A DNA stretch of 64,000 nt. Origin: Sutcliffiella horikoshii. GTDB taxonomy: Bacteria > Bacillota > Bacilli > Bacillales > Bacillaceae_I. Shown here piece after piece: positions 1 through 64,000 of the stretch. The notes under the pieces were generated by a model, which saw nothing but the letters and a program-made list of their open reading frames with translations, searched no databases and was not told the origin of the DNA. How positions within the stretch are numbered: the stretch's first letter is position 1; the number at the start of each line of letters is the position of its first letter. The DNA lies in contig KV440964.1 of the NCBI GenBank assembly GCA_001636495.1, forward strand, positions 1,194,666-1,258,665, given 5' to 3'. Position numbers and translations under genes: made by a program.

Positions 1-1
1 T

Positions 2-460
2 GGCGGATTCTTGGTACATACGCCACACACGATGCTGAAACTTCGTGAGTTAACGTCTCCTGCGATTGGTGCAAACCTTGATCCAAGTCATCTTTGGTGG
101 CAAGGAATTGATCCTGTTGCAGCAATCAAGATATTAGGAAAAGCTGGCGCGATCCATCATTTCCACGCAAAAGACACGTACATCGATCAGGATAATGTGA
201 ACATGTACGGCTTGACGGACATGCAGCCATACGGCGAAGTACAGACTCGTGCATGGAGCTTCCGTTCTGTCGGATGCGGCCATAGTGTCCAAGAGTGGTC
301 GGACATGATGAGTGCCCTGCGCACTTATGGCTACGATTATGTTGTCAGCATCGAGCACGAAGATCCGATCATGTCGATTGAAGAAGGCTTTGCACGTGCA
401 GTGACGAACCTTCAATCTGTATTAATAAAAGAACAACCTGCTGATATGTGGTGGGTGTAA
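2..460 (+). CDS. Sugar phosphate isomerase/epimerase, C-terminal part (cut by window start)
   Basis: The reading frame is open from the first bases of the window, so only about 153 C-terminal residues are seen. The sequence resembles the xylose-isomerase-like TIM-barrel family (IolE/YcjR type). Likely metal-binding stretches are NLDPSHLWW, HFHAKDT and SIEHEDP near the end. Proteins of this family isomerise or epimerise sugars and sugar phosphates, usually with a divalent metal, in the cytoplasm. The substrate cannot be told from the sequence. A second member of the same superfamily follows 67 bp downstream, which suggests a sugar-catabolic cluster beginning outside the window. Confidence 0.85.
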   Translation, partial: GGFLVHTPHTMLKLRELTSPAIGANLDPSHLWWQGIDPVAAIKILGKAGAIHHFHAKDTYIDQDNVNMYGLTDMQPYGEVQTRAWSFRSVGCGHSVQEWSDMMSALRTYGYDYVVSIEHEDPIMSIEEGFARAVTNLQSVLIKEQPADMWWV

Positions 461-476
461 GGATATAACAGAAACA

Positions 477-505
477 GCAACCAAGGCTCTTGGTTGCTTG
501 TTTTT
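477..505 (+). terminator. Rho-independent terminator
   Basis: A perfect 9-bp stem (GCAACCAAG / CTTGGTTGC) with a 3-nt loop is followed by TTG and TTTTT. It ends the first isomerase gene, although the next gene begins only 23 bp later, so it may attenuate rather than fully stop transcription. Confidence 0.8.
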
Positions 506-527
506 ATAAAACTGGAGGCGAATGAGG

Positions 528-1286
528 ATGAAACATAAAATAGCTGCGCAACTATACACAGTACGTGATCTATTGGAGAAAGATTTTATCGGCGTATTAA
601 AAGAACTAAAAGACATGGGTTTTGCTGGTGTGGAAATGGCAGGACTGTACGGCCATGATCCAAAGGAAATCGCCGCTGCCTTGAACGAATTGGAATTATC
701 CGTTGCAGGTATGCACGTAGGGGTAGATCGATTACGAAATGAGCTTCCTGCGGTTTTGGATGAAGCAGAGCTCTTCGGTACAAAGCACCTTGTTATGCCG
801 TATGTGGTGGAAGAGGACCGCACAGAGGATTATTATGTTTCTTTGAAGGCTGAGCTGAACGAACTTGCTGCTGTGTTGAAAAAAGACGGTTACACCATCA
901 GCTATCATAACCATGATTTTGAGTTTGAGACAGGTGTAGATGGGCAGGTTGCATTGGAATATCTATTGGAACCAAGTCCTGATAACTTGATACATGCTGA
1001 ATTAGATGTGTATTGGGTAACCAAAGCCGGCCACGATGTTCTGGAATTTTTGTCACCATTAGCGGGGCGTGTTCCGACGTTACATATGAAAGATATGTCT
1101 CCTGGTGAAGAAGGAAACTTTGCTGAGGTAGGTACAGGTGTTATCGACTTTGAACCGGTATTGCGTTGGGGAGAAGAGAACGGTGTGAAGTGGTATATCA
1201 TCGAGCAAGACGTATGTCCGGGGAATCCCTTGGACAGTTTGCGTGTAAGTATTGGGAATTTGAAAGGGATTATGGAGAAAATTTAA
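528..1286 (+). CDS. Sugar phosphate isomerase/epimerase
   Basis: A cytoplasmic TIM-barrel protein of about 252 residues in the xylose-isomerase-like AP_endonuc_2 superfamily. Likely metal ligands lie in YHNHDFEF (middle), ELDVYW, HMKD and IIEQD, the usual order for this family. Start choice: GGAGG at 514-518 is 3 nt before an ATG at 522 but 9 nt before the ATG at 528, so 528 is preferred. It lies just downstream of another isomerase on the same strand. Substrate unknown; a role in sugar or inositol-like catabolism is inferred from family and context only. Confidence 0.88.
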   Translation: MKHKIAAQLYTVRDLLEKDFIGVLKELKDMGFAGVEMAGLYGHDPKEIAAALNELELSVAGMHVGVDRLRNELPAVLDEAELFGTKHLVMPYVVEEDRTEDYYVSLKAELNELAAVLKKDGYTISYHNHDFEFETGVDGQVALEYLLEPSPDNLIHAELDVYWVTKAGHDVLEFLSPLAGRVPTLHMKDMSPGEEGNFAEVGTGVIDFEPVLRWGEENGVKWYIIEQDVCPGNPLDSLRVSIGNLKGIMEKI

Positions 1287-1327
1287 TCCTAAGTGTACGT
1301 AGAGAGTATGCTTGCTTAAAGTAGCGC

Positions 1328-1447
1328 GGAATGTGACGGTAAGTGTCGAATGGCATTTATCTGCACCGAGTCGGCTTATAAATCTAAAAGTTGGCTTATA
1401 AAAAGAAAAGTTGGACTATAAATTCGGAAAAGGATGAGAAACCCTAA
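1328..1447. repeat. Degenerate 20-bp tandem array
   Basis: Units begin at 1328, 1348, 1368, 1388, 1408 and 1428. The three central ones share a core close to AAGTTGGCTTATAAA; the outer ones are decayed. It fills the space between the convergent isomerase and beta-galactosidase genes and is not coding. Confidence 0.6.
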
Positions 1448-1479
1448 ACCAATTTTCCCACAGTATTAAAATTTCTTAC

Positions 1480-1522
1480 AAAAAGAGAGGACCGAGCCCA
1501 CTATTAAGGCTGGTCCTCTTCT
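1480..1522 (-). terminator. Terminator of the GH35 gene
   Basis: Read on the minus strand, a stem of about 13 bp (AGAGGACC plus AGCC against GGCT plus GGTCCTCT, with one bulged base) is followed by CTTTTTG. It lies directly after the beta-galactosidase stop codon. Confidence 0.8.
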
Positions 1523-3940
1523 CTATGCAAAATAAACAACAAGCTTATCATCGATTTTTCCATGTTTTTTTGAAACTATGATAATCTTTTCGTCTCTTGA
1601 TTCAACTAAGTAGTCATTACTTCCGACAATTTCGCGATCTGTCACCAAACAAATCATATCCTCACTTTGAGTAAGCCTAAATTCAAGGGTATTCTCCTCA
1701 ACCTTCAAGATTTCAGCAGTAGAATACACTATTTTCACTCCCAGTTTCTCAAACGTAACATTCATCGGAAGCATCACACCATCTTTACTTTGCAGGGTGA
1801 GCTTACGGCCTTCCAGAAACTTTTCATCCCCTAATCGAACTTGAATTTCTTTTTCAAATCCGTCCAAATTCAACAGATGAATAAAACGCTCATCGCCATT
1901 AGAAACCGAAGTCGAGAATATTCCATGGTACTCGCAGTCATGGGTTAGACCCGCAACGGAACCAAGTCGACCCAAGGCTGTTTTGAAAAGGTCGATATCG
2001 CAACGGTACGCTGTCGCAAGCACGATGGCACGGCCATGGCCAACCTTCGCGTCAAAACCACATACCTCATCGGATTCTGTTACACGCATGATGGAATCTG
2101 CATTAGAGCCAAGCTCAAAAGTCTGTGTAAAAAAAGTGCGTATTTCCGGGCGATCGGCTGCCCAACCGTCCGCTGTCAGGGACATAAAGCGGCCATGCTC
2201 ATTGAATGTCACTCCAAGAGGCTTCACACCAAGCGCATCAGCTAGTGCAGTGAAAGGCTTCCCTTCCATATCAAAGGTAGGGACCTCTCCGTACAATAGA
2301 ATTCCTCCACCATGCTTCAAATACTCCACTAGTTTCTGCTGAACATCTTTGTCCATATAACGCGCTGATGGCAACACAAGCACCTTGGTCACTTCAGGAT
2401 CCAATTCTTTATTTTGCACATCGACAGAACTGAAACGGTAGCTTGCAAGCAACATGGCACGCGCAACAATTTCCCATGCCCCTGCTCCGCGATGCATCGT
2501 GATGTTGTCGACAATCTCACGCATTTTCGCGCTATCAGGATAGCGGTATTCGGTCATGTAGTAATCTGGGATAAACGCAAATGCTACAGAGTCCCGGTCC
2601 TCATCCATTGCTGCAAGCTTGTCGCCGACTGCCATCATAGTTTTGATGGAGCGGGCCATGCGAGGGAATGTGTAGTTGAGCTTGCCCTCTGGATTAACCG
2701 GTGCTGCAAATCCGTGGCGTTCTCCCGTAGATGCAATCCGGCCGTTTCCGTCGCCTGCTGCTTCATCGATTTTGTAGTTGTATCCACCTGTAAACAGGTA
2801 ATAGTTGATCAGACGATTTCCTTGTGCCACACACATTCTTGTCTTAAAATCGGCTGCGGAAACGTCATAGCGACCTCCAAATGTTTCACCAAAATTGCCA
2901 TCGCCACAGTTGAACTCGACGGAAGTCAATGGCTGATCTGGGTTATGCACCGCATCCATGAAGCCGTTGATCAAGTAAAGGTCCTGGAACGTTTCCATAT
3001 TAAGGTCACCGAAGTAGATATCAGATCCGGACAGATAGCCCTCGCCTTGTTTGTAGGATTCATAAAGCTGGGAGATGCCAATAGGATACGTCAATCCGCG
3101 GCCTCCGCCTGTTCCATGGATATTGACGATGAACGGTACATCCTTTACATCGGACTCTTCGGCATATTCTCTTAAAATGGAGACATAACGGGCAAAACGG
3201 TCTCTCATATAGTGACCAAGATCACGCATCAGTTCCGCAGCATACTCTTCCTTTGGAGAGCGGATGCCGCGGACTCTTTCGGTTGCATCCTGCAAGTTAA
3301 GTGGATAACGCTGCGTTAACTCCGCTTCTTCGTACTTCTCTTGTAACCAATTAACAAAGTCTTTCAACAACTGTTCTGTCAAATCAGGGCAGTTGCTGAC
3401 CCAAGACAGCATTCCAATCTCATTATCAAGCTGTACCCCAATAATATTGCCGCCGTTTGTGTGCAAGCGGGGAGCGATTACTGCCATCACGGCCTCATAC
3501 CATCTTTTTGTTTCTTTCAGGAAGTTTGGAGCCAAGTAATCGAGTGTTGGTGTTGTAGCGGCATTTCCATCCCAACCGACCGGTATAATCTCTGGGTGCT
3601 TCTCCGTTACCCAATGGGGTATCCCCTCATTTTTCATTTCCGCCATGATGAATGGACCTGGTCGGGCAAAAAAGTAAAGGTCGTTTTCCGCACAAAGGTC
3701 AATGAATGCTCCTAAGTCCAGTTCAGGTCGAGTCTGGCCGTCCAGGTCTATCTGTCCTTCAACAGGTTCATGGCACAACCAAGGTATATACGTTGCCACG
3801 GCATTGCAGCCTGCATCTTTTAGTTTATCGATGCGATCTTGCCAATCTTTTCGTTCCAATCGGTAGTAATGTATCTCTCCGCACATAACAAGTACGGGCT
3901 TTCCATCTATAAGAATCTGTTTGTTTTTAATCTCAATCAT
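1523..3940 (-). CDS. Glycoside hydrolase family 35 beta-galactosidase
   Basis: An 805-residue enzyme with a GH35 catalytic barrel at the N-terminus (about residues 1-350). The GEIHYYR stretch is near residue 21, the RPGPFIMAE signature near 93, the likely acid/base Glu174 in QLDNEIG, and the likely nucleophile Glu342 in SVEFNCG. A middle segment looks like a GATase-like or beta-galactosidase trimerisation-type domain, and the C-terminus is beta-rich. No signal peptide is seen, so it should cleave imported beta-galactosides in the cytoplasm. The start is an ATG behind GAGGGG. A cre-like site and a LacI-type palindrome lie just upstream, consistent with catabolite repression and sugar induction. 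No transporter or regulator partner is inside the window. Confidence 0.9.
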   Translation of the reverse strand: MIEIKNKQILIDGKPVLVMCGEIHYYRLERKDWQDRIDKLKDAGCNAVATYIPWLCHEPVEGQIDLDGQTRPELDLGAFIDLCAENDLYFFARPGPFIMAEMKNEGIPHWVTEKHPEIIPVGWDGNAATTPTLDYLAPNFLKETKRWYEAVMAVIAPRLHTNGGNIIGVQLDNEIGMLSWVSNCPDLTEQLLKDFVNWLQEKYEEAELTQRYPLNLQDATERVRGIRSPKEEYAAELMRDLGHYMRDRFARYVSILREYAEESDVKDVPFIVNIHGTGGGRGLTYPIGISQLYESYKQGEGYLSGSDIYFGDLNMETFQDLYLINGFMDAVHNPDQPLTSVEFNCGDGNFGETFGGRYDVSAADFKTRMCVAQGNRLINYYLFTGGYNYKIDEAAGDGNGRIASTGERHGFAAPVNPEGKLNYTFPRMARSIKTMMAVGDKLAAMDEDRDSVAFAFIPDYYMTEYRYPDSAKMREIVDNITMHRGAGAWEIVARAMLLASYRFSSVDVQNKELDPEVTKVLVLPSARYMDKDVQQKLVEYLKHGGGILLYGEVPTFDMEGKPFTALADALGVKPLGVTFNEHGRFMSLTADGWAADRPEIRTFFTQTFELGSNADSIMRVTESDEVCGFDAKVGHGRAIVLATAYRCDIDLFKTALGRLGSVAGLTHDCEYHGIFSTSVSNGDERFIHLLNLDGFEKEIQVRLGDEKFLEGRKLTLQSKDGVMLPMNVTFEKLGVKIVYSTAEILKVEENTLEFRLTQSEDMICLVTDREIVGSNDYLVESRDEKIIIVSKKHGKIDDKLVVYFA

Positions 3941-3967
3941 GACTTTTCATCCCCTCAAAGTAAAATA

Positions 3968-3981
3968 GAAAAGCGCTTACA
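3968..3981 (-). promoter_or_regulatory. Likely cre (CcpA) site upstream of GH35
   Basis: The minus strand reads TGTAAGCGCTTTTC, which matches 12 of 14 positions of the cre consensus TGWAANCGNTNWCA. It lies 28 bp upstream of the beta-galactosidase start, a usual place for catabolite repression. Confidence 0.6.
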
Positions 3982-3993
3982 TTCATCTGTAAT

Positions 3994-4005
3994 CGAAACG
4001 TTTCG
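3994..4005. promoter_or_regulatory. LacI-family type operator
   Basis: A perfect 12-bp palindrome, CGAAACGTTTCG, with the central CG typical of LacI/GalR operators. It sits 53 bp upstream of the beta-galactosidase start. The matching repressor is not in the window. Confidence 0.6.
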
Positions 4006-4151
4006 TTATTTATATTCAAGATTTATCGTACCATAAATAAATATTGGTTGAAACGATTTTATTGTAAGGTGTGGTGGGAAGTTAGAAATGCATAAATGCT
4101 ACCTTATTGAAAGGTGAACGTGGATGAAGGACTTGACTGAAGGTTAATAGT

Positions 4152-4260
4152 AGTGGGGGGAAAACTTTCGTTTGTGGGGGGATTCACCTTTATTAGTGGT
4201 TAGAATAAGCACCTATAGTGGTGAGAAAAACGCATTGAGTGGGGGGATGAGAAAGAAAAA
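4152..4260. repeat. Degenerate 21-22-bp tandem array with GTGG core
   Basis: The core AGTGG (or TGTGG) recurs at 4152, 4173, 4195, 4217 and 4238, spacing 21, 22, 22, 21. The rest of each unit has drifted. The stretch 3941-4604 holds no gene; besides this array it has the two upstream sites of the GH35 gene and the small element at 4346-4461. Confidence 0.55.
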
Positions 4261-4345
4261 ATGTGGAAAGTGTAAAAAGGAGTTGAAATTTGTGTATGAA
4301 GTGCTGGGAGTCGAAAAAAATTGTTTGCCATATCCTTTGGGTTAG

Positions 4346-4461
4346 GCTCTTTTCTCAAAGATTGTTGCTATCCATTAGTAAAAAGTCCGCATTTGGACTT
4401 TTTACAGCTTAGATACTACAGAATAGGCATGCATGCTATCTTGTATAGCCAAGAAAAGAGC
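4346..4461. repeat. Small inverted-repeat element with central hairpin
   Basis: Ten-base inverted ends (GCTCTTTTCT at 4346-4355, AGAAAAGAGC at 4452-4461) enclose a perfect 11-bp hairpin at 4378-4405 (GTAAAAAGTCC, 6-nt loop, GGACTTTTTAC). There is no coding sequence. It could be a MITE-like remnant or a stray bidirectional terminator. Confidence 0.4.
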
Positions 4462-4604
4462 ACGACAGCAAGGAATATAACGATTTGTTTCTAACTACGG
4501 AAAACGAACAAAGTATGCGAAAACAGCCATAGGTAAAAATATAACTAAAAGGAGCAAAGGTTTATTACAGTAGAAAGTGAAATTAATAATTTCAATCAAC
4601 AGGG

Positions 4605-4633
4605 TTGACAACATACCCTTGGGGGTATAATAT
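4605..4633 (+). promoter_or_regulatory. yrkD promoter with embedded CsoR/CstR-type operator
   Basis: TTGACA at 4605-4610 is followed by TATAAT at 4626-4631 (15-bp spacer) or TAATAT at 4628-4633 (17 bp). The palindrome ATACCCTTGGGGGTAT at 4613-4628 fills the spacer, so repressor binding would block RNA polymerase. This indicates autoregulation of the repressor gene that follows. Confidence 0.8.
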
Positions 4634-4687
4634 ATGAGCATAGACATTGTTACTACAATTATTTTCAACAGGAGGTGCATGTCTGCT

Positions 4688-4948
4688 ATGGAATACACAA
4701 ACCAGATGAAGAATCGTTTGAAACGTGCCGAAGGGCAAATCAGAGGAGTTCTTCATATGATGGAGCAAGGTGAAGATTGCCGAGATGTGGTATCGCAGTT
4801 AAATGCAGCAACTACTGCAATCGAACGTGCCATTGGGGTCATCGTTAGTACAAACTTGGAGCAATGCGTTCGGGAAAATGTACTAAAAGGTGAAGAGACT
4901 AGCGAAATGGTGCAACAAGCGGTCGATCTTCTCATTAAAAGCAGGTAA
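4688..4948 (+). CDS. yrkD: CsoR-family persulfide-sensing repressor (CstR/YrkD type)
   Basis: An all-helical tetrameric repressor of about 86 residues. With the start at 4688, 12 nt after AGGAGG, the two cysteines fall at 31 and 60, as in staphylococcal CstR. The His that copper-sensing CsoR proteins carry four residues before the second Cys is Asn here, which argues against copper and for reactive sulfur (per- and polysulfide). An alternative ATG at 4679 is only 3 nt from the ribosome site. It heads an operon of sulfur-transfer genes that matches B. subtilis yrkD-J in content, and CsoR-type operators lie around it. Function as a sulfide/persulfide switch is inferred from family and context. 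Confidence 0.85.
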   Translation: MEYTNQMKNRLKRAEGQIRGVLHMMEQGEDCRDVVSQLNAATTAIERAIGVIVSTNLEQCVRENVLKGEETSEMVQQAVDLLIKSR

Positions 4949-4960
4949 TTAAAAAAGTAC

Positions 4961-5015
4961 TTGATAATATACCCCAAGTGGTATATTATAGAGTTATTGA
5001 TACCCACCAGGGTAT
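4961..5015 (+). promoter_or_regulatory. Second operon promoter with two CsoR/CstR operators
   Basis: TTGATA (4961-4966), a 17-bp spacer and TATTAT (4984-4989) form a good sigma-A promoter between the repressor gene and yrkI. One operator, ATACCCCAAGTGGTAT, fills the spacer at 4969-4984; a second, ATACCCACCAGGGTAT, covers the start region at 5000-5015. The sulfur genes can therefore be driven separately from the repressor. Confidence 0.75.
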
Positions 5016-5034
5016 TTGAACGAAAGGTTGCATC

Positions 5035-5168
5035 ATATTTTTTTATATGTTAGTATACCCCTAAGGGTATTAACGAACAGACAATATTTTTTTGAAGCAA
5101 AATATACCCTACCAGGTATAAAGAAATAACCAATATTTTTTTAACTAATAATATACCCCCTGGGGTAA
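5035..5168 (+). promoter_or_regulatory. Three 49-bp operator modules upstream of yrkI
   Basis: Three direct repeats have T7 tracts starting at 5038, 5087 and 5136, each followed 10 nt later by a CsoR-type operator at 5055-5070, 5104-5119 and 5153-5168. The period is exactly 49 bp. The last operator ends 20 bp before the yrkI start, so all three lie in the transcribed leader of the upstream promoters. Confidence 0.75.
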
Positions 5169-5188
5169 CAAAATAGGAGGAATTACAC

Positions 5189-5416
5189 ATGATCGTAAAC
5201 AAAGTATTAGACGCAAAAGGATTAGCTTGCCCAATGCCATTGGTGAAAACGAAGAAAGCTTTAAATGAAGTGAACAGCGGTGAAATTCTAGAGGTTATCA
5301 CAACTGACAAAGGTGCGAAGACTGACCTTACTGCATGGTGCAAAGCTACTGGCAATGTGCTATTAGACATGAAAGTAGAGAAAGACGTATTTACTTTTTA
5401 TATTAAAAAAGCGTAA
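5189..5416 (+). CDS. yrkI: TusA-family sulfur carrier (YrkI)
   Basis: A 75-residue single-domain TusA/SirA-like protein, the same length as B. subtilis YrkI. The LACPMP motif places the sulfur-accepting Cys at residue 14. Such proteins carry persulfide sulfur between rhodanese and acceptor enzymes in the cytoplasm. The ribosome site is AGGAGG. It is the first structural gene after the operator array and precedes the DsrE-like gene by 39 bp. The trafficking role is family knowledge; its partners here are inferred from the operon. Confidence 0.93.
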   Translation: MIVNKVLDAKGLACPMPLVKTKKALNEVNSGEILEVITTDKGAKTDLTAWCKATGNVLLDMKVEKDVFTFYIKKA

Positions 5417-5455
5417 CGATAGATAAAACAAAAAACAAAGGGAGAGGATCACAAC

Positions 5456-5932
5456 ATGGAAAAGAAAAAAACAACGATTGTACTTTTTAGCGGTGACTAT
5501 GACAAAGCGATGGCAGCCTATATTATTGCGAACGGTGCTGCAGCTTATGATCACGAAGTAACGATTTTCCACACATTCTGGGGCTTGAATGCACTTCGAA
5601 AAGAGGAGCTTGTTCCAGTTAAGAAAAACTTTATTGAAAAAATGTTCGGCAAAATGATGCCACGCGGAGCTAACAAGTTGCCATTATCCACGATGAACAT
5701 GGCCGGCATGGGCCCGAAAATGATTAAAGGCATTATGAAAAAGCATAATGTGCAGTCTTTACCAAGCTTGATTGAAATGGCGAAAGAGCAAGATGTTAAA
5801 CTTGTTGGCTGTCAAATGACAGTGGACTTACTTGGCTTGAAGCACGAAGAGATGATTGACGGAATTGAGTACGCAGGGGTTGGCGCATATTTAGGCGATG
5901 CTTCTGAAGGTAATGTGAACTTATTCATCTAA
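5456..5932 (+). CDS. yrkE: DsrE/DsrF-like sulfur relay protein (YrkE)
   Basis: A 158-residue protein of the DsrE/DsrF/DrsH-like family, close in length to B. subtilis YrkE. Features are an N-terminal beta-strand (TTIVLFSGDYDKA) and a likely sulfur-accepting Cys119 in LVGCQMT. These cytoplasmic proteins pass persulfide sulfur with TusA and rhodanese partners, which flank it here. It is followed 14 bp later by a membrane-tethered rhodanese, so translation is likely coupled. Confidence 0.92.
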   Translation: MEKKKTTIVLFSGDYDKAMAAYIIANGAAAYDHEVTIFHTFWGLNALRKEELVPVKKNFIEKMFGKMMPRGANKLPLSTMNMAGMGPKMIKGIMKKHNVQSLPSLIEMAKEQDVKLVGCQMTVDLLGLKHEEMIDGIEYAGVGAYLGDASEGNVNLFI

Positions 5933-5946
5933 AGGGGTGTGGCTAG

Positions 5947-6303
5947 ATGGAGTTTCTTCCTTATATTTTATTGGGGCTGGCAGTGGTTTTTCTGATCAGC
6001 AGAATGAAACCGACTGCCGGAGTGCGTCAGATAACAACGGCTGAATTAAAACAGGAATTAAACGACAAGAACAAACAATACATTGATGTTCGTACACCGA
6101 TGGAATACAAAGGGAATCACATTCGACAGTTTCAGAATATCCCTTTGAACACCATTGGAAACAACATGAATAAACTTTCTAAAGACAAAGAGACTATTGT
6201 GATCTGTCAAAGCGGCATGCGCAGTAATGCTGCCGTGAAGCAATTGAAGAAAGCAGGATTCACGAAGCTTGCCAATGTAAAAGGCGGCATGAATGCCTGG
6301 TAA
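5947..6303 (+). CDS. Membrane-anchored rhodanese
   Basis: A 118-residue protein with one N-terminal transmembrane helix (about residues 4-18) followed by a rhodanese domain. The active-site loop CQSGMRS has its Cys at 87, and YIDVRTPMEY is the usual family signature. The single helix should hold the domain at the membrane, probably facing the cytoplasm. It is similar in architecture to B. subtilis YqhL; B. subtilis yrk has no obvious equivalent at this position. It ends in the middle of the sulfur-transfer operon. Confidence 0.88.
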   Translation: MEFLPYILLGLAVVFLISRMKPTAGVRQITTAELKQELNDKNKQYIDVRTPMEYKGNHIRQFQNIPLNTIGNNMNKLSKDKETIVICQSGMRSNAAVKQLKKAGFTKLANVKGGMNAW

Positions 6304-6330
6304 TTTTAAATAGAAAAGGAGCTGTCAAAC

Positions 6331-6627
6331 ATGAAAGAGATTACACCACAGGAATTAGAAGCAAAGCTTGCAGCTGGCGAGCAGATATCGATTATTGATG
6401 TACGTGAAGCAGAGGAAGTTGCTGCAGGGAAGATCCCGCAAGCGGTGAACATCCCGTTAAGTTTATTAGAGTTCCGCACGCAAGATATTGATAAATCTAA
6501 GACACATTTTATGGTCTGTCGTTCAGGTGGAAGAAGTGGGAATGCCTCCATGTTCTTGGCAGCCCAAGGTTTTGACGTTATCAATATGGTTGGCGGAATG
6601 CTTGAGTGGGAAGGTAACGTAGAATAA
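6331..6627 (+). CDS. Single-domain rhodanese
   Basis: A 98-residue soluble rhodanese. The DVRE motif is near residue 23 and the active loop CRSGGRSG has Cys63. It should move sulfane sulfur from thiosulfate, persulfide or polysulfide to a thiol acceptor. It lies 27 bp after the membrane-anchored rhodanese, with its own AAAAGGAG site, and 30 bp before the TusA-rhodanese fusion, so it is part of the same transcription unit. Confidence 0.92.
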   Translation: MKEITPQELEAKLAAGEQISIIDVREAEEVAAGKIPQAVNIPLSLLEFRTQDIDKSKTHFMVCRSGGRSGNASMFLAAQGFDVINMVGGMLEWEGNVE

Positions 6628-6657
6628 CATTATTTCAAATAAGGAGATGACCTACTG

Positions 6658-7209
6658 ATGAATGTAAACTTGACATTAGATGCAAAAGGGTTGGCATGTC
6701 CTATGCCGATTGTACGTACGAAAAAGGCGATCGACCAGATTGAATCTGGAGAAGTATTGGAAGTATTAGCGACAGATAAAGGTTCAAAAGCGGATATTAA
6801 AGCATGGGCAGATAAAATCGGCCATCAATATTTAGGAACGCTTGAAGAAGGCGATGTACTGAAACATTATATCCGTAAAGCAAGATCAGAAGAGGAAAAA
6901 GAAGAGCAAAACTATCCTCATGTAGCAACGAACGAAGAGTTGGCTGCCAAATTGGAAGCAGGTATTACCGTATTGGATGTCCGTGAACCAGCCGAGTATG
7001 CATTCGGACACATTCCTGGTGCAGTTTCTGTTCCATTAGGTGACTTAGGAGGCGGAATTGCTGAATTAGACAAAGAAAAAGAAACATATGTCGTTTGCCG
7101 TACAGGAAGCCGCAGTGATATGGCTGCACAAAAGTTGACTGAACTAGGTTTTACAAATGTAAAGAATGTTGTACCTGGAATGAGCAAGTGGGAAGGTCCT
7201 ACGGCTTAA
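6658..7209 (+). CDS. yrkF: TusA-rhodanese fusion (YrkF)
   Basis: A 183-residue two-domain protein, near the length of B. subtilis YrkF. Residues 1-75 are a TusA domain with LACPMP and Cys14. A charged linker (about 76-88) leads to a rhodanese domain (90-183) with CRTGSRSD and Cys147. Having donor and carrier in one chain suggests direct intramolecular sulfur handover. The TusA half is clearly similar to the separate YrkI protein at 5189-5416, probably an old duplication. Confidence 0.93.
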   Translation: MNVNLTLDAKGLACPMPIVRTKKAIDQIESGEVLEVLATDKGSKADIKAWADKIGHQYLGTLEEGDVLKHYIRKARSEEEKEEQNYPHVATNEELAAKLEAGITVLDVREPAEYAFGHIPGAVSVPLGDLGGGIAELDKEKETYVVCRTGSRSDMAAQKLTELGFTNVKNVVPGMSKWEGPTA

Positions 7210-7221
7210 CAATTATATAAA

Positions 7222-7254
7222 TTTTTTTAAAGTAAATTATACCATAGGGGGTAT
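7222..7254 (+). promoter_or_regulatory. Fourth operator module, upstream of yrkH
   Basis: A T7 tract at 7222-7228 is followed, with the same 10-nt spacing as in the yrkI modules, by the operator ATACCATAGGGGGTAT at 7239-7254. The GGGGG of its right arm ends 9 nt before the yrkH ATG and appears to serve as the ribosome-binding site. Confidence 0.7.
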
Positions 7255-7260
7255 TTATTC

Positions 7261-8388
7261 ATGTTAAACGCAATGACTGCAAAAGATGTAACGAAGAAGA
7301 TTTTGGCTAATGAATCATTATTTATTTTAGATGTGCGAAACGAAGATGCATTTGCTGATTGGAAAATTGAAGGCGCATCTGTTGAGCATAAGAATGTACC
7401 TTACTTTGATTTGATGGATGGCGTGGAGGAAATCCTAGACCAAATTCCATCTGAAAATGTGTTAGTTGTTTGTGCTAAAGAAGGTTCTTCTATCTTTGTT
7501 GGTGAGATGCTAGTAGAAGCCGGCGTGAAAAATGTTTCTTACTTGCAAGGTGGAATGAAGGCTTGGAGTGAGTACTTGGAGCCAGTTAAGGTAGCAGATC
7601 TTAAGGATGGCGGTACATTGTGGCAGTTCGTTCGTATCGGAAAAGGCTGCTTGTCCTACCTTGTAGAGTCTGATGGTTCTGCGATGATTATTGATTCTAC
7701 ACGTATGGTGGATCAGTACATTTCTTTTGCGCAAGCGAAAGGGTTGAAAGTGATACATGTGGCTGACACGCACTTGCATGCAGACCACATTTCCGGTGGA
7801 CGCATGCTTCGTGAAGCAACGAATGCAACTTACTGGTTACCTCCAAAGGATGCAGAAGAAGTAACCTTTGATTATGCAGCACTGGAAGACGGAGTAGAAA
7901 TTACAGTAGGTAAAACGAAGGTTGCTGTGCAAGCGATTTACTCACCTGGTCACACAATCGGAAGTACATCTTTCGTAGTGGATAACCGTTTCTTGTTAAG
8001 TGGTGACATTCTATTCGTAGAATCCATTGGCCGTCCGGACCTTGCCGGAAAAGCAGAGGACTGGGTAGCAGATCTACGCGAAACACTTTACTCTCGTTAC
8101 AAAGAGTTGTCTGAAGATCTAATGGTATTACCGGCTCACTTCGGTACTATGTCCGAAGTTGGTGAAGGTGGCCTAGTGGCAGCACGTTTAGGTGACCTGT
8201 ATAAAAATAACGCAGGCCTGAATATCGAAGACGAAGCGGAATTCCGCAAACTCGTTTCCGAAAACCTGCCACCACAACCAAACGCATACCAAGAAATCCG
8301 CCAACTAAACATGGGCAAAATCAACCCCACCGACGACGAACAACGCGACATGGAAATCGGCCCAAACCGTTGTGCGGTTCACGGATAA
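7261..8388 (+). CDS. yrkH: Rhodanese / metallo-beta-lactamase persulfide dioxygenase-like protein (YrkH)
   Basis: A 375-residue protein matching B. subtilis YrkH in length. The N-terminal rhodanese domain has its Cys at 71 (VCAKEG). The metallo-beta-lactamase domain carries the metal motif HLHADH at 171-176, SPGHT and LSGDILF. The protein ends in CAVHG. Domain order is the reverse of staphylococcal CstB, but the parts are the same, so oxidation of persulfide to thiosulfate or sulfite is the likely role. Binding of non-haem iron by the MBL domain is family knowledge. It is preceded by its own operator copy and followed, after a structured 277-bp gap, by the sulfur exporter gene. Confidence 0.92.
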
Positions 8389-8402
8389 TAAATAATTGTG
8401 AA

Positions 8403-8452
8403 GAGGGGTCAGACCCTCAAAGGAATTCCGCCCTTCGTGTCGAAGGGCGGAA
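8403..8452. other. Two strong hairpins between yrkH and yrkJ
   Basis: GAGGG / CCCTC encloses GTCAGA at 8403-8418. A perfect 12-bp stem (TTCCGCCCTTCG, loop TGT, CGAAGGGCGGAA) follows at 8426-8452. Neither is followed by a T tract, so they are more likely processing, stability or protein-binding sites than terminators. Confidence 0.6.
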
Positions 8453-8491
8453 ATCTCATTAAAGGGGAGTTATCCATAAATAATGGTCCCC

Positions 8492-8617
8492 CAGTTAATT
8501 GTAGTGCAGGATGTGAGACTCCGGCGGGAGGTAGCGGTAGCTTGAGACCCCGCAACGAAGTGAGGAGGCTCAAGCACCGCCCCGCGGAAAGCGAACATCC
8601 GGAACGGAAATTAACTG
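8492..8617 (+). repeat. Structured interspersed repeat, copy 1
   Basis: A full-length 126-bp copy. The outer arms CAGTTAATT / AATTAACTG, a second stem GGATGT / ACATCC and inner stems GCGGT / ACCGC and CTTGAG / CTCAAG are all complementary. It shares the sequences GACTCCGGCGGGAGGTAG and GCCCCGCGGAAAGCGAAC with the other copies. It lies inside the yrk operon, between yrkH and yrkJ, in the same direction as transcription. Confidence 0.85.
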
Positions 8618-8665
8618 AGTAATATGCAACACCGTACTAGTTAGACCTAGAAGGAGGGATGCTTT

Positions 8666-9448
8666 ATGGAATTTGATATTATGTGGCTTGTAGCTTTGTT
8701 TGCGATAGGTTTTATTGGTTCGTTTGTGTCTGGGATGGTTGGTATTGGTGGTTCGATTATCAAGTATCCGATGCTTTTGTATATTCCACCGATGCTCGGT
8801 CTTACTGCACTTACGGCGCATGAGGTGTCAGGTGTCAGCGCGGTTCAAGTGTTTTTTGCCACCATCTCCGGTGTGTGGGCCTACCGTAAAGGTGGCTACT
8901 TAAATAAAGACCTTATCATATACATGGGAGTAAGTATCCTGATTGGTAGTTTTATCGGAGGATATGGTTCCCGCCTTATGAGCGCTGATGGTATTAACAT
9001 GGTTTACGGTATTCTTGCACTTATAGCTGTTATTATGATGTTCGTTCCTAAAAAAGGCATTCATGAGATTCCACTTGACCAGGTTACTTTCAATAAGACA
9101 TTGGCTGCCCTCCTAGCATTTATCGTCGGTATCGGTTCCGGTATTGTGGGGGCGGCAGGAGCGTTCCTGCTTGTACCGATTATGCTTGTTGTACTGAAAA
9201 TCCCTACACGAATGACCATAGCCACTTCATTGGCAATCACGTTCATTTCCTCTATCGGCAGTACTGTCGGGAAGATTACCACTGGCCAAGTGCTGCTTGT
9301 ACCTGCCATCGTCATGGTCATCGCAAGTATTATCGCAGCACCAATCGGCGCAAAGCTCGGCCAAAAGCTGAATACGAAAGTGCTTCAGTGGATTTTAGCG
9401 TTATTAATATTAGCGACAACTATTAAAATTTGGTTGGACATTATCTAA
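8666..9448 (+). CDS. yrkJ: TauE/SafE-family sulfite/organosulfonate exporter (YrkJ)
   Basis: A 260-residue integral membrane protein with about eight hydrophobic segments and the glycine-rich [12 protein letters not shown] and [10 protein letters not shown] stretches of the TauE/SafE (DUF81) family. It matches B. subtilis YrkJ. The start ATG follows AGGAGGG. As the last gene of the sulfur operon it probably exports sulfite or another oxidised sulfur product of the rhodanese and YrkH reactions; substrate and direction are inferred from family and neighbours. Confidence 0.9.
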
Positions 9449-9476
9449 ATGTGCGATTCGTTAATAGAAACTAATA

Positions 9477-9527
9477 TAAACCAGGTGCAAATCACTCCTT
9501 AAGTGATGGCACCTGGTTTATTTTTTA
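9477..9527. terminator. Bidirectional terminator between yrkJ and the giant gene
   Basis: A long stem (AACCAGGTGC / GCACCTGGTT, with inner ATCACT / AGTGAT) is followed on the plus strand by TATTTTTTA. It can also stop the converging giant gene on the minus strand. Confidence 0.85.
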
Positions 9528-9561
9528 TAGCCATATTGCTCTTCGGTAAGAACTTAAGAAC

Positions 9562-12500
9562 TTATATATCTAAACAATCAAACAGCACTTGACTAGCAAT
9601 AAATGTGTAAGGTGTGACTTGATCTTGCGTAACGACTGAAGTGAATACCCTTGGTGTAGGTGTTGGTGGATAGGAAGGTTTGCAAGAGTCATAACTTCCT
9701 TCTCCTCTTGCTTTTCGACGCAGAGCATTCTTATATCGGAAGTACTCATAAAGCGACATCTCACAAACTCTAGGGCGGCACTCTTCTTCACACTCACAGT
9801 CACAAGGGTCCACCGGTTTTGGTGGAGGCGGAACCGTTCCGCACGTAGTCCTTGTCGTTGTTACCAATGTGTAGTTCACATTCACTTGAACTTCTGAAGG
9901 AATGAACTCCTCTGTTCCTTCTTCCGTAATGCTTTGACACAATATGATGGAGGAAACGTCAATATCTTCAATGCTTAAAGTCACGTTGGAAGCAGAAGGT
10001 GTTTCGATTAAGATTTCCTCAAGCACCTGCGATAATGGGAGGATACGACTTGTGCATTGTTGCGTTTCTGAACTGTAGGACAGGACAACATATCCGCTGA
10101 CGGTTATCACATAACGTGTGCCATTTTCCTCTTCGGGGTTTCCGAGTTGCGTTAAGGTCACTAACGAAGACAAGGGCACAATATTTCCTTCATCATCCAC
10201 CGTAACAGTCGACACTTCTACTTCCCCTACAGCGCTACATGGACTATTTTGGAGTAAACTGAACTCCAGTAATAGATCTGTCAATTCTGGTACTGTCACT
10301 TCAAATGTCCGCGATTGGAAACCTGGTGCAGTAATGGTCACTTCATATACCCCTGCAGGTAGAGAGTCAAAGAAAAATAACCCATTGGATGTTACATCTG
10401 TAAATGGTCCGACTACCGGACCAGTAATGGTGACTATTGCTCCGTTTATAATTGTCCCATTCAATCTATTGAATACCAATCCCGTTAAAGTGCTCGGATT
10501 GTCGTCTAGATTAAATATGACAGCCCCGCTTGGAAGATTTACAATTTGCTGCTCGGAAACATATCCTTCCAACTGGACTATAACGAGATAATCTACACCT
10601 TCCCGCAGGTTATTAAAAATTATTTCGCCATTATTATCTGTTAAACCGCTGACCACAAAGTTAAAGTTGGTCCCATCAATAGCATAGACAAGTACCCTTG
10701 CATTCTCTAAAGGATTCGTATCATTATCTCTCACAATTACTTCTAAAGGAGAGGTATTTTGATCTAAAGTAACGTTAACGGTAGTGTTTCCTCCTGGAGT
10801 GATGGTGAACGGGATGCTCTCTGTTACAAAGCCTGGGCTTGAAACAACCAAGTTATAATCTCCAGCCGCCAAGCCCTCTATAAGATAATTGCCATCCGAA
10901 TCAGTTATCGTGGTAACGACTTCCAAATTGGTATTGACTATAACAACCGTCACACTAGAGCCCATTTGCGGGCCAGATACCACACCTGATACGGATCCAG
11001 GGTTACTATTCAACGGGATATTCAGTGTGCTCGATTGTAAAGCTGGAAGCACTAACTGATCTAACCTGATTTCATAATTTGGATAGGTGGTATTGATCCG
11101 ATAGTTCCCAGGCGCTAACCCTTCTGCCAAATACTCTCCATTCACTGAACTAAGCGTTCTCCTGACAAGCAAGCTCGTGTTGCTATCATAAATCTCTACC
11201 GTTGCCCCCACTAAAGGAATGGATGTGAGGCTGTCAAAAACAATTCCTGATAAGTTAACTGGGTTATCTCCTAATTCAATGTCAACGTTATTAGTATCTG
11301 CTGTAAGCTGAATGGTTCTTATTCCCGATTGATAATTAACATTAATGGCAGTAACGGTATAAAACCCTTCCGGAATGCCTGAAATCGAGTAAAACCCTTC
11401 CGTTCCCACTTGCCCACTGGTTTGTGTGGTACCTACAATATTTCCATCAATATCAATAATCCTGACAAGTGTATCAGCTAAGCCCAACCCATTATTGGTG
11501 ATGGTCCCAGTAATGGTAAATTCATTCTGATCAAGCATAAAACTGAGGTTATTGGTAGTGTCACTCACAATGATGGTACCTAATTGAGCAGATGCAAAGC
11601 CGTCTGCAGATACGAAAACGATATATGTCCCAGGGTTTAGTCCGGTGGAGAGAAAGTTTCCATCATTATCTGTTACACCGTTCCAAACGATAGGACCTGT
11701 GTTAGAGCCTTCCCTAATTAGAATGGAAGCGTTTGGTATTGGTGCTCCATCGCTTACACTTCCTGAGACAAAACCAGGGTTAGGAAGCAAAGCAAAACCA
11801 AGATTCACCGTCTCGTTAGAAATAATGATGGCTCCGGCAGTCTGTGGACCATAATTTAAACTGTCCGCATAGACCGTATAAGTTCCAGGATTAAGTCCAT
11901 TAAACTGATAATATCCATCCTGTCCGCTCACTACCTGACCTACAATCGTGTTAGAAAAATCAACAACAGTGATAACCGCTCCACTAATTGGAAGCCCCGT
12001 TAATACGTCTATCGCATACCCTTCCAGATTACCAGGAAGAGGAGATAACTCCAAAACGACTGACTGCGGATTCATGGAATCGCTAATGACACCTTTCGTA
12101 TCTGTTCCAAAGTTTTCTGCATCCGCTGAAATTATCAGGCTTGCTTCGGGAAGATTTGTAAATATAACCTCTCCGTTTTCATCCGTTACTCCAGTAGCAA
12201 GAATGAGATTATTGGATGCGTGTCGCACCGTTACCAGTGCACCGGGAATCCCGTTAACTGTATCTGCTACCAGAATTGTCACAATTACGGTTGTTACAAT
12301 GGCAGACAGAGGAACGTTAAGGGATACATCTGTACCATCCACAATAGCCGCAACTGTATTTGTATTAAAAGCAGGAGCGGAAGCTGTTACAAAATAAGTC
12401 CCATTCGGTATATTCAAAAATTGAAAACTGCCATCTAAGCTATTTGCCAGCGTGGTGGCTACCAATACATCATTCGTATTATACAGAGCAACCTGAATGT

Positions 12501-15500
12501 TTGGACCAACAAGCGGATTGGTCCCATCCGTTACAATCCCCGTTACAGTAAAGCTTGTGGGCTGTAATAAAATATTGGCCGCAGACGTAATACCTTCGAA
12601 AACAGTGACACCCTGAACCTCCGTACTAAAATTTGGTGCACTTGCAGTAATAGTATAGCTACCGACCGACAAAGATGGGATGAAGAAAGCGCCATTCAGA
12701 TCGGTGGAAACCGTCGCTACCACTGTATTGGTGGATACAGAACGAACAACGATGGTTGCGTCCGGAATAAAGTCCCCCGGATCCAAAATACTCGCAACCG
12801 TTCCCGAAATGTTCCCAACCGTTCTTGAGAGTGTGACATCCAACGTATTTGCCCCTGCTGCTATAACACTACCTAAGGCTACCGTTGAAAAATCAGGGGC
12901 GGTGACCCTCACGATGACAGTCCCTAACGGTAATCCCCCAAATGAATAAAAGCCGCTCGCATCCGTGAAGGCTGTACCAAGTATCGTTTCATTTAAGTCT
13001 GTTATCGTAACAATAGCATTTGGAATAGTTTGTGCAGGAGCATCCAAGGTACTGATTGTTCCACTTAAACTACCAACCACTGAAGACAAGGTGATATCTA
13101 CAATTGTGTTCGTATTTGCCTCAACAATGGCTCCTGCTCCGGCTGTTGAAAAGGTAGGTGCAGTAGCAGTAACAATATAGCTTCCAGGTGCCAAATTAGA
13201 AAAACTGTAAAAGCCTACTGAATCTGTTATGACGGAAGCGATGAACTGATTGGTAGAAGTATAAATCTGGACTTGTGCATTAGGTATAGGTACACTCAAT
13301 TCATCTGAAATGGTTCCGCTTATACTCCCTGGTTGAGTGTTCAAAGCCAAGTTCGCAACGCTGGTTGTATCTGCTATAACGATAGTACCAACGGACCCTT
13401 GCTCAAAATTTGCTGCAAAAGCGATGATGGTGTACCCACCAGGTGCCAAACCGCCGGAGCGGTAAAACCCCTGACTATCTGTAAAAATAGTTTGTATTAG
13501 GACCCCATTCTGGTCAATAACTTGAACGGTAGCCCCAGTAATTCCTTCGGTGGGCGCATCCGCATTGACGATGGTTCCCTGTATAAATCCTGGGTTTGGA
13601 AGAAGGAAAATATCCACATCTGTCAATTCCGCTTGGTCCAGTATGACAGTTGCCCCATTTGTCTGGAATCCTGTTGCAGACGCAATAAGGGTGTAAGTTC
13701 CAAAAGCCAAGTCAGGTGTTTGGTAGTTTCCGTTCCCGTCTGTTATAACCGTAGCCACAACTCCTCCACTGGCATCGAGCAGTCTTACTTCCACATTTGC
13801 CGCGGATATTGGTCCTCCCGTAGATAAAATGGTCCCGGATATAAACCCAGAGTTAGTGGTAAGGGTGAAATTGACTTCTGTTTCGGCATTCGATGAAACA
13901 ACGGCTCCTGATATAGCACTTTCAAAACCGAGAGCATTTACGAATACCACATAATTGCCAGGGGCCAGGTTAGGAACTCTGTAATACCCCTGCCTTAAGA
14001 CCATTCCTTCAGTAAATGTCCCTGTGACGGTCGTTGCAACAATCGGTCCTGCTGCAGAATCCTGTCTAATTGTCACCAGAGCCCCATTGATATCGGGATC
14101 GACCTCTCCAAAAATAGCCCCAGGGGAACCCTGTAATATAAAGTTAATCGTAGTTGTCTCGAATGCTTCCACAATAGCTCCGCTTACAGCTGTCTCGAAA
14201 TTATTAGCTGTAGCCACCACGGTATAAGAGCCGGGTGCGAGACTTGTAAACGAGTAATTTCCATTTTCATCCGCTTGCGTTACCCCTATTAAAATGCCGT
14301 TTTGAAGTAAATTAATGGTTGCTCCAGCCACATTAACCGTTCCTGAAATGTTACCTGCCAGTTTGTTCAGGGAAACATTGACTACCTCAGCTCCTGGCGG
14401 GGTTGGCATAATGAATCCTACTGTTCTGGACGCATACCCGTCTGAAGTGAAAACAAGGGTATACGACCCAGGTTCTACACCGGTAAAACTATAATTACCC
14501 GTAGCTGTTACTACTGTGTCAATATTTTGGCCTAAGCTATTAAAGAGGTTTACTGTACCAGGAATCAACGGATTGGTAATGTCATCCCCATCCCGAATCT
14601 GTCCAGTTAACTGTCCGGTAGAAGCCACCAAGTTAAAATCAACTTCGGTCGATAAATCAGCTAACGTAATCACCGCTCCAATTTGCTGTGGAACATACCC
14701 ATCTGCATTTGCCCTTACCGTATAAGAACCGGGGGCCAGCCCTGAAATGGAGTAGGTACCCATGACATTTTCCAAGCTTGTAACAAGGATACCTTCACTT
14801 GTAAAAACAGAAATAGTAGTAGCCACCATAATTGGAGTGATGGTTCCGCTAATGGTTCCTACAATTGCGGATAAATTAAAATTCACCGTGGAGGTTTGAT
14901 TGGTTAATACGGTAACCCCGCGTGAATCGAATTGATATGCTGAATTTGTGGCCGTAACCGTATAACTACCAGGTGGTACATTTGTAAAAGAGTAAAGTCC
15001 TCCGCCGGCGGTAGTCGTTGTCTCCCTGACCGTACCAAAAGAATCAATTAGCGTCATCGTAACTCCATCTACTGGTGTTGCTACCCCTGTTGTCACTTGC
15101 CCACTAATGGTCCCTGGAACAGGAGTCAATAGGATGTCTTGTTCCAAAGCAGTATTTGCAATAACCGTCACATTCACCACTGACTGTTGATAGTTGGTAC
15201 CAGTAACGGTTACTGTGTAGTTACCAGAGGGTATGTTGGAAAAGCTGTAATTCCCCCCACTGTTACTGATAGTTTGCAAGTTTGCAGGTCCGGTAATAGT
15301 AACGGTAGCCCCAATAACGGGAAGACCGGTTAAGTTATCTAAAATTCTCCCAAAAAGACTACCTGCTGCGGTTACGGAAACAGTCGTACTGAAAGCACTT
15401 GAAATATCCCCCCCTGTAAAACTGTCAAACCCTCTAGCGGTGGACTGGTCTAGTGTTCTGGTTCCGGATGTGGAGAAAATACCAGTTGCCGTATAGGATA

Positions 15501-16413
15501 GAGTAGCAGATCCCCCAGGAGCGATAGTTCCAATATTCCAAGACAATGTTTTGTTTGCTGAGGTAAAGACCCCTGTGCCTTGTGAAGTGGCATTAACTGT
15601 GAAACTTGAAACCGTATCTAGCCCTATAAGGTCGGTGACTGTTACCGATGTTGCATTTGACCTCCCTGTATTACTGATTGTTATAGTCTCGGTCCAAACT
15701 GCTTGCTGGCCAACTAGTACAGGATTGGGTCCACTTACTAAATTTTTTACTACTTGGAGTTCCGCACGCACATCGACATCATCTGCTGAAACAGGATCAG
15801 ACTGAGACGCGATAAAACTGAACCCCTCGCTAGTTCTCAAGGAATCCTTATTATAATTATTGGCGTTCGCAGAAGAATAAAAAATTGTACTTAACTGAGT
15901 GGTGGGAGTTATACCGAGTGCACCAAAAAATGTGGAAGCCGGCAAAAACCAGTCAAGGAAAAAATCCGGATCCCCGCCAAACGAACTGTTTGCCGGAAGT
16001 ACGCGAGCAAAATTATAATTCGATATAGGTTGACTAACTAATAAAACCTCTGCAGGATCATTCCACGAATTGAATACCTGCGCTGTATTTCGCCAAATAT
16101 TTACCGTGCTACTCAACCCATTTACATTAAACATATAATCATAAAAACCAGCCGGACTTGTTGTACGAATCAGTACCCCCCAGGAAAAATTTCGAAAACC
16201 AGAGAGTTGATTATTTCTCGGATCGGTATTCAATCTTAGACGAAAATAAACATTTGCCCCGTCATAGGCAAAATAAGCTGCAGGGAAGGTTGCATTCCCT
16301 ACAATATCGGTGGAAGAAGGGTTCTCATCTCCTACCACATCAAACACTGTTTGAGTAACCCCATTCACTGTTATCGAAATGGGGACATACTGTGAATCAC
16401 TAGGATAAGCCAT
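9562..16413 (-). CDS. Giant repeat protein with 20 carboxypeptidase-regulatory-like domains
   Basis: A 2283-residue protein. Residues 1 to about 220 form a beta-rich N-terminal domain that I do not recognise; about 220-350 resemble DUF11. Then come 20 tandem units of 78-92 residues, each like PGxISGTV...GATV...T..G.Y.F..L.PG.YTV, the CarboxypepD_reg/Cna-B-like fold. From about 2060 the chain has a different C-terminal region containing all the cysteines I can find, including a CDCECEEEC cluster, and ends LFDCLDI. I see no signal peptide, transmembrane helix or LPXTG motif, so the usual surface-adhesin route is not evident. Deposition on the spore from the mother cell would explain this, but that is inference. 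The start ATG has an AAGGAG site 8 nt upstream. Confidence 0.88.
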   Translation of the reverse strand: MAYPSDSQYVPISITVNGVTQTVFDVVGDENPSSTDIVGNATFPAAYFAYDGANVYFRLRLNTDPRNNQLSGFRNFSWGVLIRTTSPAGFYDYMFNVNGLSSTVNIWRNTAQVFNSWNDPAEVLLVSQPISNYNFARVLPANSSFGGDPDFFLDWFLPASTFFGALGITPTTQLSTIFYSSANANNYNKDSLRTSEGFSFIASQSDPVSADDVDVRAELQVVKNLVSGPNPVLVGQQAVWTETITISNTGRSNATSVTVTDLIGLDTVSSFTVNATSQGTGVFTSANKTLSWNIGTIAPGGSATLSYTATGIFSTSGTRTLDQSTARGFDSFTGGDISSAFSTTVSVTAAGSLFGRILDNLTGLPVIGATVTITGPANLQTISNSGGNYSFSNIPSGNYTVTVTGTNYQQSVVNVTVIANTALEQDILLTPVPGTISGQVTTGVATPVDGVTMTLIDSFGTVRETTTTAGGGLYSFTNVPPGSYTVTATNSAYQFDSRGVTVLTNQTSTVNFNLSAIVGTISGTITPIMVATTISVFTSEGILVTSLENVMGTYSISGLAPGSYTVRANADGYVPQQIGAVITLADLSTEVDFNLVASTGQLTGQIRDGDDITNPLIPGTVNLFNSLGQNIDTVVTATGNYSFTGVEPGSYTLVFTSDGYASRTVGFIMPTPPGAEVVNVSLNKLAGNISGTVNVAGATINLLQNGILIGVTQADENGNYSFTSLAPGSYTVVATANNFETAVSGAIVEAFETTTINFILQGSPGAIFGEVDPDINGALVTIRQDSAAGPIVATTVTGTFTEGMVLRQGYYRVPNLAPGNYVVFVNALGFESAISGAVVSSNAETEVNFTLTTNSGFISGTILSTGGPISAANVEVRLLDASGGVVATVITDGNGNYQTPDLAFGTYTLIASATGFQTNGATVILDQAELTDVDIFLLPNPGFIQGTIVNADAPTEGITGATVQVIDQNGVLIQTIFTDSQGFYRSGGLAPGGYTIIAFAANFEQGSVGTIVIADTTSVANLALNTQPGSISGTISDELSVPIPNAQVQIYTSTNQFIASVITDSVGFYSFSNLAPGSYIVTATAPTFSTAGAGAIVEANTNTIVDITLSSVVGSLSGTISTLDAPAQTIPNAIVTITDLNETILGTAFTDASGFYSFGGLPLGTVIVRVTAPDFSTVALGSVIAAGANTLDVTLSRTVGNISGTVASILDPGDFIPDATIVVRSVSTNTVVATVSTDLNGAFFIPSLSVGSYTITASAPNFSTEVQGVTVFEGITSAANILLQPTSFTVTGIVTDGTNPLVGPNIQVALYNTNDVLVATTLANSLDGSFQFLNIPNGTYFVTASAPAFNTNTVAAIVDGTDVSLNVPLSAIVTTVIVTILVADTVNGIPGALVTVRHASNNLILATGVTDENGEVIFTNLPEASLIISADAENFGTDTKGVISDSMNPQSVVLELSPLPGNLEGYAIDVLTGLPISGAVITVVDFSNTIVGQVVSGQDGYYQFNGLNPGTYTVYADSLNYGPQTAGAIIISNETVNLGFALLPNPGFVSGSVSDGAPIPNASILIREGSNTGPIVWNGVTDNDGNFLSTGLNPGTYIVFVSADGFASAQLGTIIVSDTTNNLSFMLDQNEFTITGTITNNGLGLADTLVRIIDIDGNIVGTTQTSGQVGTEGFYSISGIPEGFYTVTAINVNYQSGIRTIQLTADTNNVDIELGDNPVNLSGIVFDSLTSIPLVGATVEIYDSNTSLLVRRTLSSVNGEYLAEGLAPGNYRINTTYPNYEIRLDQLVLPALQSSTLNIPLNSNPGSVSGVVSGPQMGSSVTVVIVNTNLEVVTTITDSDGNYLIEGLAAGDYNLVVSSPGFVTESIPFTITPGGNTTVNVTLDQNTSPLEVIVRDNDTNPLENARVLVYAIDGTNFNFVVSGLTDNNGEIIFNNLREGVDYLVIVQLEGYVSEQQIVNLPSGAVIFNLDDNPSTLTGLVFNRLNGTIINGAIVTITGPVVGPFTDVTSNGLFFFDSLPAGVYEVTITAPGFQSRTFEVTVPELTDLLLEFSLLQNSPCSAVGEVEVSTVTVDDEGNIVPLSSLVTLTQLGNPEEENGTRYVITVSGYVVLSYSSETQQCTSRILPLSQVLEEILIETPSASNVTLSIEDIDVSSIILCQSITEEGTEEFIPSEVQVNVNYTLVTTTRTTCGTVPPPPKPVDPCDCECEEECRPRVCEMSLYEYFRYKNALRRKARGEGSYDSCKPSYPPTPTPRVFTSVVTQDQVTPYTFIASQVLFDCLDI

Positions 16414-16433
16414 GTTGTCACTCCTTTTAGAAC

Positions 16434-16441
16434 AGTGTATA
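16434..16441 (-). promoter_or_regulatory. Possible sporulation-type -10 element of the giant gene
   Basis: The minus strand reads TATACACT, one mismatch from the SigE-type -10 CATACACT, and would place the transcript start just before the ribosome site. I see no convincing -35, so this is weak support for sporulation control. Confidence 0.25.
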
Positions 16442-16565
16442 GGGAATAGGTAGGTGATGTGCTAGGAATTTGTTGAAGGGATAAAATGTACAAGTCAAAA
16501 TTTCCCCATACAAATCTTGCTCATGTATAATGAAACCAACTACTTAAAAAGAAGGTTGCCTTGGT

Positions 16566-17021
16566 ATGCTTGATACATTGATGTTTTTTTACTTGGTTGT
16601 ACCGCTTGTCCACCTGGTTCATGAGGCTGGTCATGTGAGTATGGCGAAACTGCATAGAGTGAAAAACACGGAGATTGGGATTGGCGTAGGGCCAAAGATT
16701 ATCGATTTTAATTTTAAAGGGACACGAATTAGGATTAACATCATTCCGTTTTTTGGAGGGTACTCCAGCAATGACCTCACAAGGGAGTTGTCGAGCAAAG
16801 AGATTGCCTGGATTTCCTTTGGTGGGCCTTTATTTAACATCCTATCCATATTAATCTTCCTACCTTTCTGGACCCCATTCCAGTTCTCCTTTTCGGCCTT
16901 ATTCGTCTATTTCAGTCTCTGGATCGGTATCGTTAATCTTATTCCATTTAAACTAGGCGAAAAATGTTCCGATGGTTGGCAAATTGCGTCTTCGCTAATC
17001 AAACTAGTAAAAAATAGATAG
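16566..17021 (+). CDS. Small M50-family (site-2-protease-like) membrane metalloprotease
   Basis: A 151-residue membrane protein. The zinc motif HEAGH is at residues 19-23 in the first hydrophobic segment, and the second metal ligand motif SDGW (Asp136) lies near the C-terminus. A GGPLFN turn typical of the family sits near residue 86. It is much shorter than RseP/SpoIVFB proteins and has no PDZ or CBS domain, so it may be a minimal peptidase; its substrate is unknown. It is followed 15 bp later by the YueD-like reductase gene on the same strand. Confidence 0.8.
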   Translation: MLDTLMFFYLVVPLVHLVHEAGHVSMAKLHRVKNTEIGIGVGPKIIDFNFKGTRIRINIIPFFGGYSSNDLTRELSSKEIAWISFGGPLFNILSILIFLPFWTPFQFSFSALFVYFSLWIGIVNLIPFKLGEKCSDGWQIASSLIKLVKNR

Positions 17022-17036
17022 ATTGGGAGTGTCATA

Positions 17037-17795
17037 ATGAACTATTTTATTGTCACAGGCTCTTCAAAAGGGCTGGGAGAAGCCACAGCGAAACTACTAT
17101 TAAAAGAAAACCATCATCTGATTTGTATTGCCAGGAATGATAACAAAGACTTGGAAACGGAAGCAGTAGAGAACGGGGCAGAAATCACTTTTTTACAAGA
17201 GGATTTAAGCAAGCATGAACGAGTGACCGGGATTGTACAATATCTCCTATCAAAAATTGAGAAGGATGGTCAGGCAGAGGGGATTTACCTGATTAACAAT
17301 GCGGGAATGGTTGATCCAATCAAGCCCGCGGGGAAAGCGGACGAGCCTTCCATGACAAAAGCGGTTCACCTTAATCTTCTTACACCTATGCTGATGATAA
17401 ATGAGTTCATTCGCCTAACAGAGGATTGGGACTGCAAAAAGGTGATCGTCAATATTAGTTCCGGCGCAGCGAATCGACCGGTACATGGATGGAACACGTA
17501 TTGCACCACAAAGGCGGGGCTTGATATGTTTACAAAATCTGTGGGCTTAGAACAAAGCCAAGCTGTACATCCGACAACCATTCTCTCCTTTTCGCCAGGT
17601 GTGATGGATACGGCCATGCAAGGAGTCATCCGTAGCTCTGATGAAAAAGACTTCAGCAATGTCGAGACATTCAAGTCCTATCATGAAGAGGGTCAATTAA
17701 GAAGTCCCGAGTTTGTAGCCGAGAAAATGTTAGATCTATTATTTTCAGTAGATGTTGAAAATGGAAGAGTCTATGATATAAAAGAATTTCTCTAA
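17037..17795 (+). CDS. Short-chain dehydrogenase, YueD-like ((S)-benzoin-forming benzil reductase type)
   Basis: A 252-residue NAD(P)H-dependent Rossmann-fold reductase. TGSSKGLG at residues 7-14 binds the cofactor, NNAG is at 87-90, and the catalytic Ser near 141 and YCTTK (Tyr155, Lys159) are present. Overall similarity is to sepiapterin reductase-like YueD of Bacillus, known to reduce benzil to (S)-benzoin; the natural substrate is unknown. The ribosome site is GGGAGTG. A terminator follows directly, so it ends the two-gene unit with the M50 protease. Confidence 0.85.
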   Translation: MNYFIVTGSSKGLGEATAKLLLKENHHLICIARNDNKDLETEAVENGAEITFLQEDLSKHERVTGIVQYLLSKIEKDGQAEGIYLINNAGMVDPIKPAGKADEPSMTKAVHLNLLTPMLMINEFIRLTEDWDCKKVIVNISSGAANRPVHGWNTYCTTKAGLDMFTKSVGLEQSQAVHPTTILSFSPGVMDTAMQGVIRSSDEKDFSNVETFKSYHEEGQLRSPEFVAEKMLDLLFSVDVENGRVYDIKEFL

Positions 17796-17796
17796 G

Positions 17797-17824
17797 AAGC
17801 GCACTTTCGGTGTGCTTTTTTTAT
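17797..17824 (+). terminator. Rho-independent terminator
   Basis: A GCGCAC / GTGTGC stem with loop TTTCG is followed by seven T residues, right after the reductase stop codon. Confidence 0.85.
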
Positions 17825-18002
17825 TTCAGATAATGCATCTCAGTTTGTTAATATATCCCTTAATGTGACAAAAAAACTATTATTCTGACTATTTTTAAAG
17901 CTTTTGAACTATTCAGTGTAGCGAATTAGGTTAATATGTCGTATGTCCACTTTGATGAACCTCCTTCATAATAAAATGGAAGTTGTTAGACTTTAAAGAA
18001 TT

Positions 18003-18056
18003 TTTACAATTACTTTACTACAAAACAACAATACGTTTACAGAGCTCGCGTATATT
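18003..18056 (+). promoter_or_regulatory. Predicted PhoP box and promoter of the secreted nuclease gene
   Basis: Half-sites of the TTHAYA type occur at 18003 (TTTACA), 18014 (TTTACT), 18025 (ACAACA, weaker) and 18036 (TTTACA), an exact 11-bp phase. A -10 hexamer TATATT is at 18051-18056. Relative to the expected start near 18063 the half-sites span about -60 to -22, the known core region for PhoP~P in Bacillus. The rest of 17825-18099 shows nothing else. Confidence 0.65.
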
Positions 18057-18099
18057 GAGAAAGTGTACGACGTCCAACCATTATAAAGGAGGAAAACAA

Positions 18100-21000
18100 A
18101 TGCGACATCATTCTAAAAGAGTTGTCATGATTCTATTAGCTTTCATATTAGTATTCTCTAATCTAATGCCTGCTATGAACGTTACAACTTATGCGGCAGA
18201 AAACCAGTCAACTGCTATTACAGTGGAGCAAGCCATTGCCAATAATAGCGGTACAGCGAATGTAGAGGGGTATATTGTGGGGACGGTAGTTTCCACGAAT
18301 AATTTTGACTTAGAAGCCCCTTGGTCCCAAAATACTAATTTAGCTATAGCGGACTCCCCGACAGAGACAGACATTCGTAAAATGTTACCTATCCAATTAA
18401 CTACTTCAGGAGCTAACATCAGAAGTGCTCTTAATTTAGCCGATAACCCAGAAAAACACCACGCAAAGGTTCAAATTACAGGTACTTTGGAAGCTTACTT
18501 TACCGTACCAGGTTTGAGAAATCCTAGTGCTTTCACCATCATCGACGGCGGCCAGGATCCTGAACCTCCAGCAGAACCAGAACTTATCACACTTGCAGAG
18601 GCACGCACGAAAAGTGTTGGCCAAGAAGTCATCGTTCAAGGTGTTGTCACAGCGGACAATGCAGCAATTGGCGGTGGGAAACTATCCACTTACATACAAG
18701 ATGAAACAGCAGGAATTAATTTGTTTTCCAATAGCCTATCAGGTTTTCCTAATTTAGTAGAAGGTCAAAAAGTAGAAGTAAGAGGAAAAATTGCTCTTTA
18801 CAACGGCCTGCTTGAAATCATGCCGAATGCAAATGGCATAGAAATTTTAGCGGAAAATGAGACTCTTCCAGAACCTACACCAATTACTATAGAAGAATTA
18901 CAATCAGCAACCGTTGCTGAACCATTAGAGGGTCAGCTTGTAACTGTAACAGGTTACGTTTCCAACAAGCCTTCCACTCCAGCTGGTGGAGGATACAATG
19001 TTACATTGACAGACAATGATTTTAACTCTACAACATTACGTGTTATGGAAGGAACGAATGCAATTGATGCATTGGAAGCGGGCAAGTGGTATGAGATTAC
19101 CGCTATCCTTAGCCAATACAACACGTATCAAATACTACCTAGAAAAGCATCTGATATCGTATTGGCTGCAGAGCAACCAGAACCACCAAGTGCAGCAGGT
19201 GAATACCCGGCTGTAGTAGAGCGTGTAACGGATGGCGATACGATACGTATCACTTCTCCATTATTCGGTTCCCAAAGTGTTCGTTATGTAAATATCGACA
19301 CGCCGGAAACCTATCATTCTATTAGAAACGAACTTGATCAAAATCAGATGGATCATGGAAAACGTGCTACAGAACACATGCAATCCTTGTTAAAAGCAGG
19401 GGACGAGGTCATTTTGAAAATAGGTGATGAGCCGACTGACAATTATGGCCGTATCTTGGCACAGGTTTTACGTAAATCAGACCGACTAAATACAAACCTT
19501 GAAATGGCAAAAGAAGGATTTGCGGTGACGTATTTCATCTGGCCGGTTGGTCCTGAAGATGAATATAACGAATTCCAGACAGCAGTGAAGGAAGCGAAGG
19601 ATGCTGGGAAAGGTATCTGGAGTGAAGAGGATCCATTATTGGAGCTTCCGACATTCTTCCGTGCACGCTATGAAAATAATGCATTAAACAAGCCGGTTGG
19701 AAACTCGGATACGAAAGAATATGTGCAACCTACTGAATGGGAAAACGTTCCTGTTGAGAAACGCATCTTCTTCTGGAATGAAGCAGAGGCATTAGCAGCT
19801 GGCTTCACACCTGCTGAGGATGGTGGAGAAGAGCCAAATCCAAATCCGGGCGAGCTTGTATCCGTTCAGCTTATAGGAATGAATGACTTACACGGTAAGA
19901 TTGATCAGACTTATGACTTATCAAGAGACTATGGCATTGCAGCGGCAGGCCGTATGGATTATGTTTCCGCATATCTGAAAGACCGCAGAGAACAAAATCC
20001 TAACACTTTGATTGTGCATGCAGGGGACATGATTGGTGGAAGCTCACCAGTTGCAGCCTTGCTTCAAGATGAGCCGGTTGTGGAAATTATGAACGAAATC
20101 GGATTTGATATTGGTACTGTCGGAAACCATGAGTTTGATGAGGGTACGACAGAATTCTTGCGTATGGTGAATGGTGGAGACCATCCGGAAGGAAAGGGTA
20201 CAGAAGGATATGAAGGAATGAATTTCCCGAATGTTTGTGCCAACTGTGTCTGGAAAGACTCCGGTGAAACCTTCCTGCCTCCTTATGAAATTTTAGAGGT
20301 TGGCGGAGAACAGATCGGGTTTATCGGTGTAAACACCACGGCAACATTGAACATGGTCATTCCAGACGGCATCCAAGATATCACGTTTACAAACGAAGTG
20401 GATGCAGTTAATGAAGCGACAGAAGAGTTAAAAGAGCAAGGAATCAAAGCAATTGTTGTCCTTTCTCATATGCCAGCATCCCAATCAGGGGAAACGGCTA
20501 CTGGGGACGCGGCAAACCTTGCGAAAAATGTAGACGATGAAGTGGACGTTATTTTTGCAGCACATAACCACGAAATCGTAAATGCAATGGTGGATAACAA
20601 ACTGATTGTCCAAGCATTGGATTATGGAAAAGCATTTTCTGCAGTAGACCTTGAAATCGATCCGGAAACAGGCGATATCGTAAACAAGGAAGCGGAAATT
20701 GTGTTTGTTGATCAAAGCAAAATGGATCCAGATCCAGTTGTAACGGAAATTATTGCAAACTATGAAAATCGCATTGCGCCTATTTTGAATAAAGTAGTCG
20801 GAGTAGCAGAAGTTGCGATGGAAGGCGGATATGGCGTTCGTGGAGAAGTTGGCGACAACGCCCTTGGAAACCTGATCGCAGATGGCATGAAAGCGGAAAT
20901 GGATGCGGACTTTGCCTTGATGAATGGCGGCGGAATCCGTGACAACCTAAATCAAGGGGATATCACTTGGGGCGAATTGTTCAACATCCAACCGTTCAAC

Positions 21001-21714
21001 AATGTATTGATGAAGCTTGAAATTAAAGGTACAGATCTATATACAATTATGAATGCACAACTACAGGCTCCATATGGACCTGATTACAGTATTGCTGGAT
21101 TCCACTATACATGGGATGGCTCCACTTACAAAGTGGTGGATATCACTTTCCCTGATGGTTCACCTATTGATAAGGAAGCAACATACACAGTTGTAACAAA
21201 CAACTTTATGGCAACCTCTACAGGAAGCAAGTACCGCCCTATTGGAGAGCTTGGCAAAAATCCTGTAACAGGACCAGAAGACTTAGAAGCTACGGTTAAC
21301 TTTGTTCGCAGCTTTGACGGACCGATTAACTATGTAGCAGAAGGGCGTATCTCGGAAGTGAGTGAGCCAGGATATGAAGAGCCGGAAGTGAAATATACGG
21401 TTGAGAATATCTTCCTTGATGCAAAAGGAAAAGAATTGAAGAAGTTAGAAAGAAAGTCTGATGTAACAATAAGCACTACAATTGCTAATCATGTTCGCGA
21501 TGCTCGTGAGTTCACGGTTTCTGTGGAATTGGTGGACAAGCATGGCAGAGTGAAACACTCTTCGGAAGAAAGCTATGAAGTAGCGGGTGAGAGTGAAGAG
21601 GTATTTAGTGAAGAAGTTTCCATTCCGGCAAACCACACTGGTCAGCGCTATACGTTGACGGTTGTAGTGAAGGAAGCGGAAGGTGCGGTAGTGGAGAGAA
21701 GCGAAATTAAATAG
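18100..21714 (+). CDS. Secreted multidomain nuclease / 5'-nucleotidase (YhcR-like)
   Basis: A 1204-residue secreted protein; start ATG 18100 has AAAGGAGG 7 nt upstream, and longer in-frame starts lack one. Order: Sec signal peptide (about 1-33), DUF6359-like and OB-fold domains (to about 360), a staphylococcal-nuclease domain at about 368-515 (VTDGDTIRI, YVNIDTPET), then a metallophosphatase/5'-nucleotidase from about 590 with MNDLHGK, HAGDMIGG, GNHEFDEGT and HNHE, followed by a 5'-nucleotidase C-terminal domain with NGGGIRDN. B. subtilis YhcR has this layout and ends in a sortase signal. Here the C-terminus has neither LPXTG-like motif nor transmembrane helix, so release into the medium is likely. 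It would degrade nucleic acids to nucleosides and phosphate. Confidence 0.9.
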   Translation: MRHHSKRVVMILLAFILVFSNLMPAMNVTTYAAENQSTAITVEQAIANNSGTANVEGYIVGTVVSTNNFDLEAPWSQNTNLAIADSPTETDIRKMLPIQLTTSGANIRSALNLADNPEKHHAKVQITGTLEAYFTVPGLRNPSAFTIIDGGQDPEPPAEPELITLAEARTKSVGQEVIVQGVVTADNAAIGGGKLSTYIQDETAGINLFSNSLSGFPNLVEGQKVEVRGKIALYNGLLEIMPNANGIEILAENETLPEPTPITIEELQSATVAEPLEGQLVTVTGYVSNKPSTPAGGGYNVTLTDNDFNSTTLRVMEGTNAIDALEAGKWYEITAILSQYNTYQILPRKASDIVLAAEQPEPPSAAGEYPAVVERVTDGDTIRITSPLFGSQSVRYVNIDTPETYHSIRNELDQNQMDHGKRATEHMQSLLKAGDEVILKIGDEPTDNYGRILAQVLRKSDRLNTNLEMAKEGFAVTYFIWPVGPEDEYNEFQTAVKEAKDAGKGIWSEEDPLLELPTFFRARYENNALNKPVGNSDTKEYVQPTEWENVPVEKRIFFWNEAEALAAGFTPAEDGGEEPNPNPGELVSVQLIGMNDLHGKIDQTYDLSRDYGIAAAGRMDYVSAYLKDRREQNPNTLIVHAGDMIGGSSPVAALLQDEPVVEIMNEIGFDIGTVGNHEFDEGTTEFLRMVNGGDHPEGKGTEGYEGMNFPNVCANCVWKDSGETFLPPYEILEVGGEQIGFIGVNTTATLNMVIPDGIQDITFTNEVDAVNEATEELKEQGIKAIVVLSHMPASQSGETATGDAANLAKNVDDEVDVIFAAHNHEIVNAMVDNKLIVQALDYGKAFSAVDLEIDPETGDIVNKEAEIVFVDQSKMDPDPVVTEIIANYENRIAPILNKVVGVAEVAMEGGYGVRGEVGDNALGNLIADGMKAEMDADFALMNGGGIRDNLNQGDITWGELFNIQPFNNVLMKLEIKGTDLYTIMNAQLQAPYGPDYSIAGFHYTWDGSTYKVVDITFPDGSPIDKEATYTVVTNNFMATSTGSKYRPIGELGKNPVTGPEDLEATVNFVRSFDGPINYVAEGRISEVSEPGYEEPEVKYTVENIFLDAKGKELKKLERKSDVTISTTIANHVRDAREFTVSVELVDKHGRVKHSSEESYEVAGESEEVFSEEVSIPANHTGQRYTLTVVVKEAEGAVVERSEIK

Positions 21715-21735
21715 TATTGTAAGTTAATATGTTTG

Positions 21736-21769
21736 CAGGAGGGGGCTTTCGGGTCCTCTCTTTTTTTGG
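21736..21769 (+). terminator. Probable terminator after the nuclease gene
   Basis: An imperfect GGAGG / CCTCT stem around GGGCTTTCGGG is followed by seven T residues, 22 bp after the stop codon. Confidence 0.55.
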
Positions 21770-21774
21770 AGAAA

Positions 21775-21840
21775 GTTGATTTCCGTTCCAGGCGCTTCGC
21801 TTTCCCGCGGGAGTCTGCGCGCCTTCCACTACAATCATCA
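21775..21840 (-). repeat. Structured interspersed repeat, copy 2 (internally deleted)
   Basis: It retains both ends of the repeat in reverse orientation (TTGATTTCCGTTCCAGG at one side, CTTCCACTACAATCAT at the other) but lacks the central stem. It is a deletion derivative of about 66 bp. Confidence 0.65.
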
Positions 21841-21901
21841 AGGTAATACCATTCACCGAAAGGATAACTAGAAACTCTCTAAACGATGTGATTGGGTTCT
21901 A

Positions 21902-22031
21902 GCTGTGGATTAGAGCAAATAGCGTAGACTCCTACGGGGGAGTAGCGACAATCTTGAGACCCCGCAGGCGAATGCCGAGGAGGCTCAAGGTCGCCCCGTG
22001 GAAAGCGCAGCTATTTGCGGAAAGGAACAGC
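21902..22031 (+). repeat. Structured interspersed repeat, copy 3
   Basis: A full-length copy. Outer arms begin GCTGT and end ACAGC. The second stem is CAAATAGC / GCTATTTG and the inner stems are GCGAC / GTCGC and CTTGAG / CTCAAG. The stem sequences differ from copies 1 and 5 but remain paired. With copy 2 and the terminators it fills the 474-bp gap between the nuclease gene and the siderophore-binding gene. Confidence 0.85.
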
Positions 22032-22077
22032 GGCGATTAACCAAAAAACCCAACTATAGATTACTAGCTTTAAAAAG

Positions 22078-22105
22078 GATCGGGCGGTTTCTGCCCGGTT
22101 TTTCT
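22078..22105 (+). terminator. Terminator-like hairpin
   Basis: A CGGGC / GCCCG stem followed by GTTTTTC. It may back up termination of the nuclease transcript. Confidence 0.6.
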
Positions 22106-22130
22106 TATGTGGAATCAGTTTCCCGAACAA

Positions 22131-22167
22131 GCAAAAAAAGAGCCAGCACAACTTTGTGCCAGCTCTC
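22131..22167 (-). terminator. Terminator of the siderophore-binding lipoprotein gene
   Basis: On the minus strand a 12-bp stem with two wobble pairs (GAGCTGGCACAA / TTGTGCTGGCTC) is followed by a T8 tract. Confidence 0.85.
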
Positions 22168-22188
22168 CAAATACCTATAAAGTTCCTT

Positions 22189-23178
22189 TTATTCTTCTTC
22201 CCCTAAAAATACTTCCTCGATATCATCCAACATAATGTTCGCTGCAAGTACGCCACCAGCAGTGTTCCATACAGCATCACTTACTTCATGGACATTTCCT
22301 GCTTTTGCAACTTCCAGGTTATTGAATAGAGGGTCCTCTAACCACTCATCCTTGATCTTTGTTGCTTCACCGTCACCAGTTTCATAAGAGAAGTGGAATA
22401 GGATGTCTCCATCCATAGCAGGGATTCTTTCTTTTGTTGCATTCATTTCAGCAAAATCGTCTACATTTTGAGATTCCGGACGTGCAAATCCTAATTGATC
22501 CAGAATGATACCGGAGAACGAGTCTTTATGGTAGATACGAACATCTCCAGCTGTGAAACGTACGATAGATACTTCCTGCTCCGTCTTGTCACCAAGCTGC
22601 TCGCTCATTTCAGCAACACGTGCATCAAAGTCGTCCATCACTTTTTTGCCTTCTTCTTCTTTATTCAGTGCTTTTGCGTAAAGTTGGAAGTTTTCTTTCC
22701 AGTCACCTTTTAACGTTTCTGCAAAAACAGTCGGTGCAATGGCATCTAATTGCTCATAAACGTCTTCTTGACGTAGTTTGTTTCCGATGATCAGGTCAGG
22801 CTTTAATGCTGCAATTGCTTCCAAGTTTACCGCACTTTCCGTACCAACAACCTCGACGCCTTCCATATCAGCCTTGATATGATCATACCAAGTGTCGCCT
22901 AACCAAGATTGAACGGCTCCGACAGGTTTTACACCCATTGCAAGCAATGCCTCGGTACCTTCGTTTGTAAGGATAACTACTCTCTCTGGAGTGCCCTCAA
23001 TTGTTTCTGTACCCATTGCATGCTCCACTTCATAAGAAGTGTCTTCTGTTGGAGTATCACCGGAATTATCGTCTTCTTGCCCAGCACTGTTGCCGTTGTT
23101 TCCGGAGCAAGCCGAAAGAACAAGGGAAGTAACTAAGCTAAGTAAAAATAATGTAAAAAGCTTTTTGTTTTTTAACAT
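22189..23178 (-). CDS. Iron-siderophore ABC transporter substrate-binding lipoprotein (YfiY-like)
   Basis: About 329 residues. The start at 23178 follows GGGGGC by 8 nt; longer versions would bury the signal peptide. The lipoprotein signal ends at LSAC with Cys24, followed by an acidic linker. The mature part is a periplasmic-binding-protein (BtuF/FhuD) fold, with PERVVILTNEGTEAL near its start. It should bind a hydroxamate or citrate-hydroxamate ferric siderophore outside the membrane and hand it to the permeases encoded divergently at 23358-25414. Three Fur-box-like sites occupy the divergent promoter region, so iron repression is expected. Similarity to B. subtilis YfiY is my recollection, not a search result. 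Confidence 0.88.
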   Translation of the reverse strand: MLKNKKLFTLFLLSLVTSLVLSACSGNNGNSAGQEDDNSGDTPTEDTSYEVEHAMGTETIEGTPERVVILTNEGTEALLAMGVKPVGAVQSWLGDTWYDHIKADMEGVEVVGTESAVNLEAIAALKPDLIIGNKLRQEDVYEQLDAIAPTVFAETLKGDWKENFQLYAKALNKEEEGKKVMDDFDARVAEMSEQLGDKTEQEVSIVRFTAGDVRIYHKDSFSGIILDQLGFARPESQNVDDFAEMNATKERIPAMDGDILFHFSYETGDGEATKIKDEWLEDPLFNNLEVAKAGNVHEVSDAVWNTAGGVLAANIMLDDIEEVFLGEEE

Positions 23179-23200
23179 ATATGTAGCCCCCGTATAATAT

Positions 23201-23279
23201 TGATAATGATTTTCATTTACAAGATAAATAGTACCGCTGATGAGAATCGTTGTCAATATCTTTATGAGAATGATTTTCA
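23201..23279. promoter_or_regulatory. Three Fur boxes in a divergent promoter region
   Basis: Matches to the 7-1-7 motif TGATAATNATTATCA are at 23201-23215 (one mismatch), 23241-23255 (three mismatches) and 23265-23279 (two mismatches). They lie between the siderophore-binding lipoprotein gene and the permease genes, so both transcripts should be repressed by Fur when iron is plentiful. Confidence 0.85.
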
Positions 23280-23357
23280 AAGTCATTGACACTTCCTACT
23301 AATTCTCCTAAACTTATAAGTGGATTAAAGTTATATATAGATAGAAGGTACACAATT

Positions 23358-24362
23358 ATGTTACTTCGTAAAAATAGCCATAAAATACTTGGATTGATAA
23401 TAGGGATGATCCTATTATTATTCAGCTTTGTGGCAAGCATCATATATGGATATACCAATACTAGTCTGTCCCTTGCCATTGATGCATTTCGCAATTTCGA
23501 CGGATCCAATGAACATATCATCATTCAATCCGTACGCCTTCCAAGGGCCATCATTGCGGCTTTGGTAGGGGGAAGTTTGGCAATTGCCGGACTTTGGATG
23601 CAGGCACTGACAAAGAATCCGTTGGCGTCACCAGGAATTTTCGGCATCAACGCAGGTGCCAGTTTCTTTGTGGTCGTGGCGGTCTCTTTCTTCTCCGTCA
23701 CTTCCTTACAAACATACACCTGGCTTGCATTTGCCGGAGCAGCACTTGCAGCATTTTCGGTGTACTTCATCGGTTCTATCGGTCGCGAGGGTCTGACCCC
23801 GATGAAACTGACACTAGCCGGAGCAGCCTTTGCTGCGATGTTCTCTTCGCTGACTCAAGGCTTGCTTGTTGTAAATGAGACAGCATTGGACCAAGTGCTG
23901 TTTTGGCTGGCAGGGTCCGTTCAGGGAAGAAGCCTCAACATGGTGTATGCCGTGCTTCCATATATAGCCGTTGCTTGGATCGCCTCCTTTTTTATTGGAA
24001 AAAAAATCAACTTGCTTGCAATGGGGGACGATGTGGCAACAAGTCTTGGAGTGAAAACAGGTCTTTTAAAATTAACGACAGCAGTTATTATCATTCTACT
24101 AGCTGGCGGTGCAGTCGCCATTGCCGGACCTATTGTTTTCATCGGTATCGTCATTCCCCATGTTGCACGCTACTTTGTCGGAAACGACCATCGCTGGCTT
24201 GCACCTTACTGCGGAATTCTTGGTGGTATTCTCCTGTTAGCTGCTGATATTGGTGCGCGATATGTCATCATGCCCCAAGAGGTGCCCGTTGGTGTCATGA
24301 CGGCCATCATCGGAACTCCATTCTTCATCTACATTGCACGAAGGGGGTTCCATGGAAAATGA
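23358..24362 (+). CDS. FecCD-family siderophore permease (YfiZ-like)
   Basis: A 334-residue polytopic membrane protein, the usual length for FecCD permeases. The start at 23358 follows AGAAGG; upstream in-frame codons would add an unlikely extension over the Fur region. Typical segments are QSVRLPRAIIAALVGGSLA near the N-terminus, LAGAAFAAM, and the ATPase-contact GPIVFIGIVIPHVAR stretch. It should form one half of the channel with the next gene product, which overlaps it by 4 bp. Confidence 0.92.
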   Translation: MLLRKNSHKILGLIIGMILLLFSFVASIIYGYTNTSLSLAIDAFRNFDGSNEHIIIQSVRLPRAIIAALVGGSLAIAGLWMQALTKNPLASPGIFGINAGASFFVVVAVSFFSVTSLQTYTWLAFAGAALAAFSVYFIGSIGREGLTPMKLTLAGAAFAAMFSSLTQGLLVVNETALDQVLFWLAGSVQGRSLNMVYAVLPYIAVAWIASFFIGKKINLLAMGDDVATSLGVKTGLLKLTTAVIIILLAGGAVAIAGPIVFIGIVIPHVARYFVGNDHRWLAPYCGILGGILLLAADIGARYVIMPQEVPVGVMTAIIGTPFFIYIARRGFHGK

Positions 24363-25414
24363 AAAATTATAAAACATTTCGACTCGGAAAAGACCGCTTA
24401 TCTTTTTTTATGGATAAAAAAGCGATTTTCACCATCCTTGGCCTGGCACTGGCAGTAATCGCCCTTTTCATCTTCAGCACAGGGATGGGGGATATGAAAA
24501 TATCCCCGTGGAATGTCATTAAAGTATTCTTCGGGCAAGGGGACTCCATGGAGACGCTGGTCGTACAATCCTTCCGATTGCCGCGAATCATCATTGCGCT
24601 TCTTGTCGGAATTTCGCTTGCAGTAGCGGGTGCCATTTTACAGGGCATAATTCGAAACCCGCTCGCATCTCCTGATATTATAGGGTTGACGGGCGGAGCT
24701 TCAACAGCAGTTGTCCTATTTCTCGCCCTTTTCAGCGACAGCAATAACTCATTAACCGTCAGCATTCAATGGCTTCCATTAAGTGCATTTGTGGGAGCGA
24801 CAGCGATTGCGATTATCGTTTACTCCCTATCTTGGAAAAATGGATTATCTCCGATCAGGCTCGTGCTGATAGGGATCGGGATTTCCACGCTAATGCAGGC
24901 ATTGACTACATTATTCATGTTGCTGGGCCCCATCTATCGAGCAAGCCAGGCAAACATCTGGATTACAGGAACGGTATACGGTTCGAACTGGAGCCATGTG
25001 AAAATATTATTACCTTGGACTGTCTTACTGGTCATCGTCAGCTTTATGGTGGTAAGGCAATTGAACATACAAGAACTCGGAGATGAGGTTGCAACAGGCG
25101 TTGGCGGTGCCGTCAACAAACACAGAATGGGACTTCTATTCCTTAGTACGGCGCTGACAGGAGGAGCGGTTGCTTTTGCAGGGGGCATCGGCTTTGTTGG
25201 CCTGATGGCTCCGCACATTGCCCGTAGACTTGTAGGGTCATCTTTCGGAGTGTTGATTCCAACGTCGGCATTTATCGGAGCGTTTCTAGTTATGCTCGCA
25301 GACCTGATCGGCCGGACCCTGTTCTCGCCACTAGAGATTCCTGCCGGCGTATTTACTGCTTCAATCGGAGCACCTTACTTTATCTATCTGCTTTACAAAA
25401 CGAGAAATTCTTAA
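24359..25414 (+). CDS. FecCD-family siderophore permease (YfhA-like)
   Basis: A 351-residue membrane protein paralogous to the preceding permease, starting at an ATG that overlaps its stop (ATGA), so the two are translationally coupled. It has the [33 protein letters not shown] and [15 protein letters not shown] family segments. The heterodimer should move ferric siderophore across the membrane, powered by the ATPase encoded next. Confidence 0.92.
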
Positions 25415-25431
25415 CGAGAGGTGGAAGTAAC

Positions 25432-26250
25432 ATGCATGCTTTAGAAACCCAGTCACTGACATTATCCTATGGTGAATCGATCATTATCGAGGAATTAGAT
25501 CTGAAAATCCCTAAAGGGGAGATTACGGTCTTTATCGGTGGGAATGGCTGTGGAAAATCCACCTTGCTTCGTTCATTAGCTCGTTTGTTGAAGCCAAGAC
25601 AAGGAAATGTGCTTCTTGAAGGTAAAGCCATCACCGGTCAATCTACAAAAGAAATCGCCAAACAACTTGCTATCCTTCCGCAAGGTCCAACAGCACCAGA
25701 AGGGCTATCCGTCCTTCAACTTGTAAAACAAGGACGATATCCTTACCAATCCTGGTTAAAGCAATGGTCGGAGCACGATGAAAAGGTAGTCTGGGATTCT
25801 CTTCGGGCAACTGGCATGGAGGAACTTGCAGAAAGAACGGTCGATTCACTATCCGGTGGACAACGTCAGCGCGCATGGATTGCGATGACGCTCGCACAAG
25901 AAACAGATGTCATCCTCTTAGATGAGCCGACCACCTATCTGGATCTTACCCATCAAATAGAAATACTTGATCTTCTTTTCGAGTTGAATGAAAAAGAAAA
26001 CCGTACAATCATCATGGTACTGCATGACTTGAACCTTGCCTGCCGCTATGCACATCACCTTGTCGCGATCCGAGATAAACAGATTTACGCGCAAGGCAAG
26101 CCAGAAGAAGTAATTAACTGTGACCTTGTGAAAAATGTCTTTGATATGAATTGTCAAGTAACAACTGATCCGCTTTTTGGCACACCACTATGTATTCCAC
26201 ACGGCCGTGGAAGATGCTTGGTTCCCAATTTGGAAGGACTAAGAGCATGA
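25432..26250 (+). CDS. yusV: Siderophore ABC transporter ATP-binding protein (YusV-like)
   Basis: A 272-residue ATPase. Walker A is GGNGCGKST, the Q-loop LPQGP, the signature LSGGQRQR, Walker [14 protein letters not shown], and the switch His lies in LHDLN. The C-terminal [13 protein letters not shown] segment is characteristic of the YusV/FhuC group. In B. subtilis YusV is a shared ATPase encoded away from its permeases; here it is in one operon with permeases, reductase and YusU. The start ATG follows GAGAGGTGG. Confidence 0.88.
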
Positions 26251-27002
26251 TGGGCACACTAACCAAACAGGAATTTCGTTTTTTAGAAGAGAGCTGCCGC
26301 TTTGTTGCAGGGGAGGCGCAAGTGGAAGATACAATATCCCTTGGTTCACTTATGGAAAATGGAACGAAATCGTATCTGGAGAAGGTGCAGCATGCCCTAG
26401 GAACAGAGGAGATGGATGTTGCAGCATCCCTGTTGATGAAAAGGCTTGGCTTTCTTGCGGTAAATTGCTTGCTCTCCATGACAGTATTCAATAAAACATT
26501 AAAAGTGGACCCTTCCACCATTTGGATTGATTCGTATGTGGAAAATGACATATGGCTACCAAAGCTTCGCTATACGGAGGTTCAGGCTTTGGAAGCGACA
26601 ACATTTGAAAACCGCGAGGCTTGGAGACAGCATCACTTCTTGGAACTTTTCGGAGGCATTTTTACGCCACTGATCAACCGGATGGCAAAAGTGGCGCAGG
26701 TATCTCGACAAACTTTATGGGAAAATATCATGTTGTACGTGTATTGGATGTACGAGTCAATTGTACCAAAGCTGGAGATGGATGCTCCGTACCAAGAGGA
26801 GGATTTTAACAGTATTCTTAAGGCAGATCCTTCTATTTTCGGGTTAAGAAGAAATCCTGCCGCTACATTCTACAAACCGAAAACTTTTGTGGAAAAGCAT
26901 CAGGCCGAAATTAGAGTGCGGACAACATGCTGCTATTATTATAAAACCAATAGTGAGGGGTCTCGTTGCTCCACCTGTCCATTAGATTGTAATGTGAAAT
27001 AG
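26247..27002 (+). CDS. FhuF-like ferric-siderophore reductase (IucA/IucC C-terminal-like)
   Basis: About 251 residues; the start ATG at 26247 overlaps the ATPase stop codon (ATGA), and a second ATG follows directly. The C-terminus carries a cysteine cluster of the form CC-x10-C-x2-C (TTCCYYY...CSTCPLDC), the [2Fe-2S] signature of FhuF-type reductases. It likely reduces Fe(III) in imported siderophore complexes in the cytoplasm so that the iron is released. Position in the Fur-controlled uptake operon supports this. Confidence 0.85.
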
Positions 27003-27045
27003 ACTTCATTATAATGGAACAAAAGCGTAGGGGGGTGTCTGCCTG

Positions 27046-27297
27046 ATGAACGAAAAACTCGGACAGCAATTGGACGGTTTACTGGAAAAATACACAGAGC
27101 TGCTGTTAGGCGAAGCAACCGAGGAGCAAAAGGAAAATGTGAAAGCATGGGTGCTCTATACATACATCGCTAAATCAATGCCGCCGCTTGTGAAGCACTG
27201 GAATGAGCAATACCCAGACGCCAAGCAGGAAATGATGACATTGATTAAAGAAATCAAAGAATTGAATGACACGCACCGCGCGAAAAGCGGGAAGTAA
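27046..27297 (+). CDS. yusU: YusU-like DUF2573 protein
   Basis: An 83-residue, mostly helical, highly charged protein of the DUF2573 family, as far as I recognise it. No signal peptide or membrane segment. In B. subtilis yusU is the neighbour of yusV, and here it is again in the yusV operon, ending it 4 bp before a strong terminator. The start ATG is behind GGGGGTG. Function unknown; a link to iron uptake is inferred only from conserved position. Confidence 0.75.
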   Translation: MNEKLGQQLDGLLEKYTELLLGEATEEQKENVKAWVLYTYIAKSMPPLVKHWNEQYPDAKQEMMTLIKEIKELNDTHRAKSGK

Positions 27298-27300
27298 GGA

Positions 27301-27337
27301 AGAGCCTTGGCTTGCTTGATGCAAGCCAAGGCTTTTT
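27301..27337. terminator. Bidirectional terminator
   Basis: A perfect 13-bp stem (AGCCTTGGCTTGC / GCAAGCCAAGGCT) with a 5-nt loop ends in TTTTTC. It separates the iron operon from the converging lipoprotein gene. Confidence 0.9.
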
Positions 27338-27343
27338 CAATGT

Positions 27344-27988
27344 CTACAAACAAAGGTCTCCATCCTCACTAACACCACGCGAACACCTGTAACGTATTTC
27401 CGCCTTTTCAATGTACCAGAAGTCATTTTCTTTCAGCATCGTCAGTTTAATATCGCTTCCTGCAATGGAATCATCCCTCATACCATAACTCATGATATAG
27501 CCTTCTGCTTTATTTTCATCATCAGTAGCAATTCTCGTGTTGATTTCCCACACATCCACACCTAGTCCCTCGCTGATTTCTGCATCTACCATCCAAGCAT
27601 TCATTAATACACCTGGAGTTTCCCATGTTTGATTTGTTTTCCCTAGCCCCTGATCATATTCTCCATCCCACTCACGCCAATTTGTCACGTCTCTTTCCCA
27701 GCCATTCTCTTCTGCCAAGGAATGATCTATTAGGTAATCCCAAAGTTGTGCATCAACATCTTTCCATAATAGAGGTATTTCGTCTTTGGGAATCATGAGA
27801 AATTCTCCAGGTTCGGTTTCCTCTGTTTTTGGAGAAAGTGTTTCTAGCTCCAATTCTTTATCCTCTAGTTGTGCATAGACTTCTTTTATTTCTTTTTCTA
27901 ACGCTGTGACTTTTTCTTGATGTACCTCTGAATTAGAACATCCGCTGAAAAAAACGCCTACTAAAAGTAGAATAAATATGCGTTTCAC
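27344..27988 (-). CDS. Hypothetical lipoprotein with N-terminal coiled coil
   Basis: A 214-residue protein starting at GTG behind GGGGGGA. A lipoprotein signal ends at FSGC (Cys17). Residues about 22-52 are heptad-like and should form a coiled coil; the rest is an acidic, Trp-rich domain with two Cys near the C-terminus (CSRG, CL end). It should be anchored on the outer face of the cell membrane. I do not recognise the family and assign no function. Confidence 0.75.
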   Translation of the reverse strand: MKRIFILLLVGVFFSGCSNSEVHQEKVTALEKEIKEVYAQLEDKELELETLSPKTEETEPGEFLMIPKDEIPLLWKDVDAQLWDYLIDHSLAEENGWERDVTNWREWDGEYDQGLGKTNQTWETPGVLMNAWMVDAEISEGLGVDVWEINTRIATDDENKAEGYIMSYGMRDDSIAGSDIKLTMLKENDFWYIEKAEIRYRCSRGVSEDGDLCL

Positions 27989-28191
27989 AAAATCCCCCCT
28001 ATACTATTCCTATTAATTTTATCTGTTTAATTTTACCATAAATAACTGGGATTATTTACTTAAATTAGGAAGGGAAGTGTTTTGATAAAGAGGCAGAAGG
28101 GTAGAGGGGAAGATACAATTTTATAGTACACCAAAAAAGATAAAAGCAACGGCACAAGCGCTACCAAGGGCTCATCCCGTCACTTCCTATT

Positions 28192-28527
28192 TTACTGCAT
28201 TCCATTGTTTCCATAAGGAAATTGGTTCGTGTAGCCCTGGAACTGTTGATATTCCTGTTGAAGTTTCGTCTGATCGGCAGGCTCAAGCCCATACCAGCCT
28301 TTTTGGAACATCATATTGTATAGCTCACGCTGACAGTTCTGTGTTTCATTGAAGATTGCAAGCAGATCAGTATAGATTTGCTGGTTGCTTGCTTCATTTA
28401 ATGCTGTGCAATAGGAATCGGTCATGTATTTTTCCGTCGCCAGCATGTCGTTTATAAAGTCTCGTTCATTCATTTGCGGTGTCTTGGCAACCTGAGACTC
28501 CGGGTTCTGAATTTTTTGCTGATTCAT
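28192..28527 (-). CDS. Spore coat protein, CotF family
   Basis: A 111-residue protein with the helical coat-F type domain: MNERDFINDMLATEKYMT, then NETQNCQRELYNMMFQKGWYGLEPAD. The C-terminus is Gln/Tyr-rich, common in coat proteins. It has no signal peptide, as expected for a protein made in the mother cell. It is paired with a second coat-like gene 18 bp upstream on the same strand. B. subtilis has the coat-like gene yusN near fadM, so position is conserved too. Confidence 0.85.
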   Translation of the reverse strand: MNQQKIQNPESQVAKTPQMNERDFINDMLATEKYMTDSYCTALNEASNQQIYTDLLAIFNETQNCQRELYNMMFQKGWYGLEPADQTKLQQEYQQFQGYTNQFPYGNNGMQ

Positions 28528-28545
28528 GTATGGTTCACCTCTTTC

Positions 28546-28833
28546 TTATTGGAGTGGCTGCTGCTGTTGCTGTTGCATTTGATTTTGACCTTGAATGTGC
28601 GTCAGGATCTTCTGGTAATGTCTTTGATGCATCTGACCGGCTTTTTCAATGGCATTCACAATTTCCTGGTCCTGACATTGGCTTGCAAAGAAATGCGCTT
28701 TTTTCATCGCTAGTAAATTCCAGGAAAGCATATCTGCAAAGTACAAGGAATCTTTTGTCGTTACCACGTTTGGCGGCTGAGGGTAGAAGCCTGTCTGCCC
28801 GGTAGTATTTTGCTGTGGTTGTTGCTGTTGCAT
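28546..28833 (-). CDS. Spore coat-like protein (CotF-related, Gln-rich)
   Basis: About 95 residues. The start is taken at 28833, 7 nt after AGGAGG; the codons upstream would read through the ribosome site. Gln-rich ends (runs of up to six Gln) flank a helical core (DSLYFADMLSWNLLAMKKA and the HQRHYQKIL part) similar to the first half of CotF-type domains. Together with the following gene it may form the two halves of a split CotF-like protein. No signal peptide. Confidence 0.8.
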   Translation of the reverse strand: MQQQQPQQNTTGQTGFYPQPPNVVTTKDSLYFADMLSWNLLAMKKAHFFASQCQDQEIVNAIEKAGQMHQRHYQKILTHIQGQNQMQQQQQQPLQ

Positions 28834-28982
28834 ACAACGACCTCCTATCATAATCTATCAAATGTAGAGTAACCTTCTCGCAGGAAATTATGTATGAATC
28901 GGGAAAATCATCTCTCCCGGAATGTCTGAAAAATTGACAACAATCTTCACTATTTCCCGACAAATAATTTGTATTCAAATTT

Positions 28983-29042
28983 TTGAAAAGATGATAAAAT
29001 GAGGGTGTAATTTTATTTTTGCACTCAATGAAAGCGTTTACT
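28983..29042 (+). promoter_or_regulatory. fadM promoter with downstream cre site
   Basis: TTGAAA (28983-28988), 17-bp spacer, TGTAAT (29006-29011). TGAAAGCGTTTACT at 29029-29042 matches 13 of 14 cre positions and lies about 10-25 bp after the expected start, a place where CcpA blocks transcription. Confidence 0.65.
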
Positions 29043-29109
29043 ATAAAAAGCTCAAAATAGCACATAGCAATCGGAGAGGGACACCAAGATAAGCGGGAGG
29101 AATAACAAC

Positions 29110-30027
29110 ATGGAACAAGTAATGCGCAATACATTTTTATATTTATCCAAAAATAAGGCATTAACAAAAATGGCAAGGAAATATGGTTTGCGCTTCGGTG
29201 CAGGTAGGTTTGTTGCAGGTGAAAGGATTGATCAGGCAGTAAAGTGTATCCAGGAGCTGAACCAAAAAGATCTTTGTGTAACGATTGACTATTTGGGTGA
29301 ATTTATTGATACGGAAGAAGAAGCGAATGAAATGGCGGACAACTCCATTGAAGCCATTCGTGCAATCGGTACGGAAAACCTTGATTCCCAATTGTCTTTG
29401 AAAATGACTTCCATGGGCCTTGATATCTCTGAAGAAGTTGTGATGCGAAACATGCGCCGAATTCTTGATGCAGCAAAAGAATACGGTGTGTTCGTTACGA
29501 TTGACATGGAAGATTACTCCCGTTGCGGAAAAACAATTGAAGTGTTCAAAAAGCTGAGAGAAGACTACGATAATGTCGGAACGGTAATCCAGTCCTACTT
29601 ATATCGTACAGTGAAAGACATGGAAGATCTCAATCAATACAGTCCTAACCTTCGTCTTGTAAAAGGGGCATACAAGGAATCCCCTGAAGTTGCCTTTCCA
29701 GAAAAGAAGGACGTGGATAACAATTTCAAAAAAATCATCGAGATGCACCTGCTGAACGGGAATTACACGGCAGTTGCAACCCATGACGATGCAATGATTG
29801 AATACACAAAAGATCTAGTGAAAAAGCATGGCATTTCTAACGACCAATTCGAATTCCAAATGCTATACGGAATTCGCCCGGAACGTCAGTTGGAGCTTGT
29901 GAAGGAAGGCTATAAAATGCGCGTGTACGTTCCATATGGCACCGACTGGTACGGATATTTCATGCGCCGTCTCGCAGAACGCCCAGCAAACGTAGCTTTT
30001 GTATTGAAAGGGATTATAAAGAAATAA
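29110..30027 (+). CDS. fadM: Proline dehydrogenase (FadM/YusM-like)
   Basis: A 305-residue FAD-dependent enzyme of the proline dehydrogenase (PRODH) TIM-barrel family. LVKGAYKE and the C-terminal RPERQLELVKEGYKMRVYVPYGTDW region with RRLAER near the end are the usual substrate-binding signatures. It oxidises L-proline to pyrroline-5-carboxylate and passes electrons to the membrane quinone pool. The gene corresponds to B. subtilis fadM (yusM), which sits beside fadNAE as here. It is separated from fadN by its own terminator and a minus-strand small gene, so the two are not simply one operon here. Start ATG behind GGGAGG. Confidence 0.9.
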   Translation: MEQVMRNTFLYLSKNKALTKMARKYGLRFGAGRFVAGERIDQAVKCIQELNQKDLCVTIDYLGEFIDTEEEANEMADNSIEAIRAIGTENLDSQLSLKMTSMGLDISEEVVMRNMRRILDAAKEYGVFVTIDMEDYSRCGKTIEVFKKLREDYDNVGTVIQSYLYRTVKDMEDLNQYSPNLRLVKGAYKESPEVAFPEKKDVDNNFKKIIEMHLLNGNYTAVATHDDAMIEYTKDLVKKHGISNDQFEFQMLYGIRPERQLELVKEGYKMRVYVPYGTDWYGYFMRRLAERPANVAFVLKGIIKK

Positions 30028-30058
30028 ACAAAGAGCGTGCGACCTGCACGCTCTTTGC
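30028..30058. terminator. Terminator-like hairpin after fadM
   Basis: A perfect 11-bp stem AAAGAGCGTGC / GCACGCTCTTT with a 5-nt loop. The T run is contained in the stem end. It can act in both directions, also for the small gene on the minus strand. Confidence 0.75.
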
Positions 30059-30116
30059 TTATGGTTTAAGGGTAAAATGTAGAAACCTTGTTGATTGCAG
30101 TGGAAGGCGCAAAATT

Positions 30117-30263
30117 TCAGTCTTCCATGTTCTGTTTTCCGTACTGTTGGTTGTTGCTCGTCTTTTTCCCGCGGTAGTCCATTTCCACCGTAGGACCTGC
30201 ATTTCCTTTTACACTTGCAGCACTTTTAGCTGCATGAGAAGGCTGTTTTTTCATTTTTGCCAT
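30117..30263 (-). CDS. yuzL: YuzL-like small protein (48 aa)
   Basis: The minus strand has GGAGGTGAG 5 nt before an ATG at 30263 and a 48-codon frame ending TGA at 30117. The peptide begins MAKMKKQPSHAAKSAASV, is lysine-rich and basic, and ends GKQNMED. Small YuzL proteins are encoded next to fadM/fadN in Bacillus, so both start pattern and position agree. Length is below common gene-finding cut-offs. Function unknown. Confidence 0.8.
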   Translation of the reverse strand: MAKMKKQPSHAAKSAASVKGNAGPTVEMDYRGKKTSNNQQYGKQNMED

Positions 30264-30355
30264 GATGTCTCACCTCCACAACTACATTTTTCCCTCACCA
30301 AAATGCAACATGCAACGAACATCACAAAATAATATGGTAAATTCGCATTTATTTA

Positions 30356-30449
30356 TTGCGAAAATTTTCAAAATACTTTATAGTTAAACCAAAGGAACTC
30401 TTGTAAAGGAGATATTTTTTTGAGGTAAAAATGAATGAGCATTCATTCA
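30356..30449 (+). promoter_or_regulatory. fadNAE promoter with perfect FadR operator
   Basis: TTGCGA (30356-30361), 17-bp spacer, TATAGT (30379-30384). Downstream at 30432-30449 lies TGAATGAGCATTCATTCA, a perfect 7-4-7 inverted repeat matching the Bacillus FadR box. Long-chain acyl-CoA is known to release FadR, so the operon should be induced by fatty acids. Confidence 0.88.
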
Positions 30450-30496
30450 AAAAATTAATACTAACTTATAAAACCAACTATCAAGGGGGAGGAAGA

Positions 30497-32881
30497 ATGA
30501 AACAAAGTATTAAAAAGGCTGCTGTAATAGGATCTGGAGTTATGGGATCCGGTATCGCCGCACATTTAGCAAACGTTGGCATTCCTACAATCTTGTTAGA
30601 TATCGTTCCTAACAAATTAACGAGTGAAGAAGAACAAAAGGGCTTAACACTCTCTGATAAAGCAATCCGAAACAAATATACAAACTCAGCATTACAAAAA
30701 CTATTAAAGCAAAAACCGGCACCACTTACATCCAAATCTAATCTTGCACTAATTGAAGCTGGAAATCTGGAAGATGATTTAGCCAAGATTGCGGATTGTG
30801 ACTGGGTAATCGAAGTAATCGTCGAGAACCTCGAAATCAAAAAGCAACTCTTTGAAAAGGTGGATGCACACCGAAAGCCTGGAAGCATCATCAGTTCCAA
30901 TACATCCGGTATTTCCATTGAGGCGATGGCAGAAGGACGCTCTGAAGATTTCAAAAAGAACTTCCTTGGAACTCACTTCTTTAACCCGCCGCGTTATTTG
31001 AAATTACTCGAAGTGATCCCAACTAAAGACACAAGTCCTGAGGTTGTCAGCTTCATAAAGACGTTCGGTGAAGATGTATTAGGAAAAGGCATCGTACTTG
31101 CAAAAGATACGCCAAACTTCATTGCCAACCGCATTGGAACGTATGGTTTACTTGTAACAGTTAATGAAATGCTTGAGGGCGGATATAGTGTCGGAGAAGT
31201 GGATTCTGTTACTGGTCCTGCAATCGGCAGACCGAAGAGTGCGACATTCCGTACACTAGACGTAGTAGGATTAGATACATTCATCCATGTTGCTAACAAT
31301 GTTTACGAAAAAGTGGAAGGCAAGGAACAAGAAGTATTCCGCATTCCAGATTTCATGAACAAGATGAAAGAAAAAGGCTGGTTGGGTTCCAAGTCAGGTC
31401 AAGGCTTCTTCCTAAAACAAGGAAAAGAAATCCTGGAACTTAATCCTGAAACATTGGATTATGACGCACGCAAAAAATTAAAAACTCCTGCGTTGGAAAT
31501 GAGCAAACAAGCAAAAGGCTACAGCAATAAAATGAAAGCGCTTGTATATGCTGATGACCGCGCTGGAAATCTGATCTGGAGCATTCTTGCACCAGTGTTG
31601 AGTTATTCCGCTGAGTTACTTGATGAGATCGCCGATGATATCGTGGCAATTGACCAAGCGATGAAATGGGGCTTCGGTTGGGACCATGGACCATTTGAAA
31701 CATGGGATGCGATCGGCCTAGAAGAGTCGGTTCTGAAAATGAAAGAAGATGGAATCACTGTTCCAAAATGGGTGGACGAAATGTTAGCGAATGGCCACCG
31801 TTCTTTCTACAAAAAAGATGGCGGAACAACAATGTTTTATGACAACGGGGCTTACAAAGCACTAGAAGTAAACCCGAAAGTTATACACCTAAAAACACTC
31901 AAAGAAACAAAAGGTGTTATCAAGAAAAACTCAGGTGCAAGCTTAATCGATCTTGGAGACGATGTAGCATTACTTGAATTCCAATCTCCAAACAACGCGA
32001 TTGGCCTTGATATTATCCAGATGGTGAACTACGCGCTTGAAGAAGTGGATAAGAACTACAAAGGACTTGTAATCGGGAACCAAGGCAAGAACTTCTGCGT
32101 AGGTGCAAACCTAGCAATGATCCTGATGGAAGCACAAGATGACAATTATTTTGAAATTGAAATGGTTGTAAAGCACTTCCAACAAGCCATGATGAATATT
32201 AAATATAGCTCCAAACCGGTAATGGCAGCGCCATTTGGCATGACACTCGGAGGAGGAACGGAAATCTGCTTACCAACAAGTCAACTGCAGGCGTCCAGTG
32301 AATCGTATATGGGTCTTGTGGAAGTTGGTGTCGGTTTGATCCCTGGTGGAGGGGGAAATAAAGAGCTTTACATGAAGCACTTAAACAGCATGCCACAAGG
32401 ACTTGAATATGACCTGCAAAAGGTTGCGAACAAAGTATTCGAACAAATCGCGACTGCCAAAGTCTCGACTTCAGCTGCGGAAGCGAGAGACCTGCACTTG
32501 CTGAATAACAAAGATCAAATTAGCTTCAACGGCGACCACTTAATCCATGACGCGAAGCAGGCGGTTACAAGCCTCTATGATGCAGGCTATACCGCACCTG
32601 TTCGCAGAAAAGTCCCTGTGGTTGGTGAAACAGGCTATGCAACATTGATGCTAGGTGCCCACAACATGCACTATTCCGGATTCATTTCCGAGCACGACCT
32701 GAAGATTGCCAAGAAACTTGCGCATGTTATCGCAGGCGGAAATGTACCGTTCGGAACGGAAGTGGATGAACAGTACCTACTAGACCTTGAGCGTGAAGCA
32801 TTCCTAAGCCTTGTTGGAGAAGCAAAATCCCAACAACGCATGCAACACATGCTAGTAAAAGGAAAACCATTGCGTAACTAA
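30497..32881 (+). CDS. fadN: 3-hydroxyacyl-CoA dehydrogenase / enoyl-CoA hydratase (FadN)
   Basis: A 794-residue bifunctional beta-oxidation enzyme, close to the 789 of B. subtilis FadN. The N-terminal NAD-binding motif GSGVMGSGIAAHLA is at about residue 12, followed by hydroxyacyl-CoA dehydrogenase domains with SNTSGI and HFFNPP, then a C-terminal crotonase-type domain (PFGMTLGGGTEICL). It hydrates enoyl-CoA and oxidises the 3-hydroxyacyl-CoA. The start ATG at 30497 follows GGGGGAGG; an ATG at 30431 lies inside the FadR operator and is rejected. The structured repeat copy 4 separates it from fadA. Confidence 0.95.
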   Translation: MKQSIKKAAVIGSGVMGSGIAAHLANVGIPTILLDIVPNKLTSEEEQKGLTLSDKAIRNKYTNSALQKLLKQKPAPLTSKSNLALIEAGNLEDDLAKIADCDWVIEVIVENLEIKKQLFEKVDAHRKPGSIISSNTSGISIEAMAEGRSEDFKKNFLGTHFFNPPRYLKLLEVIPTKDTSPEVVSFIKTFGEDVLGKGIVLAKDTPNFIANRIGTYGLLVTVNEMLEGGYSVGEVDSVTGPAIGRPKSATFRTLDVVGLDTFIHVANNVYEKVEGKEQEVFRIPDFMNKMKEKGWLGSKSGQGFFLKQGKEILELNPETLDYDARKKLKTPALEMSKQAKGYSNKMKALVYADDRAGNLIWSILAPVLSYSAELLDEIADDIVAIDQAMKWGFGWDHGPFETWDAIGLEESVLKMKEDGITVPKWVDEMLANGHRSFYKKDGGTTMFYDNGAYKALEVNPKVIHLKTLKETKGVIKKNSGASLIDLGDDVALLEFQSPNNAIGLDIIQMVNYALEEVDKNYKGLVIGNQGKNFCVGANLAMILMEAQDDNYFEIEMVVKHFQQAMMNIKYSSKPVMAAPFGMTLGGGTEICLPTSQLQASSESYMGLVEVGVGLIPGGGGNKELYMKHLNSMPQGLEYDLQKVANKVFEQIATAKVSTSAAEARDLHLLNNKDQISFNGDHLIHDAKQAVTSLYDAGYTAPVRRKVPVVGETGYATLMLGAHNMHYSGFISEHDLKIAKKLAHVIAGGNVPFGTEVDEQYLLDLEREAFLSLVGEAKSQQRMQHMLVKGKPLRN

Positions 32882-32911
32882 ACTATTTTATTAAGTTAAA
32901 TAAATTTCCTA

Positions 32912-33038
32912 GCTGTTGATTGGAGCAAAAGGCGAAGACTCCTGAGGGAGATAGCGCTAGGTGGAGACCCCGCAGGCTTGCCGAGGAGGCTCCAGCAGCG
33001 CCCCTAGGAAAGCGTAGCCATTTGCGGAAATCAACAGC
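32912..33038 (+). repeat. Structured interspersed repeat, copy 4 (fadN-fadA)
   Basis: A full-length copy inside the fad operon. Outer arms GCTGTTGATT / AATCAACAGC are perfect; then AAAGGC / GCCATTT-type pairing, and inner stems GCGCT / AGCGC and TGGAG / CTCCA. The last pair replaces CTTGAG / CTCAAG of other copies on both sides, so pairing is kept. Confidence 0.88.
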
Positions 33039-33093
33039 GGTGTTAAAAGCAGAATTAAATCTACTAAACTACTAGAAAAGCGAGGGGAGCAAT

Positions 33094-34272
33094 TTGAAAG
33101 AAGCGGTAATTGTTGCTGGTGCTAGAACACCAGTCGGAAGATCAAGAAAAGGATCACTAGCTACAGTTCGACCAGATGATCTAGGGGCATTAGTAGTAAA
33201 AGAAACATTAAAAAGAGCAGGCAATTATGATGGTCCAATCGATGACCTGATTTTCGGTTGCGCGATGCCAGAAGCAGAACAAGGGCTGAACATGGCAAGA
33301 AACATTGGAGGTTTAGCTGGACTCCCATCAAGTGTACCTGCCATTACAATAAATAGATATTGTTCTTCAGGCTTACAAACCATTGCCTATGCGGCAGAAC
33401 GAATCATGCTTGGACATTCTGAATCCATCATCGCGGGTGGAGCAGAATCCATGAGCATGGTACCAATGGTGGGCCACACAGTTCGACCAAATGCTAGACT
33501 TGTTGATTCCGCACCAGAATACTACATGGGAATGGGCCATACAGCAGAACAAGTAGCAAAGAAATACGGTGTAAGCCGTGAGGACCAAGATGCATTCGCC
33601 GTTCGCAGTCATGAGCGCGCTGCAAGAGCGATCCAAGAAGGTAAGTTTGTGGATGAAATCGTACCTGTGGATGTAACACTTCGCAAAGTTGGATCAAACC
33701 ACAAATTGCAAGAGTCCAGCTTTACTTTCAGCCAGGACGAAGGAGTCAGAGCTGGTACTTCCATGGAAGTATTGAGCAAACTTCGCCCGGCATTTAATGT
33801 AAAAGGTTCCGTAACAGCCGGGAACTCCTCCCAAACAAGTGACGGAGCAGCATCTGTCCTTGTGATGGAAAGAGAAAGAGCGGAAGCACTTGGACTAAAA
33901 CCAATCGCTAAATTCCGATCCTTCGCAGTAGGCGGCGTACCACCAGAAGTAATGGGAATCGGCCCGGTAGTCGCAATTCCTAAAGCACTTAAACTGGCAG
34001 GCTTGGAACTTTCCGATATCGGCTTACTGGAGTTAAACGAAGCCTTCGCATCCCAAGCAATCCAAGTCATGCGCGAACTAGGTCTTGATGAAGACAAAGT
34101 GAACGTTAATGGCGGGGCAATTGCTCTCGGACACCCACTTGGATGCACAGGTTCCAAACTGACCCTGACCCTCCTACACGAAATGCAACGCCGCAACGAA
34201 CAATTCGGTATCGTCAGCATGTGTATCGGCGGCGGAATGGGCGCAGCAGGCGTATTCGAACTACTGGCTTAA
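33094..34272 (+). CDS. fadA: Acetyl-CoA acyltransferase (thiolase, FadA)
   Basis: A 392-residue thiolase (B. subtilis FadA has 391). Cys90 in NRYCSSG is the acyl-accepting residue; GHPLGCTG and the C-terminal CIGGGMG carry the His and second Cys. It cleaves 3-ketoacyl-CoA to acetyl-CoA and a shortened acyl-CoA. The start is TTG at 33094, seven bases after GAGGGGAG; the sequence there (KEAVIVAGARTPVG) is the family's normal N-terminus. It is the second gene of the FadR-controlled operon. Confidence 0.95.
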   Translation: MKEAVIVAGARTPVGRSRKGSLATVRPDDLGALVVKETLKRAGNYDGPIDDLIFGCAMPEAEQGLNMARNIGGLAGLPSSVPAITINRYCSSGLQTIAYAAERIMLGHSESIIAGGAESMSMVPMVGHTVRPNARLVDSAPEYYMGMGHTAEQVAKKYGVSREDQDAFAVRSHERAARAIQEGKFVDEIVPVDVTLRKVGSNHKLQESSFTFSQDEGVRAGTSMEVLSKLRPAFNVKGSVTAGNSSQTSDGAASVLVMERERAEALGLKPIAKFRSFAVGGVPPEVMGIGPVVAIPKALKLAGLELSDIGLLELNEAFASQAIQVMRELGLDEDKVNVNGGAIALGHPLGCTGSKLTLTLLHEMQRRNEQFGIVSMCIGGGMGAAGVFELLA

Positions 34273-34321
34273 ATAGAATGTTTATAAAAGTTGAATAGAT
34301 ATGTTATTAAAATGTGATTTC

Positions 34322-34452
34322 CCCTGTTGACTGAAGTGCAGGGAGTTCGACTCCGGCGGGAGGTAGCGGTAGACTTGAGACCCCGCAGCGAAGCGAGGAG
34401 GCTCAAGCACCGCCCCGCGGAAAGCGAACACCCGGAACGGAAGTCAACAGGG
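34322..34452 (+). repeat. Structured interspersed repeat, copy 5 (fadA-fadE)
   Basis: A full-length copy. Outer arms CCCTGTTGACT / AGTCAACAGGG, second stem GGG..TTCG / CGAA..CCC, inner stems GCGGT / ACCGC and CTTGAG / CTCAAG. It lies between fadA and fadE in the direction of transcription. Confidence 0.88.
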
Positions 34453-34503
34453 AGTTAACCAGAAACCAAATGTTTTTTAATAACCACTCGGGAGGAAAAC
34501 AAA

Positions 34504-36288
34504 ATGTCAAACACATTAGAAAACGTAATCAAAGGCGGAAGCTTCCTACTTGACGACATCGCCGCAGAAAAAGTCTTCACACCAGAGGACTTCTCAGACG
34601 AACACAAACTAATCGCCAAAACAACAGAAGAATTCGTCGTAAACGAAGTAGTACCTAACCTAGAAGAAATCGAGCACCACAACTTCGATATCTCCGTAAA
34701 ACTTTTAAAAGAAGCAGGCGAGATTGGACTTTTAGGAGCAGACGTACAAGAAGAATACGGCGGATTTGGACTGGATAAAATCAGCTCATCCCTAATCACA
34801 GAAAAGTTCTCAAGAGCCGGCGGATTCTCATTATCCTACGGAGCACACGTTGGAATCGGATCCCTTCCTATCGTTCTTTTCGGTAACGAAGACCAAAAAC
34901 AAAAATACCTTCCAAAACTGTCTTCCGGTGAAATGCTTGCAGCTTACGCATTAACAGAGCCAGGTTCCGGATCTGATGCACTTGGTGCGAAAACGACAGC
35001 TAAGCTTAATGACGAAGGCACTCACTATGTATTGAATGGTGAAAAGCAGTGGATCACAAATGCGGGCTTTGCTGATGTATTCGTTGTCTATGCAAAAGTC
35101 GATGGCGAGCACTTCTCTGCATTCATCGTAGAGCGCGAGTTTGGTGGAGTTTCCACTGGACCAGAAGAAAAGAAAATGGGTATCAAAGGTTCTTCTACAC
35201 GTACATTGATCTTGGAAGATGCACTAGTACCAAAAGAAAACCTTCTTGGTGAAATTGGACGCGGCCACGTTATCGCATTTAACATCCTTAATATCGGACG
35301 TTACAAATTGGCTGTGGGAACAGTTGGTGGATCCAAGCGTGGTATCGAGCTTGCTGCAACATATGCAAACCAACGCCAACAGTTCAAAACGCCTATCGCG
35401 AAATTCTCCCTTATCCAAGAGAAGCTTGCAAACATGGCTGTTAAGACTTATGCAACGGAAAGCTCCGTTTACCGTACAGTCGGTCTTTTTGAAGACAGCA
35501 TGGGCCGCTTGACTAAAGAAGAAGAAAAAGATCCTAATGCTGTGGCAAAAGCGGTTGCTGAATATGCAATCGAGTGTTCTTTGAATAAAGTATTCGGTTC
35601 TGAAACGCTTGACTATGTAGTGGATGAAGCAGTTCAAATCCATGGTGGATACGGTTTTATGGCAGAGTACGAAGTAGAAAGAATGTACCGTGACTCCCGT
35701 ATTAACCGGATCTTCGAAGGAACAAACGAAATCAACCGATTATTGGTTCCTGGAACTTACCTGCGTAAAGCATTAAAAGGTGAACTTCCACTTATTCAAA
35801 AAGCGCAAAGCTTACAAGAAGAGTTAATGATGCTTATGCCTGAAGAAGTTGGCGATGGAGTATTGGAGCAAGAGAAATATCTTGTGAAGAATGCGAAGAA
35901 AATTGCCATCCTTATGACTGGTCTAGTAGCACAGAAATACGGAAAAGCATTGGAAAGAGAACAGGAATTGCTAGTTAACATCGCGGACATCATCAGTAAC
36001 GTCTATGCTATGGAGTCTGCAGTACTACGTACGGAAAAAGCAATCGCAAAATCCGGCGAAGACAAAAACAAACAGAAAGTTCTTTATACGCAAGTATTCT
36101 GCCAAGAAGCGTTCAACCAAATCGAAGCAGATGCAAGAGAAACATTGGTAGCTGCCGAGACTGGTGATACTCTTCGCATGATGATTTCTGCACTACGCAA
36201 ATTCACGCGTCACACACCAATCAATGTGGTTGCGAAGAAGCGCGAAATCGCGGCTGTAGTGTTGGATGTTCAAAAATACACTGTCTAA
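34504..36288 (+). CDS. fadE: Acyl-CoA dehydrogenase (FadE)
   Basis: A 594-residue flavin enzyme, the same length as B. subtilis FadE. Signatures include YALTEPGSGSDA and WITNAGFADVF in the middle domain, QLELVP-like helices, and QIHGGYGFMAEYEVERMYRDSR-type FAD/catalytic region followed by a long C-terminal helical extension. It makes trans-2-enoyl-CoA, the first step of beta-oxidation, upstream of FadN and FadA in the pathway though last in the operon. The start ATG follows GGAGG. A terminator closes the operon. Confidence 0.95.
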   Translation: MSNTLENVIKGGSFLLDDIAAEKVFTPEDFSDEHKLIAKTTEEFVVNEVVPNLEEIEHHNFDISVKLLKEAGEIGLLGADVQEEYGGFGLDKISSSLITEKFSRAGGFSLSYGAHVGIGSLPIVLFGNEDQKQKYLPKLSSGEMLAAYALTEPGSGSDALGAKTTAKLNDEGTHYVLNGEKQWITNAGFADVFVVYAKVDGEHFSAFIVEREFGGVSTGPEEKKMGIKGSSTRTLILEDALVPKENLLGEIGRGHVIAFNILNIGRYKLAVGTVGGSKRGIELAATYANQRQQFKTPIAKFSLIQEKLANMAVKTYATESSVYRTVGLFEDSMGRLTKEEEKDPNAVAKAVAEYAIECSLNKVFGSETLDYVVDEAVQIHGGYGFMAEYEVERMYRDSRINRIFEGTNEINRLLVPGTYLRKALKGELPLIQKAQSLQEELMMLMPEEVGDGVLEQEKYLVKNAKKIAILMTGLVAQKYGKALEREQELLVNIADIISNVYAMESAVLRTEKAIAKSGEDKNKQKVLYTQVFCQEAFNQIEADARETLVAAETGDTLRMMISALRKFTRHTPINVVAKKREIAAVVLDVQKYTV

Positions 36289-36292
36289 TAAT

Positions 36293-36328
36293 GAAAACCA
36301 GACTTCCATTCGGGAGCCTGGTTTTTTA
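36293..36328. terminator. fadNAE terminator
   Basis: An AACCAG / CTGGTT stem with inner CTTCC / GGGAG pairing is followed by TTTTTT. The complement also offers an A-T rich end for the converging regulator gene. Confidence 0.85.
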
Positions 36329-36339
36329 AATGAAATTCA

Positions 36340-37032
36340 CTAATCAATCCGGCATAGCTCATCCGGACAATTTTCACAATGAATCTCCGTTTTCAAATAA
36401 TTCAAGTTATGAATGGTAATCCTACCTCTTTCAGCCGAAATGGCCCCATTCTTTTTTAAGTCCGAAAGCAATCTGTTCACTACTTCACGCGAGGTACCGC
36501 AGTAGTTTGCAAGTTCCTGATTGGTTAAAGGAAGGTCAATGAGAATCCCATTTTCCTTTAAGACGCCATAGCTGTTTGACATTCGGATGAGGGTGGAATA
36601 AAGTGCCCCTTTTCGACCATTCAGAACAAGATCCCTGAACTTAGTCTGTGTTTTACGAAAATGAAGGCTCATCCATTTCATAAACTCTATTGCGAGCTGG
36701 CCGTTTTCTGCCAGCTTTTTTTCCAATTCAAGCTTGTGGATAATCAGGACTTCCCCTTTATCATCCATCGCTTTTGCACTGAGCATATAGATTGCCCCTG
36801 GACAAAACAAGGTCAGTTCTCCGACAAGGTCATCCTTGCTACATAGCCTTAAAGTAAGTTCCTGGCCATCAGGTGTTACCTTGCTTATTTTGAAGCTTCC
36901 ATTCAATACGAGATAGATCTCCGAGGCGACCATGCCCTCCTGAAATAAATAAGCTCCCTTTTTGACAGCCAATTTCTTTTCAAAAGAAGTGAACAAAAAC
37001 TCTTTTAATTCTTTTGATAACTTTTCCGTCAT
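36340..37032 (-). CDS. fnr: Crp/Fnr-family regulator with Bacillus Fnr-type C-terminal Fe-S ligands
   Basis: About 230 residues (start 37032 chosen because AAAGG is 9 nt upstream; an in-frame ATG 9 bp earlier touches it). A cyclic-nucleotide-like N-terminal domain (about 10-120), a dimer helix, and a winged helix (LTNQELANYCGTSREVVNRLL) binding DNA. The last residues have three cysteines spaced C-x2-C-x4-C (CENCPDELC), the arrangement that with an Asp in the dimer helix binds [4Fe-4S] in B. subtilis and B. cereus Fnr; a candidate Asp lies in KFRDLVL. An oxygen-responsive switch is therefore likely. It is inserted between fadE and yusI, which are adjacent in B. subtilis. Confidence 0.75.
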   Translation of the reverse strand: MTEKLSKELKEFLFTSFEKKLAVKKGAYLFQEGMVASEIYLVLNGSFKISKVTPDGQELTLRLCSKDDLVGELTLFCPGAIYMLSAKAMDDKGEVLIIHKLELEKKLAENGQLAIEFMKWMSLHFRKTQTKFRDLVLNGRKGALYSTLIRMSNSYGVLKENGILIDLPLTNQELANYCGTSREVVNRLLSDLKKNGAISAERGRITIHNLNYLKTEIHCENCPDELCRID

Positions 37033-37244
37033 AGGGCTCATCCTTTCACCGTTCCCACTATAGGTATATTTTAACGGTAATACACTCCAAAATCTATGGT
37101 CTACAGAAATTGTATCTTGTCATAAAGGAAAAAAGAAAAAGACGTCGAATTATAGAAATAGCGTGTTGAAAATTAGGCGCAAGCTTCCTGTTATGCTACA
37201 ATATATGAGTAAAATCATGTATTGTAAGGTGGTGCAAAAAGGTT

Positions 37245-37601
37245 ATGGCAGTAACGTTTTATTGGTATCCTAAATGTGGCACATGCCGCAATGCAAAAAA
37301 GTGGCTGGAAGCGAATGGTGTAGCGGTAGAAGAAGTACATATTGTCGAAAATCCACCATCACGTGAGAAGTTGGAGGAGCTATACAAAAAAAGCGGCCTC
37401 GAACTGAAGAAATTCTTTAACACAAGTGGCATGAAATATCGTGAGCTTGGTTTGAAGGATAAAGTGAAAACAGCCTCCGAAGATGAGTTGCTTGATATTC
37501 TCGCAACAGATGGCATGCTGATTAAGCGCCCCATCACTACGGACGGCAACAAAGTAACGGTCGGATTCAACGAAAAACAGTTTGAAGAAACATGGAAATA
37601 G
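37245..37601 (+). CDS. yusI: ArsC/Spx-family protein YusI
   Basis: A 118-residue thioredoxin-fold protein of the ArsC/Spx/MgsR family, same length as B. subtilis YusI. It keeps the CGTC redox motif (Cys11, Cys14) and the RPI motif near residue 89 (IKRPITTDG) typical of the family. It could be a disulfide-linked reductase or an RNA-polymerase-interacting regulator; it is not one of the well-studied Spx proteins. Start ATG is preceded by AAGGTGGTG. It is followed by gcvH. Confidence 0.88.
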   Translation: MAVTFYWYPKCGTCRNAKKWLEANGVAVEEVHIVENPPSREKLEELYKKSGLELKKFFNTSGMKYRELGLKDKVKTASEDELLDILATDGMLIKRPITTDGNKVTVGFNEKQFEETWK

Positions 37602-37679
37602 GACAGCCTCTCCTTTTCAAAGGACATGTGTCTAATGGAAAGAGCTGAAAATAAACTAGTTTGATGGAGGGAATTATTA

Positions 37680-38063
37680 ATGAGCACACCTAAAGATTTA
37701 CGTTATTCCGAAGAGCATGAATGGGTAAAAGTTGAAGGAGAAAAAGTACGAGTTGGGATTACACATTTTGCACAATCCGAACTTGGAGATATCGTGTTCG
37801 TTGAACTTCCTGAAGTTGGGGACGAAATTTCTGCAGATGAGCCTTTCGGTAGTGTAGAATCCGTTAAAACGGTATCCGAGCTTTACGCTCCAATTAGCGG
37901 CAAAGTGGTGGAAATCAACGAAGACTTAAATGACAGCCCTGAGTTTGTTAACGAATCCCCTTACGAAAAAGCTTGGATGATAGTGGTGGAACCTGCAGAT
38001 GCTGGCGAAGTAGACAAATTAATGACTGCTGAGCAATATGAGGAAATGACAAAAGAAGACTAA
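37680..38063 (+). CDS. gcvH: Glycine cleavage system H protein
   Basis: A 127-residue lipoyl-carrier protein, the same length as B. subtilis GcvH (YusH). The lipoylation site is Lys63 in [10 protein letters not shown]. It shuttles the methylamine group between the P and T proteins of glycine cleavage and, in Bacillus, also serves as the octanoyl/lipoyl relay for other dehydrogenases. The gcvP and gcvT genes are not in the window, as in B. subtilis, where gcvH is also separate. Start ATG follows GGAGGG. Confidence 0.96.
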
Positions 38064-38123
38064 TTATCATTCAAGGGGGCAACCTAACCTTAGTTAATAT
38101 TTAACTAAAGAAGGTGACCTTAG

Positions 38124-38369
38124 ATGACTTTGGATAACAAAAGGTTGGATATTACTGACCGGGTAAACGGTAAATTGACAGATCAAGGCTTTGAGCTTTT
38201 TGTGGAGCATGAATCCATCGGCCAAGTGACGTTTACCGAACAAGGCAACCAATACAGTTTGAAAAATGGCTATGAACAGGAAGGAAGTAAAATCTTCCAA
38301 CAGGTTCAAGTGCCTTCTGAAAAAGATGCTAAATATGTAGATTGCGACTACGAAAATGGATGGTGTTAG
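38124..38369 (+). CDS. yusG: YusG-like DUF2553 protein
   Basis: An 81-residue small acidic protein similar in size and place to B. subtilis YusG (DUF2553). It has no signal or membrane segment and ends in a Cys. The start ATG follows AAGGTGACC. A terminator follows directly. Function unknown. Confidence 0.85.
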   Translation: MTLDNKRLDITDRVNGKLTDQGFELFVEHESIGQVTFTEQGNQYSLKNGYEQEGSKIFQQVQVPSEKDAKYVDCDYENGWC

Positions 38370-38377
38370 CCATCGGT

Positions 38378-38413
38378 GGGGTTGGGACTTTTATTAGTTC
38401 CGGCCCTTTTTTC
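38378..38413 (+). terminator. Terminator after yusG
   Basis: A 10-bp stem with wobble pairs (GGGTTGGGAC / GTTCCGGCCC) followed by TTTTTT. Confidence 0.8.
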
Positions 38414-38555
38414 TTATCTGAGCAGAGCTGACATGCCACAAAATAACCTTTATCAACGCCCTTATTTTTAATTATTAGTGTACATTACCGCTATTTGGAA
38501 TAGTTATAGTATAAAGCAACTTTTCTTTATACATTTTTTAGAACAGGTGATGGAT

Positions 38556-38903
38556 ATGGATTTTATACTTGAGGAAAAAATCATCATTGTTGAGGGGAAA
38601 TCAGATAAAAAACGCATTCAGGAAGTCATTAATGAACCGGTTCATATTATATGCACCAATGGTACCATCAGTGTCACCAGGCTTGATGAATTGATGGAAG
38701 ACATCATGGATAAAGAGGTTTATATCCTGGTGGATGCGGATAGTTCCGGTGAAAAGCTGCGAAAGCTGTTCAAAAGGGAGTTTCCTGAAGCGGAACACCT
38801 TTATATTGATAAAATGTATCGAGAAGTGGCATCTGCACCACACCACCATATCGCTACTGTTCTGTTAAGTGCGAATATAGATATTCATGCACAGTATTTG
38901 TAA
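38556..38903 (+). CDS. yusF: Toprim-domain protein YusF
   Basis: About 115 residues making a single Toprim domain: IIIVEGKSDKKR carries the conserved Glu, and LVDADSSGEKLR the DxD motif. Such small Toprim proteins resemble the RNase M5/OLD-type metal-binding fold, but the substrate of YusF is not known. The start at 38556 is 4 nt after AGGTGAT; a neighbouring ATG at 38550 overlaps that ribosome site. It matches B. subtilis YusF in position, between yusG and yusE. Confidence 0.85.
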   Translation: MDFILEEKIIIVEGKSDKKRIQEVINEPVHIICTNGTISVTRLDELMEDIMDKEVYILVDADSSGEKLRKLFKREFPEAEHLYIDKMYREVASAPHHHIATVLLSANIDIHAQYL

Positions 38904-38928
38904 TGAAGGCTTTATTAAGGATGAGAGC

Positions 38929-39243
38929 ATGAACGATTGGACAAAGAATGAACTAGTAAAAGAAATGAACGAAAATCAACTGACTGTGGTCTATTTTTAC
39001 ACTCCCATGTGTGGCACCTGCCAAGTGGCCAAACGCATGATGGTCGTAACAAAAGAACTTTTCCCACAGTTTACGTTTGGAATGCTGGATGTGAATTATA
39101 TACAGGACCTAGCCATGAAATGGGAAATCGAAAGTGTTCCTTGCTTGATGATTTTCAAAAATGGCGAGATCATGGAAAAAATTTATGCTTTCCGTTCTGT
39201 GGAGTATCTATATGGGCTCTTAAAGGAGTATGACGGGAAGTGA
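38929..39243 (+). CDS. yusE: Thioredoxin-like protein YusE
   Basis: A 104-residue cytoplasmic thioredoxin-fold protein with active-site CGTC (Cys28, Cys31) in YFYTPMCGTCQ and the cis-proline loop SVPC. Similar in size to B. subtilis YusE. Probably a thiol-disulfide reductase of unknown partner. The start at 38929 is chosen because AAGGATGAG lies just upstream. It ends with a terminator at 39251-39281. Confidence 0.87.
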   Translation: MNDWTKNELVKEMNENQLTVVYFYTPMCGTCQVAKRMMVVTKELFPQFTFGMLDVNYIQDLAMKWEIESVPCLMIFKNGEIMEKIYAFRSVEYLYGLLKEYDGK

Positions 39244-39250
39244 GCGAGTA

Positions 39251-39281
39251 GAAAACACCTATTTTGGGTGTTTTTTATTTT
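39251..39281 (+). terminator. Terminator after yusE
   Basis: AAAACACC / GGTGTTTT stem with a TATTTT-type loop, followed by TTATTTTT. Confidence 0.88.
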
Positions 39282-39297
39282 TGGGATTTGTTGAAAC

Positions 39298-39421
39298 GGT
39301 TCATTTCCGTTCCAGGCGCTTCGCTTTCCTGCGGGCGGTCCGGGAGCCTCCTCACTTAGTTGCGGGGTCTCCCCTGTCCCTTCCTCCCGCGGGAGTCTAC
39401 GCGCCTTTCACTTCAATCAAC
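39298..39421 (-). repeat. Structured interspersed repeat, copy 6 (reverse)
   Basis: A full-length copy on the minus strand. The central stem is GGGAG / CTCCC instead of CTTGAG / CTCAAG, again changed on both sides. The ends are TTCATTTCCGTTCCAGGCGC and GCGCCTTTCACTTCAATCAA. It lies between the yusE terminator and the MFS gene; nothing else is seen in that 305-bp gap except the inverted repeat at 39499-39529. Confidence 0.85.
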
Positions 39422-39498
39422 ATAAGAATTTTTTATCTTAAAATTTGTTGATTTCGACCCATTCACCTATTGCCATTTTTCTGAAAAAGGAGTAAATT

Positions 39499-39529
39499 TG
39501 TTTAGGGATACGAAATATTAACCTAAACA
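39499..39529. promoter_or_regulatory. Inverted repeat upstream of the MFS gene
   Basis: Perfect 8-bp arms TGTTTAGG / CCTAAACA separated by 15 nt, ending 19 bp before the TTG start. It may be an operator of an unknown regulator or a leader hairpin. Confidence 0.45.
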
Positions 39530-39548
39530 GACAAGGGGTACACCTACT

Positions 39549-40817
39549 TTGAAAAATGTAAAATGGCTTCAATCTTTCAGGCGCTATAATCACAACATAC
39601 AGCAATTGTTTATCGTTAATATCCTGACCCAGATTGGGCTTGGGATCTTTATGATTGTTTATAATTTTTATATTAGGGAGCTTGGCTTTGCGGAAACGGT
39701 AAACGGAAATGTTATTGCCATGTCATCATTAGCCGCAGCCATTGTATTAATACCTGCTGGGATATTAAGTGATAAAATCGGACGCAGGAAAATGATGATC
39801 TTTGGTGTGTTTTTTAGTGGAATTTTTATGTTTTTGAGAAGTATTTTTGAAATGGAATCGCTACTTCTAGTTAGTGCATTTATTGCAGGTATTGCGATGG
39901 CTTTCATCCAGGTGACAGCAGTCCCGTGGCTTGCAGAAAACTCTACAAAAGAGCAACGCGTAAAGCTGTTCAGTTATCATTTTGCTGTCATGATGGGTGC
40001 GAATGTAGTCGGGAATCTTCTGGGTGGGACTTTGACAGATCTTTTTTTACATCTAGTAGGACTTAGTCCTGTCTGGAGTATAAGACTGACCCTTCTTATT
40101 GGAAGCTTCATATTTATGTTCGGACTCATCCCTCTGCTTAAAACTACGGAAGCTCAAAGAAAGCAAGAGAACAAGGCTTTCTCTATAAAAAGCTTCCAAT
40201 CGTCCATTCCTAAAGGCCAATGGAAATTGATTTTCGCCTTTTCCTTTGCCTCTATATTGGTCGGGTTTGGGTCAGGATTGGTTATTCCATACTTGAATAT
40301 GTACTTTGCAGATCGTTTCGGCACCTCCAATTCGACCATCGGAATCGTACTGTCGCTTGGTCAGGCGGTAACAGCCGTTGCCATGATTATTGGGCCGGCG
40401 GTTGTCCGGAGAGTGGGGGAAATGAGGGCGGTTGTTATTTTGCAACTTCTTTCCTTGCCATTTATGCTATTAACAGCTTTCACCCAAATTTTTTGGTTGG
40501 CAGCACTCGGATTCCTCTTTAGGCAGGCGCTCATGAATGCAGCAAACCCGATCATTTCCTCCATGATGATGGAAAGAGTGGATAACTCGTTAAAGGGCTT
40601 TGCCAACTCGATCAATCAGATGGTTTTCTCCCTTGGTTGGGCAAGTATGGGGCCGGTGTCCATGACGATTGTCCTTTTGTATGGGGAATACTGGGGATAT
40701 TCGATTGTTTTCTCCATCACGGCAGTGCTTTATCTGACAAGTTCCATTTTCTTTTATTTGATGTTTAGAGAAAAATCGACGGCAACCTATCAAAAGGCTA
40801 TGGTAAAGACATCATAG
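39549..40817 (+). CDS. Major facilitator superfamily transporter
   Basis: A 422-residue membrane protein with about 12 hydrophobic segments. The loop after the second segment reads GILSDKIGRRKMM, the MFS signature, and there is a long central cytoplasmic loop (about 195-225). The start is TTG at 39549 with AAGGGG upstream; no in-frame ATG exists near it. The substrate is unknown; drug or metabolite export is possible. B. subtilis has no MFS gene between yusE and yusD, so this is an insertion into conserved order. Confidence 0.85.
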   Translation: MKNVKWLQSFRRYNHNIQQLFIVNILTQIGLGIFMIVYNFYIRELGFAETVNGNVIAMSSLAAAIVLIPAGILSDKIGRRKMMIFGVFFSGIFMFLRSIFEMESLLLVSAFIAGIAMAFIQVTAVPWLAENSTKEQRVKLFSYHFAVMMGANVVGNLLGGTLTDLFLHLVGLSPVWSIRLTLLIGSFIFMFGLIPLLKTTEAQRKQENKAFSIKSFQSSIPKGQWKLIFAFSFASILVGFGSGLVIPYLNMYFADRFGTSNSTIGIVLSLGQAVTAVAMIIGPAVVRRVGEMRAVVILQLLSLPFMLLTAFTQIFWLAALGFLFRQALMNAANPIISSMMMERVDNSLKGFANSINQMVFSLGWASMGPVSMTIVLLYGEYWGYSIVFSITAVLYLTSSIFFYLMFREKSTATYQKAMVKTS

Positions 40818-40840
40818 TCTGACATATTTCTTGGGAAATG

Positions 40841-40882
40841 AAAGAGCAGTTATCGCAAATACGCGGTAATTGTTCTTTTTAT
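40841..40882 (+). terminator. Terminator after the MFS gene
   Basis: A 13-bp stem with three wobble pairs (GAGCAGTTATCGC / GCGGTAATTGTTC) followed by TTTTTAT. Confidence 0.8.
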
Positions 40883-40939
40883 ATGGCAGGGATTCTGCGC
40901 TCTAATACGGAATTATTTAGGCAAAGGGGGCGGGTTTGT

Positions 40940-41275
40940 ATGGTAAAAGAGAGCTTGGAAATTTTTATTGCAAAAGCAAAAGGGAAATTGCATGTGATGG
41001 AGATCTTACCTTACTACAGTCTGCGCTGCTGCTTGATTGCCTATGGAGAAAAGACAATCTTTTCGCTCTGTAAAAATGAACTGCACGTCGAGGAAGAAGC
41101 AAACATGGTGGATATAGTGATAGAGGGATCAACAGAAGAAATTGTCCAACTATTGAGTGGAACCAAAATGAGGGAGATTAAGGGGCTGTCATTTAAGGGA
41201 TCCTTCCGACATTACCTGCTACTAGATTCGCTTTTTACCTTAGTGAACCGTTCAGAAAGAAAAATTGTCTCATAA
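40940..41275 (+). CDS. yusD: YusD-like SCP2-type small protein
   Basis: About 111 residues. The ATG at 40940 is preceded by AAAGGGGGCGGG; an earlier in-frame start at 40838 would run through the previous terminator and is rejected. The C-terminal half (VDIVIEGSTEEIVQLLSG... LDSLFTL) looks like the SCP2 sterol-carrier fold. Position next to the metNPQ region matches B. subtilis yusD. Function unknown; lipid binding is a possibility only. Confidence 0.72.
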   Translation: MVKESLEIFIAKAKGKLHVMEILPYYSLRCCLIAYGEKTIFSLCKNELHVEEEANMVDIVIEGSTEEIVQLLSGTKMREIKGLSFKGSFRHYLLLDSLFTLVNRSERKIVS

Positions 41276-41341
41276 AGGAATTGTACACGCCTGTAACGAA
41301 TAAGGAGAGATAGAAAAAGAGAAGATTATAGGCGGTGTTGG

Positions 41342-42229
41342 ATGGTGTATTATTTTATTGTCAATAAAACAGCCGGTAACGGAAAAGGGTTGCGTGTCTG
41401 GGAAACCATGGAAACATTGCTGAAGAATAGGGTAGTGTCATACAACGTTTCTTTCACTGAACATACAGGTCATGCCGGTGAGTTGATGGAACAAATAGAT
41501 GAGAATAGGTTAACTGCTGTGGTAGTGGTTGGTGGAGATGGAACCATTCATGAAGTGGTAAATGGGCTCGTTGGCAAAAAGGTGGCTCTCGGGATTGTTC
41601 CTGCCGGGTCTGGAAATGACCTTGCAAGAAGCCTGGGGGTCCCTTTTGATTCTATAGGGGCGTTGGATCGAATTTTGGCTGGTGGAGTTCGTAGTATCGA
41701 TGTCCCTAAGGTAGGGGAGGAGTATTTTATTTCCATTGCAGGTTTGGGTTTTGATGGGAAGGTTGCTCAAGTTACAAATAAATCGAGAATGAAACGTTTT
41801 CTGAATAAAGTAGGGCTTGGTGGTTTGTCCTATGTAATAAATATCTTTAACGTTCTATTTACATATAAGCCGTTGAAGGTCGCGATAACGGTGGATGGGG
41901 AAATGAATGAATACGAGGATGTTTGGTTGGTAGCGGTGGCCAATCTGCCGTACTATGGCGGGGGAATCATGATATGCCCTGACGCAAGGGCAGACGATGG
42001 GTTACTGGATGTGTGTGTCGTATCCGGGATTGGAAGATGGGAGCTGCTTTTAGTTTTTCCACTGGCCTTTAAAGGGAAGCACGTTAACCATCGGCATGTG
42101 ACAATGCTTAGAGGATTATCTGTTCAAGTGACACCAGAAAATCCTTTGATCATGCAGTGCGATGGAGAAATTGTGGAGAGTAGGGAAATGGATTTCAGAA
42201 TAGAGATGAAATCACTAAAAGTATTATAA
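41342..42229 (+). CDS. Diacylglycerol/lipid kinase family protein
   Basis: A 295-residue protein of the DAGK catalytic family. The ATP-site motif GGDGTIHEVVNGL lies near residue 64, GSGNDLARSLG near 93, and the later CDGE segment completes the site. It should phosphorylate a lipid such as diacylglycerol at the membrane face, or another lipid as in the YtlR/BmrU relatives. It starts at ATG 41342 shortly after AGGCGG. It is followed by the SAM riboswitch of the met operon. Confidence 0.88.
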   Translation: MVYYFIVNKTAGNGKGLRVWETMETLLKNRVVSYNVSFTEHTGHAGELMEQIDENRLTAVVVVGGDGTIHEVVNGLVGKKVALGIVPAGSGNDLARSLGVPFDSIGALDRILAGGVRSIDVPKVGEEYFISIAGLGFDGKVAQVTNKSRMKRFLNKVGLGGLSYVINIFNVLFTYKPLKVAITVDGEMNEYEDVWLVAVANLPYYGGGIMICPDARADDGLLDVCVVSGIGRWELLLVFPLAFKGKHVNHRHVTMLRGLSVQVTPENPLIMQCDGEIVESREMDFRIEMKSLKVL

Positions 42230-42240
42230 AAAGTTTTTAA

Positions 42241-42270
42241 TTGACATGCCATTTGTCACCATGATACGAT
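42241..42270 (+). promoter_or_regulatory. Promoter of the metNPQ transcript
   Basis: TTGACA at 42241-42246, 18-bp spacer, TACGAT at 42265-42270. It precedes the riboswitch by about 50 bp. Confidence 0.7.
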
Positions 42271-42322
42271 AACACTCGTTAATTCGAATTGCCCAAATAC
42301 TTAAATTTAATTTCATATGTTT

Positions 42323-42503
42323 ATCTCTTATCGAGAGAGGTGGAGGGACGTGCCCGATGAAACCCGGCAACCGTCAACAAGGAATTGTTGAAATTGGTGC
42401 CAAATCACACAAAGCAAAGGTATTTGCTTTGGTAGATGAGAGAAAGGACTTTTCTCATTTAATCCTTTCTGCTCATTGTTGCGGAAGGGAGTTTTTATTT
42501 TTC
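42323..42503 (+). ncRNA. SAM-I (S-box) riboswitch with terminator
   Basis: Contains the diagnostic CTTATCGAGAGAGGTGGAGGG and CCCGATGAAACCCGGCAACC blocks. The P1 helix is formed by TCTTATC and GATGAGA (to about 42440). An antiterminator AGAAAGGA / TCCTTTCT competes with a terminator hairpin CCTTTCTGC / GCGGAAGGG at 42464-42489 followed by TTTTTATTTTT. High S-adenosylmethionine should stop transcription before metN. Confidence 0.96.
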
Positions 42504-42579
42504 AGGGGTTAAACAAACGTTTGATTAACCCTAATTGGGTAAGCTAAAGCAAAGCAAATGTAAGAAGGTAGGTGCAAGC

Positions 42580-43605
42580 ATGATTTCACTTCAAGGTGTA
42601 AAAAAAGTATTTAAAACAAAAAATGGGCCGGTTACAGCTGTCGATGATATAGATTTATCCATTAATCAAGGCGAGATATTCGGTGTCATCGGATACAGTG
42701 GGGCCGGGAAAAGTACGTTGATCCGCATGCTTAACGGACTAGAGACTCCATCTGAAGGAGTGGTGGATGTAGCAGGACGAAACCTTGCGAAAGTAAAGGG
42801 CAAGGAGCTGAGAGAAGCGCGTCAGGAAATCAGCATGATCTTTCAGCACTTTAACCTGTTATGGTCCAGGACAGTAAAGGAAAATATCGCGTTCCCGCTT
42901 GAGATTGCTGGAGTAAGCAGAACAGAACGTAACAAGCGTGTTGAAGAATTAATCAAGCTTGTAGGTTTGGAAGGAAGAGGAGACTCCTATCCTTCCCAGT
43001 TAAGTGGAGGACAAAAGCAAAGGGTAGGGATTGCAAGAGCATTGGCCAACAATCCAAAAGTTCTCTTATGCGATGAGGCGACGTCCGCTTTGGATCCACA
43101 GACAACGGATTCGATTCTTGATCTACTGGTGGACATCAATAAGCGTTTGTCCCTCACCATCGTGCTAATTACCCATGAAATGCATGTGATTCGTAAAATC
43201 TGTCACCGTGTAGCAGTCATGGAGGACGGGAAGGTTGTTGAAGAGGGGGATGTACTTAACGTCTTCCGTAAGCCGGAGCAACCGATTACGAAACGCTTTG
43301 TTAAACAGGTAACTGAACCTGAAGATACGCAAGAAACAGTGGAACATTTGTTGGCAGAATACCCCCAAGGTAAAGTGATTCAGTTAACTTTTGTGGGGAC
43401 GTCAGCAGAACAACCGCTGATTGCGAACTTGATTCGGAGATTTCCAATCGATGTGAACATTCTTCAAGGAAAGATCTCTCAGACACAGAATGGGGCATAC
43501 GGCTCTCTTTTTGTGCACCTTGATGGAGGGGAAGCTCATGTTTTAGAAGCATTGGCTTTCATTCGTGAGCAGCAAGTGGAGTTGGAGGTGATGACAGATG
43601 CTTGA
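42580..43605 (+). CDS. metN: Methionine ABC transporter ATP-binding protein
   Basis: A 341-residue ATPase, the normal MetN length; start at 42580 behind GGTAGGTG. Walker A is GYSGAGKST, signature LSGGQKQR, Walker B VLLCDEATSALD, plus a C-terminal NIL regulatory domain (about 265-341), which in this family binds methionine. It powers the MetP permease encoded next, overlapping by 8 bp. Controlled by the upstream SAM riboswitch. Confidence 0.96.
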   Translation: MISLQGVKKVFKTKNGPVTAVDDIDLSINQGEIFGVIGYSGAGKSTLIRMLNGLETPSEGVVDVAGRNLAKVKGKELREARQEISMIFQHFNLLWSRTVKENIAFPLEIAGVSRTERNKRVEELIKLVGLEGRGDSYPSQLSGGQKQRVGIARALANNPKVLLCDEATSALDPQTTDSILDLLVDINKRLSLTIVLITHEMHVIRKICHRVAVMEDGKVVEEGDVLNVFRKPEQPITKRFVKQVTEPEDTQETVEHLLAEYPQGKVIQLTFVGTSAEQPLIANLIRRFPIDVNILQGKISQTQNGAYGSLFVHLDGGEAHVLEALAFIREQQVELEVMTDA

Positions 43606-44254
43606 ACGCGTTAATTGGGACAAAATGTGGGATGCTACTTTAGAAACCCTTTATATGAGTAGTATATCTGTGGTCGCCACTTTTATTTTAGGAATCATTT
43701 TAGGATTGTTATTGTTTTTGACGGCGAAGGGAAACATTTGGGAAAGTCGTATCATCAATGGGATCGTAGCGGCGTTCGTCAATATCTTCCGTTCCATCCC
43801 ATTTGTCATCTTGATATTTTTACTCATTCCTTTTACAAGGCTCATCATGGGAACCATTATTGGGGCTAATGCAGCATTGCCGGCTTTGATTATAGGGGCA
43901 GCACCATTCTACGCCCGTATGGTGGAAATCGCCTTACGTGAAATTGATAAAGGTGTCATTGAAGCAGCCCGTTCCATGGGGGCGAAAACTTCTGAAATCA
44001 TCTGGAAGGTACTGATTCCGGAATCGATGCCAGCATTGGTTTCCGGTATTACGGTAACAGCCATTGCCATCGTAAGTTACACAGCTATGGCGGGAATCAT
44101 CGGAGCAGGAGGTTTGGGTAACCTGGCATTCCTGGATGGTTTCCAACGTAACAACTGGGAAGTAACCCTTGTATGTACCGTCATCATTTTAATCATCGTG
44201 TTTATCATCCAATTCATTGGAGATTTAATAACTAATAAACTAGACAAACGATAA
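43598..44254 (+). CDS. metP: Methionine ABC transporter permease
   Basis: A 218-residue MetI/MetP permease with five hydrophobic segments. The ATPase contact loop EAARSMGAKTSEIIWKVLIP is clear. It starts inside the end of metN (8-bp overlap), so the two are co-translated. It moves methionine (L or D) into the cell with MetN and MetQ. Confidence 0.95.
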   Translation: MLERVNWDKMWDATLETLYMSSISVVATFILGIILGLLLFLTAKGNIWESRIINGIVAAFVNIFRSIPFVILIFLLIPFTRLIMGTIIGANAALPALIIGAAPFYARMVEIALREIDKGVIEAARSMGAKTSEIIWKVLIPESMPALVSGITVTAIAIVSYTAMAGIIGAGGLGNLAFLDGFQRNNWEVTLVCTVIILIIVFIIQFIGDLITNKLDKR

Positions 44255-44271
44255 GAAAGCGGGGACTAATC

Positions 44272-45105
44272 ATGAAGAAAGTATTAAGTTTGGCAGTAGT
44301 ATCGTTATTGTTAGTAGTGCTTGCTGCATGTGGCGGCGGGGACAAAGGTATTGAAGAAGGAAAGTTAGTAATTGGTGCATCAAATGTACCACACGCTGAA
44401 ATTCTAGAAGAAGCTAAGCCTATTTTAGAAGAACAAGGTATTGAATTAGAGATACAAACGTATACAGATTACATTATCCCGAACCAAGCACTTCGTGATA
44501 AAGATATTGACGCAAACTTCTTCCAACATGAGCCATACTTAAAAACGCAAATAGCGGAAAATGACTACAAATTTGTAAGTGCGGGTGGCGTTCACATTGA
44601 GCCAATCGGTGTTTACTCTCAAGAGTATGACAGCCTGGAAGAACTTCCAGAAGGTGCAGAGATCCTAATGAGTAACTCTGTTGCGGATCACGGACGTATC
44701 CTATTAATGCTTGAAGAAAAAGGACTTATTACTTTAAAAGAAGGTGTGGAAGCTACATCCGCATCTATTGATGATATCGAAGACAATCCAAAAAACTTGA
44801 AATTTAACACTCAATTTGAAGCGGCGTTCCTACCTCAAGCATACTTGAATGGTGACGGAGATGCGGTCCTTATCAATGGTAACTATGCATTAGGTGCAGA
44901 AATCAATCCGGAAGAGGAAGCAATTGCTCTTGAATCCAAAGAAGAAAATCCTTATGTCAACCTGATTGTTGTCCGTGAGGAAGACAAAGATAACGAACAA
45001 ATCAAAGCGTTGGTGGAAGTACTTCAATCTGACGAGATTAAGGCATTTATTGATGAGAAATACAAAGGAGCTGTACTTACGGCGAAGTCTGCGGACGAAG
45101 AATAA
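44272..45105 (+). CDS. metQ: Methionine-binding lipoprotein
   Basis: A 277-residue NlpA/MetQ-family lipoprotein. The signal peptide ends at VLAAC with lipid-anchored Cys20. The mature part has ANFFQHEPYL and VPNQA-like segments typical of the family. It binds methionine outside the membrane and delivers it to MetNP. Last gene of the operon, followed by a terminator at 45113-45152. Confidence 0.95.
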   Translation: MKKVLSLAVVSLLLVVLAACGGGDKGIEEGKLVIGASNVPHAEILEEAKPILEEQGIELEIQTYTDYIIPNQALRDKDIDANFFQHEPYLKTQIAENDYKFVSAGGVHIEPIGVYSQEYDSLEELPEGAEILMSNSVADHGRILLMLEEKGLITLKEGVEATSASIDDIEDNPKNLKFNTQFEAAFLPQAYLNGDGDAVLINGNYALGAEINPEEEAIALESKEENPYVNLIVVREEDKDNEQIKALVEVLQSDEIKAFIDEKYKGAVLTAKSADEE

Positions 45106-45112
45106 GAATTAT

Positions 45113-45152
45113 GAGAAACCCCGTGCTGTTCATATGGTACGGGGTTTTATTA
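45113..45152 (+). terminator. metNPQ terminator
   Basis: An AACCCCGT / ACGGGGTT stem closes a loop of about 14 nt and ends in TTTTATT. Confidence 0.85.
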
Positions 45153-45234
45153 AGGCTTATAAAAAGGATGAATACTTACCTCCCTCTTAAACAAATACTA
45201 ACCTTGTGAAAAAAAAGGATGGGAGTTGTCTTCA

Positions 45235-45606
45235 ATGGAACAACATTACGAGCCGAAAAACTATGCAGAAGCAGCACTTCATGATTATAAAGCGGGTCTT
45301 GGTGTATTCACTGAAAAGATGCCAGAGCTTGCACATCACTATAACGAGTTCACAGAAGCATGCTTTAAAGAAGGTGTGCTAGATAAAAAGCAGAAACAAT
45401 TGATCGCACTTGGTGTGAGTGTCTATTCCCAAGATGAGTATTGCATTGTGTATCACACAAAAGGGTGCCTGGATCAAGGTGCTACAGAGCAAGAGATCTT
45501 GGAAGTGTGCGGTGTGACCGCAGCATTTGGTGGCGGTGCGGCAATGAGCCAATCTGTAACGTTGGTGCAGTCTTGTATTAGTGATTTTAATGAATTGAAG
45601 CATTGA
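45235..45606 (+). CDS. yurZ: Carboxymuconolactone decarboxylase-family protein (YurZ-like)
   Basis: About 123 residues; the ATG at 45235 lies 9 nt after GGGAG and is preferred to a GTG 9 bp earlier. It is a small helical CMD/AhpD-like protein with EYCIVYHTKGCLDQGATEQEI, where Cys and His match the family's catalytic segment but the second Cys of AhpD's CxxC is Val. Such proteins are often alkylhydroperoxidase-like. Position between metQ and sufC matches B. subtilis yurZ. Confidence 0.85.
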   Translation: MEQHYEPKNYAEAALHDYKAGLGVFTEKMPELAHHYNEFTEACFKEGVLDKKQKQLIALGVSVYSQDEYCIVYHTKGCLDQGATEQEILEVCGVTAAFGGGAAMSQSVTLVQSCISDFNELKH

Positions 45607-45612
45607 TTTTTC

Positions 45613-45644
45613 AGAGTCTGACCTTTTGGGGTTAGGCTTTTTTA
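45613..45644 (+). terminator. Terminator after yurZ
   Basis: AGTCTGACC / GGTTAGGCT stem with wobble pairs followed by seven T residues. The following 45691-45748 has no G on the plus strand, an oddity without other recognisable content. Confidence 0.75.
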
Positions 45645-45877
45645 TTATCTGTACATCTCGAACGCCTTAGCATTCCAGAGAAATACTAAGTCTCCCATTA
45701 ACCACCTTCCCTAACTCCCCCACAACCTCCAATATCCCCAATAATCCCGCCATACAACAGTTGGGTAAATTAACCACCCCTGTTATGATTACTATTGTGT
45801 TTATTACAAATACTTTAGGGGTATCAGAAGAACTGGTACGACAAAATAAACACTTATAAATAGGAAGGGAATGGTTT

Positions 45878-46066
45878 ATTATCCATCAGGTACACGTAAA
45901 GTATACAGGTGAAATGGAGAAGGCAATGTATCAAGCTTACGGTTTTGGTTATGAGGAGTATTCCAATAAGCTCTCAAAACTCTTAGAAGTAGAACAGAAG
46001 CGAGAAAAGGATTACCAAAAAAGCTTGAAAATTGTTGAAGAAGTAGACCGTAATTTCCGCCCATAA
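45878..46066 (+). CDS. Possible small protein with ATT start (62 aa)
   Basis: An open frame ends TAA at 46066. The first ATG is at 45914 (50 codons) with only a poor ribosome site, while an in-frame ATT at 45878 has AGGAAGGG 8 nt upstream. The deduced peptide is acidic and helical (YTGEMEKAMYQAYGFGYEEY, then many Glu/Lys) and looks protein-like. A strong terminator follows at 46114-46165. I recognise no family. An ATG in another frame at 45871 would give only 13 residues. Confidence 0.4.
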   Translation: MIHQVHVKYTGEMEKAMYQAYGFGYEEYSNKLSKLLEVEQKREKDYQKSLKIVEEVDRNFRP

Positions 46067-46113
46067 AACCTTGGCAGCAGCAAGCTGACAGGTTGACCAT
46101 ATAATATAGAAAT

Positions 46114-46165
46114 AAAAGGGTTCGCGTTATTCTCTAACAAATGAGAATAAAGCAGACCCTTTTTG
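46114..46165 (+). terminator. Terminator before sufC region
   Basis: A two-part stem: AAGGGT / ACCCTT outside and TTATTCTC / GAGAATAA inside, ending in TTTTT. Confidence 0.8.
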
Positions 46166-46186
46166 CTGTTTATAAAGTTCTCCCTG

Positions 46187-46246
46187 GTTAATTGTAGTGC
46201 AAGTTATGAGACTCCGGTGGGAGGTAGCGGTAGACTTGAGTTAACT
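46187..46246 (+). repeat. Structured interspersed repeat, copy 7 (truncated)
   Basis: The first half of the repeat is present (GTTAATTGTAGTGCAAG, GACTCCGGTGGGAGGTAGC, GACTTGAG), after which it jumps to a terminal GTTAAC. The right half is deleted. The 370-bp gap up to sufC holds this copy, a terminator and the suf promoter. Confidence 0.75.
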
Positions 46247-46346
46247 AAATAAAAAATTCCCCCGAAAATTCGACTTTCCCCCCTTATATTCGTTATAATT
46301 TGAGGGTATCTTACACAAGGCGGAAAAGGTTGCTATCACTTTCTAT

Positions 46347-46375
46347 TTGTTATAAGATTGTAATGAGAATAAAAT
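46347..46375 (+). promoter_or_regulatory. suf operon promoter
   Basis: TTGTTA at 46347-46352, 17-bp spacer, TAAAAT at 46370-46375, about 55 bp before sufC. Confidence 0.6.
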
Positions 46376-46435
46376 GAGAATTAAAACAACAATGTGTTTT
46401 TATATAGGAACACAAGAACATTGGAGGTTACAGTT

Positions 46436-47218
46436 ATGGGTTCAACGTTAACAATTAAAGATTTACATGTATCCATTAATGATAAAGAGATTTTAAAGGG
46501 TGTAAATCTTGAAGTCAAAGGCGGAGAGATTCACGCAATCATGGGACCTAACGGAACAGGAAAGTCAACGCTTTCTTCTGCAATCATGGGTCACCCAAAA
46601 TATGAAGTAACAAGCGGAAGCATCACGTTTGATGGGGAAGATGTTCTTGAAATGGAAGTGGATGAGCGTGCACAAGTTGGCTTATTCCTTGCAATGCAAT
46701 ATCCAAGTGAGATCAGTGGAGTAACAAACGCGGACTTCTTGCGTTCTGCTATTAACGCTCGTCGTGAAGAGGGAGACGAAATTTCTCTAATGAAGTTCAT
46801 CCGTAAAATGGATAAGAACATGGACTTTTTGGAAATGGATCAAGCAATGGCACAGCGTTACCTGAACGAAGGTTTCTCTGGTGGAGAAAAGAAACGTAAC
46901 GAGATTCTTCAATTGATGATGATCGAGCCTAAGATTGCAATCCTTGATGAGATTGACTCCGGTCTTGATATTGATGCACTGAAAGTTGTTTCTAAAGGAA
47001 TCAATCAAATGCGCAACGACGATTTCGGTTGCCTTATCATCACTCACTACCAACGTTTATTAAACTACATCACACCTGACCACGTTCACGTAATGATGCA
47101 AGGTCGCATTGTGAAGTCCGGTGGTAAGGAATTAGCACAACGTCTAGAGGCAGAAGGTTATGATTGGATTAAGCAAGAACTAGGTATCGAAGACGAAACA
47201 GTCGGCCAAGAAGCGTAA
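46436..47218 (+). CDS. sufC: Fe-S cluster assembly ATPase SufC
   Basis: A 260-residue ABC-type ATPase, the usual length; start at 46436 behind TGGAGG, while upstream in-frame codons lack a site. Walker A is GPNGTGKST, the signature FSGGEKKR, and Walker B IAILDEIDSGLD with the family's characteristic Ile-Asp pattern. It forms the SufBCD scaffold complex in the cytoplasm on which new Fe-S clusters are built. First gene of sufCDSUB. Confidence 0.97.
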   Translation: MGSTLTIKDLHVSINDKEILKGVNLEVKGGEIHAIMGPNGTGKSTLSSAIMGHPKYEVTSGSITFDGEDVLEMEVDERAQVGLFLAMQYPSEISGVTNADFLRSAINARREEGDEISLMKFIRKMDKNMDFLEMDQAMAQRYLNEGFSGGEKKRNEILQLMMIEPKIAILDEIDSGLDIDALKVVSKGINQMRNDDFGCLIITHYQRLLNYITPDHVHVMMQGRIVKSGGKELAQRLEAEGYDWIKQELGIEDETVGQEA

Positions 47219-47233
47219 GCAAGGAGGATTATC

Positions 47234-50170
<2,937 letters not shown>

Positions 50171-50245
50171 GCAAGGCAAGATAGGGAGTGGTAGTGATGC
50201 GAAATTGGCCTCATTATTGCTCACCTCTTGAATGGAGGGAATAAA

Positions 50246-51643
50246 ATGGCTAAAAAAATGCCTGAAATCGGCGATTACAAGTATGGTTTTAAGGACAAAG
50301 ACGTTTCCATTTTCCGTTCCGGCCGTGGTCTTACGAAAGAGATCGTAGAAGAAATCTCTCGTATAAAGGATGAGCCTCAATGGATGTTGGATTTCCGTCT
50401 TAAATCACTAGAACATTTTTATAATATGCCAATGCCACAATGGGGCGGCGACCTGAACAGCTTGAACTTTGATGAAATTACGTACTACGTAAAGCCATCT
50501 GAGAAATCTGAGCGTTCTTGGGATGAAGTACCTGAAGAAATCAAACAAACGTTTGATAAATTGGGTATTCCGGAAGCGGAACAAAAATATCTTGCTGGTG
50601 TATCTGCTCAGTATGAGTCTGAGGTTGTGTACCACAACATGCAAGAAGACCTGGAAGATCTAGGTGTTGTTTTTAAAGATACAGGAACGGCACTAATGGA
50701 AAATGAAGACATTTTCCGCGAGCATTTTGCGAAAACAATACCGCCTACTGATAACAAATTTGCTGCATTGAACTCTGCAGTATGGTCTGGTGGATCTTTC
50801 ATTTACGTTCCTAAAGGTATAAAAGTGGAAACGCCACTTCAAGCGTACTTCCGAATCAACTCCGAAAATATGGGTCAATTCGAGCGTACACTTATCATTG
50901 TAGACGAAGGCGCTCACGTACATTATGTAGAGGGCTGTACAGCACCTGTTTATACGACAAACTCACTACACAGTGCGGTTGTTGAAATCGTCATTAAAAA
51001 AGATGCGTACTGCCGTTACACGACGATTCAAAACTGGGCGAACAATGTTTACAATCTTGTAACAAAACGAGCAGTTTGTGAAGAGAATGCGACGATGGAA
51101 TGGATTGATGGAAATATCGGTTCTAAATTAACGATGAAATACCCAGCTGTAATCCTTAAAGGAGAAGGCGCACGTGGTATGACATTATCCATTGCAATTG
51201 CCGGTAAAGGCCAGCATCAAGATGCAGGGGCGAAAATGATTCACCTTGCACCAAACACATCTTCCACAATCGTTTCCAAATCCATCTCCAAGCAAGGTGG
51301 TAAAGTAACATACCGTGGAATCGTACACTTTGGTAAAAAAGCAACAGGCGCACGCTCCAACATCGAGTGTGATACGCTGATCATGGATAACCAGTCTACT
51401 TCCGATACAATTCCTTACAACGAAGTGTTCAATGACAACGTTTCTCTTGAGCATGAAGCAAAGGTATCCAAAGTATCTGAAGAGCAACTGTTCTACCTGA
51501 TGAGCCGTGGGCTTTCCGAAGAAGAAGCAACAGAAATGATCGTAATGGGCTTCATCGAGCCATTCACAAAAGAATTACCAATGGAATACGCAGTAGAAAT
51601 GAACCGTCTGATCAAGTTCGAGATGGAAGGTTCTATTGGGTAA
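50246..51643 (+). CDS. sufB: Fe-S cluster assembly scaffold SufB
   Basis: A 465-residue protein, identical in length to B. subtilis SufB when started at ATG 50246, 8 nt after GGAGGG. The beta-helix core includes [18 protein letters not shown], and Cys residues such as in VEGCTAP and NIECDTL are conserved in the family. It is the cluster-bearing scaffold with SufC and SufD. Last gene of the operon; a strong terminator follows. Confidence 0.97.
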
Positions 51644-51654
51644 CATATAGTAAT

Positions 51655-51694
51655 AAAAAACCTTGGCGTGCGCTTGCATGCCAAGGTTTTTATT
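51655..51694. terminator. suf operon terminator
   Basis: An AACCTTGGC / GCCAAGGTT stem enclosing GTGCGCTTGCAT, ending in TTTTTATTT. The stem with its A run can also act on the other strand. Confidence 0.9.
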
Positions 51695-51770
51695 TATGAA
51701 TAGCAAGTGGTGCCACCCCTACGCATCTGACTAAAAGGGATTGTCGAAATTTGTGATGTTTTGTCAGTTG

Positions 51771-51812
51771 GCAAGTATTTGCTCAAGTTTGGATAGTATT
51801 TAGAGGTTTACC
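51771..51812. repeat. 21-bp tandem array, left part (split by the IS element)
   Basis: Two 21-bp units at 51771-51791 (GCAAGTATTTGCTCAAGTTTG) and 51792-51812 (GATAGTATTTAGAGG...). The second ends in TTACC exactly at the IS boundary; the array continues at 53469. Confidence 0.75.
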
Positions 51813-51904
51813 TTTCTAACCCCCTAATTAATTTGGACACGCTTAGACCTCCGGTTACACTTAAATTATTGTGTCTATCCTTTAGAAGAAGGGGGTGACT
51901 TAAT

Positions 51905-52216
51905 GTGCCTAGGAAGAAAATTCAAGTCATTGAGGAAGTGAAGAAGAAGTATGTCCGACTCGTGATTGAGTCTGGCAAACATCTTTCAATAGCCCAGCAG
52001 GCTGGTATATCTAGAGAGACTTTAAGAAAATGGATGAATGAATATGAAGATCAAGTAAGGGAAGAGATGGAAGCAGAAGGCAGCACTTCATCTGTCCTTT
52101 CAGATAACCCGACAAGAAATGAAATGCGTGATAAATATGAACAAGCTATGAGGTTGTTAGGAGAAAAAGAATTAGAAGTAGCGATGTTACGCTCCCTTCT
52201 AAAAAAAAGTACCTAA
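51905..52216 (+). CDS. IS3-family transposase OrfA
   Basis: A 103-residue helix-turn-helix protein starting at GTG 51905 behind AAGGGGGTG. The HTH is in LSIAQQAGISRETLRKWMNEY, followed by a leucine-zipper-like helix (EQAMRLLGEKELEVAMLRSLL). It binds the element ends and regulates transposition. The frame ends just after an A8 run (52201-52208), the presumed -1 frameshift site leading into OrfB. Confidence 0.9.
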   Translation: MPRKKIQVIEEVKKKYVRLVIESGKHLSIAQQAGISRETLRKWMNEYEDQVREEMEAEGSTSSVLSDNPTRNEMRDKYEQAMRLLGEKELEVAMLRSLLKKST

Positions 52217-53181
52217 CAATAAGAGAAAGGCTAGAGGAAGCTTATCAGTGGATAGGCGAAGGTGTTGGTGTAAAAAAAACGATGGAAGTAATGGGGGTTC
52301 ACCGATCTTTATATTATTACCATCTTGAAGAAAGGACGGACAAGGAAGTGGGGAAAAGGCCTGGAAGACCTAGACCTGGATATTCCTACACAGAGTCAGG
52401 CGTTATCGTTCCTGATGCTCAAATAGAGGAGTTTCTGAGTGAAGCTGTGGAAGGAGAGATTGGATCTTACGGGTATCAAAATCTTACGAGGTATCTTCGT
52501 AACGAATATCATTTAATAATTAATCCCAAAAAAGTCTATCGACTATGTACTGAATTAGATATTTTAGCACCGAGACGTCATTTACCATCTCCATATCCTA
52601 AAAGATTGGCGAAGAAGCATGAAATTACAGGTCCAAATCAATTATGGCAAGTAGATATTAAGTATGGCTCCCTAAAAGAAAGTAACAGGTTCGTTTTTCT
52701 AGCGAGTGCCATAGATGTGTTTGATCGGCGAATTGTTGGTTATTACCGAGGTCCAAATTGTAAGGCGGAGAATATAACAGAAATGCTTCAGAGAGCGCTT
52801 CTTCAACGCCAAGTTCATATGCCTGATGGAGAAAAAAAAGAGGAATTTAGTATCATTATTCGAAGTGATAATGGACCTCAGTTTACAAGTAGTGCGTTCG
52901 GGAAATTCTGCGCACGAAATAAGGTATTCCATGAGCGAATTCCACCAAAATCGCCTAATCTCAACGCTTATATAGAGTCCTTTCACAGTATCATTGAAAG
53001 AGAGTGTTATCAGCGTTATGAAATGGAATTTTTTGAGGAAGCGTACTACTGGATAGATGAGTTTATGGATTTTTATAATAACAGACGATATCACGGAAGT
53101 TTAGGTCATCTCTCGCCTGTGCAATATTTAAAAAAATACCAAGAGATTGGTTTTCAAGAGGGGATGGCAGTAAATTTATAG
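52201..53181 (+). CDS. IS3-family transposase OrfB (reached by -1 frameshift)
   Basis: Contains the HTH_21 region and an rve integrase core: first Asp in QVDIKYG, second in IIRSDNGPQF, and Glu in NAYIESFHSIIE, the DDE triad; it ends YNNRRYHGSLGHLSPVQYLKKY. In the -1 frame the reading continues without a stop from the A8 slip site (52201-52208); the first ATG in frame is 52282, without a good ribosome site. The OrfAB fusion would be the active transposase. About 300 residues from the ATG. Confidence 0.9.
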   Translation, partial: KKKYLTIRERLEEAYQWIGEGVGVKKTMEVMGVHRSLYYYHLEERTDKEVGKRPGRPRPGYSYTESGVIVPDAQIEEFLSEAVEGEIGSYGYQNLTRYLRNEYHLIINPKKVYRLCTELDILAPRRHLPSPYPKRLAKKHEITGPNQLWQVDIKYGSLKESNRFVFLASAIDVFDRRIVGYYRGPNCKAENITEMLQRALLQRQVHMPDGEKKEEFSIIIRSDNGPQFTSSAFGKFCARNKVFHERIPPKSPNLNAYIESFHSIIERECYQRYEMEFFEEAYYWIDEFMDFYNNRRYHGSLGHLSPVQYLKKYQEIGFQEGMAVNL

Positions 53182-53233
53182 AGAAGGAAATAGGTCCCTT
53201 AAAACAGAAGAACAGGAAACTTCATTCATGTAC

Positions 53234-53340
53234 GACTTGATGTGGAGGCCACGCATGATAACCTATTCGGTGCAGCCAGATGTATTATCATCTGGGTTCC
53301 TGGTAGGAGAATTATGCGTGGAGAGGCTCCATGTCAAGTC
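53234..53340 (+). other. Long structured hairpin in the IS 3' region
   Basis: GACTTGA-TG-TGGAG (53234-53247) pairs with CTCCA-TG-TCAAGTC (53327-53340), CACGCAT (53250-53256) with ATGCGTG (53314-53320), and an inner CCAGATG / CATCTGG hairpin completes the fold. It lies in the 280-bp non-coding 3' part of the IS between orfB and the right end. Confidence 0.7.
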
Positions 53341-53468
53341 ATTCTGGGCCAATAAACAACATCCTGATATTTATAAGGGAGCTATTTCCTTATACAAAAA
53401 ATGAAAAACTAAGAACAATAGAGTAAATCGGAGTTTGTGTACAATAATTAGGGGGTTAAGCCGTTACC

Positions 53469-53573
53469 GACAGTATTTGGCCAAGTTTGGACAGTATTTT
53501 AACCGAATCGGATAGTAAATGTGTCATCTTGGACAGTAAGTGAGAAATGGATGATTCATATGGACACGAATAT
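53469..53573. repeat. 21-bp tandem array, right part
   Basis: Units start at 53469, 53490, 53511, 53532 and 53553, exactly 21 bp apart, with GAYAGTA at the beginning of the first four. The last is decayed. Not coding: the phase is a multiple of 3, but the frames contain stops. Confidence 0.75.
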
Positions 53574-53640
53574 CACCCCGAGGTCACTTTTTCATAAAAA
53601 TAATTCGATAGAACACAGAAAATGTCAGTAAAAGTGATTC

Positions 53641-54504
53641 TTAATCTATTTCTTTTCCTGATAAGTAAAAATTATCATTTACCCTGCTGGAGTCTTTCCC
53701 CTTCACCCTCTTCAACGTCGCCACAATAAGAAAGCTTACTATCACTAGCAAAAGCCAGGAGCTGACCTTTCCTAGGTGGACAAGGCTCCATGCCTCTGTT
53801 TGGTTTGGATACTCCCAAGCCCCGAAAAATGTTGCGATGTTTTCCGCAACCCATATGAAAAACCCGATGAGGACAAAGGAAAAAGCGATAGGCATACGGT
53901 AACTCTTTTCTCCAACTTCATACCTTACCCAAGACTTCCAAAAAAGGATGATGACCAATCCGGATAGCCACCAACGAATATCGACCCAATAATGATGGGT
54001 GAAGAAGTTAAGGTAAATGGCTGCTGCGAGTGATACAACGGCCCAAAAAGGCGGCCAGTCAACAAGCTCCACATTCAACCTTCTCCAAGCCTGACAAAGA
54101 TAACTCGCAACACTTGCATACATAAACCCGCTATATAATGGCACGCCGAAAACCTTGGAATAGCCTTCCTCTGGATAAGACCAAGATCCCATGTGCACCT
54201 TGAAGATCTCAAGTGCCAGCCCTATAAGGTGAAACAAGGTGATGACTTTTAATTCATCGCGGGTTTCCAATCCAGACCGTAACATCCACCATTGCATCAG
54301 AATGCAGATTACGAGAAGCCAATCATACCGAGGCAGGAAGGGAAGAGGAATCACTTGGGTGATGGCCAAAGACGCGAATATGACAACAGGAAATACACAT
54401 GATAATGCCTGTTGCCAACCAAAGCGGATAAGTTGCTTGAATGCATCCACCCCAGACCATTCCTTCTTCTTTAGCCCTAAACCAAGATTTATGCCCCTAC
54501 CCAT
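53641..54504 (-). CDS. DUF817 membrane protein (YoaT-like)
   Basis: About 287 residues with some eight hydrophobic segments, belonging to the DUF817 family (B. subtilis YoaT). The start at 54504 has AAGAGG 7 nt upstream; an in-frame ATG at 54525 lacks a site. Its start overlaps the end of a short HTH-gene remnant, as in the yoaS-yoaT pair of B. subtilis. Trp- and Tyr-rich loops (GSWSYPEEGYSKVFGVPLYSGFMYA) are typical. No known function. Confidence 0.82.
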   Translation of the reverse strand: MGRGINLGLGLKKKEWSGVDAFKQLIRFGWQQALSCVFPVVIFASLAITQVIPLPFLPRYDWLLVICILMQWWMLRSGLETRDELKVITLFHLIGLALEIFKVHMGSWSYPEEGYSKVFGVPLYSGFMYASVASYLCQAWRRLNVELVDWPPFWAVVSLAAAIYLNFFTHHYWVDIRWWLSGLVIILFWKSWVRYEVGEKSYRMPIAFSFVLIGFFIWVAENIATFFGAWEYPNQTEAWSLVHLGKVSSWLLLVIVSFLIVATLKRVKGKDSSRVNDNFYLSGKEID

Positions 54505-54613
54505 TTTGGGGTTCCTCTTCATCACTTTGATATTCTAAAATATCTCCTGGTTGACAATCCAACGCCTTGCAGATTCCCTCTAATGTAGAGAAACGAATGG
54601 CCTTTGCTTTCAT
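54497..54613 (-). pseudogene. Remnant of a Cro/CI-type HTH regulator (YoaS-like), N-terminus missing
   Basis: A 38-codon frame (start ATG 54613, GAGGTG upstream) encodes MKAKAIRFSTLEGICKALDC followed by QPGDILEY. This is the second half of a small XRE regulator; the helix-turn-helix recognition part usually before KAKAIRFSTLE is absent and a stop codon lies upstream in frame. It may be a decayed gene or a truncated peptide kept for translational coupling to the DUF817 gene. Confidence 0.65.
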
Positions 54614-54634
54614 CAATGACACCTCACAATTACT

Positions 54635-54690
54635 ATATTATTTATTGAATTTACCATATTATTTATTGTAAAACAATAAAATTTTATTGT
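54635..54690. promoter_or_regulatory. Direct repeats and palindrome upstream of the HTH remnant
   Basis: ATATTATTTATTG occurs at 54635-54647 and 54656-54668, 21 bp apart, and a perfect 18-bp palindrome ACAATAAAATTTTATTGT follows at 54673-54690. Probably the old operator/promoter of the HTH gene. Confidence 0.45.
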
Positions 54691-54726
54691 ATTAATGACA
54701 GGGTGTTCATTTTATATTTCATTGAG

Positions 54727-54956
54727 ATGAGGACCTCTCGTACAAAAAAATCAGAAGGAAGAGGTCTTCATACTCGAAATGAGGACCTCTCTTACTAAAA
54801 AATCAGGAGAAAGAGGTCTTCATACACGAAATGAAGACCTCTCGTACAAAAAAATCAGGAGAAAGAGGTATTCATACACGAAATGAGGACCTCTCTTACA
54901 AAAAAATCAGGAGAAAGAGGTCTTCATACTCGAAATGAAGACCTCTCTTACAAAAA
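54727..54956. repeat. 52-bp tandem palindromic repeat array
   Basis: Units start at 54727, 54779, 54831, 54883 and 54935 (the last incomplete), exactly 52 bp apart. Each unit is a hairpin: ATGARGACCTCT pairs with AGAGGTCTTCAT across a linker of 18-20 nt rich in A. The unit length is not a multiple of 3, so it is not a coding repeat. There is no gene between 54614 and 55057. Confidence 0.9.
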
Positions 54957-55011
54957 AACAGCAGGGGTCAACTACTCTAAACAGTTCATCCCAATCATCT
55001 CCCATCCCAAA

Positions 55012-55042
55012 AGAAAAAGCATTCCCTCAAAAAAGGAATGCC
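55012..55042 (-). terminator. Terminator of the VC0807-like gene
   Basis: On the minus strand GGCATTCC pairs with GGAATGC across a T-rich loop, followed by TTTTTC. Confidence 0.75.
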
Positions 55043-55057
55043 CCAACAAACGCCATA

Positions 55058-55720
55058 TCACCGAACGAGCTCCGAATCTTCCGAGTCCGGAGCATCATTT
55101 TCTTTCTGCTTCTCCAAATGCTCATTGATCTTCAAACTAGAATAAATGAACCCCACAGCAATCAACGCACCAAACACCCAGCCATTTATCTTCATATAGA
55201 AGAGGATTCTGTCATATCCCTGTACTCCATAGACACCAATAAGATAGTATTTCAATCCTGCACCGACAAGCCCCCGCAAAGCGAATATCCCGGTGATGAA
55301 ATAAAATGCAGGAAGAATGGTTTTTTGACGATAGAGCTTTAAGCTGTCCTCACGCTTATGTCCCTGTAAATAGGCAATATCAGCGCCAAAATATAACGCT
55401 AATGGCCTTTTTACCAGCATCGTTCCCAATATGAACAAACCGAATCCGGCAGACACATATACCGAGTTCTGAAGCATGGTAAAGGCATCTCCTGAGAGAA
55501 TATCGACCAGGGTGCTGATAAGCAGGGAAACCATGATGAACATACCTGTCACATTAAACTGTCTCTCTACTGCGAAACGGACAATGGTGTACACAAACCC
55601 TGGCGCAGTGGAAAGCAGAATCGCATAATAATCTCCAAGCGGCTCTTGTCCAAATTTCCAAATTAAATAAGGTAAAGCCAAGTAAAATAGCAGGTCGAAT
55701 ACAACAATTTTATTTTTCAT
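55058..55720 (-). CDS. VC0807-family membrane protein
   Basis: About 220 residues; the start at 55720 follows GGAGGCACT, while the longer frame to 55747 would include the ribosome site. Six hydrophobic segments (for example LLFYLALPYLIW, GMFIMVSLLISTLVDIL) and a charged C-terminal tail (KQKENDAPDSEDSE). The overall pattern fits the VC0807 family of small membrane proteins of unknown function. Confidence 0.75.
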   Translation of the reverse strand: MKNKIVVFDLLFYLALPYLIWKFGQEPLGDYYAILLSTAPGFVYTIVRFAVERQFNVTGMFIMVSLLISTLVDILSGDAFTMLQNSVYVSAGFGLFILGTMLVKRPLALYFGADIAYLQGHKREDSLKLYRQKTILPAFYFITGIFALRGLVGAGLKYYLIGVYGVQGYDRILFYMKINGWVFGALIAVGFIYSSLKINEHLEKQKENDAPDSEDSELVR

Positions 55721-55836
55721 AGTGCCTCCGAAAAAATAGTAATACATTTATCATACCAATTACTCCCATAAACCGCACTACAAACATGAGATTTACCCGT
55801 CAATTATGATAAAATGTAAAAAATGAGGTGAAACGA

Positions 55837-56685
55837 ATGATTTATGTTGGTGTGACAGGATGGGGAGATCATGATTCCTTATATACGGCGGGAGTGGCGC
55901 CGAGAGATAAGCTGAAGGAGTATGGAGCGCATTTTCCTGTAGTGGAAGTGGATGCCTCCTTTTATGCTATACAGCCTAAGCAGAACGTCGAAAAGTGGGT
56001 GGCAGATACACCTGACAGCTTTCAATTCATCGTGAAAGCTTATCAAGGAATGACCGGACATCAGCGTGGGGAGATTCCATTTGACTCAAAAGAATTGATG
56101 TTCGAAGCTTTTAAAGAATCCATTGTACCATATGAGAAGGCCGGAAAACTGGCGATGGTCCTGTTTCAATTTCCTCCTTGGTTTGAATGTAAAAAGGAAA
56201 ACGTCGACTATATAAGATGGTGTAAGGAGCAGATGGGCGATACAAAGGTAGCCCTCGAGTTCCGCAACCAAACCTGGTTTCAACCTGCCTATCATGACAG
56301 AACGCTCACCTTTATGGAAGAGGAAGGTTGGATACATAGCATCTGTGATGAGCCGCAAGCAGGCAAGGGTTCGATTCCGACGGTCCTGCACCCAACCGAT
56401 CCCGACAATACTTTAGTTCGTCTGCATGGTCGGAACATCCATGGCTGGACCAAGGCTGTACCTGGGAAGGACTGGCGGGAGGTCCGTTATCTGTATGATT
56501 ATAACCAGGAAGAGCTATGGGAATGGAAAGAGAACTTGGAGAAACTAACCCCGTTATCCCAAAACGTTTATATGCTATTCAACAATAATTCTGGTGGTCA
56601 TGCTGCTGGAAATGCCAAACAGATGATTGACCTGTTGGGACTAGAGTACAAAGGCTTGGCCCCAAGGCAATTAGATTTATTTTAG
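55837..56685 (+). CDS. yunF: DUF72 protein YunF
   Basis: A 282-residue protein, the length of B. subtilis YunF, starting at ATG 55837 right after GAGGTG. DUF72 proteins have a TIM-barrel fold; typical stretches are YVGVTGWGDHDSLY, VVEVDASFYAIQ, LFQFPPWF and ALEFRNQTWF. Function is not known. It is followed 14 bp later by yunD. Confidence 0.92.
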   Translation: MIYVGVTGWGDHDSLYTAGVAPRDKLKEYGAHFPVVEVDASFYAIQPKQNVEKWVADTPDSFQFIVKAYQGMTGHQRGEIPFDSKELMFEAFKESIVPYEKAGKLAMVLFQFPPWFECKKENVDYIRWCKEQMGDTKVALEFRNQTWFQPAYHDRTLTFMEEEGWIHSICDEPQAGKGSIPTVLHPTDPDNTLVRLHGRNIHGWTKAVPGKDWREVRYLYDYNQEELWEWKENLEKLTPLSQNVYMLFNNNSGGHAAGNAKQMIDLLGLEYKGLAPRQLDLF

Positions 56686-56699
56686 AGGAGAGAAACCGT

Positions 56700-58067
56700 G
56701 TGCAGCAGATTAGAATTTTACATACAAACGACATCCACAGTCATTTTGATGCCTACCCAAAGTTAGCAACTTTTTTAAAGGAACAGGCTCCAGAACTAGC
56801 TACTGCTCTTGTCGATATCGGCGATAACATGGACCGTTTCCATCCTATTACGGAAGCTACCGGTGGAAAAGCCAATACAAGACTGTTTAACAAGCTACAA
56901 TATGACTTTGTCACTTTTGGCAATAATGAAGGGATTACCTTAGATTATCAGGGATTATCGGAACTCTATGAAGAGGCCGAATTTTCTGTTCTCGCAGCTA
57001 ATCTATTTGAACAGGATGGCTATTATCCTCACTGGGTGAAACCTTATGAAATAAAAGAAATGAATGGTGTGAAGGTAGCCTTTCTCGGGATTACTGTTTT
57101 CTATCAACATTTCTATTCCTTGCTAGGATGGAAAATAGAAGATCCTTATACTATTTTGAAAAAATATCTTCCTCTATTGAAGGAAGATGCAGACATCATT
57201 GTGGTACTCTCCCATCTTGGAATATCGGATGATGAGGAGCTAGCCAGAAGGTTTCCTGACATAGACATAATTCTTGGAGGACATACCCATCATGTGTTGC
57301 CGGATGGGAGACTTGTTGGTGATACACTCATTTGTGGAGCGGGAAAGTATGGGCAATACATTGGTCAGGTCGACCTCACCTATGACAAGGAAGAGAGGTC
57401 ACTTGTTGAAGCCACAGCCAAACTTCATAAGCTGGAACTTTTTGAGCCGGATAAAGAGTGTGTAGAGTTGATTAAAGGAATGCAACGATCAGCAGAACAG
57501 ACCCTGCATAAAAAAATCGGAAGTATAGAACAACCGCTTCCGGTACAGTGGTTTTCTCCTTCCGTTTTTCCTGATTTCCTCGCAGCTAGGTTGCGGGAAT
57601 GGTGTCAGGCGGATATCGGAATGGTCAACTCTGGAGTATTACTGGACGGTCTGGAGAAAGGGGACGTTACACTTGAGATGCTGCATCGCATCTGTCCTCA
57701 TCCCATCAATCCATGCCGGGTCACACTGACAGGTGAGGAACTGAGAGAGGTTGCTCAACAGGCTCTTCACCCGGAAATGGAGCAGTTGCGGGTCAAAGGG
57801 CTCGGATTCCGCGGGGAGGTAATGGGCAAAATGGCTTTCAGTGGTGTTCGTTTCGACAAGGAGCCTATTTCGGATGGCACTGTTCAAATCACCGCAATCT
57901 ATGTGCAAGATAGATTGTTGAAATCTACCGATACTGTTACAGTCGGAACGATCGATATGTTCACATTCGGGAGGATGTATCCAAGCATCATCCGGGCTAA
58001 AGAAAAGAAGTTCTTTTTGCCGGAACTGCTCCGAGATGTGCTGGCACATTCATTTTTGGGAGATTAA
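56700..58067 (+). CDS. yunD: Metallophosphatase / 5'-nucleotidase family protein YunD
   Basis: A 455-residue cytoplasmic member of the UshA/5'-nucleotidase family without signal peptide (B. subtilis YunD is similar in length). Metal motifs: LHTNDIHSHFD, DIGDNMDR, GNNEG, LSHLG and GGHTHH; a C-terminal 5'-nucleotidase domain follows from about residue 290. It may act as a nucleotide phosphatase or cyclic-nucleotide phosphodiesterase. The start is GTG 56700 behind GAGGAG. Confidence 0.9.
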   Translation: MQQIRILHTNDIHSHFDAYPKLATFLKEQAPELATALVDIGDNMDRFHPITEATGGKANTRLFNKLQYDFVTFGNNEGITLDYQGLSELYEEAEFSVLAANLFEQDGYYPHWVKPYEIKEMNGVKVAFLGITVFYQHFYSLLGWKIEDPYTILKKYLPLLKEDADIIVVLSHLGISDDEELARRFPDIDIILGGHTHHVLPDGRLVGDTLICGAGKYGQYIGQVDLTYDKEERSLVEATAKLHKLELFEPDKECVELIKGMQRSAEQTLHKKIGSIEQPLPVQWFSPSVFPDFLAARLREWCQADIGMVNSGVLLDGLEKGDVTLEMLHRICPHPINPCRVTLTGEELREVAQQALHPEMEQLRVKGLGFRGEVMGKMAFSGVRFDKEPISDGTVQITAIYVQDRLLKSTDTVTVGTIDMFTFGRMYPSIIRAKEKKFFLPELLRDVLAHSFLGD

Positions 58068-58134
58068 CCTATTTTTCACACCCTTTCCATGACATCACAT
58101 AAATTGATATGGGAAGGGAGCGTGACAATTATCT

Positions 58135-58437
58135 ATGATTGAAATGACACCAATTACAATCGAAGGCCATACGTTTACTGCGATTACAGTAAGGTTACCA
58201 AAAACCAATTTTCTGGCTGTTACAAGTGACAAGGGCTATATCATGTGCGGTGCGCTGGATGTTGGCTTGTTGAATGCCAAACTGAAGGACCGAAAAATCA
58301 TTGCAGGGCGGGCAGTTGGAGTGCGTACCATCGAGCAATTAATAGAGGCCCCTTTGGAATCCATTACGTATGAGGCGGAAAATGTAGGAATTACCGTAGG
58401 CATGACAGGCAAGGATGCATTATTGAAAATGCTATAA
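58135..58437 (+). CDS. yunC: DUF1805 protein YunC
   Basis: A 100-residue protein of the DUF1805/YunC family, same size as B. subtilis YunC (about 101). It contains GYIMCGALDVGLLN and AGRAVGVRTIEQL. Function unknown. The start ATG is preceded by GGGAAGGGAG. A terminator follows at 58529-58566. Confidence 0.92.
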   Translation: MIEMTPITIEGHTFTAITVRLPKTNFLAVTSDKGYIMCGALDVGLLNAKLKDRKIIAGRAVGVRTIEQLIEAPLESITYEAENVGITVGMTGKDALLKML

Positions 58438-58528
58438 AAAAGGATGAAGATGTGCTGGTTTGCATGTTTACTCCTATTATATATCCAGTGAGCTGGCTTC
58501 TGTCAGTGACAACGGAAAGTTTGGGAAA

Positions 58529-58566
58529 TGCCATCGTTAGGTAGTAGAAACGATGGTATTTTTGTG
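58529..58566 (+). terminator. Terminator after yunC
   Basis: CCATCGTT / AACGATGG stem with loop AGGTAGTAG, followed by TATTTTTG. Confidence 0.88.
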
Positions 58567-58699
58567 TTAATACACCGTACCCTAAGCCCCCATAAAAAAT
58601 TGTTCAAAACTTTTTTCAAAATTACCAAGCTTTATCAATAAATTTTTACTATAATAGGAAATATATAGATTTTGTCGAAATGTGAAGATAGGAGAAGTT

Positions 58700-59806
58700 A
58701 TGAGACTATTACCTACAAGATTAATGAAACCGGGAATGGTATTAGCCAGATCAATCTACAATGATTCCGGCAGGGTGCTGCTGAGCGCAGGTATATCTGT
58801 CACTTCACGAATGATTGCACGTCTGCAACAACTGAATGTTACATATGTATATATAGAAGATGCCCGTACAGATGGGATGGAAGTGCCGACGATCATCTCG
58901 GATAAAGTCCGAAAGGAAGCGGTAAAGACGATCACGGATACGTTCAAATCGGTGGAACATGAGAATGCATTAAGTAAATGGTTTGTGATGGACAAGTCGT
59001 CGAAGAACCTGAAGTCCCTTATTCAGCATCTGCTAACTGATATGAAATCCAATGATGAAGTGTCCGCATTATTGACCGATGTCTATGTGCATGACAATTA
59101 CGTATTTACCCATTCGCTTAATGTGACGCTTTATGCCCTGTCCATCGGATTGAAGCTTGGATTGTCACAGAAAGATTTAGAAATGCTGGGCTTGGGGGGC
59201 ATTCTTCATGATATAGGTAAGATGCTGGTTCCAAATGATATCTTATTCAAGCCTGGAAAACTTTCAAGCGATGAGTTTGCGGAGATGAAAAGACATGCGA
59301 CTTACGGTTATGATATTCTTCGCAATATGCAATCTATTCCGTTGATGGTTGCTCATTGTGCATTCCAGCATCATGAACGCCTTAATGGAAGCGGATATCC
59401 ACGGGGTATCAAAACGGATGACATCCATCTGTTCGGGAAAATACTTGCGGTTGCGGATGTGTTCGATGCTGTGACATCCCACCGAATTTATCGAAGTGCG
59501 ATGCTACCGCATGAAGGCCTGGAGATTCTTTACGCAGGCTCTGGGACCCTTTATGAGCCGGCAATTATTGAAGCCTTCCGAAAGTCGGTTGCCATCTATC
59601 CATACGGATTGATGATTACCTTGAATGATGGGAGAAAAGGACTGGTTGTCGGACAGAACAAGGATCTAACGGAGCGGCCGATTATCAGGATTGTGGAAGA
59701 AGAAGGAGAAGAGCTGGAAAAGCCTTATGATATTAACCTGAAGGATCAACATAATCTCGCGATTGTGGATTGTGATAGGCAGGATAATATTGCTGCGGTA
59801 AGCTGA
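58700..59806 (+). CDS. HD-GYP domain c-di-GMP phosphodiesterase-like protein
   Basis: About 368 residues; ATG 58700 with AGGAGA upstream is preferred to a GTG at 58682. An N-terminal DUF3391-like region (about 1-120) precedes an HD-GYP domain: HSLNV near 138, the HD pair in ILHDIGK at 170-171, QHHERLNG near 223 and GSGYPRG at 230-236. These residues bind metal and c-di-GMP in active members, so hydrolysis of c-di-GMP is likely. No membrane segment. A C-terminal small domain follows (about 300-368). It is a single-gene unit; a structured repeat starts 6 bp after its stop. Confidence 0.88.
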   Translation: MRLLPTRLMKPGMVLARSIYNDSGRVLLSAGISVTSRMIARLQQLNVTYVYIEDARTDGMEVPTIISDKVRKEAVKTITDTFKSVEHENALSKWFVMDKSSKNLKSLIQHLLTDMKSNDEVSALLTDVYVHDNYVFTHSLNVTLYALSIGLKLGLSQKDLEMLGLGGILHDIGKMLVPNDILFKPGKLSSDEFAEMKRHATYGYDILRNMQSIPLMVAHCAFQHHERLNGSGYPRGIKTDDIHLFGKILAVADVFDAVTSHRIYRSAMLPHEGLEILYAGSGTLYEPAIIEAFRKSVAIYPYGLMITLNDGRKGLVVGQNKDLTERPIIRIVEEEGEELEKPYDINLKDQHNLAIVDCDRQDNIAAVS

Positions 59807-59812
59807 TAGACT

Positions 59813-60000
59813 CCTGTAGATTTCCGTTCCAGGTGTTCGCTTTCCGCGGGGCGATGCTTGAGCCTCCTCACAACGCTTCAGGGGTCTCAACCTATCGCTA
59901 CCTCCCGCAGGACAAGGAAAGCTACGACAGCGATTCATCGCACGAAGAAAATGCGCTAGCATTTTCGAGGAGTCTCACACCTTGCACTGCAATCTACAGG
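59813..60000 (-). repeat. Structured interspersed repeat, copy 8 (reverse, with insertion)
   Basis: Perfect outer arms CCTGTAGATT / AATCTACAGG. The inner stems are GCGAT / ATCGC and CTTGAG / CTCAA. About 60 bp of extra sequence, including its own GAAAATGC / GCATTTTC hairpin, is inserted near one end, giving 188 bp. Confidence 0.82.
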
Positions 60001-60071
60001 GGGATTTAATATAGTAGAAAGAGTCCAGATTCCTTATAAAAATAGCAAATCGAGTTGGGAATATATTTCCT

Positions 60072-60100
60072 TTGTCCTATAGGTGGATATATGTTATAGT
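60072..60100 (+). promoter_or_regulatory. Promoter of the lysine-riboswitch transcript
   Basis: TTGTCC (60072-60077), 17-bp spacer, TATAGT (60095-60100), about 33 bp before the riboswitch. Confidence 0.65.
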
Positions 60101-60132
60101 GAATTCATAAAATAATATACTTCCCTTATCAT

Positions 60133-60386
60133 ACGATGAGGTAGAGGCTGCATAGCATAAGAGTAACACTACTGGAGGGTGACACCTAAGATGGTAGAAA
60201 GAAAGGATGCTGTGCCGAAGCAATATGAGCGGTCGAACTCATGTTGCTGGGGTTATCTTAAATAAGGATAACACTGCCATTATGACCGGTACGGACGGTT
60301 TTATAGTGGAGGGCTACTGATCGGATGGAGGATAACACATTACATAGGTAATGATAGTTATTTTCTATCATTACTTTTTATTTTGT
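60133..60386 (+). ncRNA. Lysine riboswitch (L-box) with terminator
   Basis: It carries the conserved lysine-aptamer blocks GAGGTAGAGGCTGC, AAGAGTA, GGATGCTGTGCCGAAGC, GTTGCTGGGG and TAGTGGAGGGCTACTGATC; the outer P1 helix joins about 60135-60144 to 60313-60322. A terminator stem GTAATGATAG / CTATCATTAC with a T5 tract follows at 60348-60379. High lysine should stop transcription of the downstream carrier gene. Confidence 0.93.
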
Positions 60387-60464
60387 TCTCTTTCAGCGCC
60401 TTCCATTGTTGTATTCCGTTTGATACCAGTCAAACATATTACAGCTTATTGGGGGTTTTTTGTT

Positions 60465-62027
60465 ATGGAAGGAACTATTTATTCGTTAATTCCTCCAGTG
60501 CTTGCAATCTTGATGGTCATTTTGACCAGGAGAGTATTGTTGTCACTTGGAGTAGGTATTTTGGCTTCGGCACTGATGTTGGCAGATTTCAATCCGTTGA
60601 CAATGGTAGTGTTGATCTGGGATACGGTAGTGGGGTTATTCTATTCTGTAGAAGATAAAGAGCTTAATTTTTGGAACATTTTCATCTTGCTATTTTTATT
60701 ATTATTAGGAATTATTACAGCCTTCATCTCTATCACTGGAGGAAGTCGTGCTTTCGGAGAATGGGCGCTTCAACGTGTCAAAACAAGAAGAGGATCAAAA
60801 CTGTTGACGACTGTGTTAGGATTGATCATTTTCATTGATGATTATTTTAACAGTTTGGCAGTGGGGCAAATCAGCAGACCACTTACAGACCGTCATAAAG
60901 TATCCCGTGCAAAACTGGCTTACTTGATTGATTCCACATCTGCACCGATCTGTGTGGTTTCTCCGATTTCAAGTTGGGGTGCGTATATCATTGGGATCAT
61001 TGGTGGAATTCTAGCTACGCACAGTGTCACGAATATCTCTGCTTTTAGTGCATTCATTCAAATGATACCGATGAATTTATATGTTTTCTCTGCAATCATC
61101 ATGGTGTTCTTAGTTAGTTACTTTAATGTGAACTTCGGTGCGATGAAAAAACATGAAACTCGTGCCATGGAAACAGGAGAGGTATTGGATACTTCAAAAG
61201 AAGTACCTGGAGAGTTGGATGATGACCTGCCGACAAGTACAAAAGGTAGAGTCGGAAACCTTGTATGGCCGATTGTTTCTCTTGTAGTCGGTGTGGTAAG
61301 TGCAATGCTTTGGACAGGTTACACTGCTACAGAAGGAGACGTATCCCTTCTTGCCATCTTTGAAAATACAGATCCGTCTGCAGCATTATTTTACGGTGGT
61401 ATTTTTGCCCTAATCGTAACGTTCATCTTGTTCTTCCAACAGGTTTCCAAAGGTGGAGTGGAAGGAAATGTTGCAGGTAGGGGAATAAAAGCAGGCGTAA
61501 AAGCAATGATGCCAGCTATTTATATTCTACTTTTTGCTTGGACGATTACAGGATTGATTGACGCACTAGATACAGGTGGTTATTTAGCAAGTGTGGTGGA
61601 AAACTCCAATTTAAATATTGCATTTCTACCTGTTATCATCTTCGTCATTGCGGGAATAACTGCATTTTCAACGGGTACATCATGGGGAACATTTGCCTTG
61701 CTATTACCAATTGCAGGACAAATTTCAGCAGCTACAGATATCAACATGTTACTGCCGGCGTTAGCTGCAGTTCTTGCAGGAGCTGTATTCGGAGATCACT
61801 GTTCACCTATCTCGGATACAACAATCCTTTCCTCAACAGGTGCTGGTTGTAATCATATCGATCACGTGCTTACTCAGCTTCCATATGCACTAATCAGTGC
61901 ACTTGTTGCAATCGCAGGCTATATCGTTCTTGGACTTACCGGAAGTACTTTACTAGGACTCTTAGTAGTATTTGTAGCGTTTATCTTCATAGGATTTGGC
62001 TTTAAAGCATTGAAAATGGCAGAATAA
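60465..62027 (+). CDS. NhaC-family transporter, predicted lysine carrier (LysW type)
   Basis: A 520-residue membrane protein of the NhaC Na+/H+ antiporter superfamily with 11-13 hydrophobic segments; FIDDYFNSLAVGQISRP and FGDHCSPISDTTILSSTGA are typical. The start at 60465 has GGGGG 9 nt upstream; codons before it overlap the riboswitch terminator. Because a lysine riboswitch controls it, lysine uptake (as proposed for LysW-type members) is more likely than pH or sodium homeostasis. The specificity is inferred from regulation. Confidence 0.88.
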   Translation: MEGTIYSLIPPVLAILMVILTRRVLLSLGVGILASALMLADFNPLTMVVLIWDTVVGLFYSVEDKELNFWNIFILLFLLLLGIITAFISITGGSRAFGEWALQRVKTRRGSKLLTTVLGLIIFIDDYFNSLAVGQISRPLTDRHKVSRAKLAYLIDSTSAPICVVSPISSWGAYIIGIIGGILATHSVTNISAFSAFIQMIPMNLYVFSAIIMVFLVSYFNVNFGAMKKHETRAMETGEVLDTSKEVPGELDDDLPTSTKGRVGNLVWPIVSLVVGVVSAMLWTGYTATEGDVSLLAIFENTDPSAALFYGGIFALIVTFILFFQQVSKGGVEGNVAGRGIKAGVKAMMPAIYILLFAWTITGLIDALDTGGYLASVVENSNLNIAFLPVIIFVIAGITAFSTGTSWGTFALLLPIAGQISAATDINMLLPALAAVLAGAVFGDHCSPISDTTILSSTGAGCNHIDHVLTQLPYALISALVAIAGYIVLGLTGSTLLGLLVVFVAFIFIGFGFKALKMAE

Positions 62028-62052
62028 GCTAATATTACTTTTTGAATAAAGT

Positions 62053-62113
62053 AAAAAAACACCTCCTTTTTATCTACTTTTTCACAAGTGGTAAAGAGAG
62101 AGGTGTTTTTTTT
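62053..62113. terminator. Terminator after the lysine carrier gene
   Basis: AAAACACCTC pairs with GAGGTGTTTT around a branched inner hairpin; the plus strand ends in eight T residues. Confidence 0.85.
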
Positions 62114-62125
62114 GAAATAATAGAC

Positions 62126-62202
62126 TGAATAAATATTCAATTAAAAAGACTGATAGATCAACTTTAATGGCGATTGGCACGAAAAGATAAGAATAAATAT
62201 TC
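62126..62202. promoter_or_regulatory. Pair of GAATAAATATTC inverted repeats
   Basis: GAATA-AA-TATTC occurs at 62127-62138 and again at 62191-62202, 64 bp apart, upstream of the sodium-symporter promoter. Likely paired operators for an unknown regulator. Confidence 0.5.
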
Positions 62203-62253
62203 ATTGTGGAGTATTGTCGTATAATGTCGACTAATATAACAGAAAAGTTTGTT

Positions 62254-62282
62254 TTGACATAGTCATAAAGTCTAGTTATACT
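62254..62282 (+). promoter_or_regulatory. Strong sigma-A promoter of the NSS transporter genes
   Basis: TTGACA at 62254-62259, exact 17-bp spacer, TATACT at 62277-62282. The leader to the start codon is about 94 nt. Confidence 0.8.
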
Positions 62283-62325
62283 ATGTATAAATTATATTAA
62301 ATAATCAGAAAAAATAAAACATTTG

Positions 62326-62362
62326 GACTCTTTCATCTATTTTTTGGAAATGAAATAGAGTC
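62326..62362 (+). other. Leader hairpin before the NSS transporter gene
   Basis: GACTCTTTCAT pairs with ATGAAATAGAGTC (one bulge) across a T-rich loop, ending 8 bp before the ribosome site GGGGGAG. It could influence translation or RNA stability. Confidence 0.5.
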
Positions 62363-62382
62363 TAAGTAGGGGGAGAAAGAGA

Positions 62383-63918
62383 ATGGAAAATCGACCGCAA
62401 TGGGGGACAAGAGCAGGATTTATTTTGGCAGCGGTTGGATCGGCCATCGGGTTAGGGAACATTTGGCGTTTTCCGGCAACTGCTTATGAAAATGGAGGAG
62501 GGGCATTCTTCGTACCATATTTATTCGCCCTTTTGACAGCAGGTATTCCATTATTGATCCTTGAATTCACTATGGGTCATAAGTACCGTGGATCTGCACC
62601 ACTGTCTTACGCAAGAATGAACAAAAAGTATGAGTGGCTTGGTTGGTGGCAAGTTGGTATCGCATTCGTAATTTCTACTTATTATGCCGTCATCATCGCT
62701 TGGGCCATGTCTTACTCCGTGTTCTCTCTGAATCTGAAGTGGGGAGACGACACAGGTGGGTTCCTGATTGGAGAATATCTGCAGGTATCTGCACCTGGTG
62801 AATTCGGAAGTTTAGTTCCTTCTGTATTGCTACCATTAATCATCGTATGGGTAGTAACGCTAGGCGTGTTATTCAAGGGAGTTAAGAAAGGTGTAGAGGT
62901 TGCGAACAAAATCTTTATTCCTACATTAGTAGTTCTATTCCTGATCATCGTTGTCCGCGCCTTGACTTTAGAGGGTGCAGGTACAGGTCTTAACGCATTC
63001 TTCAAGCCTGACTGGAGCACCATTGCTAACGGTAAGGTTTGGGTTGCAGCATATGGACAGATTTTCTTCAGTTTATCGATTGCATTTGCAATTATGATTA
63101 CGTATTCAAGTTATCTACCAAAGAAGTCTGATATCACGAATAACGCATTCATCACCGGTTTCAGTAACTCCGGCTTTGAATTACTGGCAGGTATCGGGGT
63201 ATTCAGTATTCTAGGTTTCATGGCAGTTCAACAAGGTGTAGGCGTTGATGAAGTGGTAGCTGGTGGTGTCGGTCTTGCATTCGTCGTGTTCCCGCAGATC
63301 ATCAATGAATTTCCGGCCTTCAATCAGTTGTTTGGATTCCTTTTCTTTGGATCATTAGTACTTGCAGGATTATCTTCCTTGATTTCCATCGTGGAAACGT
63401 TTGTTGCTGGGGTACAGGATAAGTTCAAAGTTTCCCGTACTAAAGCGGTAGCAGTCGGTGGAGGATTATCTGCAGTCATTTCCTTGGTATTCGCTACACA
63501 AGGTGGATTGAATGTACTAGATGTAGCAGACTACTTCATCAACCAATTCGGTGTAGCGCTTGCTGGTCTGGTTCAGGTTATCGTTATAGTATGGTTCGCA
63601 AGACAGCTTAAGCCTTTGCAAAACCATGCAAACCAAATCTCTGATATTAAATTGACAGGTTTCCTAGGTCATTGGTGGACTTGGTCCTTAGCCTTTATCA
63701 CACCAATCGTCCTTGGTTACATGATGTTTGACCTGATTCGCACAAACATCGCAGAAGTTTACGGTGCAGGTGACGGATATACTCGTATCTTTACGATACA
63801 ATACGGCGTAATTGTGGCAGTCCTTGCATTGCTCGTAGGTATTGCCTTCTCCCTAATCAAATGGAAGAAAGATACATTGGAGCTTCCATCTTCCTCATCA
63901 AAGGAGGTCAATAAATAA
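62383..63918 (+). CDS. Sodium-dependent amino acid transporter (NSS/SNF family, MetP-like)
   Basis: A 511-residue protein with 12 predicted membrane segments. The first carries GSAIGLGNIWRFP, the unwound substrate/sodium site of LeuT-like carriers. The start ATG is behind GGGGGAG. The stop codon overlaps the start of a tiny partner subunit gene, the arrangement of the Corynebacterium MetPS methionine/alanine importer, so sodium-driven uptake of methionine or alanine is likely. The exact substrate is inferred. Confidence 0.9.
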   Translation: MENRPQWGTRAGFILAAVGSAIGLGNIWRFPATAYENGGGAFFVPYLFALLTAGIPLLILEFTMGHKYRGSAPLSYARMNKKYEWLGWWQVGIAFVISTYYAVIIAWAMSYSVFSLNLKWGDDTGGFLIGEYLQVSAPGEFGSLVPSVLLPLIIVWVVTLGVLFKGVKKGVEVANKIFIPTLVVLFLIIVVRALTLEGAGTGLNAFFKPDWSTIANGKVWVAAYGQIFFSLSIAFAIMITYSSYLPKKSDITNNAFITGFSNSGFELLAGIGVFSILGFMAVQQGVGVDEVVAGGVGLAFVVFPQIINEFPAFNQLFGFLFFGSLVLAGLSSLISIVETFVAGVQDKFKVSRTKAVAVGGGLSAVISLVFATQGGLNVLDVADYFINQFGVALAGLVQVIVIVWFARQLKPLQNHANQISDIKLTGFLGHWWTWSLAFITPIVLGYMMFDLIRTNIAEVYGAGDGYTRIFTIQYGVIVAVLALLVGIAFSLIKWKKDTLELPSSSSKEVNK

Positions 63919-64000
63919 TGGAAACAAGCGCAATTATCATGATGGTTGTCGGTATTGTCATCATTTGGGGTGGCCTTGCAGGAAGTATCTTGTGGGCAGT
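63918..64000 (+). CDS. NSS transporter small subunit (MetS-like), cut by window end
   Basis: An ATG at 63918 overlaps the stop of the large subunit (TAATG) and has AAGGAGGTC 8 nt upstream. The 27 visible residues, METSAIIMMVVGIVIIWGG then LAGSILWA, form a single membrane helix typical of the methionine/alanine-import NSS small subunit, usually 30-40 residues. The end lies outside the window. Confidence 0.85.
   Translation, partial: METSAIIMMVVGIVIIWGGLAGSILWA

Follow-up and report, generated by a model that had tools for sequence, protein, structure and literature searches.

Repeat families of the REP, BOX and bcr1 types are mostly tied to a species group or genus; BOX elements have a modular build, and bcr1 is accompanied by a TTTAT duplication. 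The REP unit measures 20-40 nt, according to excerpts of two papers (PMC4666352, PMC3733652), and excerpts of a third describe REPINs as inverted dimers and ordered tandem arrays (PMC3116915). In Bacillus, the bcr repeats are intergenic and often found in UTRs and operon gaps, some with a conserved RNA fold (PMC3446304, in excerpt). Table 3 of PMC2267715 gives the BOX repeats of Streptococcus pneumoniae as intergenic, 100-200 nt long and present in many copies, and Bhal-1 of Bacillus halodurans as a 74-bp intergenic stem-loop family.

The element described here was found in a 64-kb stretch of the Sutcliffiella horikoshii genome (the whole stretch analysed, hereafter the window). It works like a repeat of the REP or BOX type, being non-autonomous and structure-dependent, and is probably a new, unnamed family. 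With REPs and REPINs, as their excerpted descriptions present them, it shares an intergenic location, hundreds of copies, palindromic arms, inverted dimers and tandem arrays. Unlike the 20-40 nt palindromic REP unit with its end tag, it is a long multi-helix hairpin of ~133 nt, and unlike MITEs, whose terminal inverted repeats are fixed, its outer arms vary with compensation in all 11 P1 pairs. Set beside the excerpted descriptions, it is like the bcr1/bcr repeats, intergenic repeats of Bacillus with a fold conserved in some, and like BOX in size, number and intergenic place. However, a title cited in the excerpted PMC3446304 makes bcr1 specific to the B. cereus group, unlike the range of the element, and BOX belongs to Streptococcus pneumoniae, of another genus, whereas the element spans several orders of a class. 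Bhal-1 is about the size of the short copies (72-76 nt), and identity with the family of the element is possible.

Copies of the element in the window

The copies were searched for with two covariance models, R1 and R2, of 133 positions with 38 and 43 pairs, respectively. Eight places in the window had been predicted to hold a structured repeat and all of them carry it, as six full copies, one short copy and one truncated copy, listed here with the spacer of the dimer:

8488..8620, + strand: full copy, type A; R1 E 3e-36; RNA fold z -6.4; sense to both neighbour genes
21770..21845, - strand: short copy that has type C ends and lacks the inner domain P4-P6; forms the left half of a head-to-head dimer
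21846..21898, no strand: dimer spacer, 53 nt; 72-85% identity with the spacers of three other dimers of the same genome
21899..22033, + strand: full copy, type B; R1 E 2e-20; z -5.0; right half of the dimer
32909..33040, + strand: full copy, type B; R1 E 1e-26; z -4.9
34320..34453, + strand: full copy, type A, in the gap before fadE; R1 E 2e-36; z -6.7
39294..39427, - strand: full copy, type C, antisense; R1 E 2e-20; z -2.3
46181..46240, + strand: truncated copy, reduced to the 5′ half; identity with the 34320 copy 80% over 60 nt
59811..60003, - strand: full copy, type A, with a ~59-nt extra module; R1 E 6e-18 for 59811-59944

The six full copies were matched by R1 with E-values from 2e-36 to 6e-18 in the 64-kb window, values that are not independent because five of the six are among the 33 copies from which R1 was built. 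The short copy, which like others of its kind retains both ends and lacks the inner domain, was matched by R1 (E 4e-7 over 21770-21841) and by R2 (E 1e-8). The truncated copy reached only E 0.03 with R1 and is absent from the R2 matches at E≤0.01. In the 59811 copy, the ~59 extra nt are placed between GAGAC and TCC, and the same module recurs in other copies. The outer helix arms of the 34320 copy are formed by 34322-34332 and 34442-34452. The 32909 copy sits between a fadB-like gene, which we take to be fadN, and an acetyl-CoA C-acetyltransferase gene, and the 39294 copy lies directly after a terminator-like hairpin, as judged by eye. The block CCCCGCGGAAAGCG (up to 2 mismatches) occurs 8 times in the window, against a mean of 0.13 in shuffles; five of these occurrences are within the listed copies and three, at 17326, 27276 and 57803, are outside.

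The original prediction could not name a described family, and in the window only Lysine and SAM scored above their Rfam gathering thresholds. The SAM riboswitch lies at 42325-42442 (+) and the lysine riboswitch at 60134-60324 (+), the latter just downstream of the 59811 copy and before a Na+/H+ antiporter-like gene (match below the family cut-off). A separate repeat at 54724-54983 consists of tandem units at 52-bp spacing, 76-92% identical to the reference. For one copy searched against Rfam at E≤5, the sole match scored 10.8 bits, the gathering score being 50. No description of the element was recognised in searches of open-licence papers, including passages of PMC8632094 and PMC2864571, and its sequence strings were matched there only in a fish paper.

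A conserved hairpin with covarying helices

The copies, of which the basic unit is ~130 nt and the full form ~133 nt, have in common one long hairpin of stacked helices on one strand. From the 5′ end, the order is P1 (outer arms), a purine-rich internal loop (GGA or GAA opposite GGA), P1b/P2, GAC, P3, P4, P5 and the tip P6. P3 is formed by TCCN-bulge-NGGG paired with CCCN-NGGA and is followed by AAAGC, and P6 is a variable tip of few pairs, bordered by GAGACCCCGCA and GAGGAGG. Conserved unpaired blocks accompany the helices and are among the best conserved parts of the element. The outer arms quoted in the original prediction are present and paired. RNA folding of five full window copies, the 59811 copy being left out, placed four of them 4.9-6.7 sd below shuffles and the 39294 copy just 2.3 sd below, with 5 of 200 shuffles as good.

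In an alignment of 33 copies of the own genome, double changes were seen in 24 of 39 pairs, against 3-8 in slid controls, and in a 101-copy alignment covering 15 genera (own genus, 87 copies) in 36 of 43, against 13-19 with partners slid. Both alignments (the first by MAFFT plus hand structure, the second with model-fitted rows) lean towards the fold by construction, hence a tree-aware null was run in the manner of R-scape. This home-made test, which is not R-scape, compared 60 null alignments with 87 of the 89 rows of alignment A6, also fitted to the model; two rows with fewer than 105 letters were dropped, and ~20 of the 89 come from the own genus. Among all column pairs at least 4 apart, 13 were significant at E≤0.05, all of them in the proposed fold and none outside (P1, 1; P1b/P2, 5; P4, 3; P5, 3; P6, 1). 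The other 30 proposed pairs were below significance in these 87 rows. P3 has no covariation power across genera because it is nearly invariant there; within the own genome, double changes affect two of the eight P3 pairs. The original prediction held that the fold is kept while the sequence changes and proposed covariation analysis as its check; the pairs with double changes in the 101 copies and the 13 significant pairs found by the R-scape-like test support it.

The replacement of Watson-Crick pairs was also compared with that in riboswitches. In a raw count, G-U exceeded A-C by 74 to 51 (riboswitch control, 21 to 6). This count is weak, and events were therefore counted on the tree: changes from Watson-Crick to G-U outnumbered those to A-C by 47 to 23 across genera (p 0.009) and by 58 to 32 in alignment A4. 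The SAM riboswitch control gave 12 and 3, a ratio from which the element does not differ significantly (p 0.54). Folding favours the sense over the antisense strand in 68 of 87 copies, in 70 of 101 copies of another set and in 30 of 30 sequences of the SAM riboswitch control.

Pairing could also be maintained by mutation, if template switching at imperfect hairpins copied arm onto arm and kept the stems paired without selection. Copies with the middle inverted or swapped between types do exist, and direct double changes (174) exceed single steps out of a Watson-Crick pair (148) in the cross-genus tree, an excess that says little for template switching because the SAM riboswitch control shows the same (28 against 19). 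However, such a process leaves the conservation of the unpaired blocks unexplained and predicts equal numbers of G-U and A-C events, contrary to the tree count. Mutational pairing is a very improbable source of the near-perfect stems.

Copy number and range

In 784 kb of the own genome (G000, 4.26 Mb), window included, R2 found 65 places at E≤0.01, i.e., ~1 copy per 12 kb, after removal of two opposite-strand shadows and with one place cut by the end of a stretch. Outside the window, 58 places in 720 kb (20 in the 320 kb of the first 16 sampled stretches and 38 in the 400 kb of the next 20) extrapolate to ~340 copies per genome, a rough figure because the stretches were chosen at round coordinates once an earlier hit list was known. 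The window has 7 copies at this threshold, or 1 per 9 kb.

R2 matches were found in 154 of 199 genomes of the order, representing 79 of 97 genera; in this survey up to 16 candidates per genome were scored, and a count of 16 means at least 16. In the class, 68 of 250 genomes had matches, 56 of these belonging to other orders; the best E was 1e-28, and some genomes gave no more than one or two weak matches. Eleven out-of-order copies were read and retain the core blocks or close variants. Similar sequences occur in Bacillus intergenic regions. The original prediction placed such sequences in Bacillaceae: relatives do carry the element, and its range is wider, extending to other orders of the class. 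An exact pattern search of a named collection matched 19 stretches, 11 in Sporolactobacillus laevolacticus, two in Planococcus maitriensis and one each in Lentibacillus sediminis, Cytobacillus firmus, Pseudalkalibacillus hwajinpoensis, Bacillus sp. MRMR6, Bacillus sp. CH30_1T and an uncultured Bacillaceae bacterium. At E≤1e-5, four plasmid records were matched (two of Priestia megaterium, one of Bacillus badius and one of Niallia taxi), one of the matches spanning most of the query, and no phage record.

Turnover, dimers and arrays

At one site (L115:5863), the element is present in 2 of 16 species of the genus (G003 and G011), and in the other 14 no more than 18 nt separate the flanks, which are 76-98% identical. 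No clean target-site duplication was seen in the empty sites, which were compared at one locus. Of the 16 species, 14 have an R2 match in the gap before fadE (13 with R1), the exceptions being G004 and G005; the copy is decayed in G009 and short in G014. Copies at some places, such as this gap, look old and inherited, which counts against mobility. Those before fadE differ in sequence type, so they have undergone replacement or conversion, or are fresh insertions. Behind the fadB-like gene, the gap is occupied in 10 of 16 species, carries a scar in one and is empty in five; the seemingly empty fadN-fadA site of G007 was rejected as empty because it is this scar, in which the right arm remains.

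The 65 places in 784 kb include eight neighbouring pairs at most 600 nt apart, and in all eight the 5′ ends face each other, giving the inverted doublets typical of REP/REPIN families. Seven of them join type C with A or B, and four have spacers of 50-53 nt that are mutually 72-87% identical. Facing pairs also occur in other genera (G103, G217 and Lentibacillus). Tandem arrays of 3-7 units are found in four species: 6 units in G008, 7 in G007 and 4 in G003, by eye at one common locus, and 3 in G015 elsewhere. The array spacers are ~32 nt long and related to each other; a CRISPR reading was rejected, the spacers being alike by eye and the units ~133 nt. Presence or absence at one site, together with the dimers and arrays, speaks for mobility.

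Similar terminator-like hairpins (GGGCGGTTT..GCCYGG) follow the dimers at L091:18962, L092:13808, L163:13583 and ~22070 of the window, the last judged by eye, and may mark a small transcription unit. Chimeric-looking copies (L153:1264-1396, L115:5157-5437 and L116:4955-5084) have the middle inverted or swapped between types, as if made by hairpin template switching. At L162:10940-11232, the halves of a type C copy flank a type B copy, through nesting or recombination, and an inverted repeat marks the borders. The possibility of a larger parent element, its two halves separated by a gene, was also considered; none was recognised among 28 isolated half-cores in the 784 kb, of which several are variant copies that the patterns missed and many are chance matches in genes or 16S rRNA.

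Search for a mobilising partner

The original prediction included a REP-like element moved by a transposase, and a candidate is RAYT, the Y1 REP-associated transposase that would move a REP/REPIN family. Y1 transposase gave one or two matches in each of the 16 genomes of the genus (weak in one, G005), and RAYT was matched in 123 of the 199 genomes of the order. The own genome has a sole RAYT-like gene, L043:2743-3336. By eye, an M23 peptidase-like and a gamma-glutamyltransferase-like gene flank it, with a spoIID-like gene close by, and several genomes of the genus have close relatives of its protein. RAYT is commoner in genomes with at least 16 copies (odds ratio 2.3, p 0.008, ancestry not corrected), and the inverted dimers and tandem arrays recall REPINs. 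However, RAYT is absent from 28 of the 98 copy-rich genomes. Over the 199 genomes, 101 have both element and RAYT, 53 the element only, 22 RAYT only and 23 neither (p 0.055), a weak association without correction for ancestry. Unlike in REP/REPIN families, there is no strict dependence on RAYT presence, and no copy was found with R1 or R2 at E≤0.01 beside 21 RAYT genes (94,421 bases, ~2 kb around the genes), where seven or eight would be expected if the density of the own genome applies; R2 gave two marginal matches there, at E 0.03 and 0.10. In addition, the unit is several times the size of a REP. RAYT as a necessary mover was rejected on its absence from some copy-rich genomes and the lack of copies at its loci, which leaves the guess of a REP transposase without support and a RAYT-driven family improbable.

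Reverse transcriptase (one match in the own genome), TnpB and IS110 (no match there) were rejected as partners, since none was positively associated with the element in the 199-genome order survey. TnpB is rarer in element-rich genomes (odds ratio 0.19, p 8e-8, ancestry not corrected). Seven genomes with at least 16 copies have none of the four candidates, and no mobilising enzyme for the element was found among these four.

Placement and orientation

Placement was judged on genes represented by home-made calls of ORFs of at least 80 aa. None of 54 copies lies inside an ORF, a result partly built in because the calls had left out ORFs shorter than 900 nt that overlap a copy. In the 784 kb, type A copies in co-directional gaps are sense in 11 of 12 cases (p 0.006) and type B copies in 17 of 23 (p 0.03); type C is sense in 3 of 11 and antisense in 8 of 11, which alone is not significant (p 0.23). 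Types A and B together (28 sense, 7 antisense) differ from type C (Fisher p 0.002). Types were assigned by pattern and two short type C copies were counted as A, and the sense counts stand because both lie in convergent gaps. Downstream of sense type A copies, the next ORF starts within 33-61 nt in 9 of 11 cases. Where genes run against replication, the copy takes the orientation of the genes in 8 of 9 cases, assuming that coordinate 1 is near the origin. A terminator lies beside 4 of 17 type C copies, compared with 11 of 600 stretches drawn at random without regard to intergenic position, in a count of 59 of 64 copies sorted by hand into types; this adjacency is only suggestive.

Taken from sequence, the orientation bias and the excess of G-U over A-C lean towards an RNA role, and the element may often be read into messenger RNA. 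Strand-biased mutation could give the same G-U and strand pattern. An RNA role might be that of a host module rather than of a mobile passenger, i.e., a protein-binding or RNase-processed structure in leaders and operon gaps, duplicated and kept for regulation. The sense bias of types A and B, the short distance from type A to the next ORF, the retention of copies in the fad gaps, the preservation of close variants of the unpaired blocks over several orders and the G-U excess are consistent with it. However, the genes near the window copies (fad genes, SufC, an MFS-transporter-like gene and others) have no common theme and do not form the one functional class expected downstream of a riboswitch. 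Type C is mostly antisense, presence differs between close species and ~1 copy per 12 kb is far above the needs of a regulon, making a host module unlikely.

Nature and significance of the element

The element is probably a family of non-autonomous interspersed elements, mobilised in trans through its folded strand. The original prediction had proposed an RNA element, a REP-like element moved in trans, or both: mobility is supported by the presence and absence at one site, the dimers and the arrays, and an RNA lean is seen, whereas the guess of a REP transposase is not supported. A trans-acting factor would recognise the fold when single-stranded, as nascent RNA or single-stranded DNA, and the fold would be kept by this recognition. 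Copies landing in transcribed gaps would then be kept mostly in the orientation that does little harm or helps once in the mRNA. In a bolder and quite unlikely reading, the copies would be a bacterial SINE-like family, ancient and class-wide, that spreads via its own folded transcript by a host or extinct activity that belongs to none of the known partners of mobile elements, and from which mRNA leaders and operon gaps draw hundreds of interchangeable RNA modules.

One folded element retained at high copy number across many Bacilli families, and lacking the transposase that would be expected, would be a family missing from Rfam and would offer a natural test of whether such repeats act as RNA. 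It may also matter to how operons are expressed in many bacteria of soil and industry.

Follow-up and report, generated by a model that had tools for sequence, protein, structure and literature searches.

A giant leaderless repeat protein of Sutcliffiella horikoshii, probably a stalk protein of the spore surface

We identified, in a 64,000-nucleotide stretch of Sutcliffiella horikoshii DNA (the window), a gene for a giant protein that is probably a stalk protein of the spore surface. The family to which it belongs comprises about 60 giant proteins from endospore-forming Bacilli, appears not to have been described before, and is defined by its N-terminal domain (N-domain). The nap and appendages of spores determine what the spores adhere to, and outside Bacillus cereus and its relatives most nap and appendage proteins are, to our knowledge, unknown. 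A recognisable and widespread family that is apparently located on spores would offer a testable gene in each carrier genus, including Rossellomorea, Priestia, Metabacillus, Fictibacillus, Brevibacillus, and Paenibacillus.

The gene is on the minus strand (9562..16413) and encodes 2283 amino acids, giving a product of about 238 kDa with a pI of 4.05 and 0.4% lysine. Its ATG start codon is at 16413 and is preceded by a ribosome-binding site, AAAAGGAG, found by sequence inspection (16421..16428, minus strand). A preliminary description of the gene had reported, without naming a strand, a chain of 2283 residues with 20 repeat units, an unfamiliar N-terminal domain, and cysteines confined to the end of the chain. 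The length of the open reading frame was confirmed, Pfam gave exactly 20 PF13620 stretches, and the N-domain has no sequence match in Pfam, NCBIfam, or the PDB. All 11 cysteines occur at residues 2059-2280 (the last 225 residues), in a C-terminal region without family assignment (aa 2053-2283; 9562..10257, minus strand).

The N-domain (aa 1-212; 15778..16413, minus strand) was delimited by alignments, a predicted model, and fold matches. It starts at residue 1 without a leader, a defining feature of the family, and is 44-65% identical to those of Bacilli relatives, with 28 invariant columns in 36 alignment rows. DUF11 took up all the matches in a fold search with a longer model, and the N-domain was therefore modelled and compared separately. 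The predicted model (pLDDT 88.7) is a beta-sandwich resembling CBM9 and DOMON domains, and its best fold match, unaccompanied by any sequence match, was glucodextranase 1ug9 (Z 11.8, 3.3 A over 159). Other fold matches were the CBM74 of Sas6 (Z 10.9), an ethylbenzene dehydrogenase subunit (Z 10.0), and CBM9 1i82 (Z 6.6). The preliminary description missed a DUF11 Ig-like domain between the N-domain and the repeat array (aa 216-345; 15379..15768, minus strand; Pfam match at aa 221-339). It is supported by Pfam, a model, and fold matches, and the model matches the CLIPPER domain of the fibrillar adhesin 9ifr (Z 11.7). As in the family generally, DUF11 is followed by a colinear transthyretin-like array. 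The N-domain, with its predicted CBM9-like fold, and DUF11 are conserved throughout the family, whereas the C-terminal cysteine cluster is not.

The array consists of 20 PF13620 transthyretin-like units (aa 353-2052; 10258..15357, minus strand; Pfam E 1e-208). The protein's composition is lysine-poor, acidic, and rich in threonine and serine; residues 346-2040 contain two lysines in 1695 residues and no cysteine, and arginines in the array are likewise few. The original "Cna-B" label for these units is partly apt, as SpaA/SdrD-type Pfam models match them too, but with so few lysines the Lys-Asn isopeptide crosslinks of Cna-B domains are impossible in most units. Unit counts across the family range from 18 to about 80 and are nearly constant within clades. 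Units are colinear between genera (23 of 23, 35 of 35, and 25 of 27 in three comparisons), and 14 of the 20 units in the S. horikoshii protein match Rossellomorea units position by position. The near-constant number and positional correspondence suggest a stalk whose length is under selection. Unit counts that are nearly fixed and specific to each clade would mean that the length of the surface fibre is genetically set, in contrast to the length-variable collagen stalk of BclA.

The C-termini of several relatives point to the spore coat. Coat_X (PF07552) is found at the C-termini of two plasmid-encoded P. megaterium members of 7159 and 7457 aa (E 9e-19 and 1e-10, both above the cut-off). A domain like the BMQ_0737 family occurs C-terminally in members from Rossellomorea, Priestia abyssalis, and Bacillus BHET2 (E 4e-13 to 2e-17; 50-64 bits, below the 71-bit cut-off of NF052457). 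In Thalassobacillus, Metabacillus, and Sediminibacillus, a full BMQ_0737-family gene is directly downstream of the family member (E 8e-59 to 8e-55); no other gene neighbourhood shared across the family was found. In P. megaterium, BMQ_0737, CotX1, and CotX2 have been described as the proteins lying outermost on the spore (PMC4656864). The S. horikoshii genome contains both partner families. The C-terminus of its giant protein matched none of the spore-coat models searched: Coat_X was not found with Pfam, NF052457 gave no match at E 10, and comparison with an alignment of the BMQ_0737-like domains was marginal (hhalign probability 25%, P 8e-4). Many relatives, such as those in Paenibacillus and Brevibacillus, likewise have no recognised C-terminal coat domain. 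Docking of the C-terminus into the coat is plausible. Crosslinking to the coat through the cysteine cluster, as initially suggested, cannot be the general mechanism, because C-terminal cysteines are few or absent in the Paenibacillus, Cohnella, and Brevibacillus members.

In agreement with the initial reading, the S. horikoshii protein has no hydrophobic N-terminus, clear membrane helix, or LPXTG-like motif; its highest 19-residue hydropathy (2.18) is within a repeat unit. The reading frame upstream of the ATG contains a stop within 17 codons, and therefore there is no space for a longer leader. No export signal was found in any Bacilli family member examined. The preliminary description had regarded a type I or other secretion partner as evidence against its proposal, and no such export gene adjoins the window gene.

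The weak SigE-like -10 element mentioned previously is present, as part of a SigE/SigK-like promoter, GCACATC-N14-TATACACT (16434..16462, minus strand), which is weak alone. The site agrees with SigE at 12 of 15 positions. Among 539 control genes 2.0% attain this score, as do none of 37 control genes within the window; its SigK score of 8 is reached by 16% of controls. Across the family, the SigK -10 element CATANNNTA is upstream of 15 of 64 genes versus 12 of 539 controls (Fisher 3e-9); by genus, it is found in 7 of 19 versus 1.3 expected (P 1.5e-4). SigG and SigA motifs showed no such enrichment in the family's upstream regions. The family-wide promoter signal is SigK and not SigE; the window gene's own site alone leans to SigE. 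These upstream sequences suggest that the family is controlled like late sporulation genes.

The family was found almost only in spore-forming bacteria. In a class sample of 399 genomes, SpoIVA is present in all 16 strong carriers, and a BMQ_0737-family gene in 15 of the 16 versus 62 of the 399 overall. Both associations are partly lineage effects, since sporulation is common to most Bacilli genera and BMQ_0737 is also present in Brevibacillus that are not carriers. In S. horikoshii the giant gene is a lone insertion of about 7 kb, found in none of 15 other congeners searched. Four congeners lack the inserted segment (9450..16478, no strand assigned) at the syntenic position, where their flanking matches are 72-436 bp apart. 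Paralogy with the two other PF13620-rich giants of the same genome was rejected, as the sequences of these two resemble secreted S8 proteases and are unrelated to the giant protein. A phage origin was also rejected; the N-domain is encoded in no phage record. Clostridia have a form with the N-domain and DUF11 and no stalk, which fits the role of a distal head poorly. A literature search combining the domain name with spore terms found nothing relevant, and the four small proteins named from the spore surface of Brevibacillus laterosporus (PMC5335551) do not include this one.

The preliminary description proposed a spore-surface stalk or adhesin made by the mother cell. Its stated reasons were weak, but the core idea is supported by independent evidence: the coat domains at relatives' C-termini, the coat gene adjoining in three genera, the SigK-type promoters across the family, and the lack of export signals in those Bacilli members that were inspected. 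We infer the location, extended form, orientation, and ligand of the protein, as well as its filament form and appendage function. The sporulating mother cell would synthesize the protein in leaderless form, under SigE/SigK control, and, judging from its relatives, the protein would be assembled onto the outermost spore layer. The 20 stacked units may form a stalk of roughly 70-80 nm if extended at an estimated 3.5-4 nm per unit, with an N-terminal head consisting of the CBM9-like domain and the DUF11 Ig-like domain. We favour docking to the coat or crust through the C-terminus, since this is the end at which Coat_X or BMQ_0737-like domains are found in relatives. That would leave the conserved head pointing outward, and its ligand would probably be a glycan. 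A broader proposal, to which we give not quite an even chance, is that these are single-chain spore appendages. The giant leaderless protein would itself be the fibre. Its length, an estimated 65-320 nm for 18 to about 80 units, would be genetically set by a nearly fixed count of domains that are not interchangeable. The docking domains at the C-terminus would be swappable and the glycan-binding head conserved, and the gene would spread both on its own and on plasmids.

The opposite orientation is possible, though clearly less probable: the N-domain and DUF11 could be anchored in the coat or exosporium like the BclA N-terminus, leaving the variable C-terminus as the exposed tip. In its favour, the N-domain is universal while the C-termini vary by lineage, the Clostridial members comprise the N-domain and DUF11 alone, and DUF11 domains occur in F-Anchor-3, which has been proposed as an anchor on the spore surface of C. 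aceticum (PMC11952670). However, the recognised spore-coat domains are C-terminal, and the predicted resemblance of the N-domain to glycan-binding modules fits a ligand-facing head.

Near-constant unit number and position-wise orthology of the units would also suit an interlayer spacer, a buried matrix or length-setting component between coat and exosporium with no projecting stalk. We consider this unlikely, as the acidic, lysine-poor, Thr/Ser-rich composition and CBM9-like head look surface-exposed, and the patchy presence among congeners better fits an accessory surface trait than a structural layer. Less likely still is a non-classically exported adhesin, either secreted or on the surface of vegetative cells. 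The architecture does resemble that of fibrillar adhesins, and the DUF11 model matches the CLIPPER domain, but the examined Bacilli members have no leader, the frame here leaves no room for one, no export gene adjoins, and relatives have Coat_X or BMQ_0737-like C-termini and SigK motifs.

As a spore-surface stalk, the protein would share features with several known systems. The BMQ_0737 and CotX outer coat proteins are related through family members that carry these domains C-terminally or adjoin the gene, but they are small, and neither type of domain was detected in the S. horikoshii protein. SdrD/Cna-B-type and fibrillar adhesins of Gram-positive bacteria also have a stalk of repeated beta-sandwich domains, and DUF11 resembles CLIPPER; the S. 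horikoshii protein differs in having no signal peptide or sortase signal and almost no lysine for isopeptides. The BclA glycoproteins of the exosporium nap are an analogy, as long leaderless stalk proteins displayed on the spore surface. The BclA-type exosporium leader TIGR03720 was absent in an NCBIfam scan of the whole S. horikoshii protein and no collagen repeats were seen; unlike BclA, it strings globular beta-sandwich units together in one chain, and the number of units is near-constant within clades. S-ENA, F-ENA, and F-Anchor are likewise analogous as spore-attached fibres without a Sec signal, and F-Anchor-3 also uses DUF11 modules. The S. horikoshii genome gave no match to DUF4183 (F-ENA) or to PF13157 (S-/L-ENA), the latter also giving none in control genomes. 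The ENAs are polymers of small subunits, whereas the stalk described here would be one giant chain.

The giant open reading frame (16413 to 9562, minus strand, ATG start) encodes a 2283-residue protein in which an N-terminal domain of about 210 residues (the N-domain) is followed by a DUF11 domain (aa 221-339) and 20 PF13620 stretches identified by Pfam and mapped to aa 353-2052. The preliminary description had counted the same 20 units and called the N-terminal domain unfamiliar, and indeed the N-domain had no match in any family library searched and no PDB sequence match. It had also reported the lack of an export or sortase signal, which we confirm: there is no hydrophobic N-terminus or LPXTG-like motif, and the reading frame 5' of the ATG closes within 17 codons. 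The protein is acidic (pI 4.05, 0.4% Lys, one His), and all 11 cysteines lie within residues 2059-2280, at the C-terminal end as described. The units had been likened to both Cna-B and carboxypeptidase-regulatory domains. The array has 2 lysines in its 1695 residues, which rules out Cna-B-style isopeptide bonds in most units; carboxypeptidase-regulatory or transthyretin-like is the better name for them.

AlphaFold2 gave confident models for aa 1-345 (pLDDT 93.9) and aa 1-212 (88.7). The DUF11 model matches Ig-like domains, and among these is CLIPPER, from a fibrillar adhesin (9ifr, Z 11.7, 2.6 A over 115). The N-domain model alone is similar in fold to sugar-binding and related sandwiches, the best being glucodextranase (Z 11.8, 3.3 A over 159), with CBM74 of Sas6 (Z 10.9), an ethylbenzene dehydrogenase subunit (10.0), and CBM9 (6.6) also matching; the best Foldseek E-value was only 3e-3. 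Glycan binding by the N-domain is a reasonable guess, no more.

Searching 84,980 species genomes with the N-domain gave 67 loci, and by this similarity the window protein is a family member and not an orphan. We found no description of the family in the literature searched, most subscription journals being outside its scope. Nearly all loci belong to endospore-forming genera of the Bacilli: Rossellomorea, Priestia, Metabacillus, Fictibacillus, Alkalihalobacillus, Halobacillus, Thalassobacillus, Sediminibacillus, Ectobacillus, Brevibacillus, Marininema, Cohnella, and Paenibacillus, with members also on P. megaterium plasmids. No leader was found in the Bacilli members examined, whose chains begin at the folded domain. 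In a class sample of 399 genomes, 18 had an N-domain match; SpoIVA was present in all 16 strong carriers, versus 268 of 399 overall, and one of the two weak-match genomes was absent from the SpoIVA carriers. In Metabacillus halosaccharovorans the giant frame (L057, 9995-12217) ends after about 740 aa, likely by frameshift or assembly error; its relative in M. niabensis is full length. A Bacillus-like member in a cyanobacterial (Moorena) MAG, L054 (contig WTKN01000305.1), is probably contamination.

Within the host genus, the N-domain was absent from 15 of 15 congeners searched. In the four examined, 72-436 bp separate the TauE-gene flank from the sequence beyond 16.5 kb, compared with 7 kb in the window, so the gene and its promoter are an accessory single-gene insertion or were lost in all the others. 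Its GC content (43.8%) is that of its surroundings. Nearby, a 1243-aa protein (17983-21714) has a signal peptide-like stretch and nuclease or 5'-nucleotidase-like sequence; in several congeners this frame is about 1400 aa, with an extra segment.

Unit counts are almost constant within clades. Cohnella has 17, Marininema and every Paenibacillus member counted have 18, and Brevibacillus has 21. A count of 23 is shared by Rossellomorea, one Metabacillus, Thalassobacillus, and Sediminibacillus; P. abyssalis has 26, Fictibacillus and Alkalihalobacillus have either 27 or 35, and the proteins of two P. megaterium plasmids have 77 and 81. Because their loci are truncated ahead of the stop codon, the 37 counts, together with those of L054 and L065, are minima. 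Units in different genera also match position for position (23/23, 35/35, 25/27), including 14 of the 20 window units with those of Rossellomorea, with a less clear match in the most remote pairs (9-12 of 18). This marks the arrays as old and colinear and not products of recent slippage, and selection on length would be the natural reading.

We scored the family's upstream regions for both sporulation and vegetative sigma factors, with other genes of the same loci as controls. The SigK -10 CATANNNTA was found upstream of 15 of 64 family genes versus 12 of 539 controls (Fisher 3e-9). To allow for non-independence among relatives, we also counted by genus, giving 7 of 19 groups versus 1.3 expected (P 1.5e-4). 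In deduplicated regions the full SigK motif was 5 SD over shuffles, and the full SigE, SigG, and SigA motifs showed no clear enrichment. The window gene's own promoter-like site, GCACATC-N14-TATACACT, 28 bases before the ATG, fits SigE (12/15, reached by 2.0% of controls) better than SigK (8/10, reached by 16%), which is weak by itself. The SigE-like -10 noted previously is present at this gene, whereas the family-wide enrichment is for SigK.

Several relatives carry spore-coat domains. Of the P. megaterium plasmid members, the two read from end to end (7159 and 7457 aa) terminate in Coat_X (PF07552, over cut-off), and the C-terminal domains of the Rossellomorea, Priestia abyssalis, and Bacillus BHET2 members score 50-64 bits against NF052457, the "BMQ_0737 family morphogenetic spore coat protein" (cut-off 71 bits). 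The gene that follows in Thalassobacillus, Metabacillus, and Sediminibacillus encodes a full BMQ_0737-family member (186-199 bits). On the basis of antibody access, BMQ_0737 and both CotX proteins are described as the outermost proteins of the P. megaterium spore (PMC4656864). In the class sample a BMQ_0737-family gene is present in 15 of 16 strong carriers versus 62 of 399 genomes overall, a count dominated by genus g65 (Brevibacillus according to the match), whose non-carriers also have the gene. The window protein's C-terminus matches neither Coat_X nor the BMQ_0737 family; its hhalign probability against a BMQ_0737-like set (25%, P 8e-4) is only a hint. Elsewhere in the host genome there is a single BMQ_0737-family gene, and one open frame holds two Coat_X matches. 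In the window, a 111-aa protein (28192-28527, minus strand) resembles CotF-type coat proteins by eye. On the P. megaterium plasmids, the giant genes adjoin a polysaccharide cluster (L019 4588-8382, L020 5096-8893) that possibly serves to glycosylate the spore surface. It comprises wecB and genes for polysaccharide biosynthesis, an SDR, and an epimerase, and sulfotransferase and glycosyltransferase genes lie further on.

The best explanation, which we consider probable, is that the window gene encodes a predicted leaderless, mother-cell-made stalk protein of the spore surface. We favor the C-terminus as the putative anchored end because the recognizable coat domains are located there. Crosslinking through C-terminal cysteines, as proposed earlier, fails as a general mechanism, since the last 300 residues of members from Paenibacillus, Cohnella, and Brevibacillus contain 0-2 cysteines.

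The few distant N-domain matches come from Clostridia and from deltaproteobacterial and myxobacterial MAGs. Clostridium peptidivorans and a Clostridiales MAG have stalkless proteins of about 320-360 aa (L105, 9965-10918; L106, 4474-5562) with several cysteines and a second half that is DUF11-like by eye, possibly the older form of the family. Two other distant members (L102 and L108) end in a hydrophobic stretch and arginines, an arrangement resembling that of a membrane-anchored surface protein.
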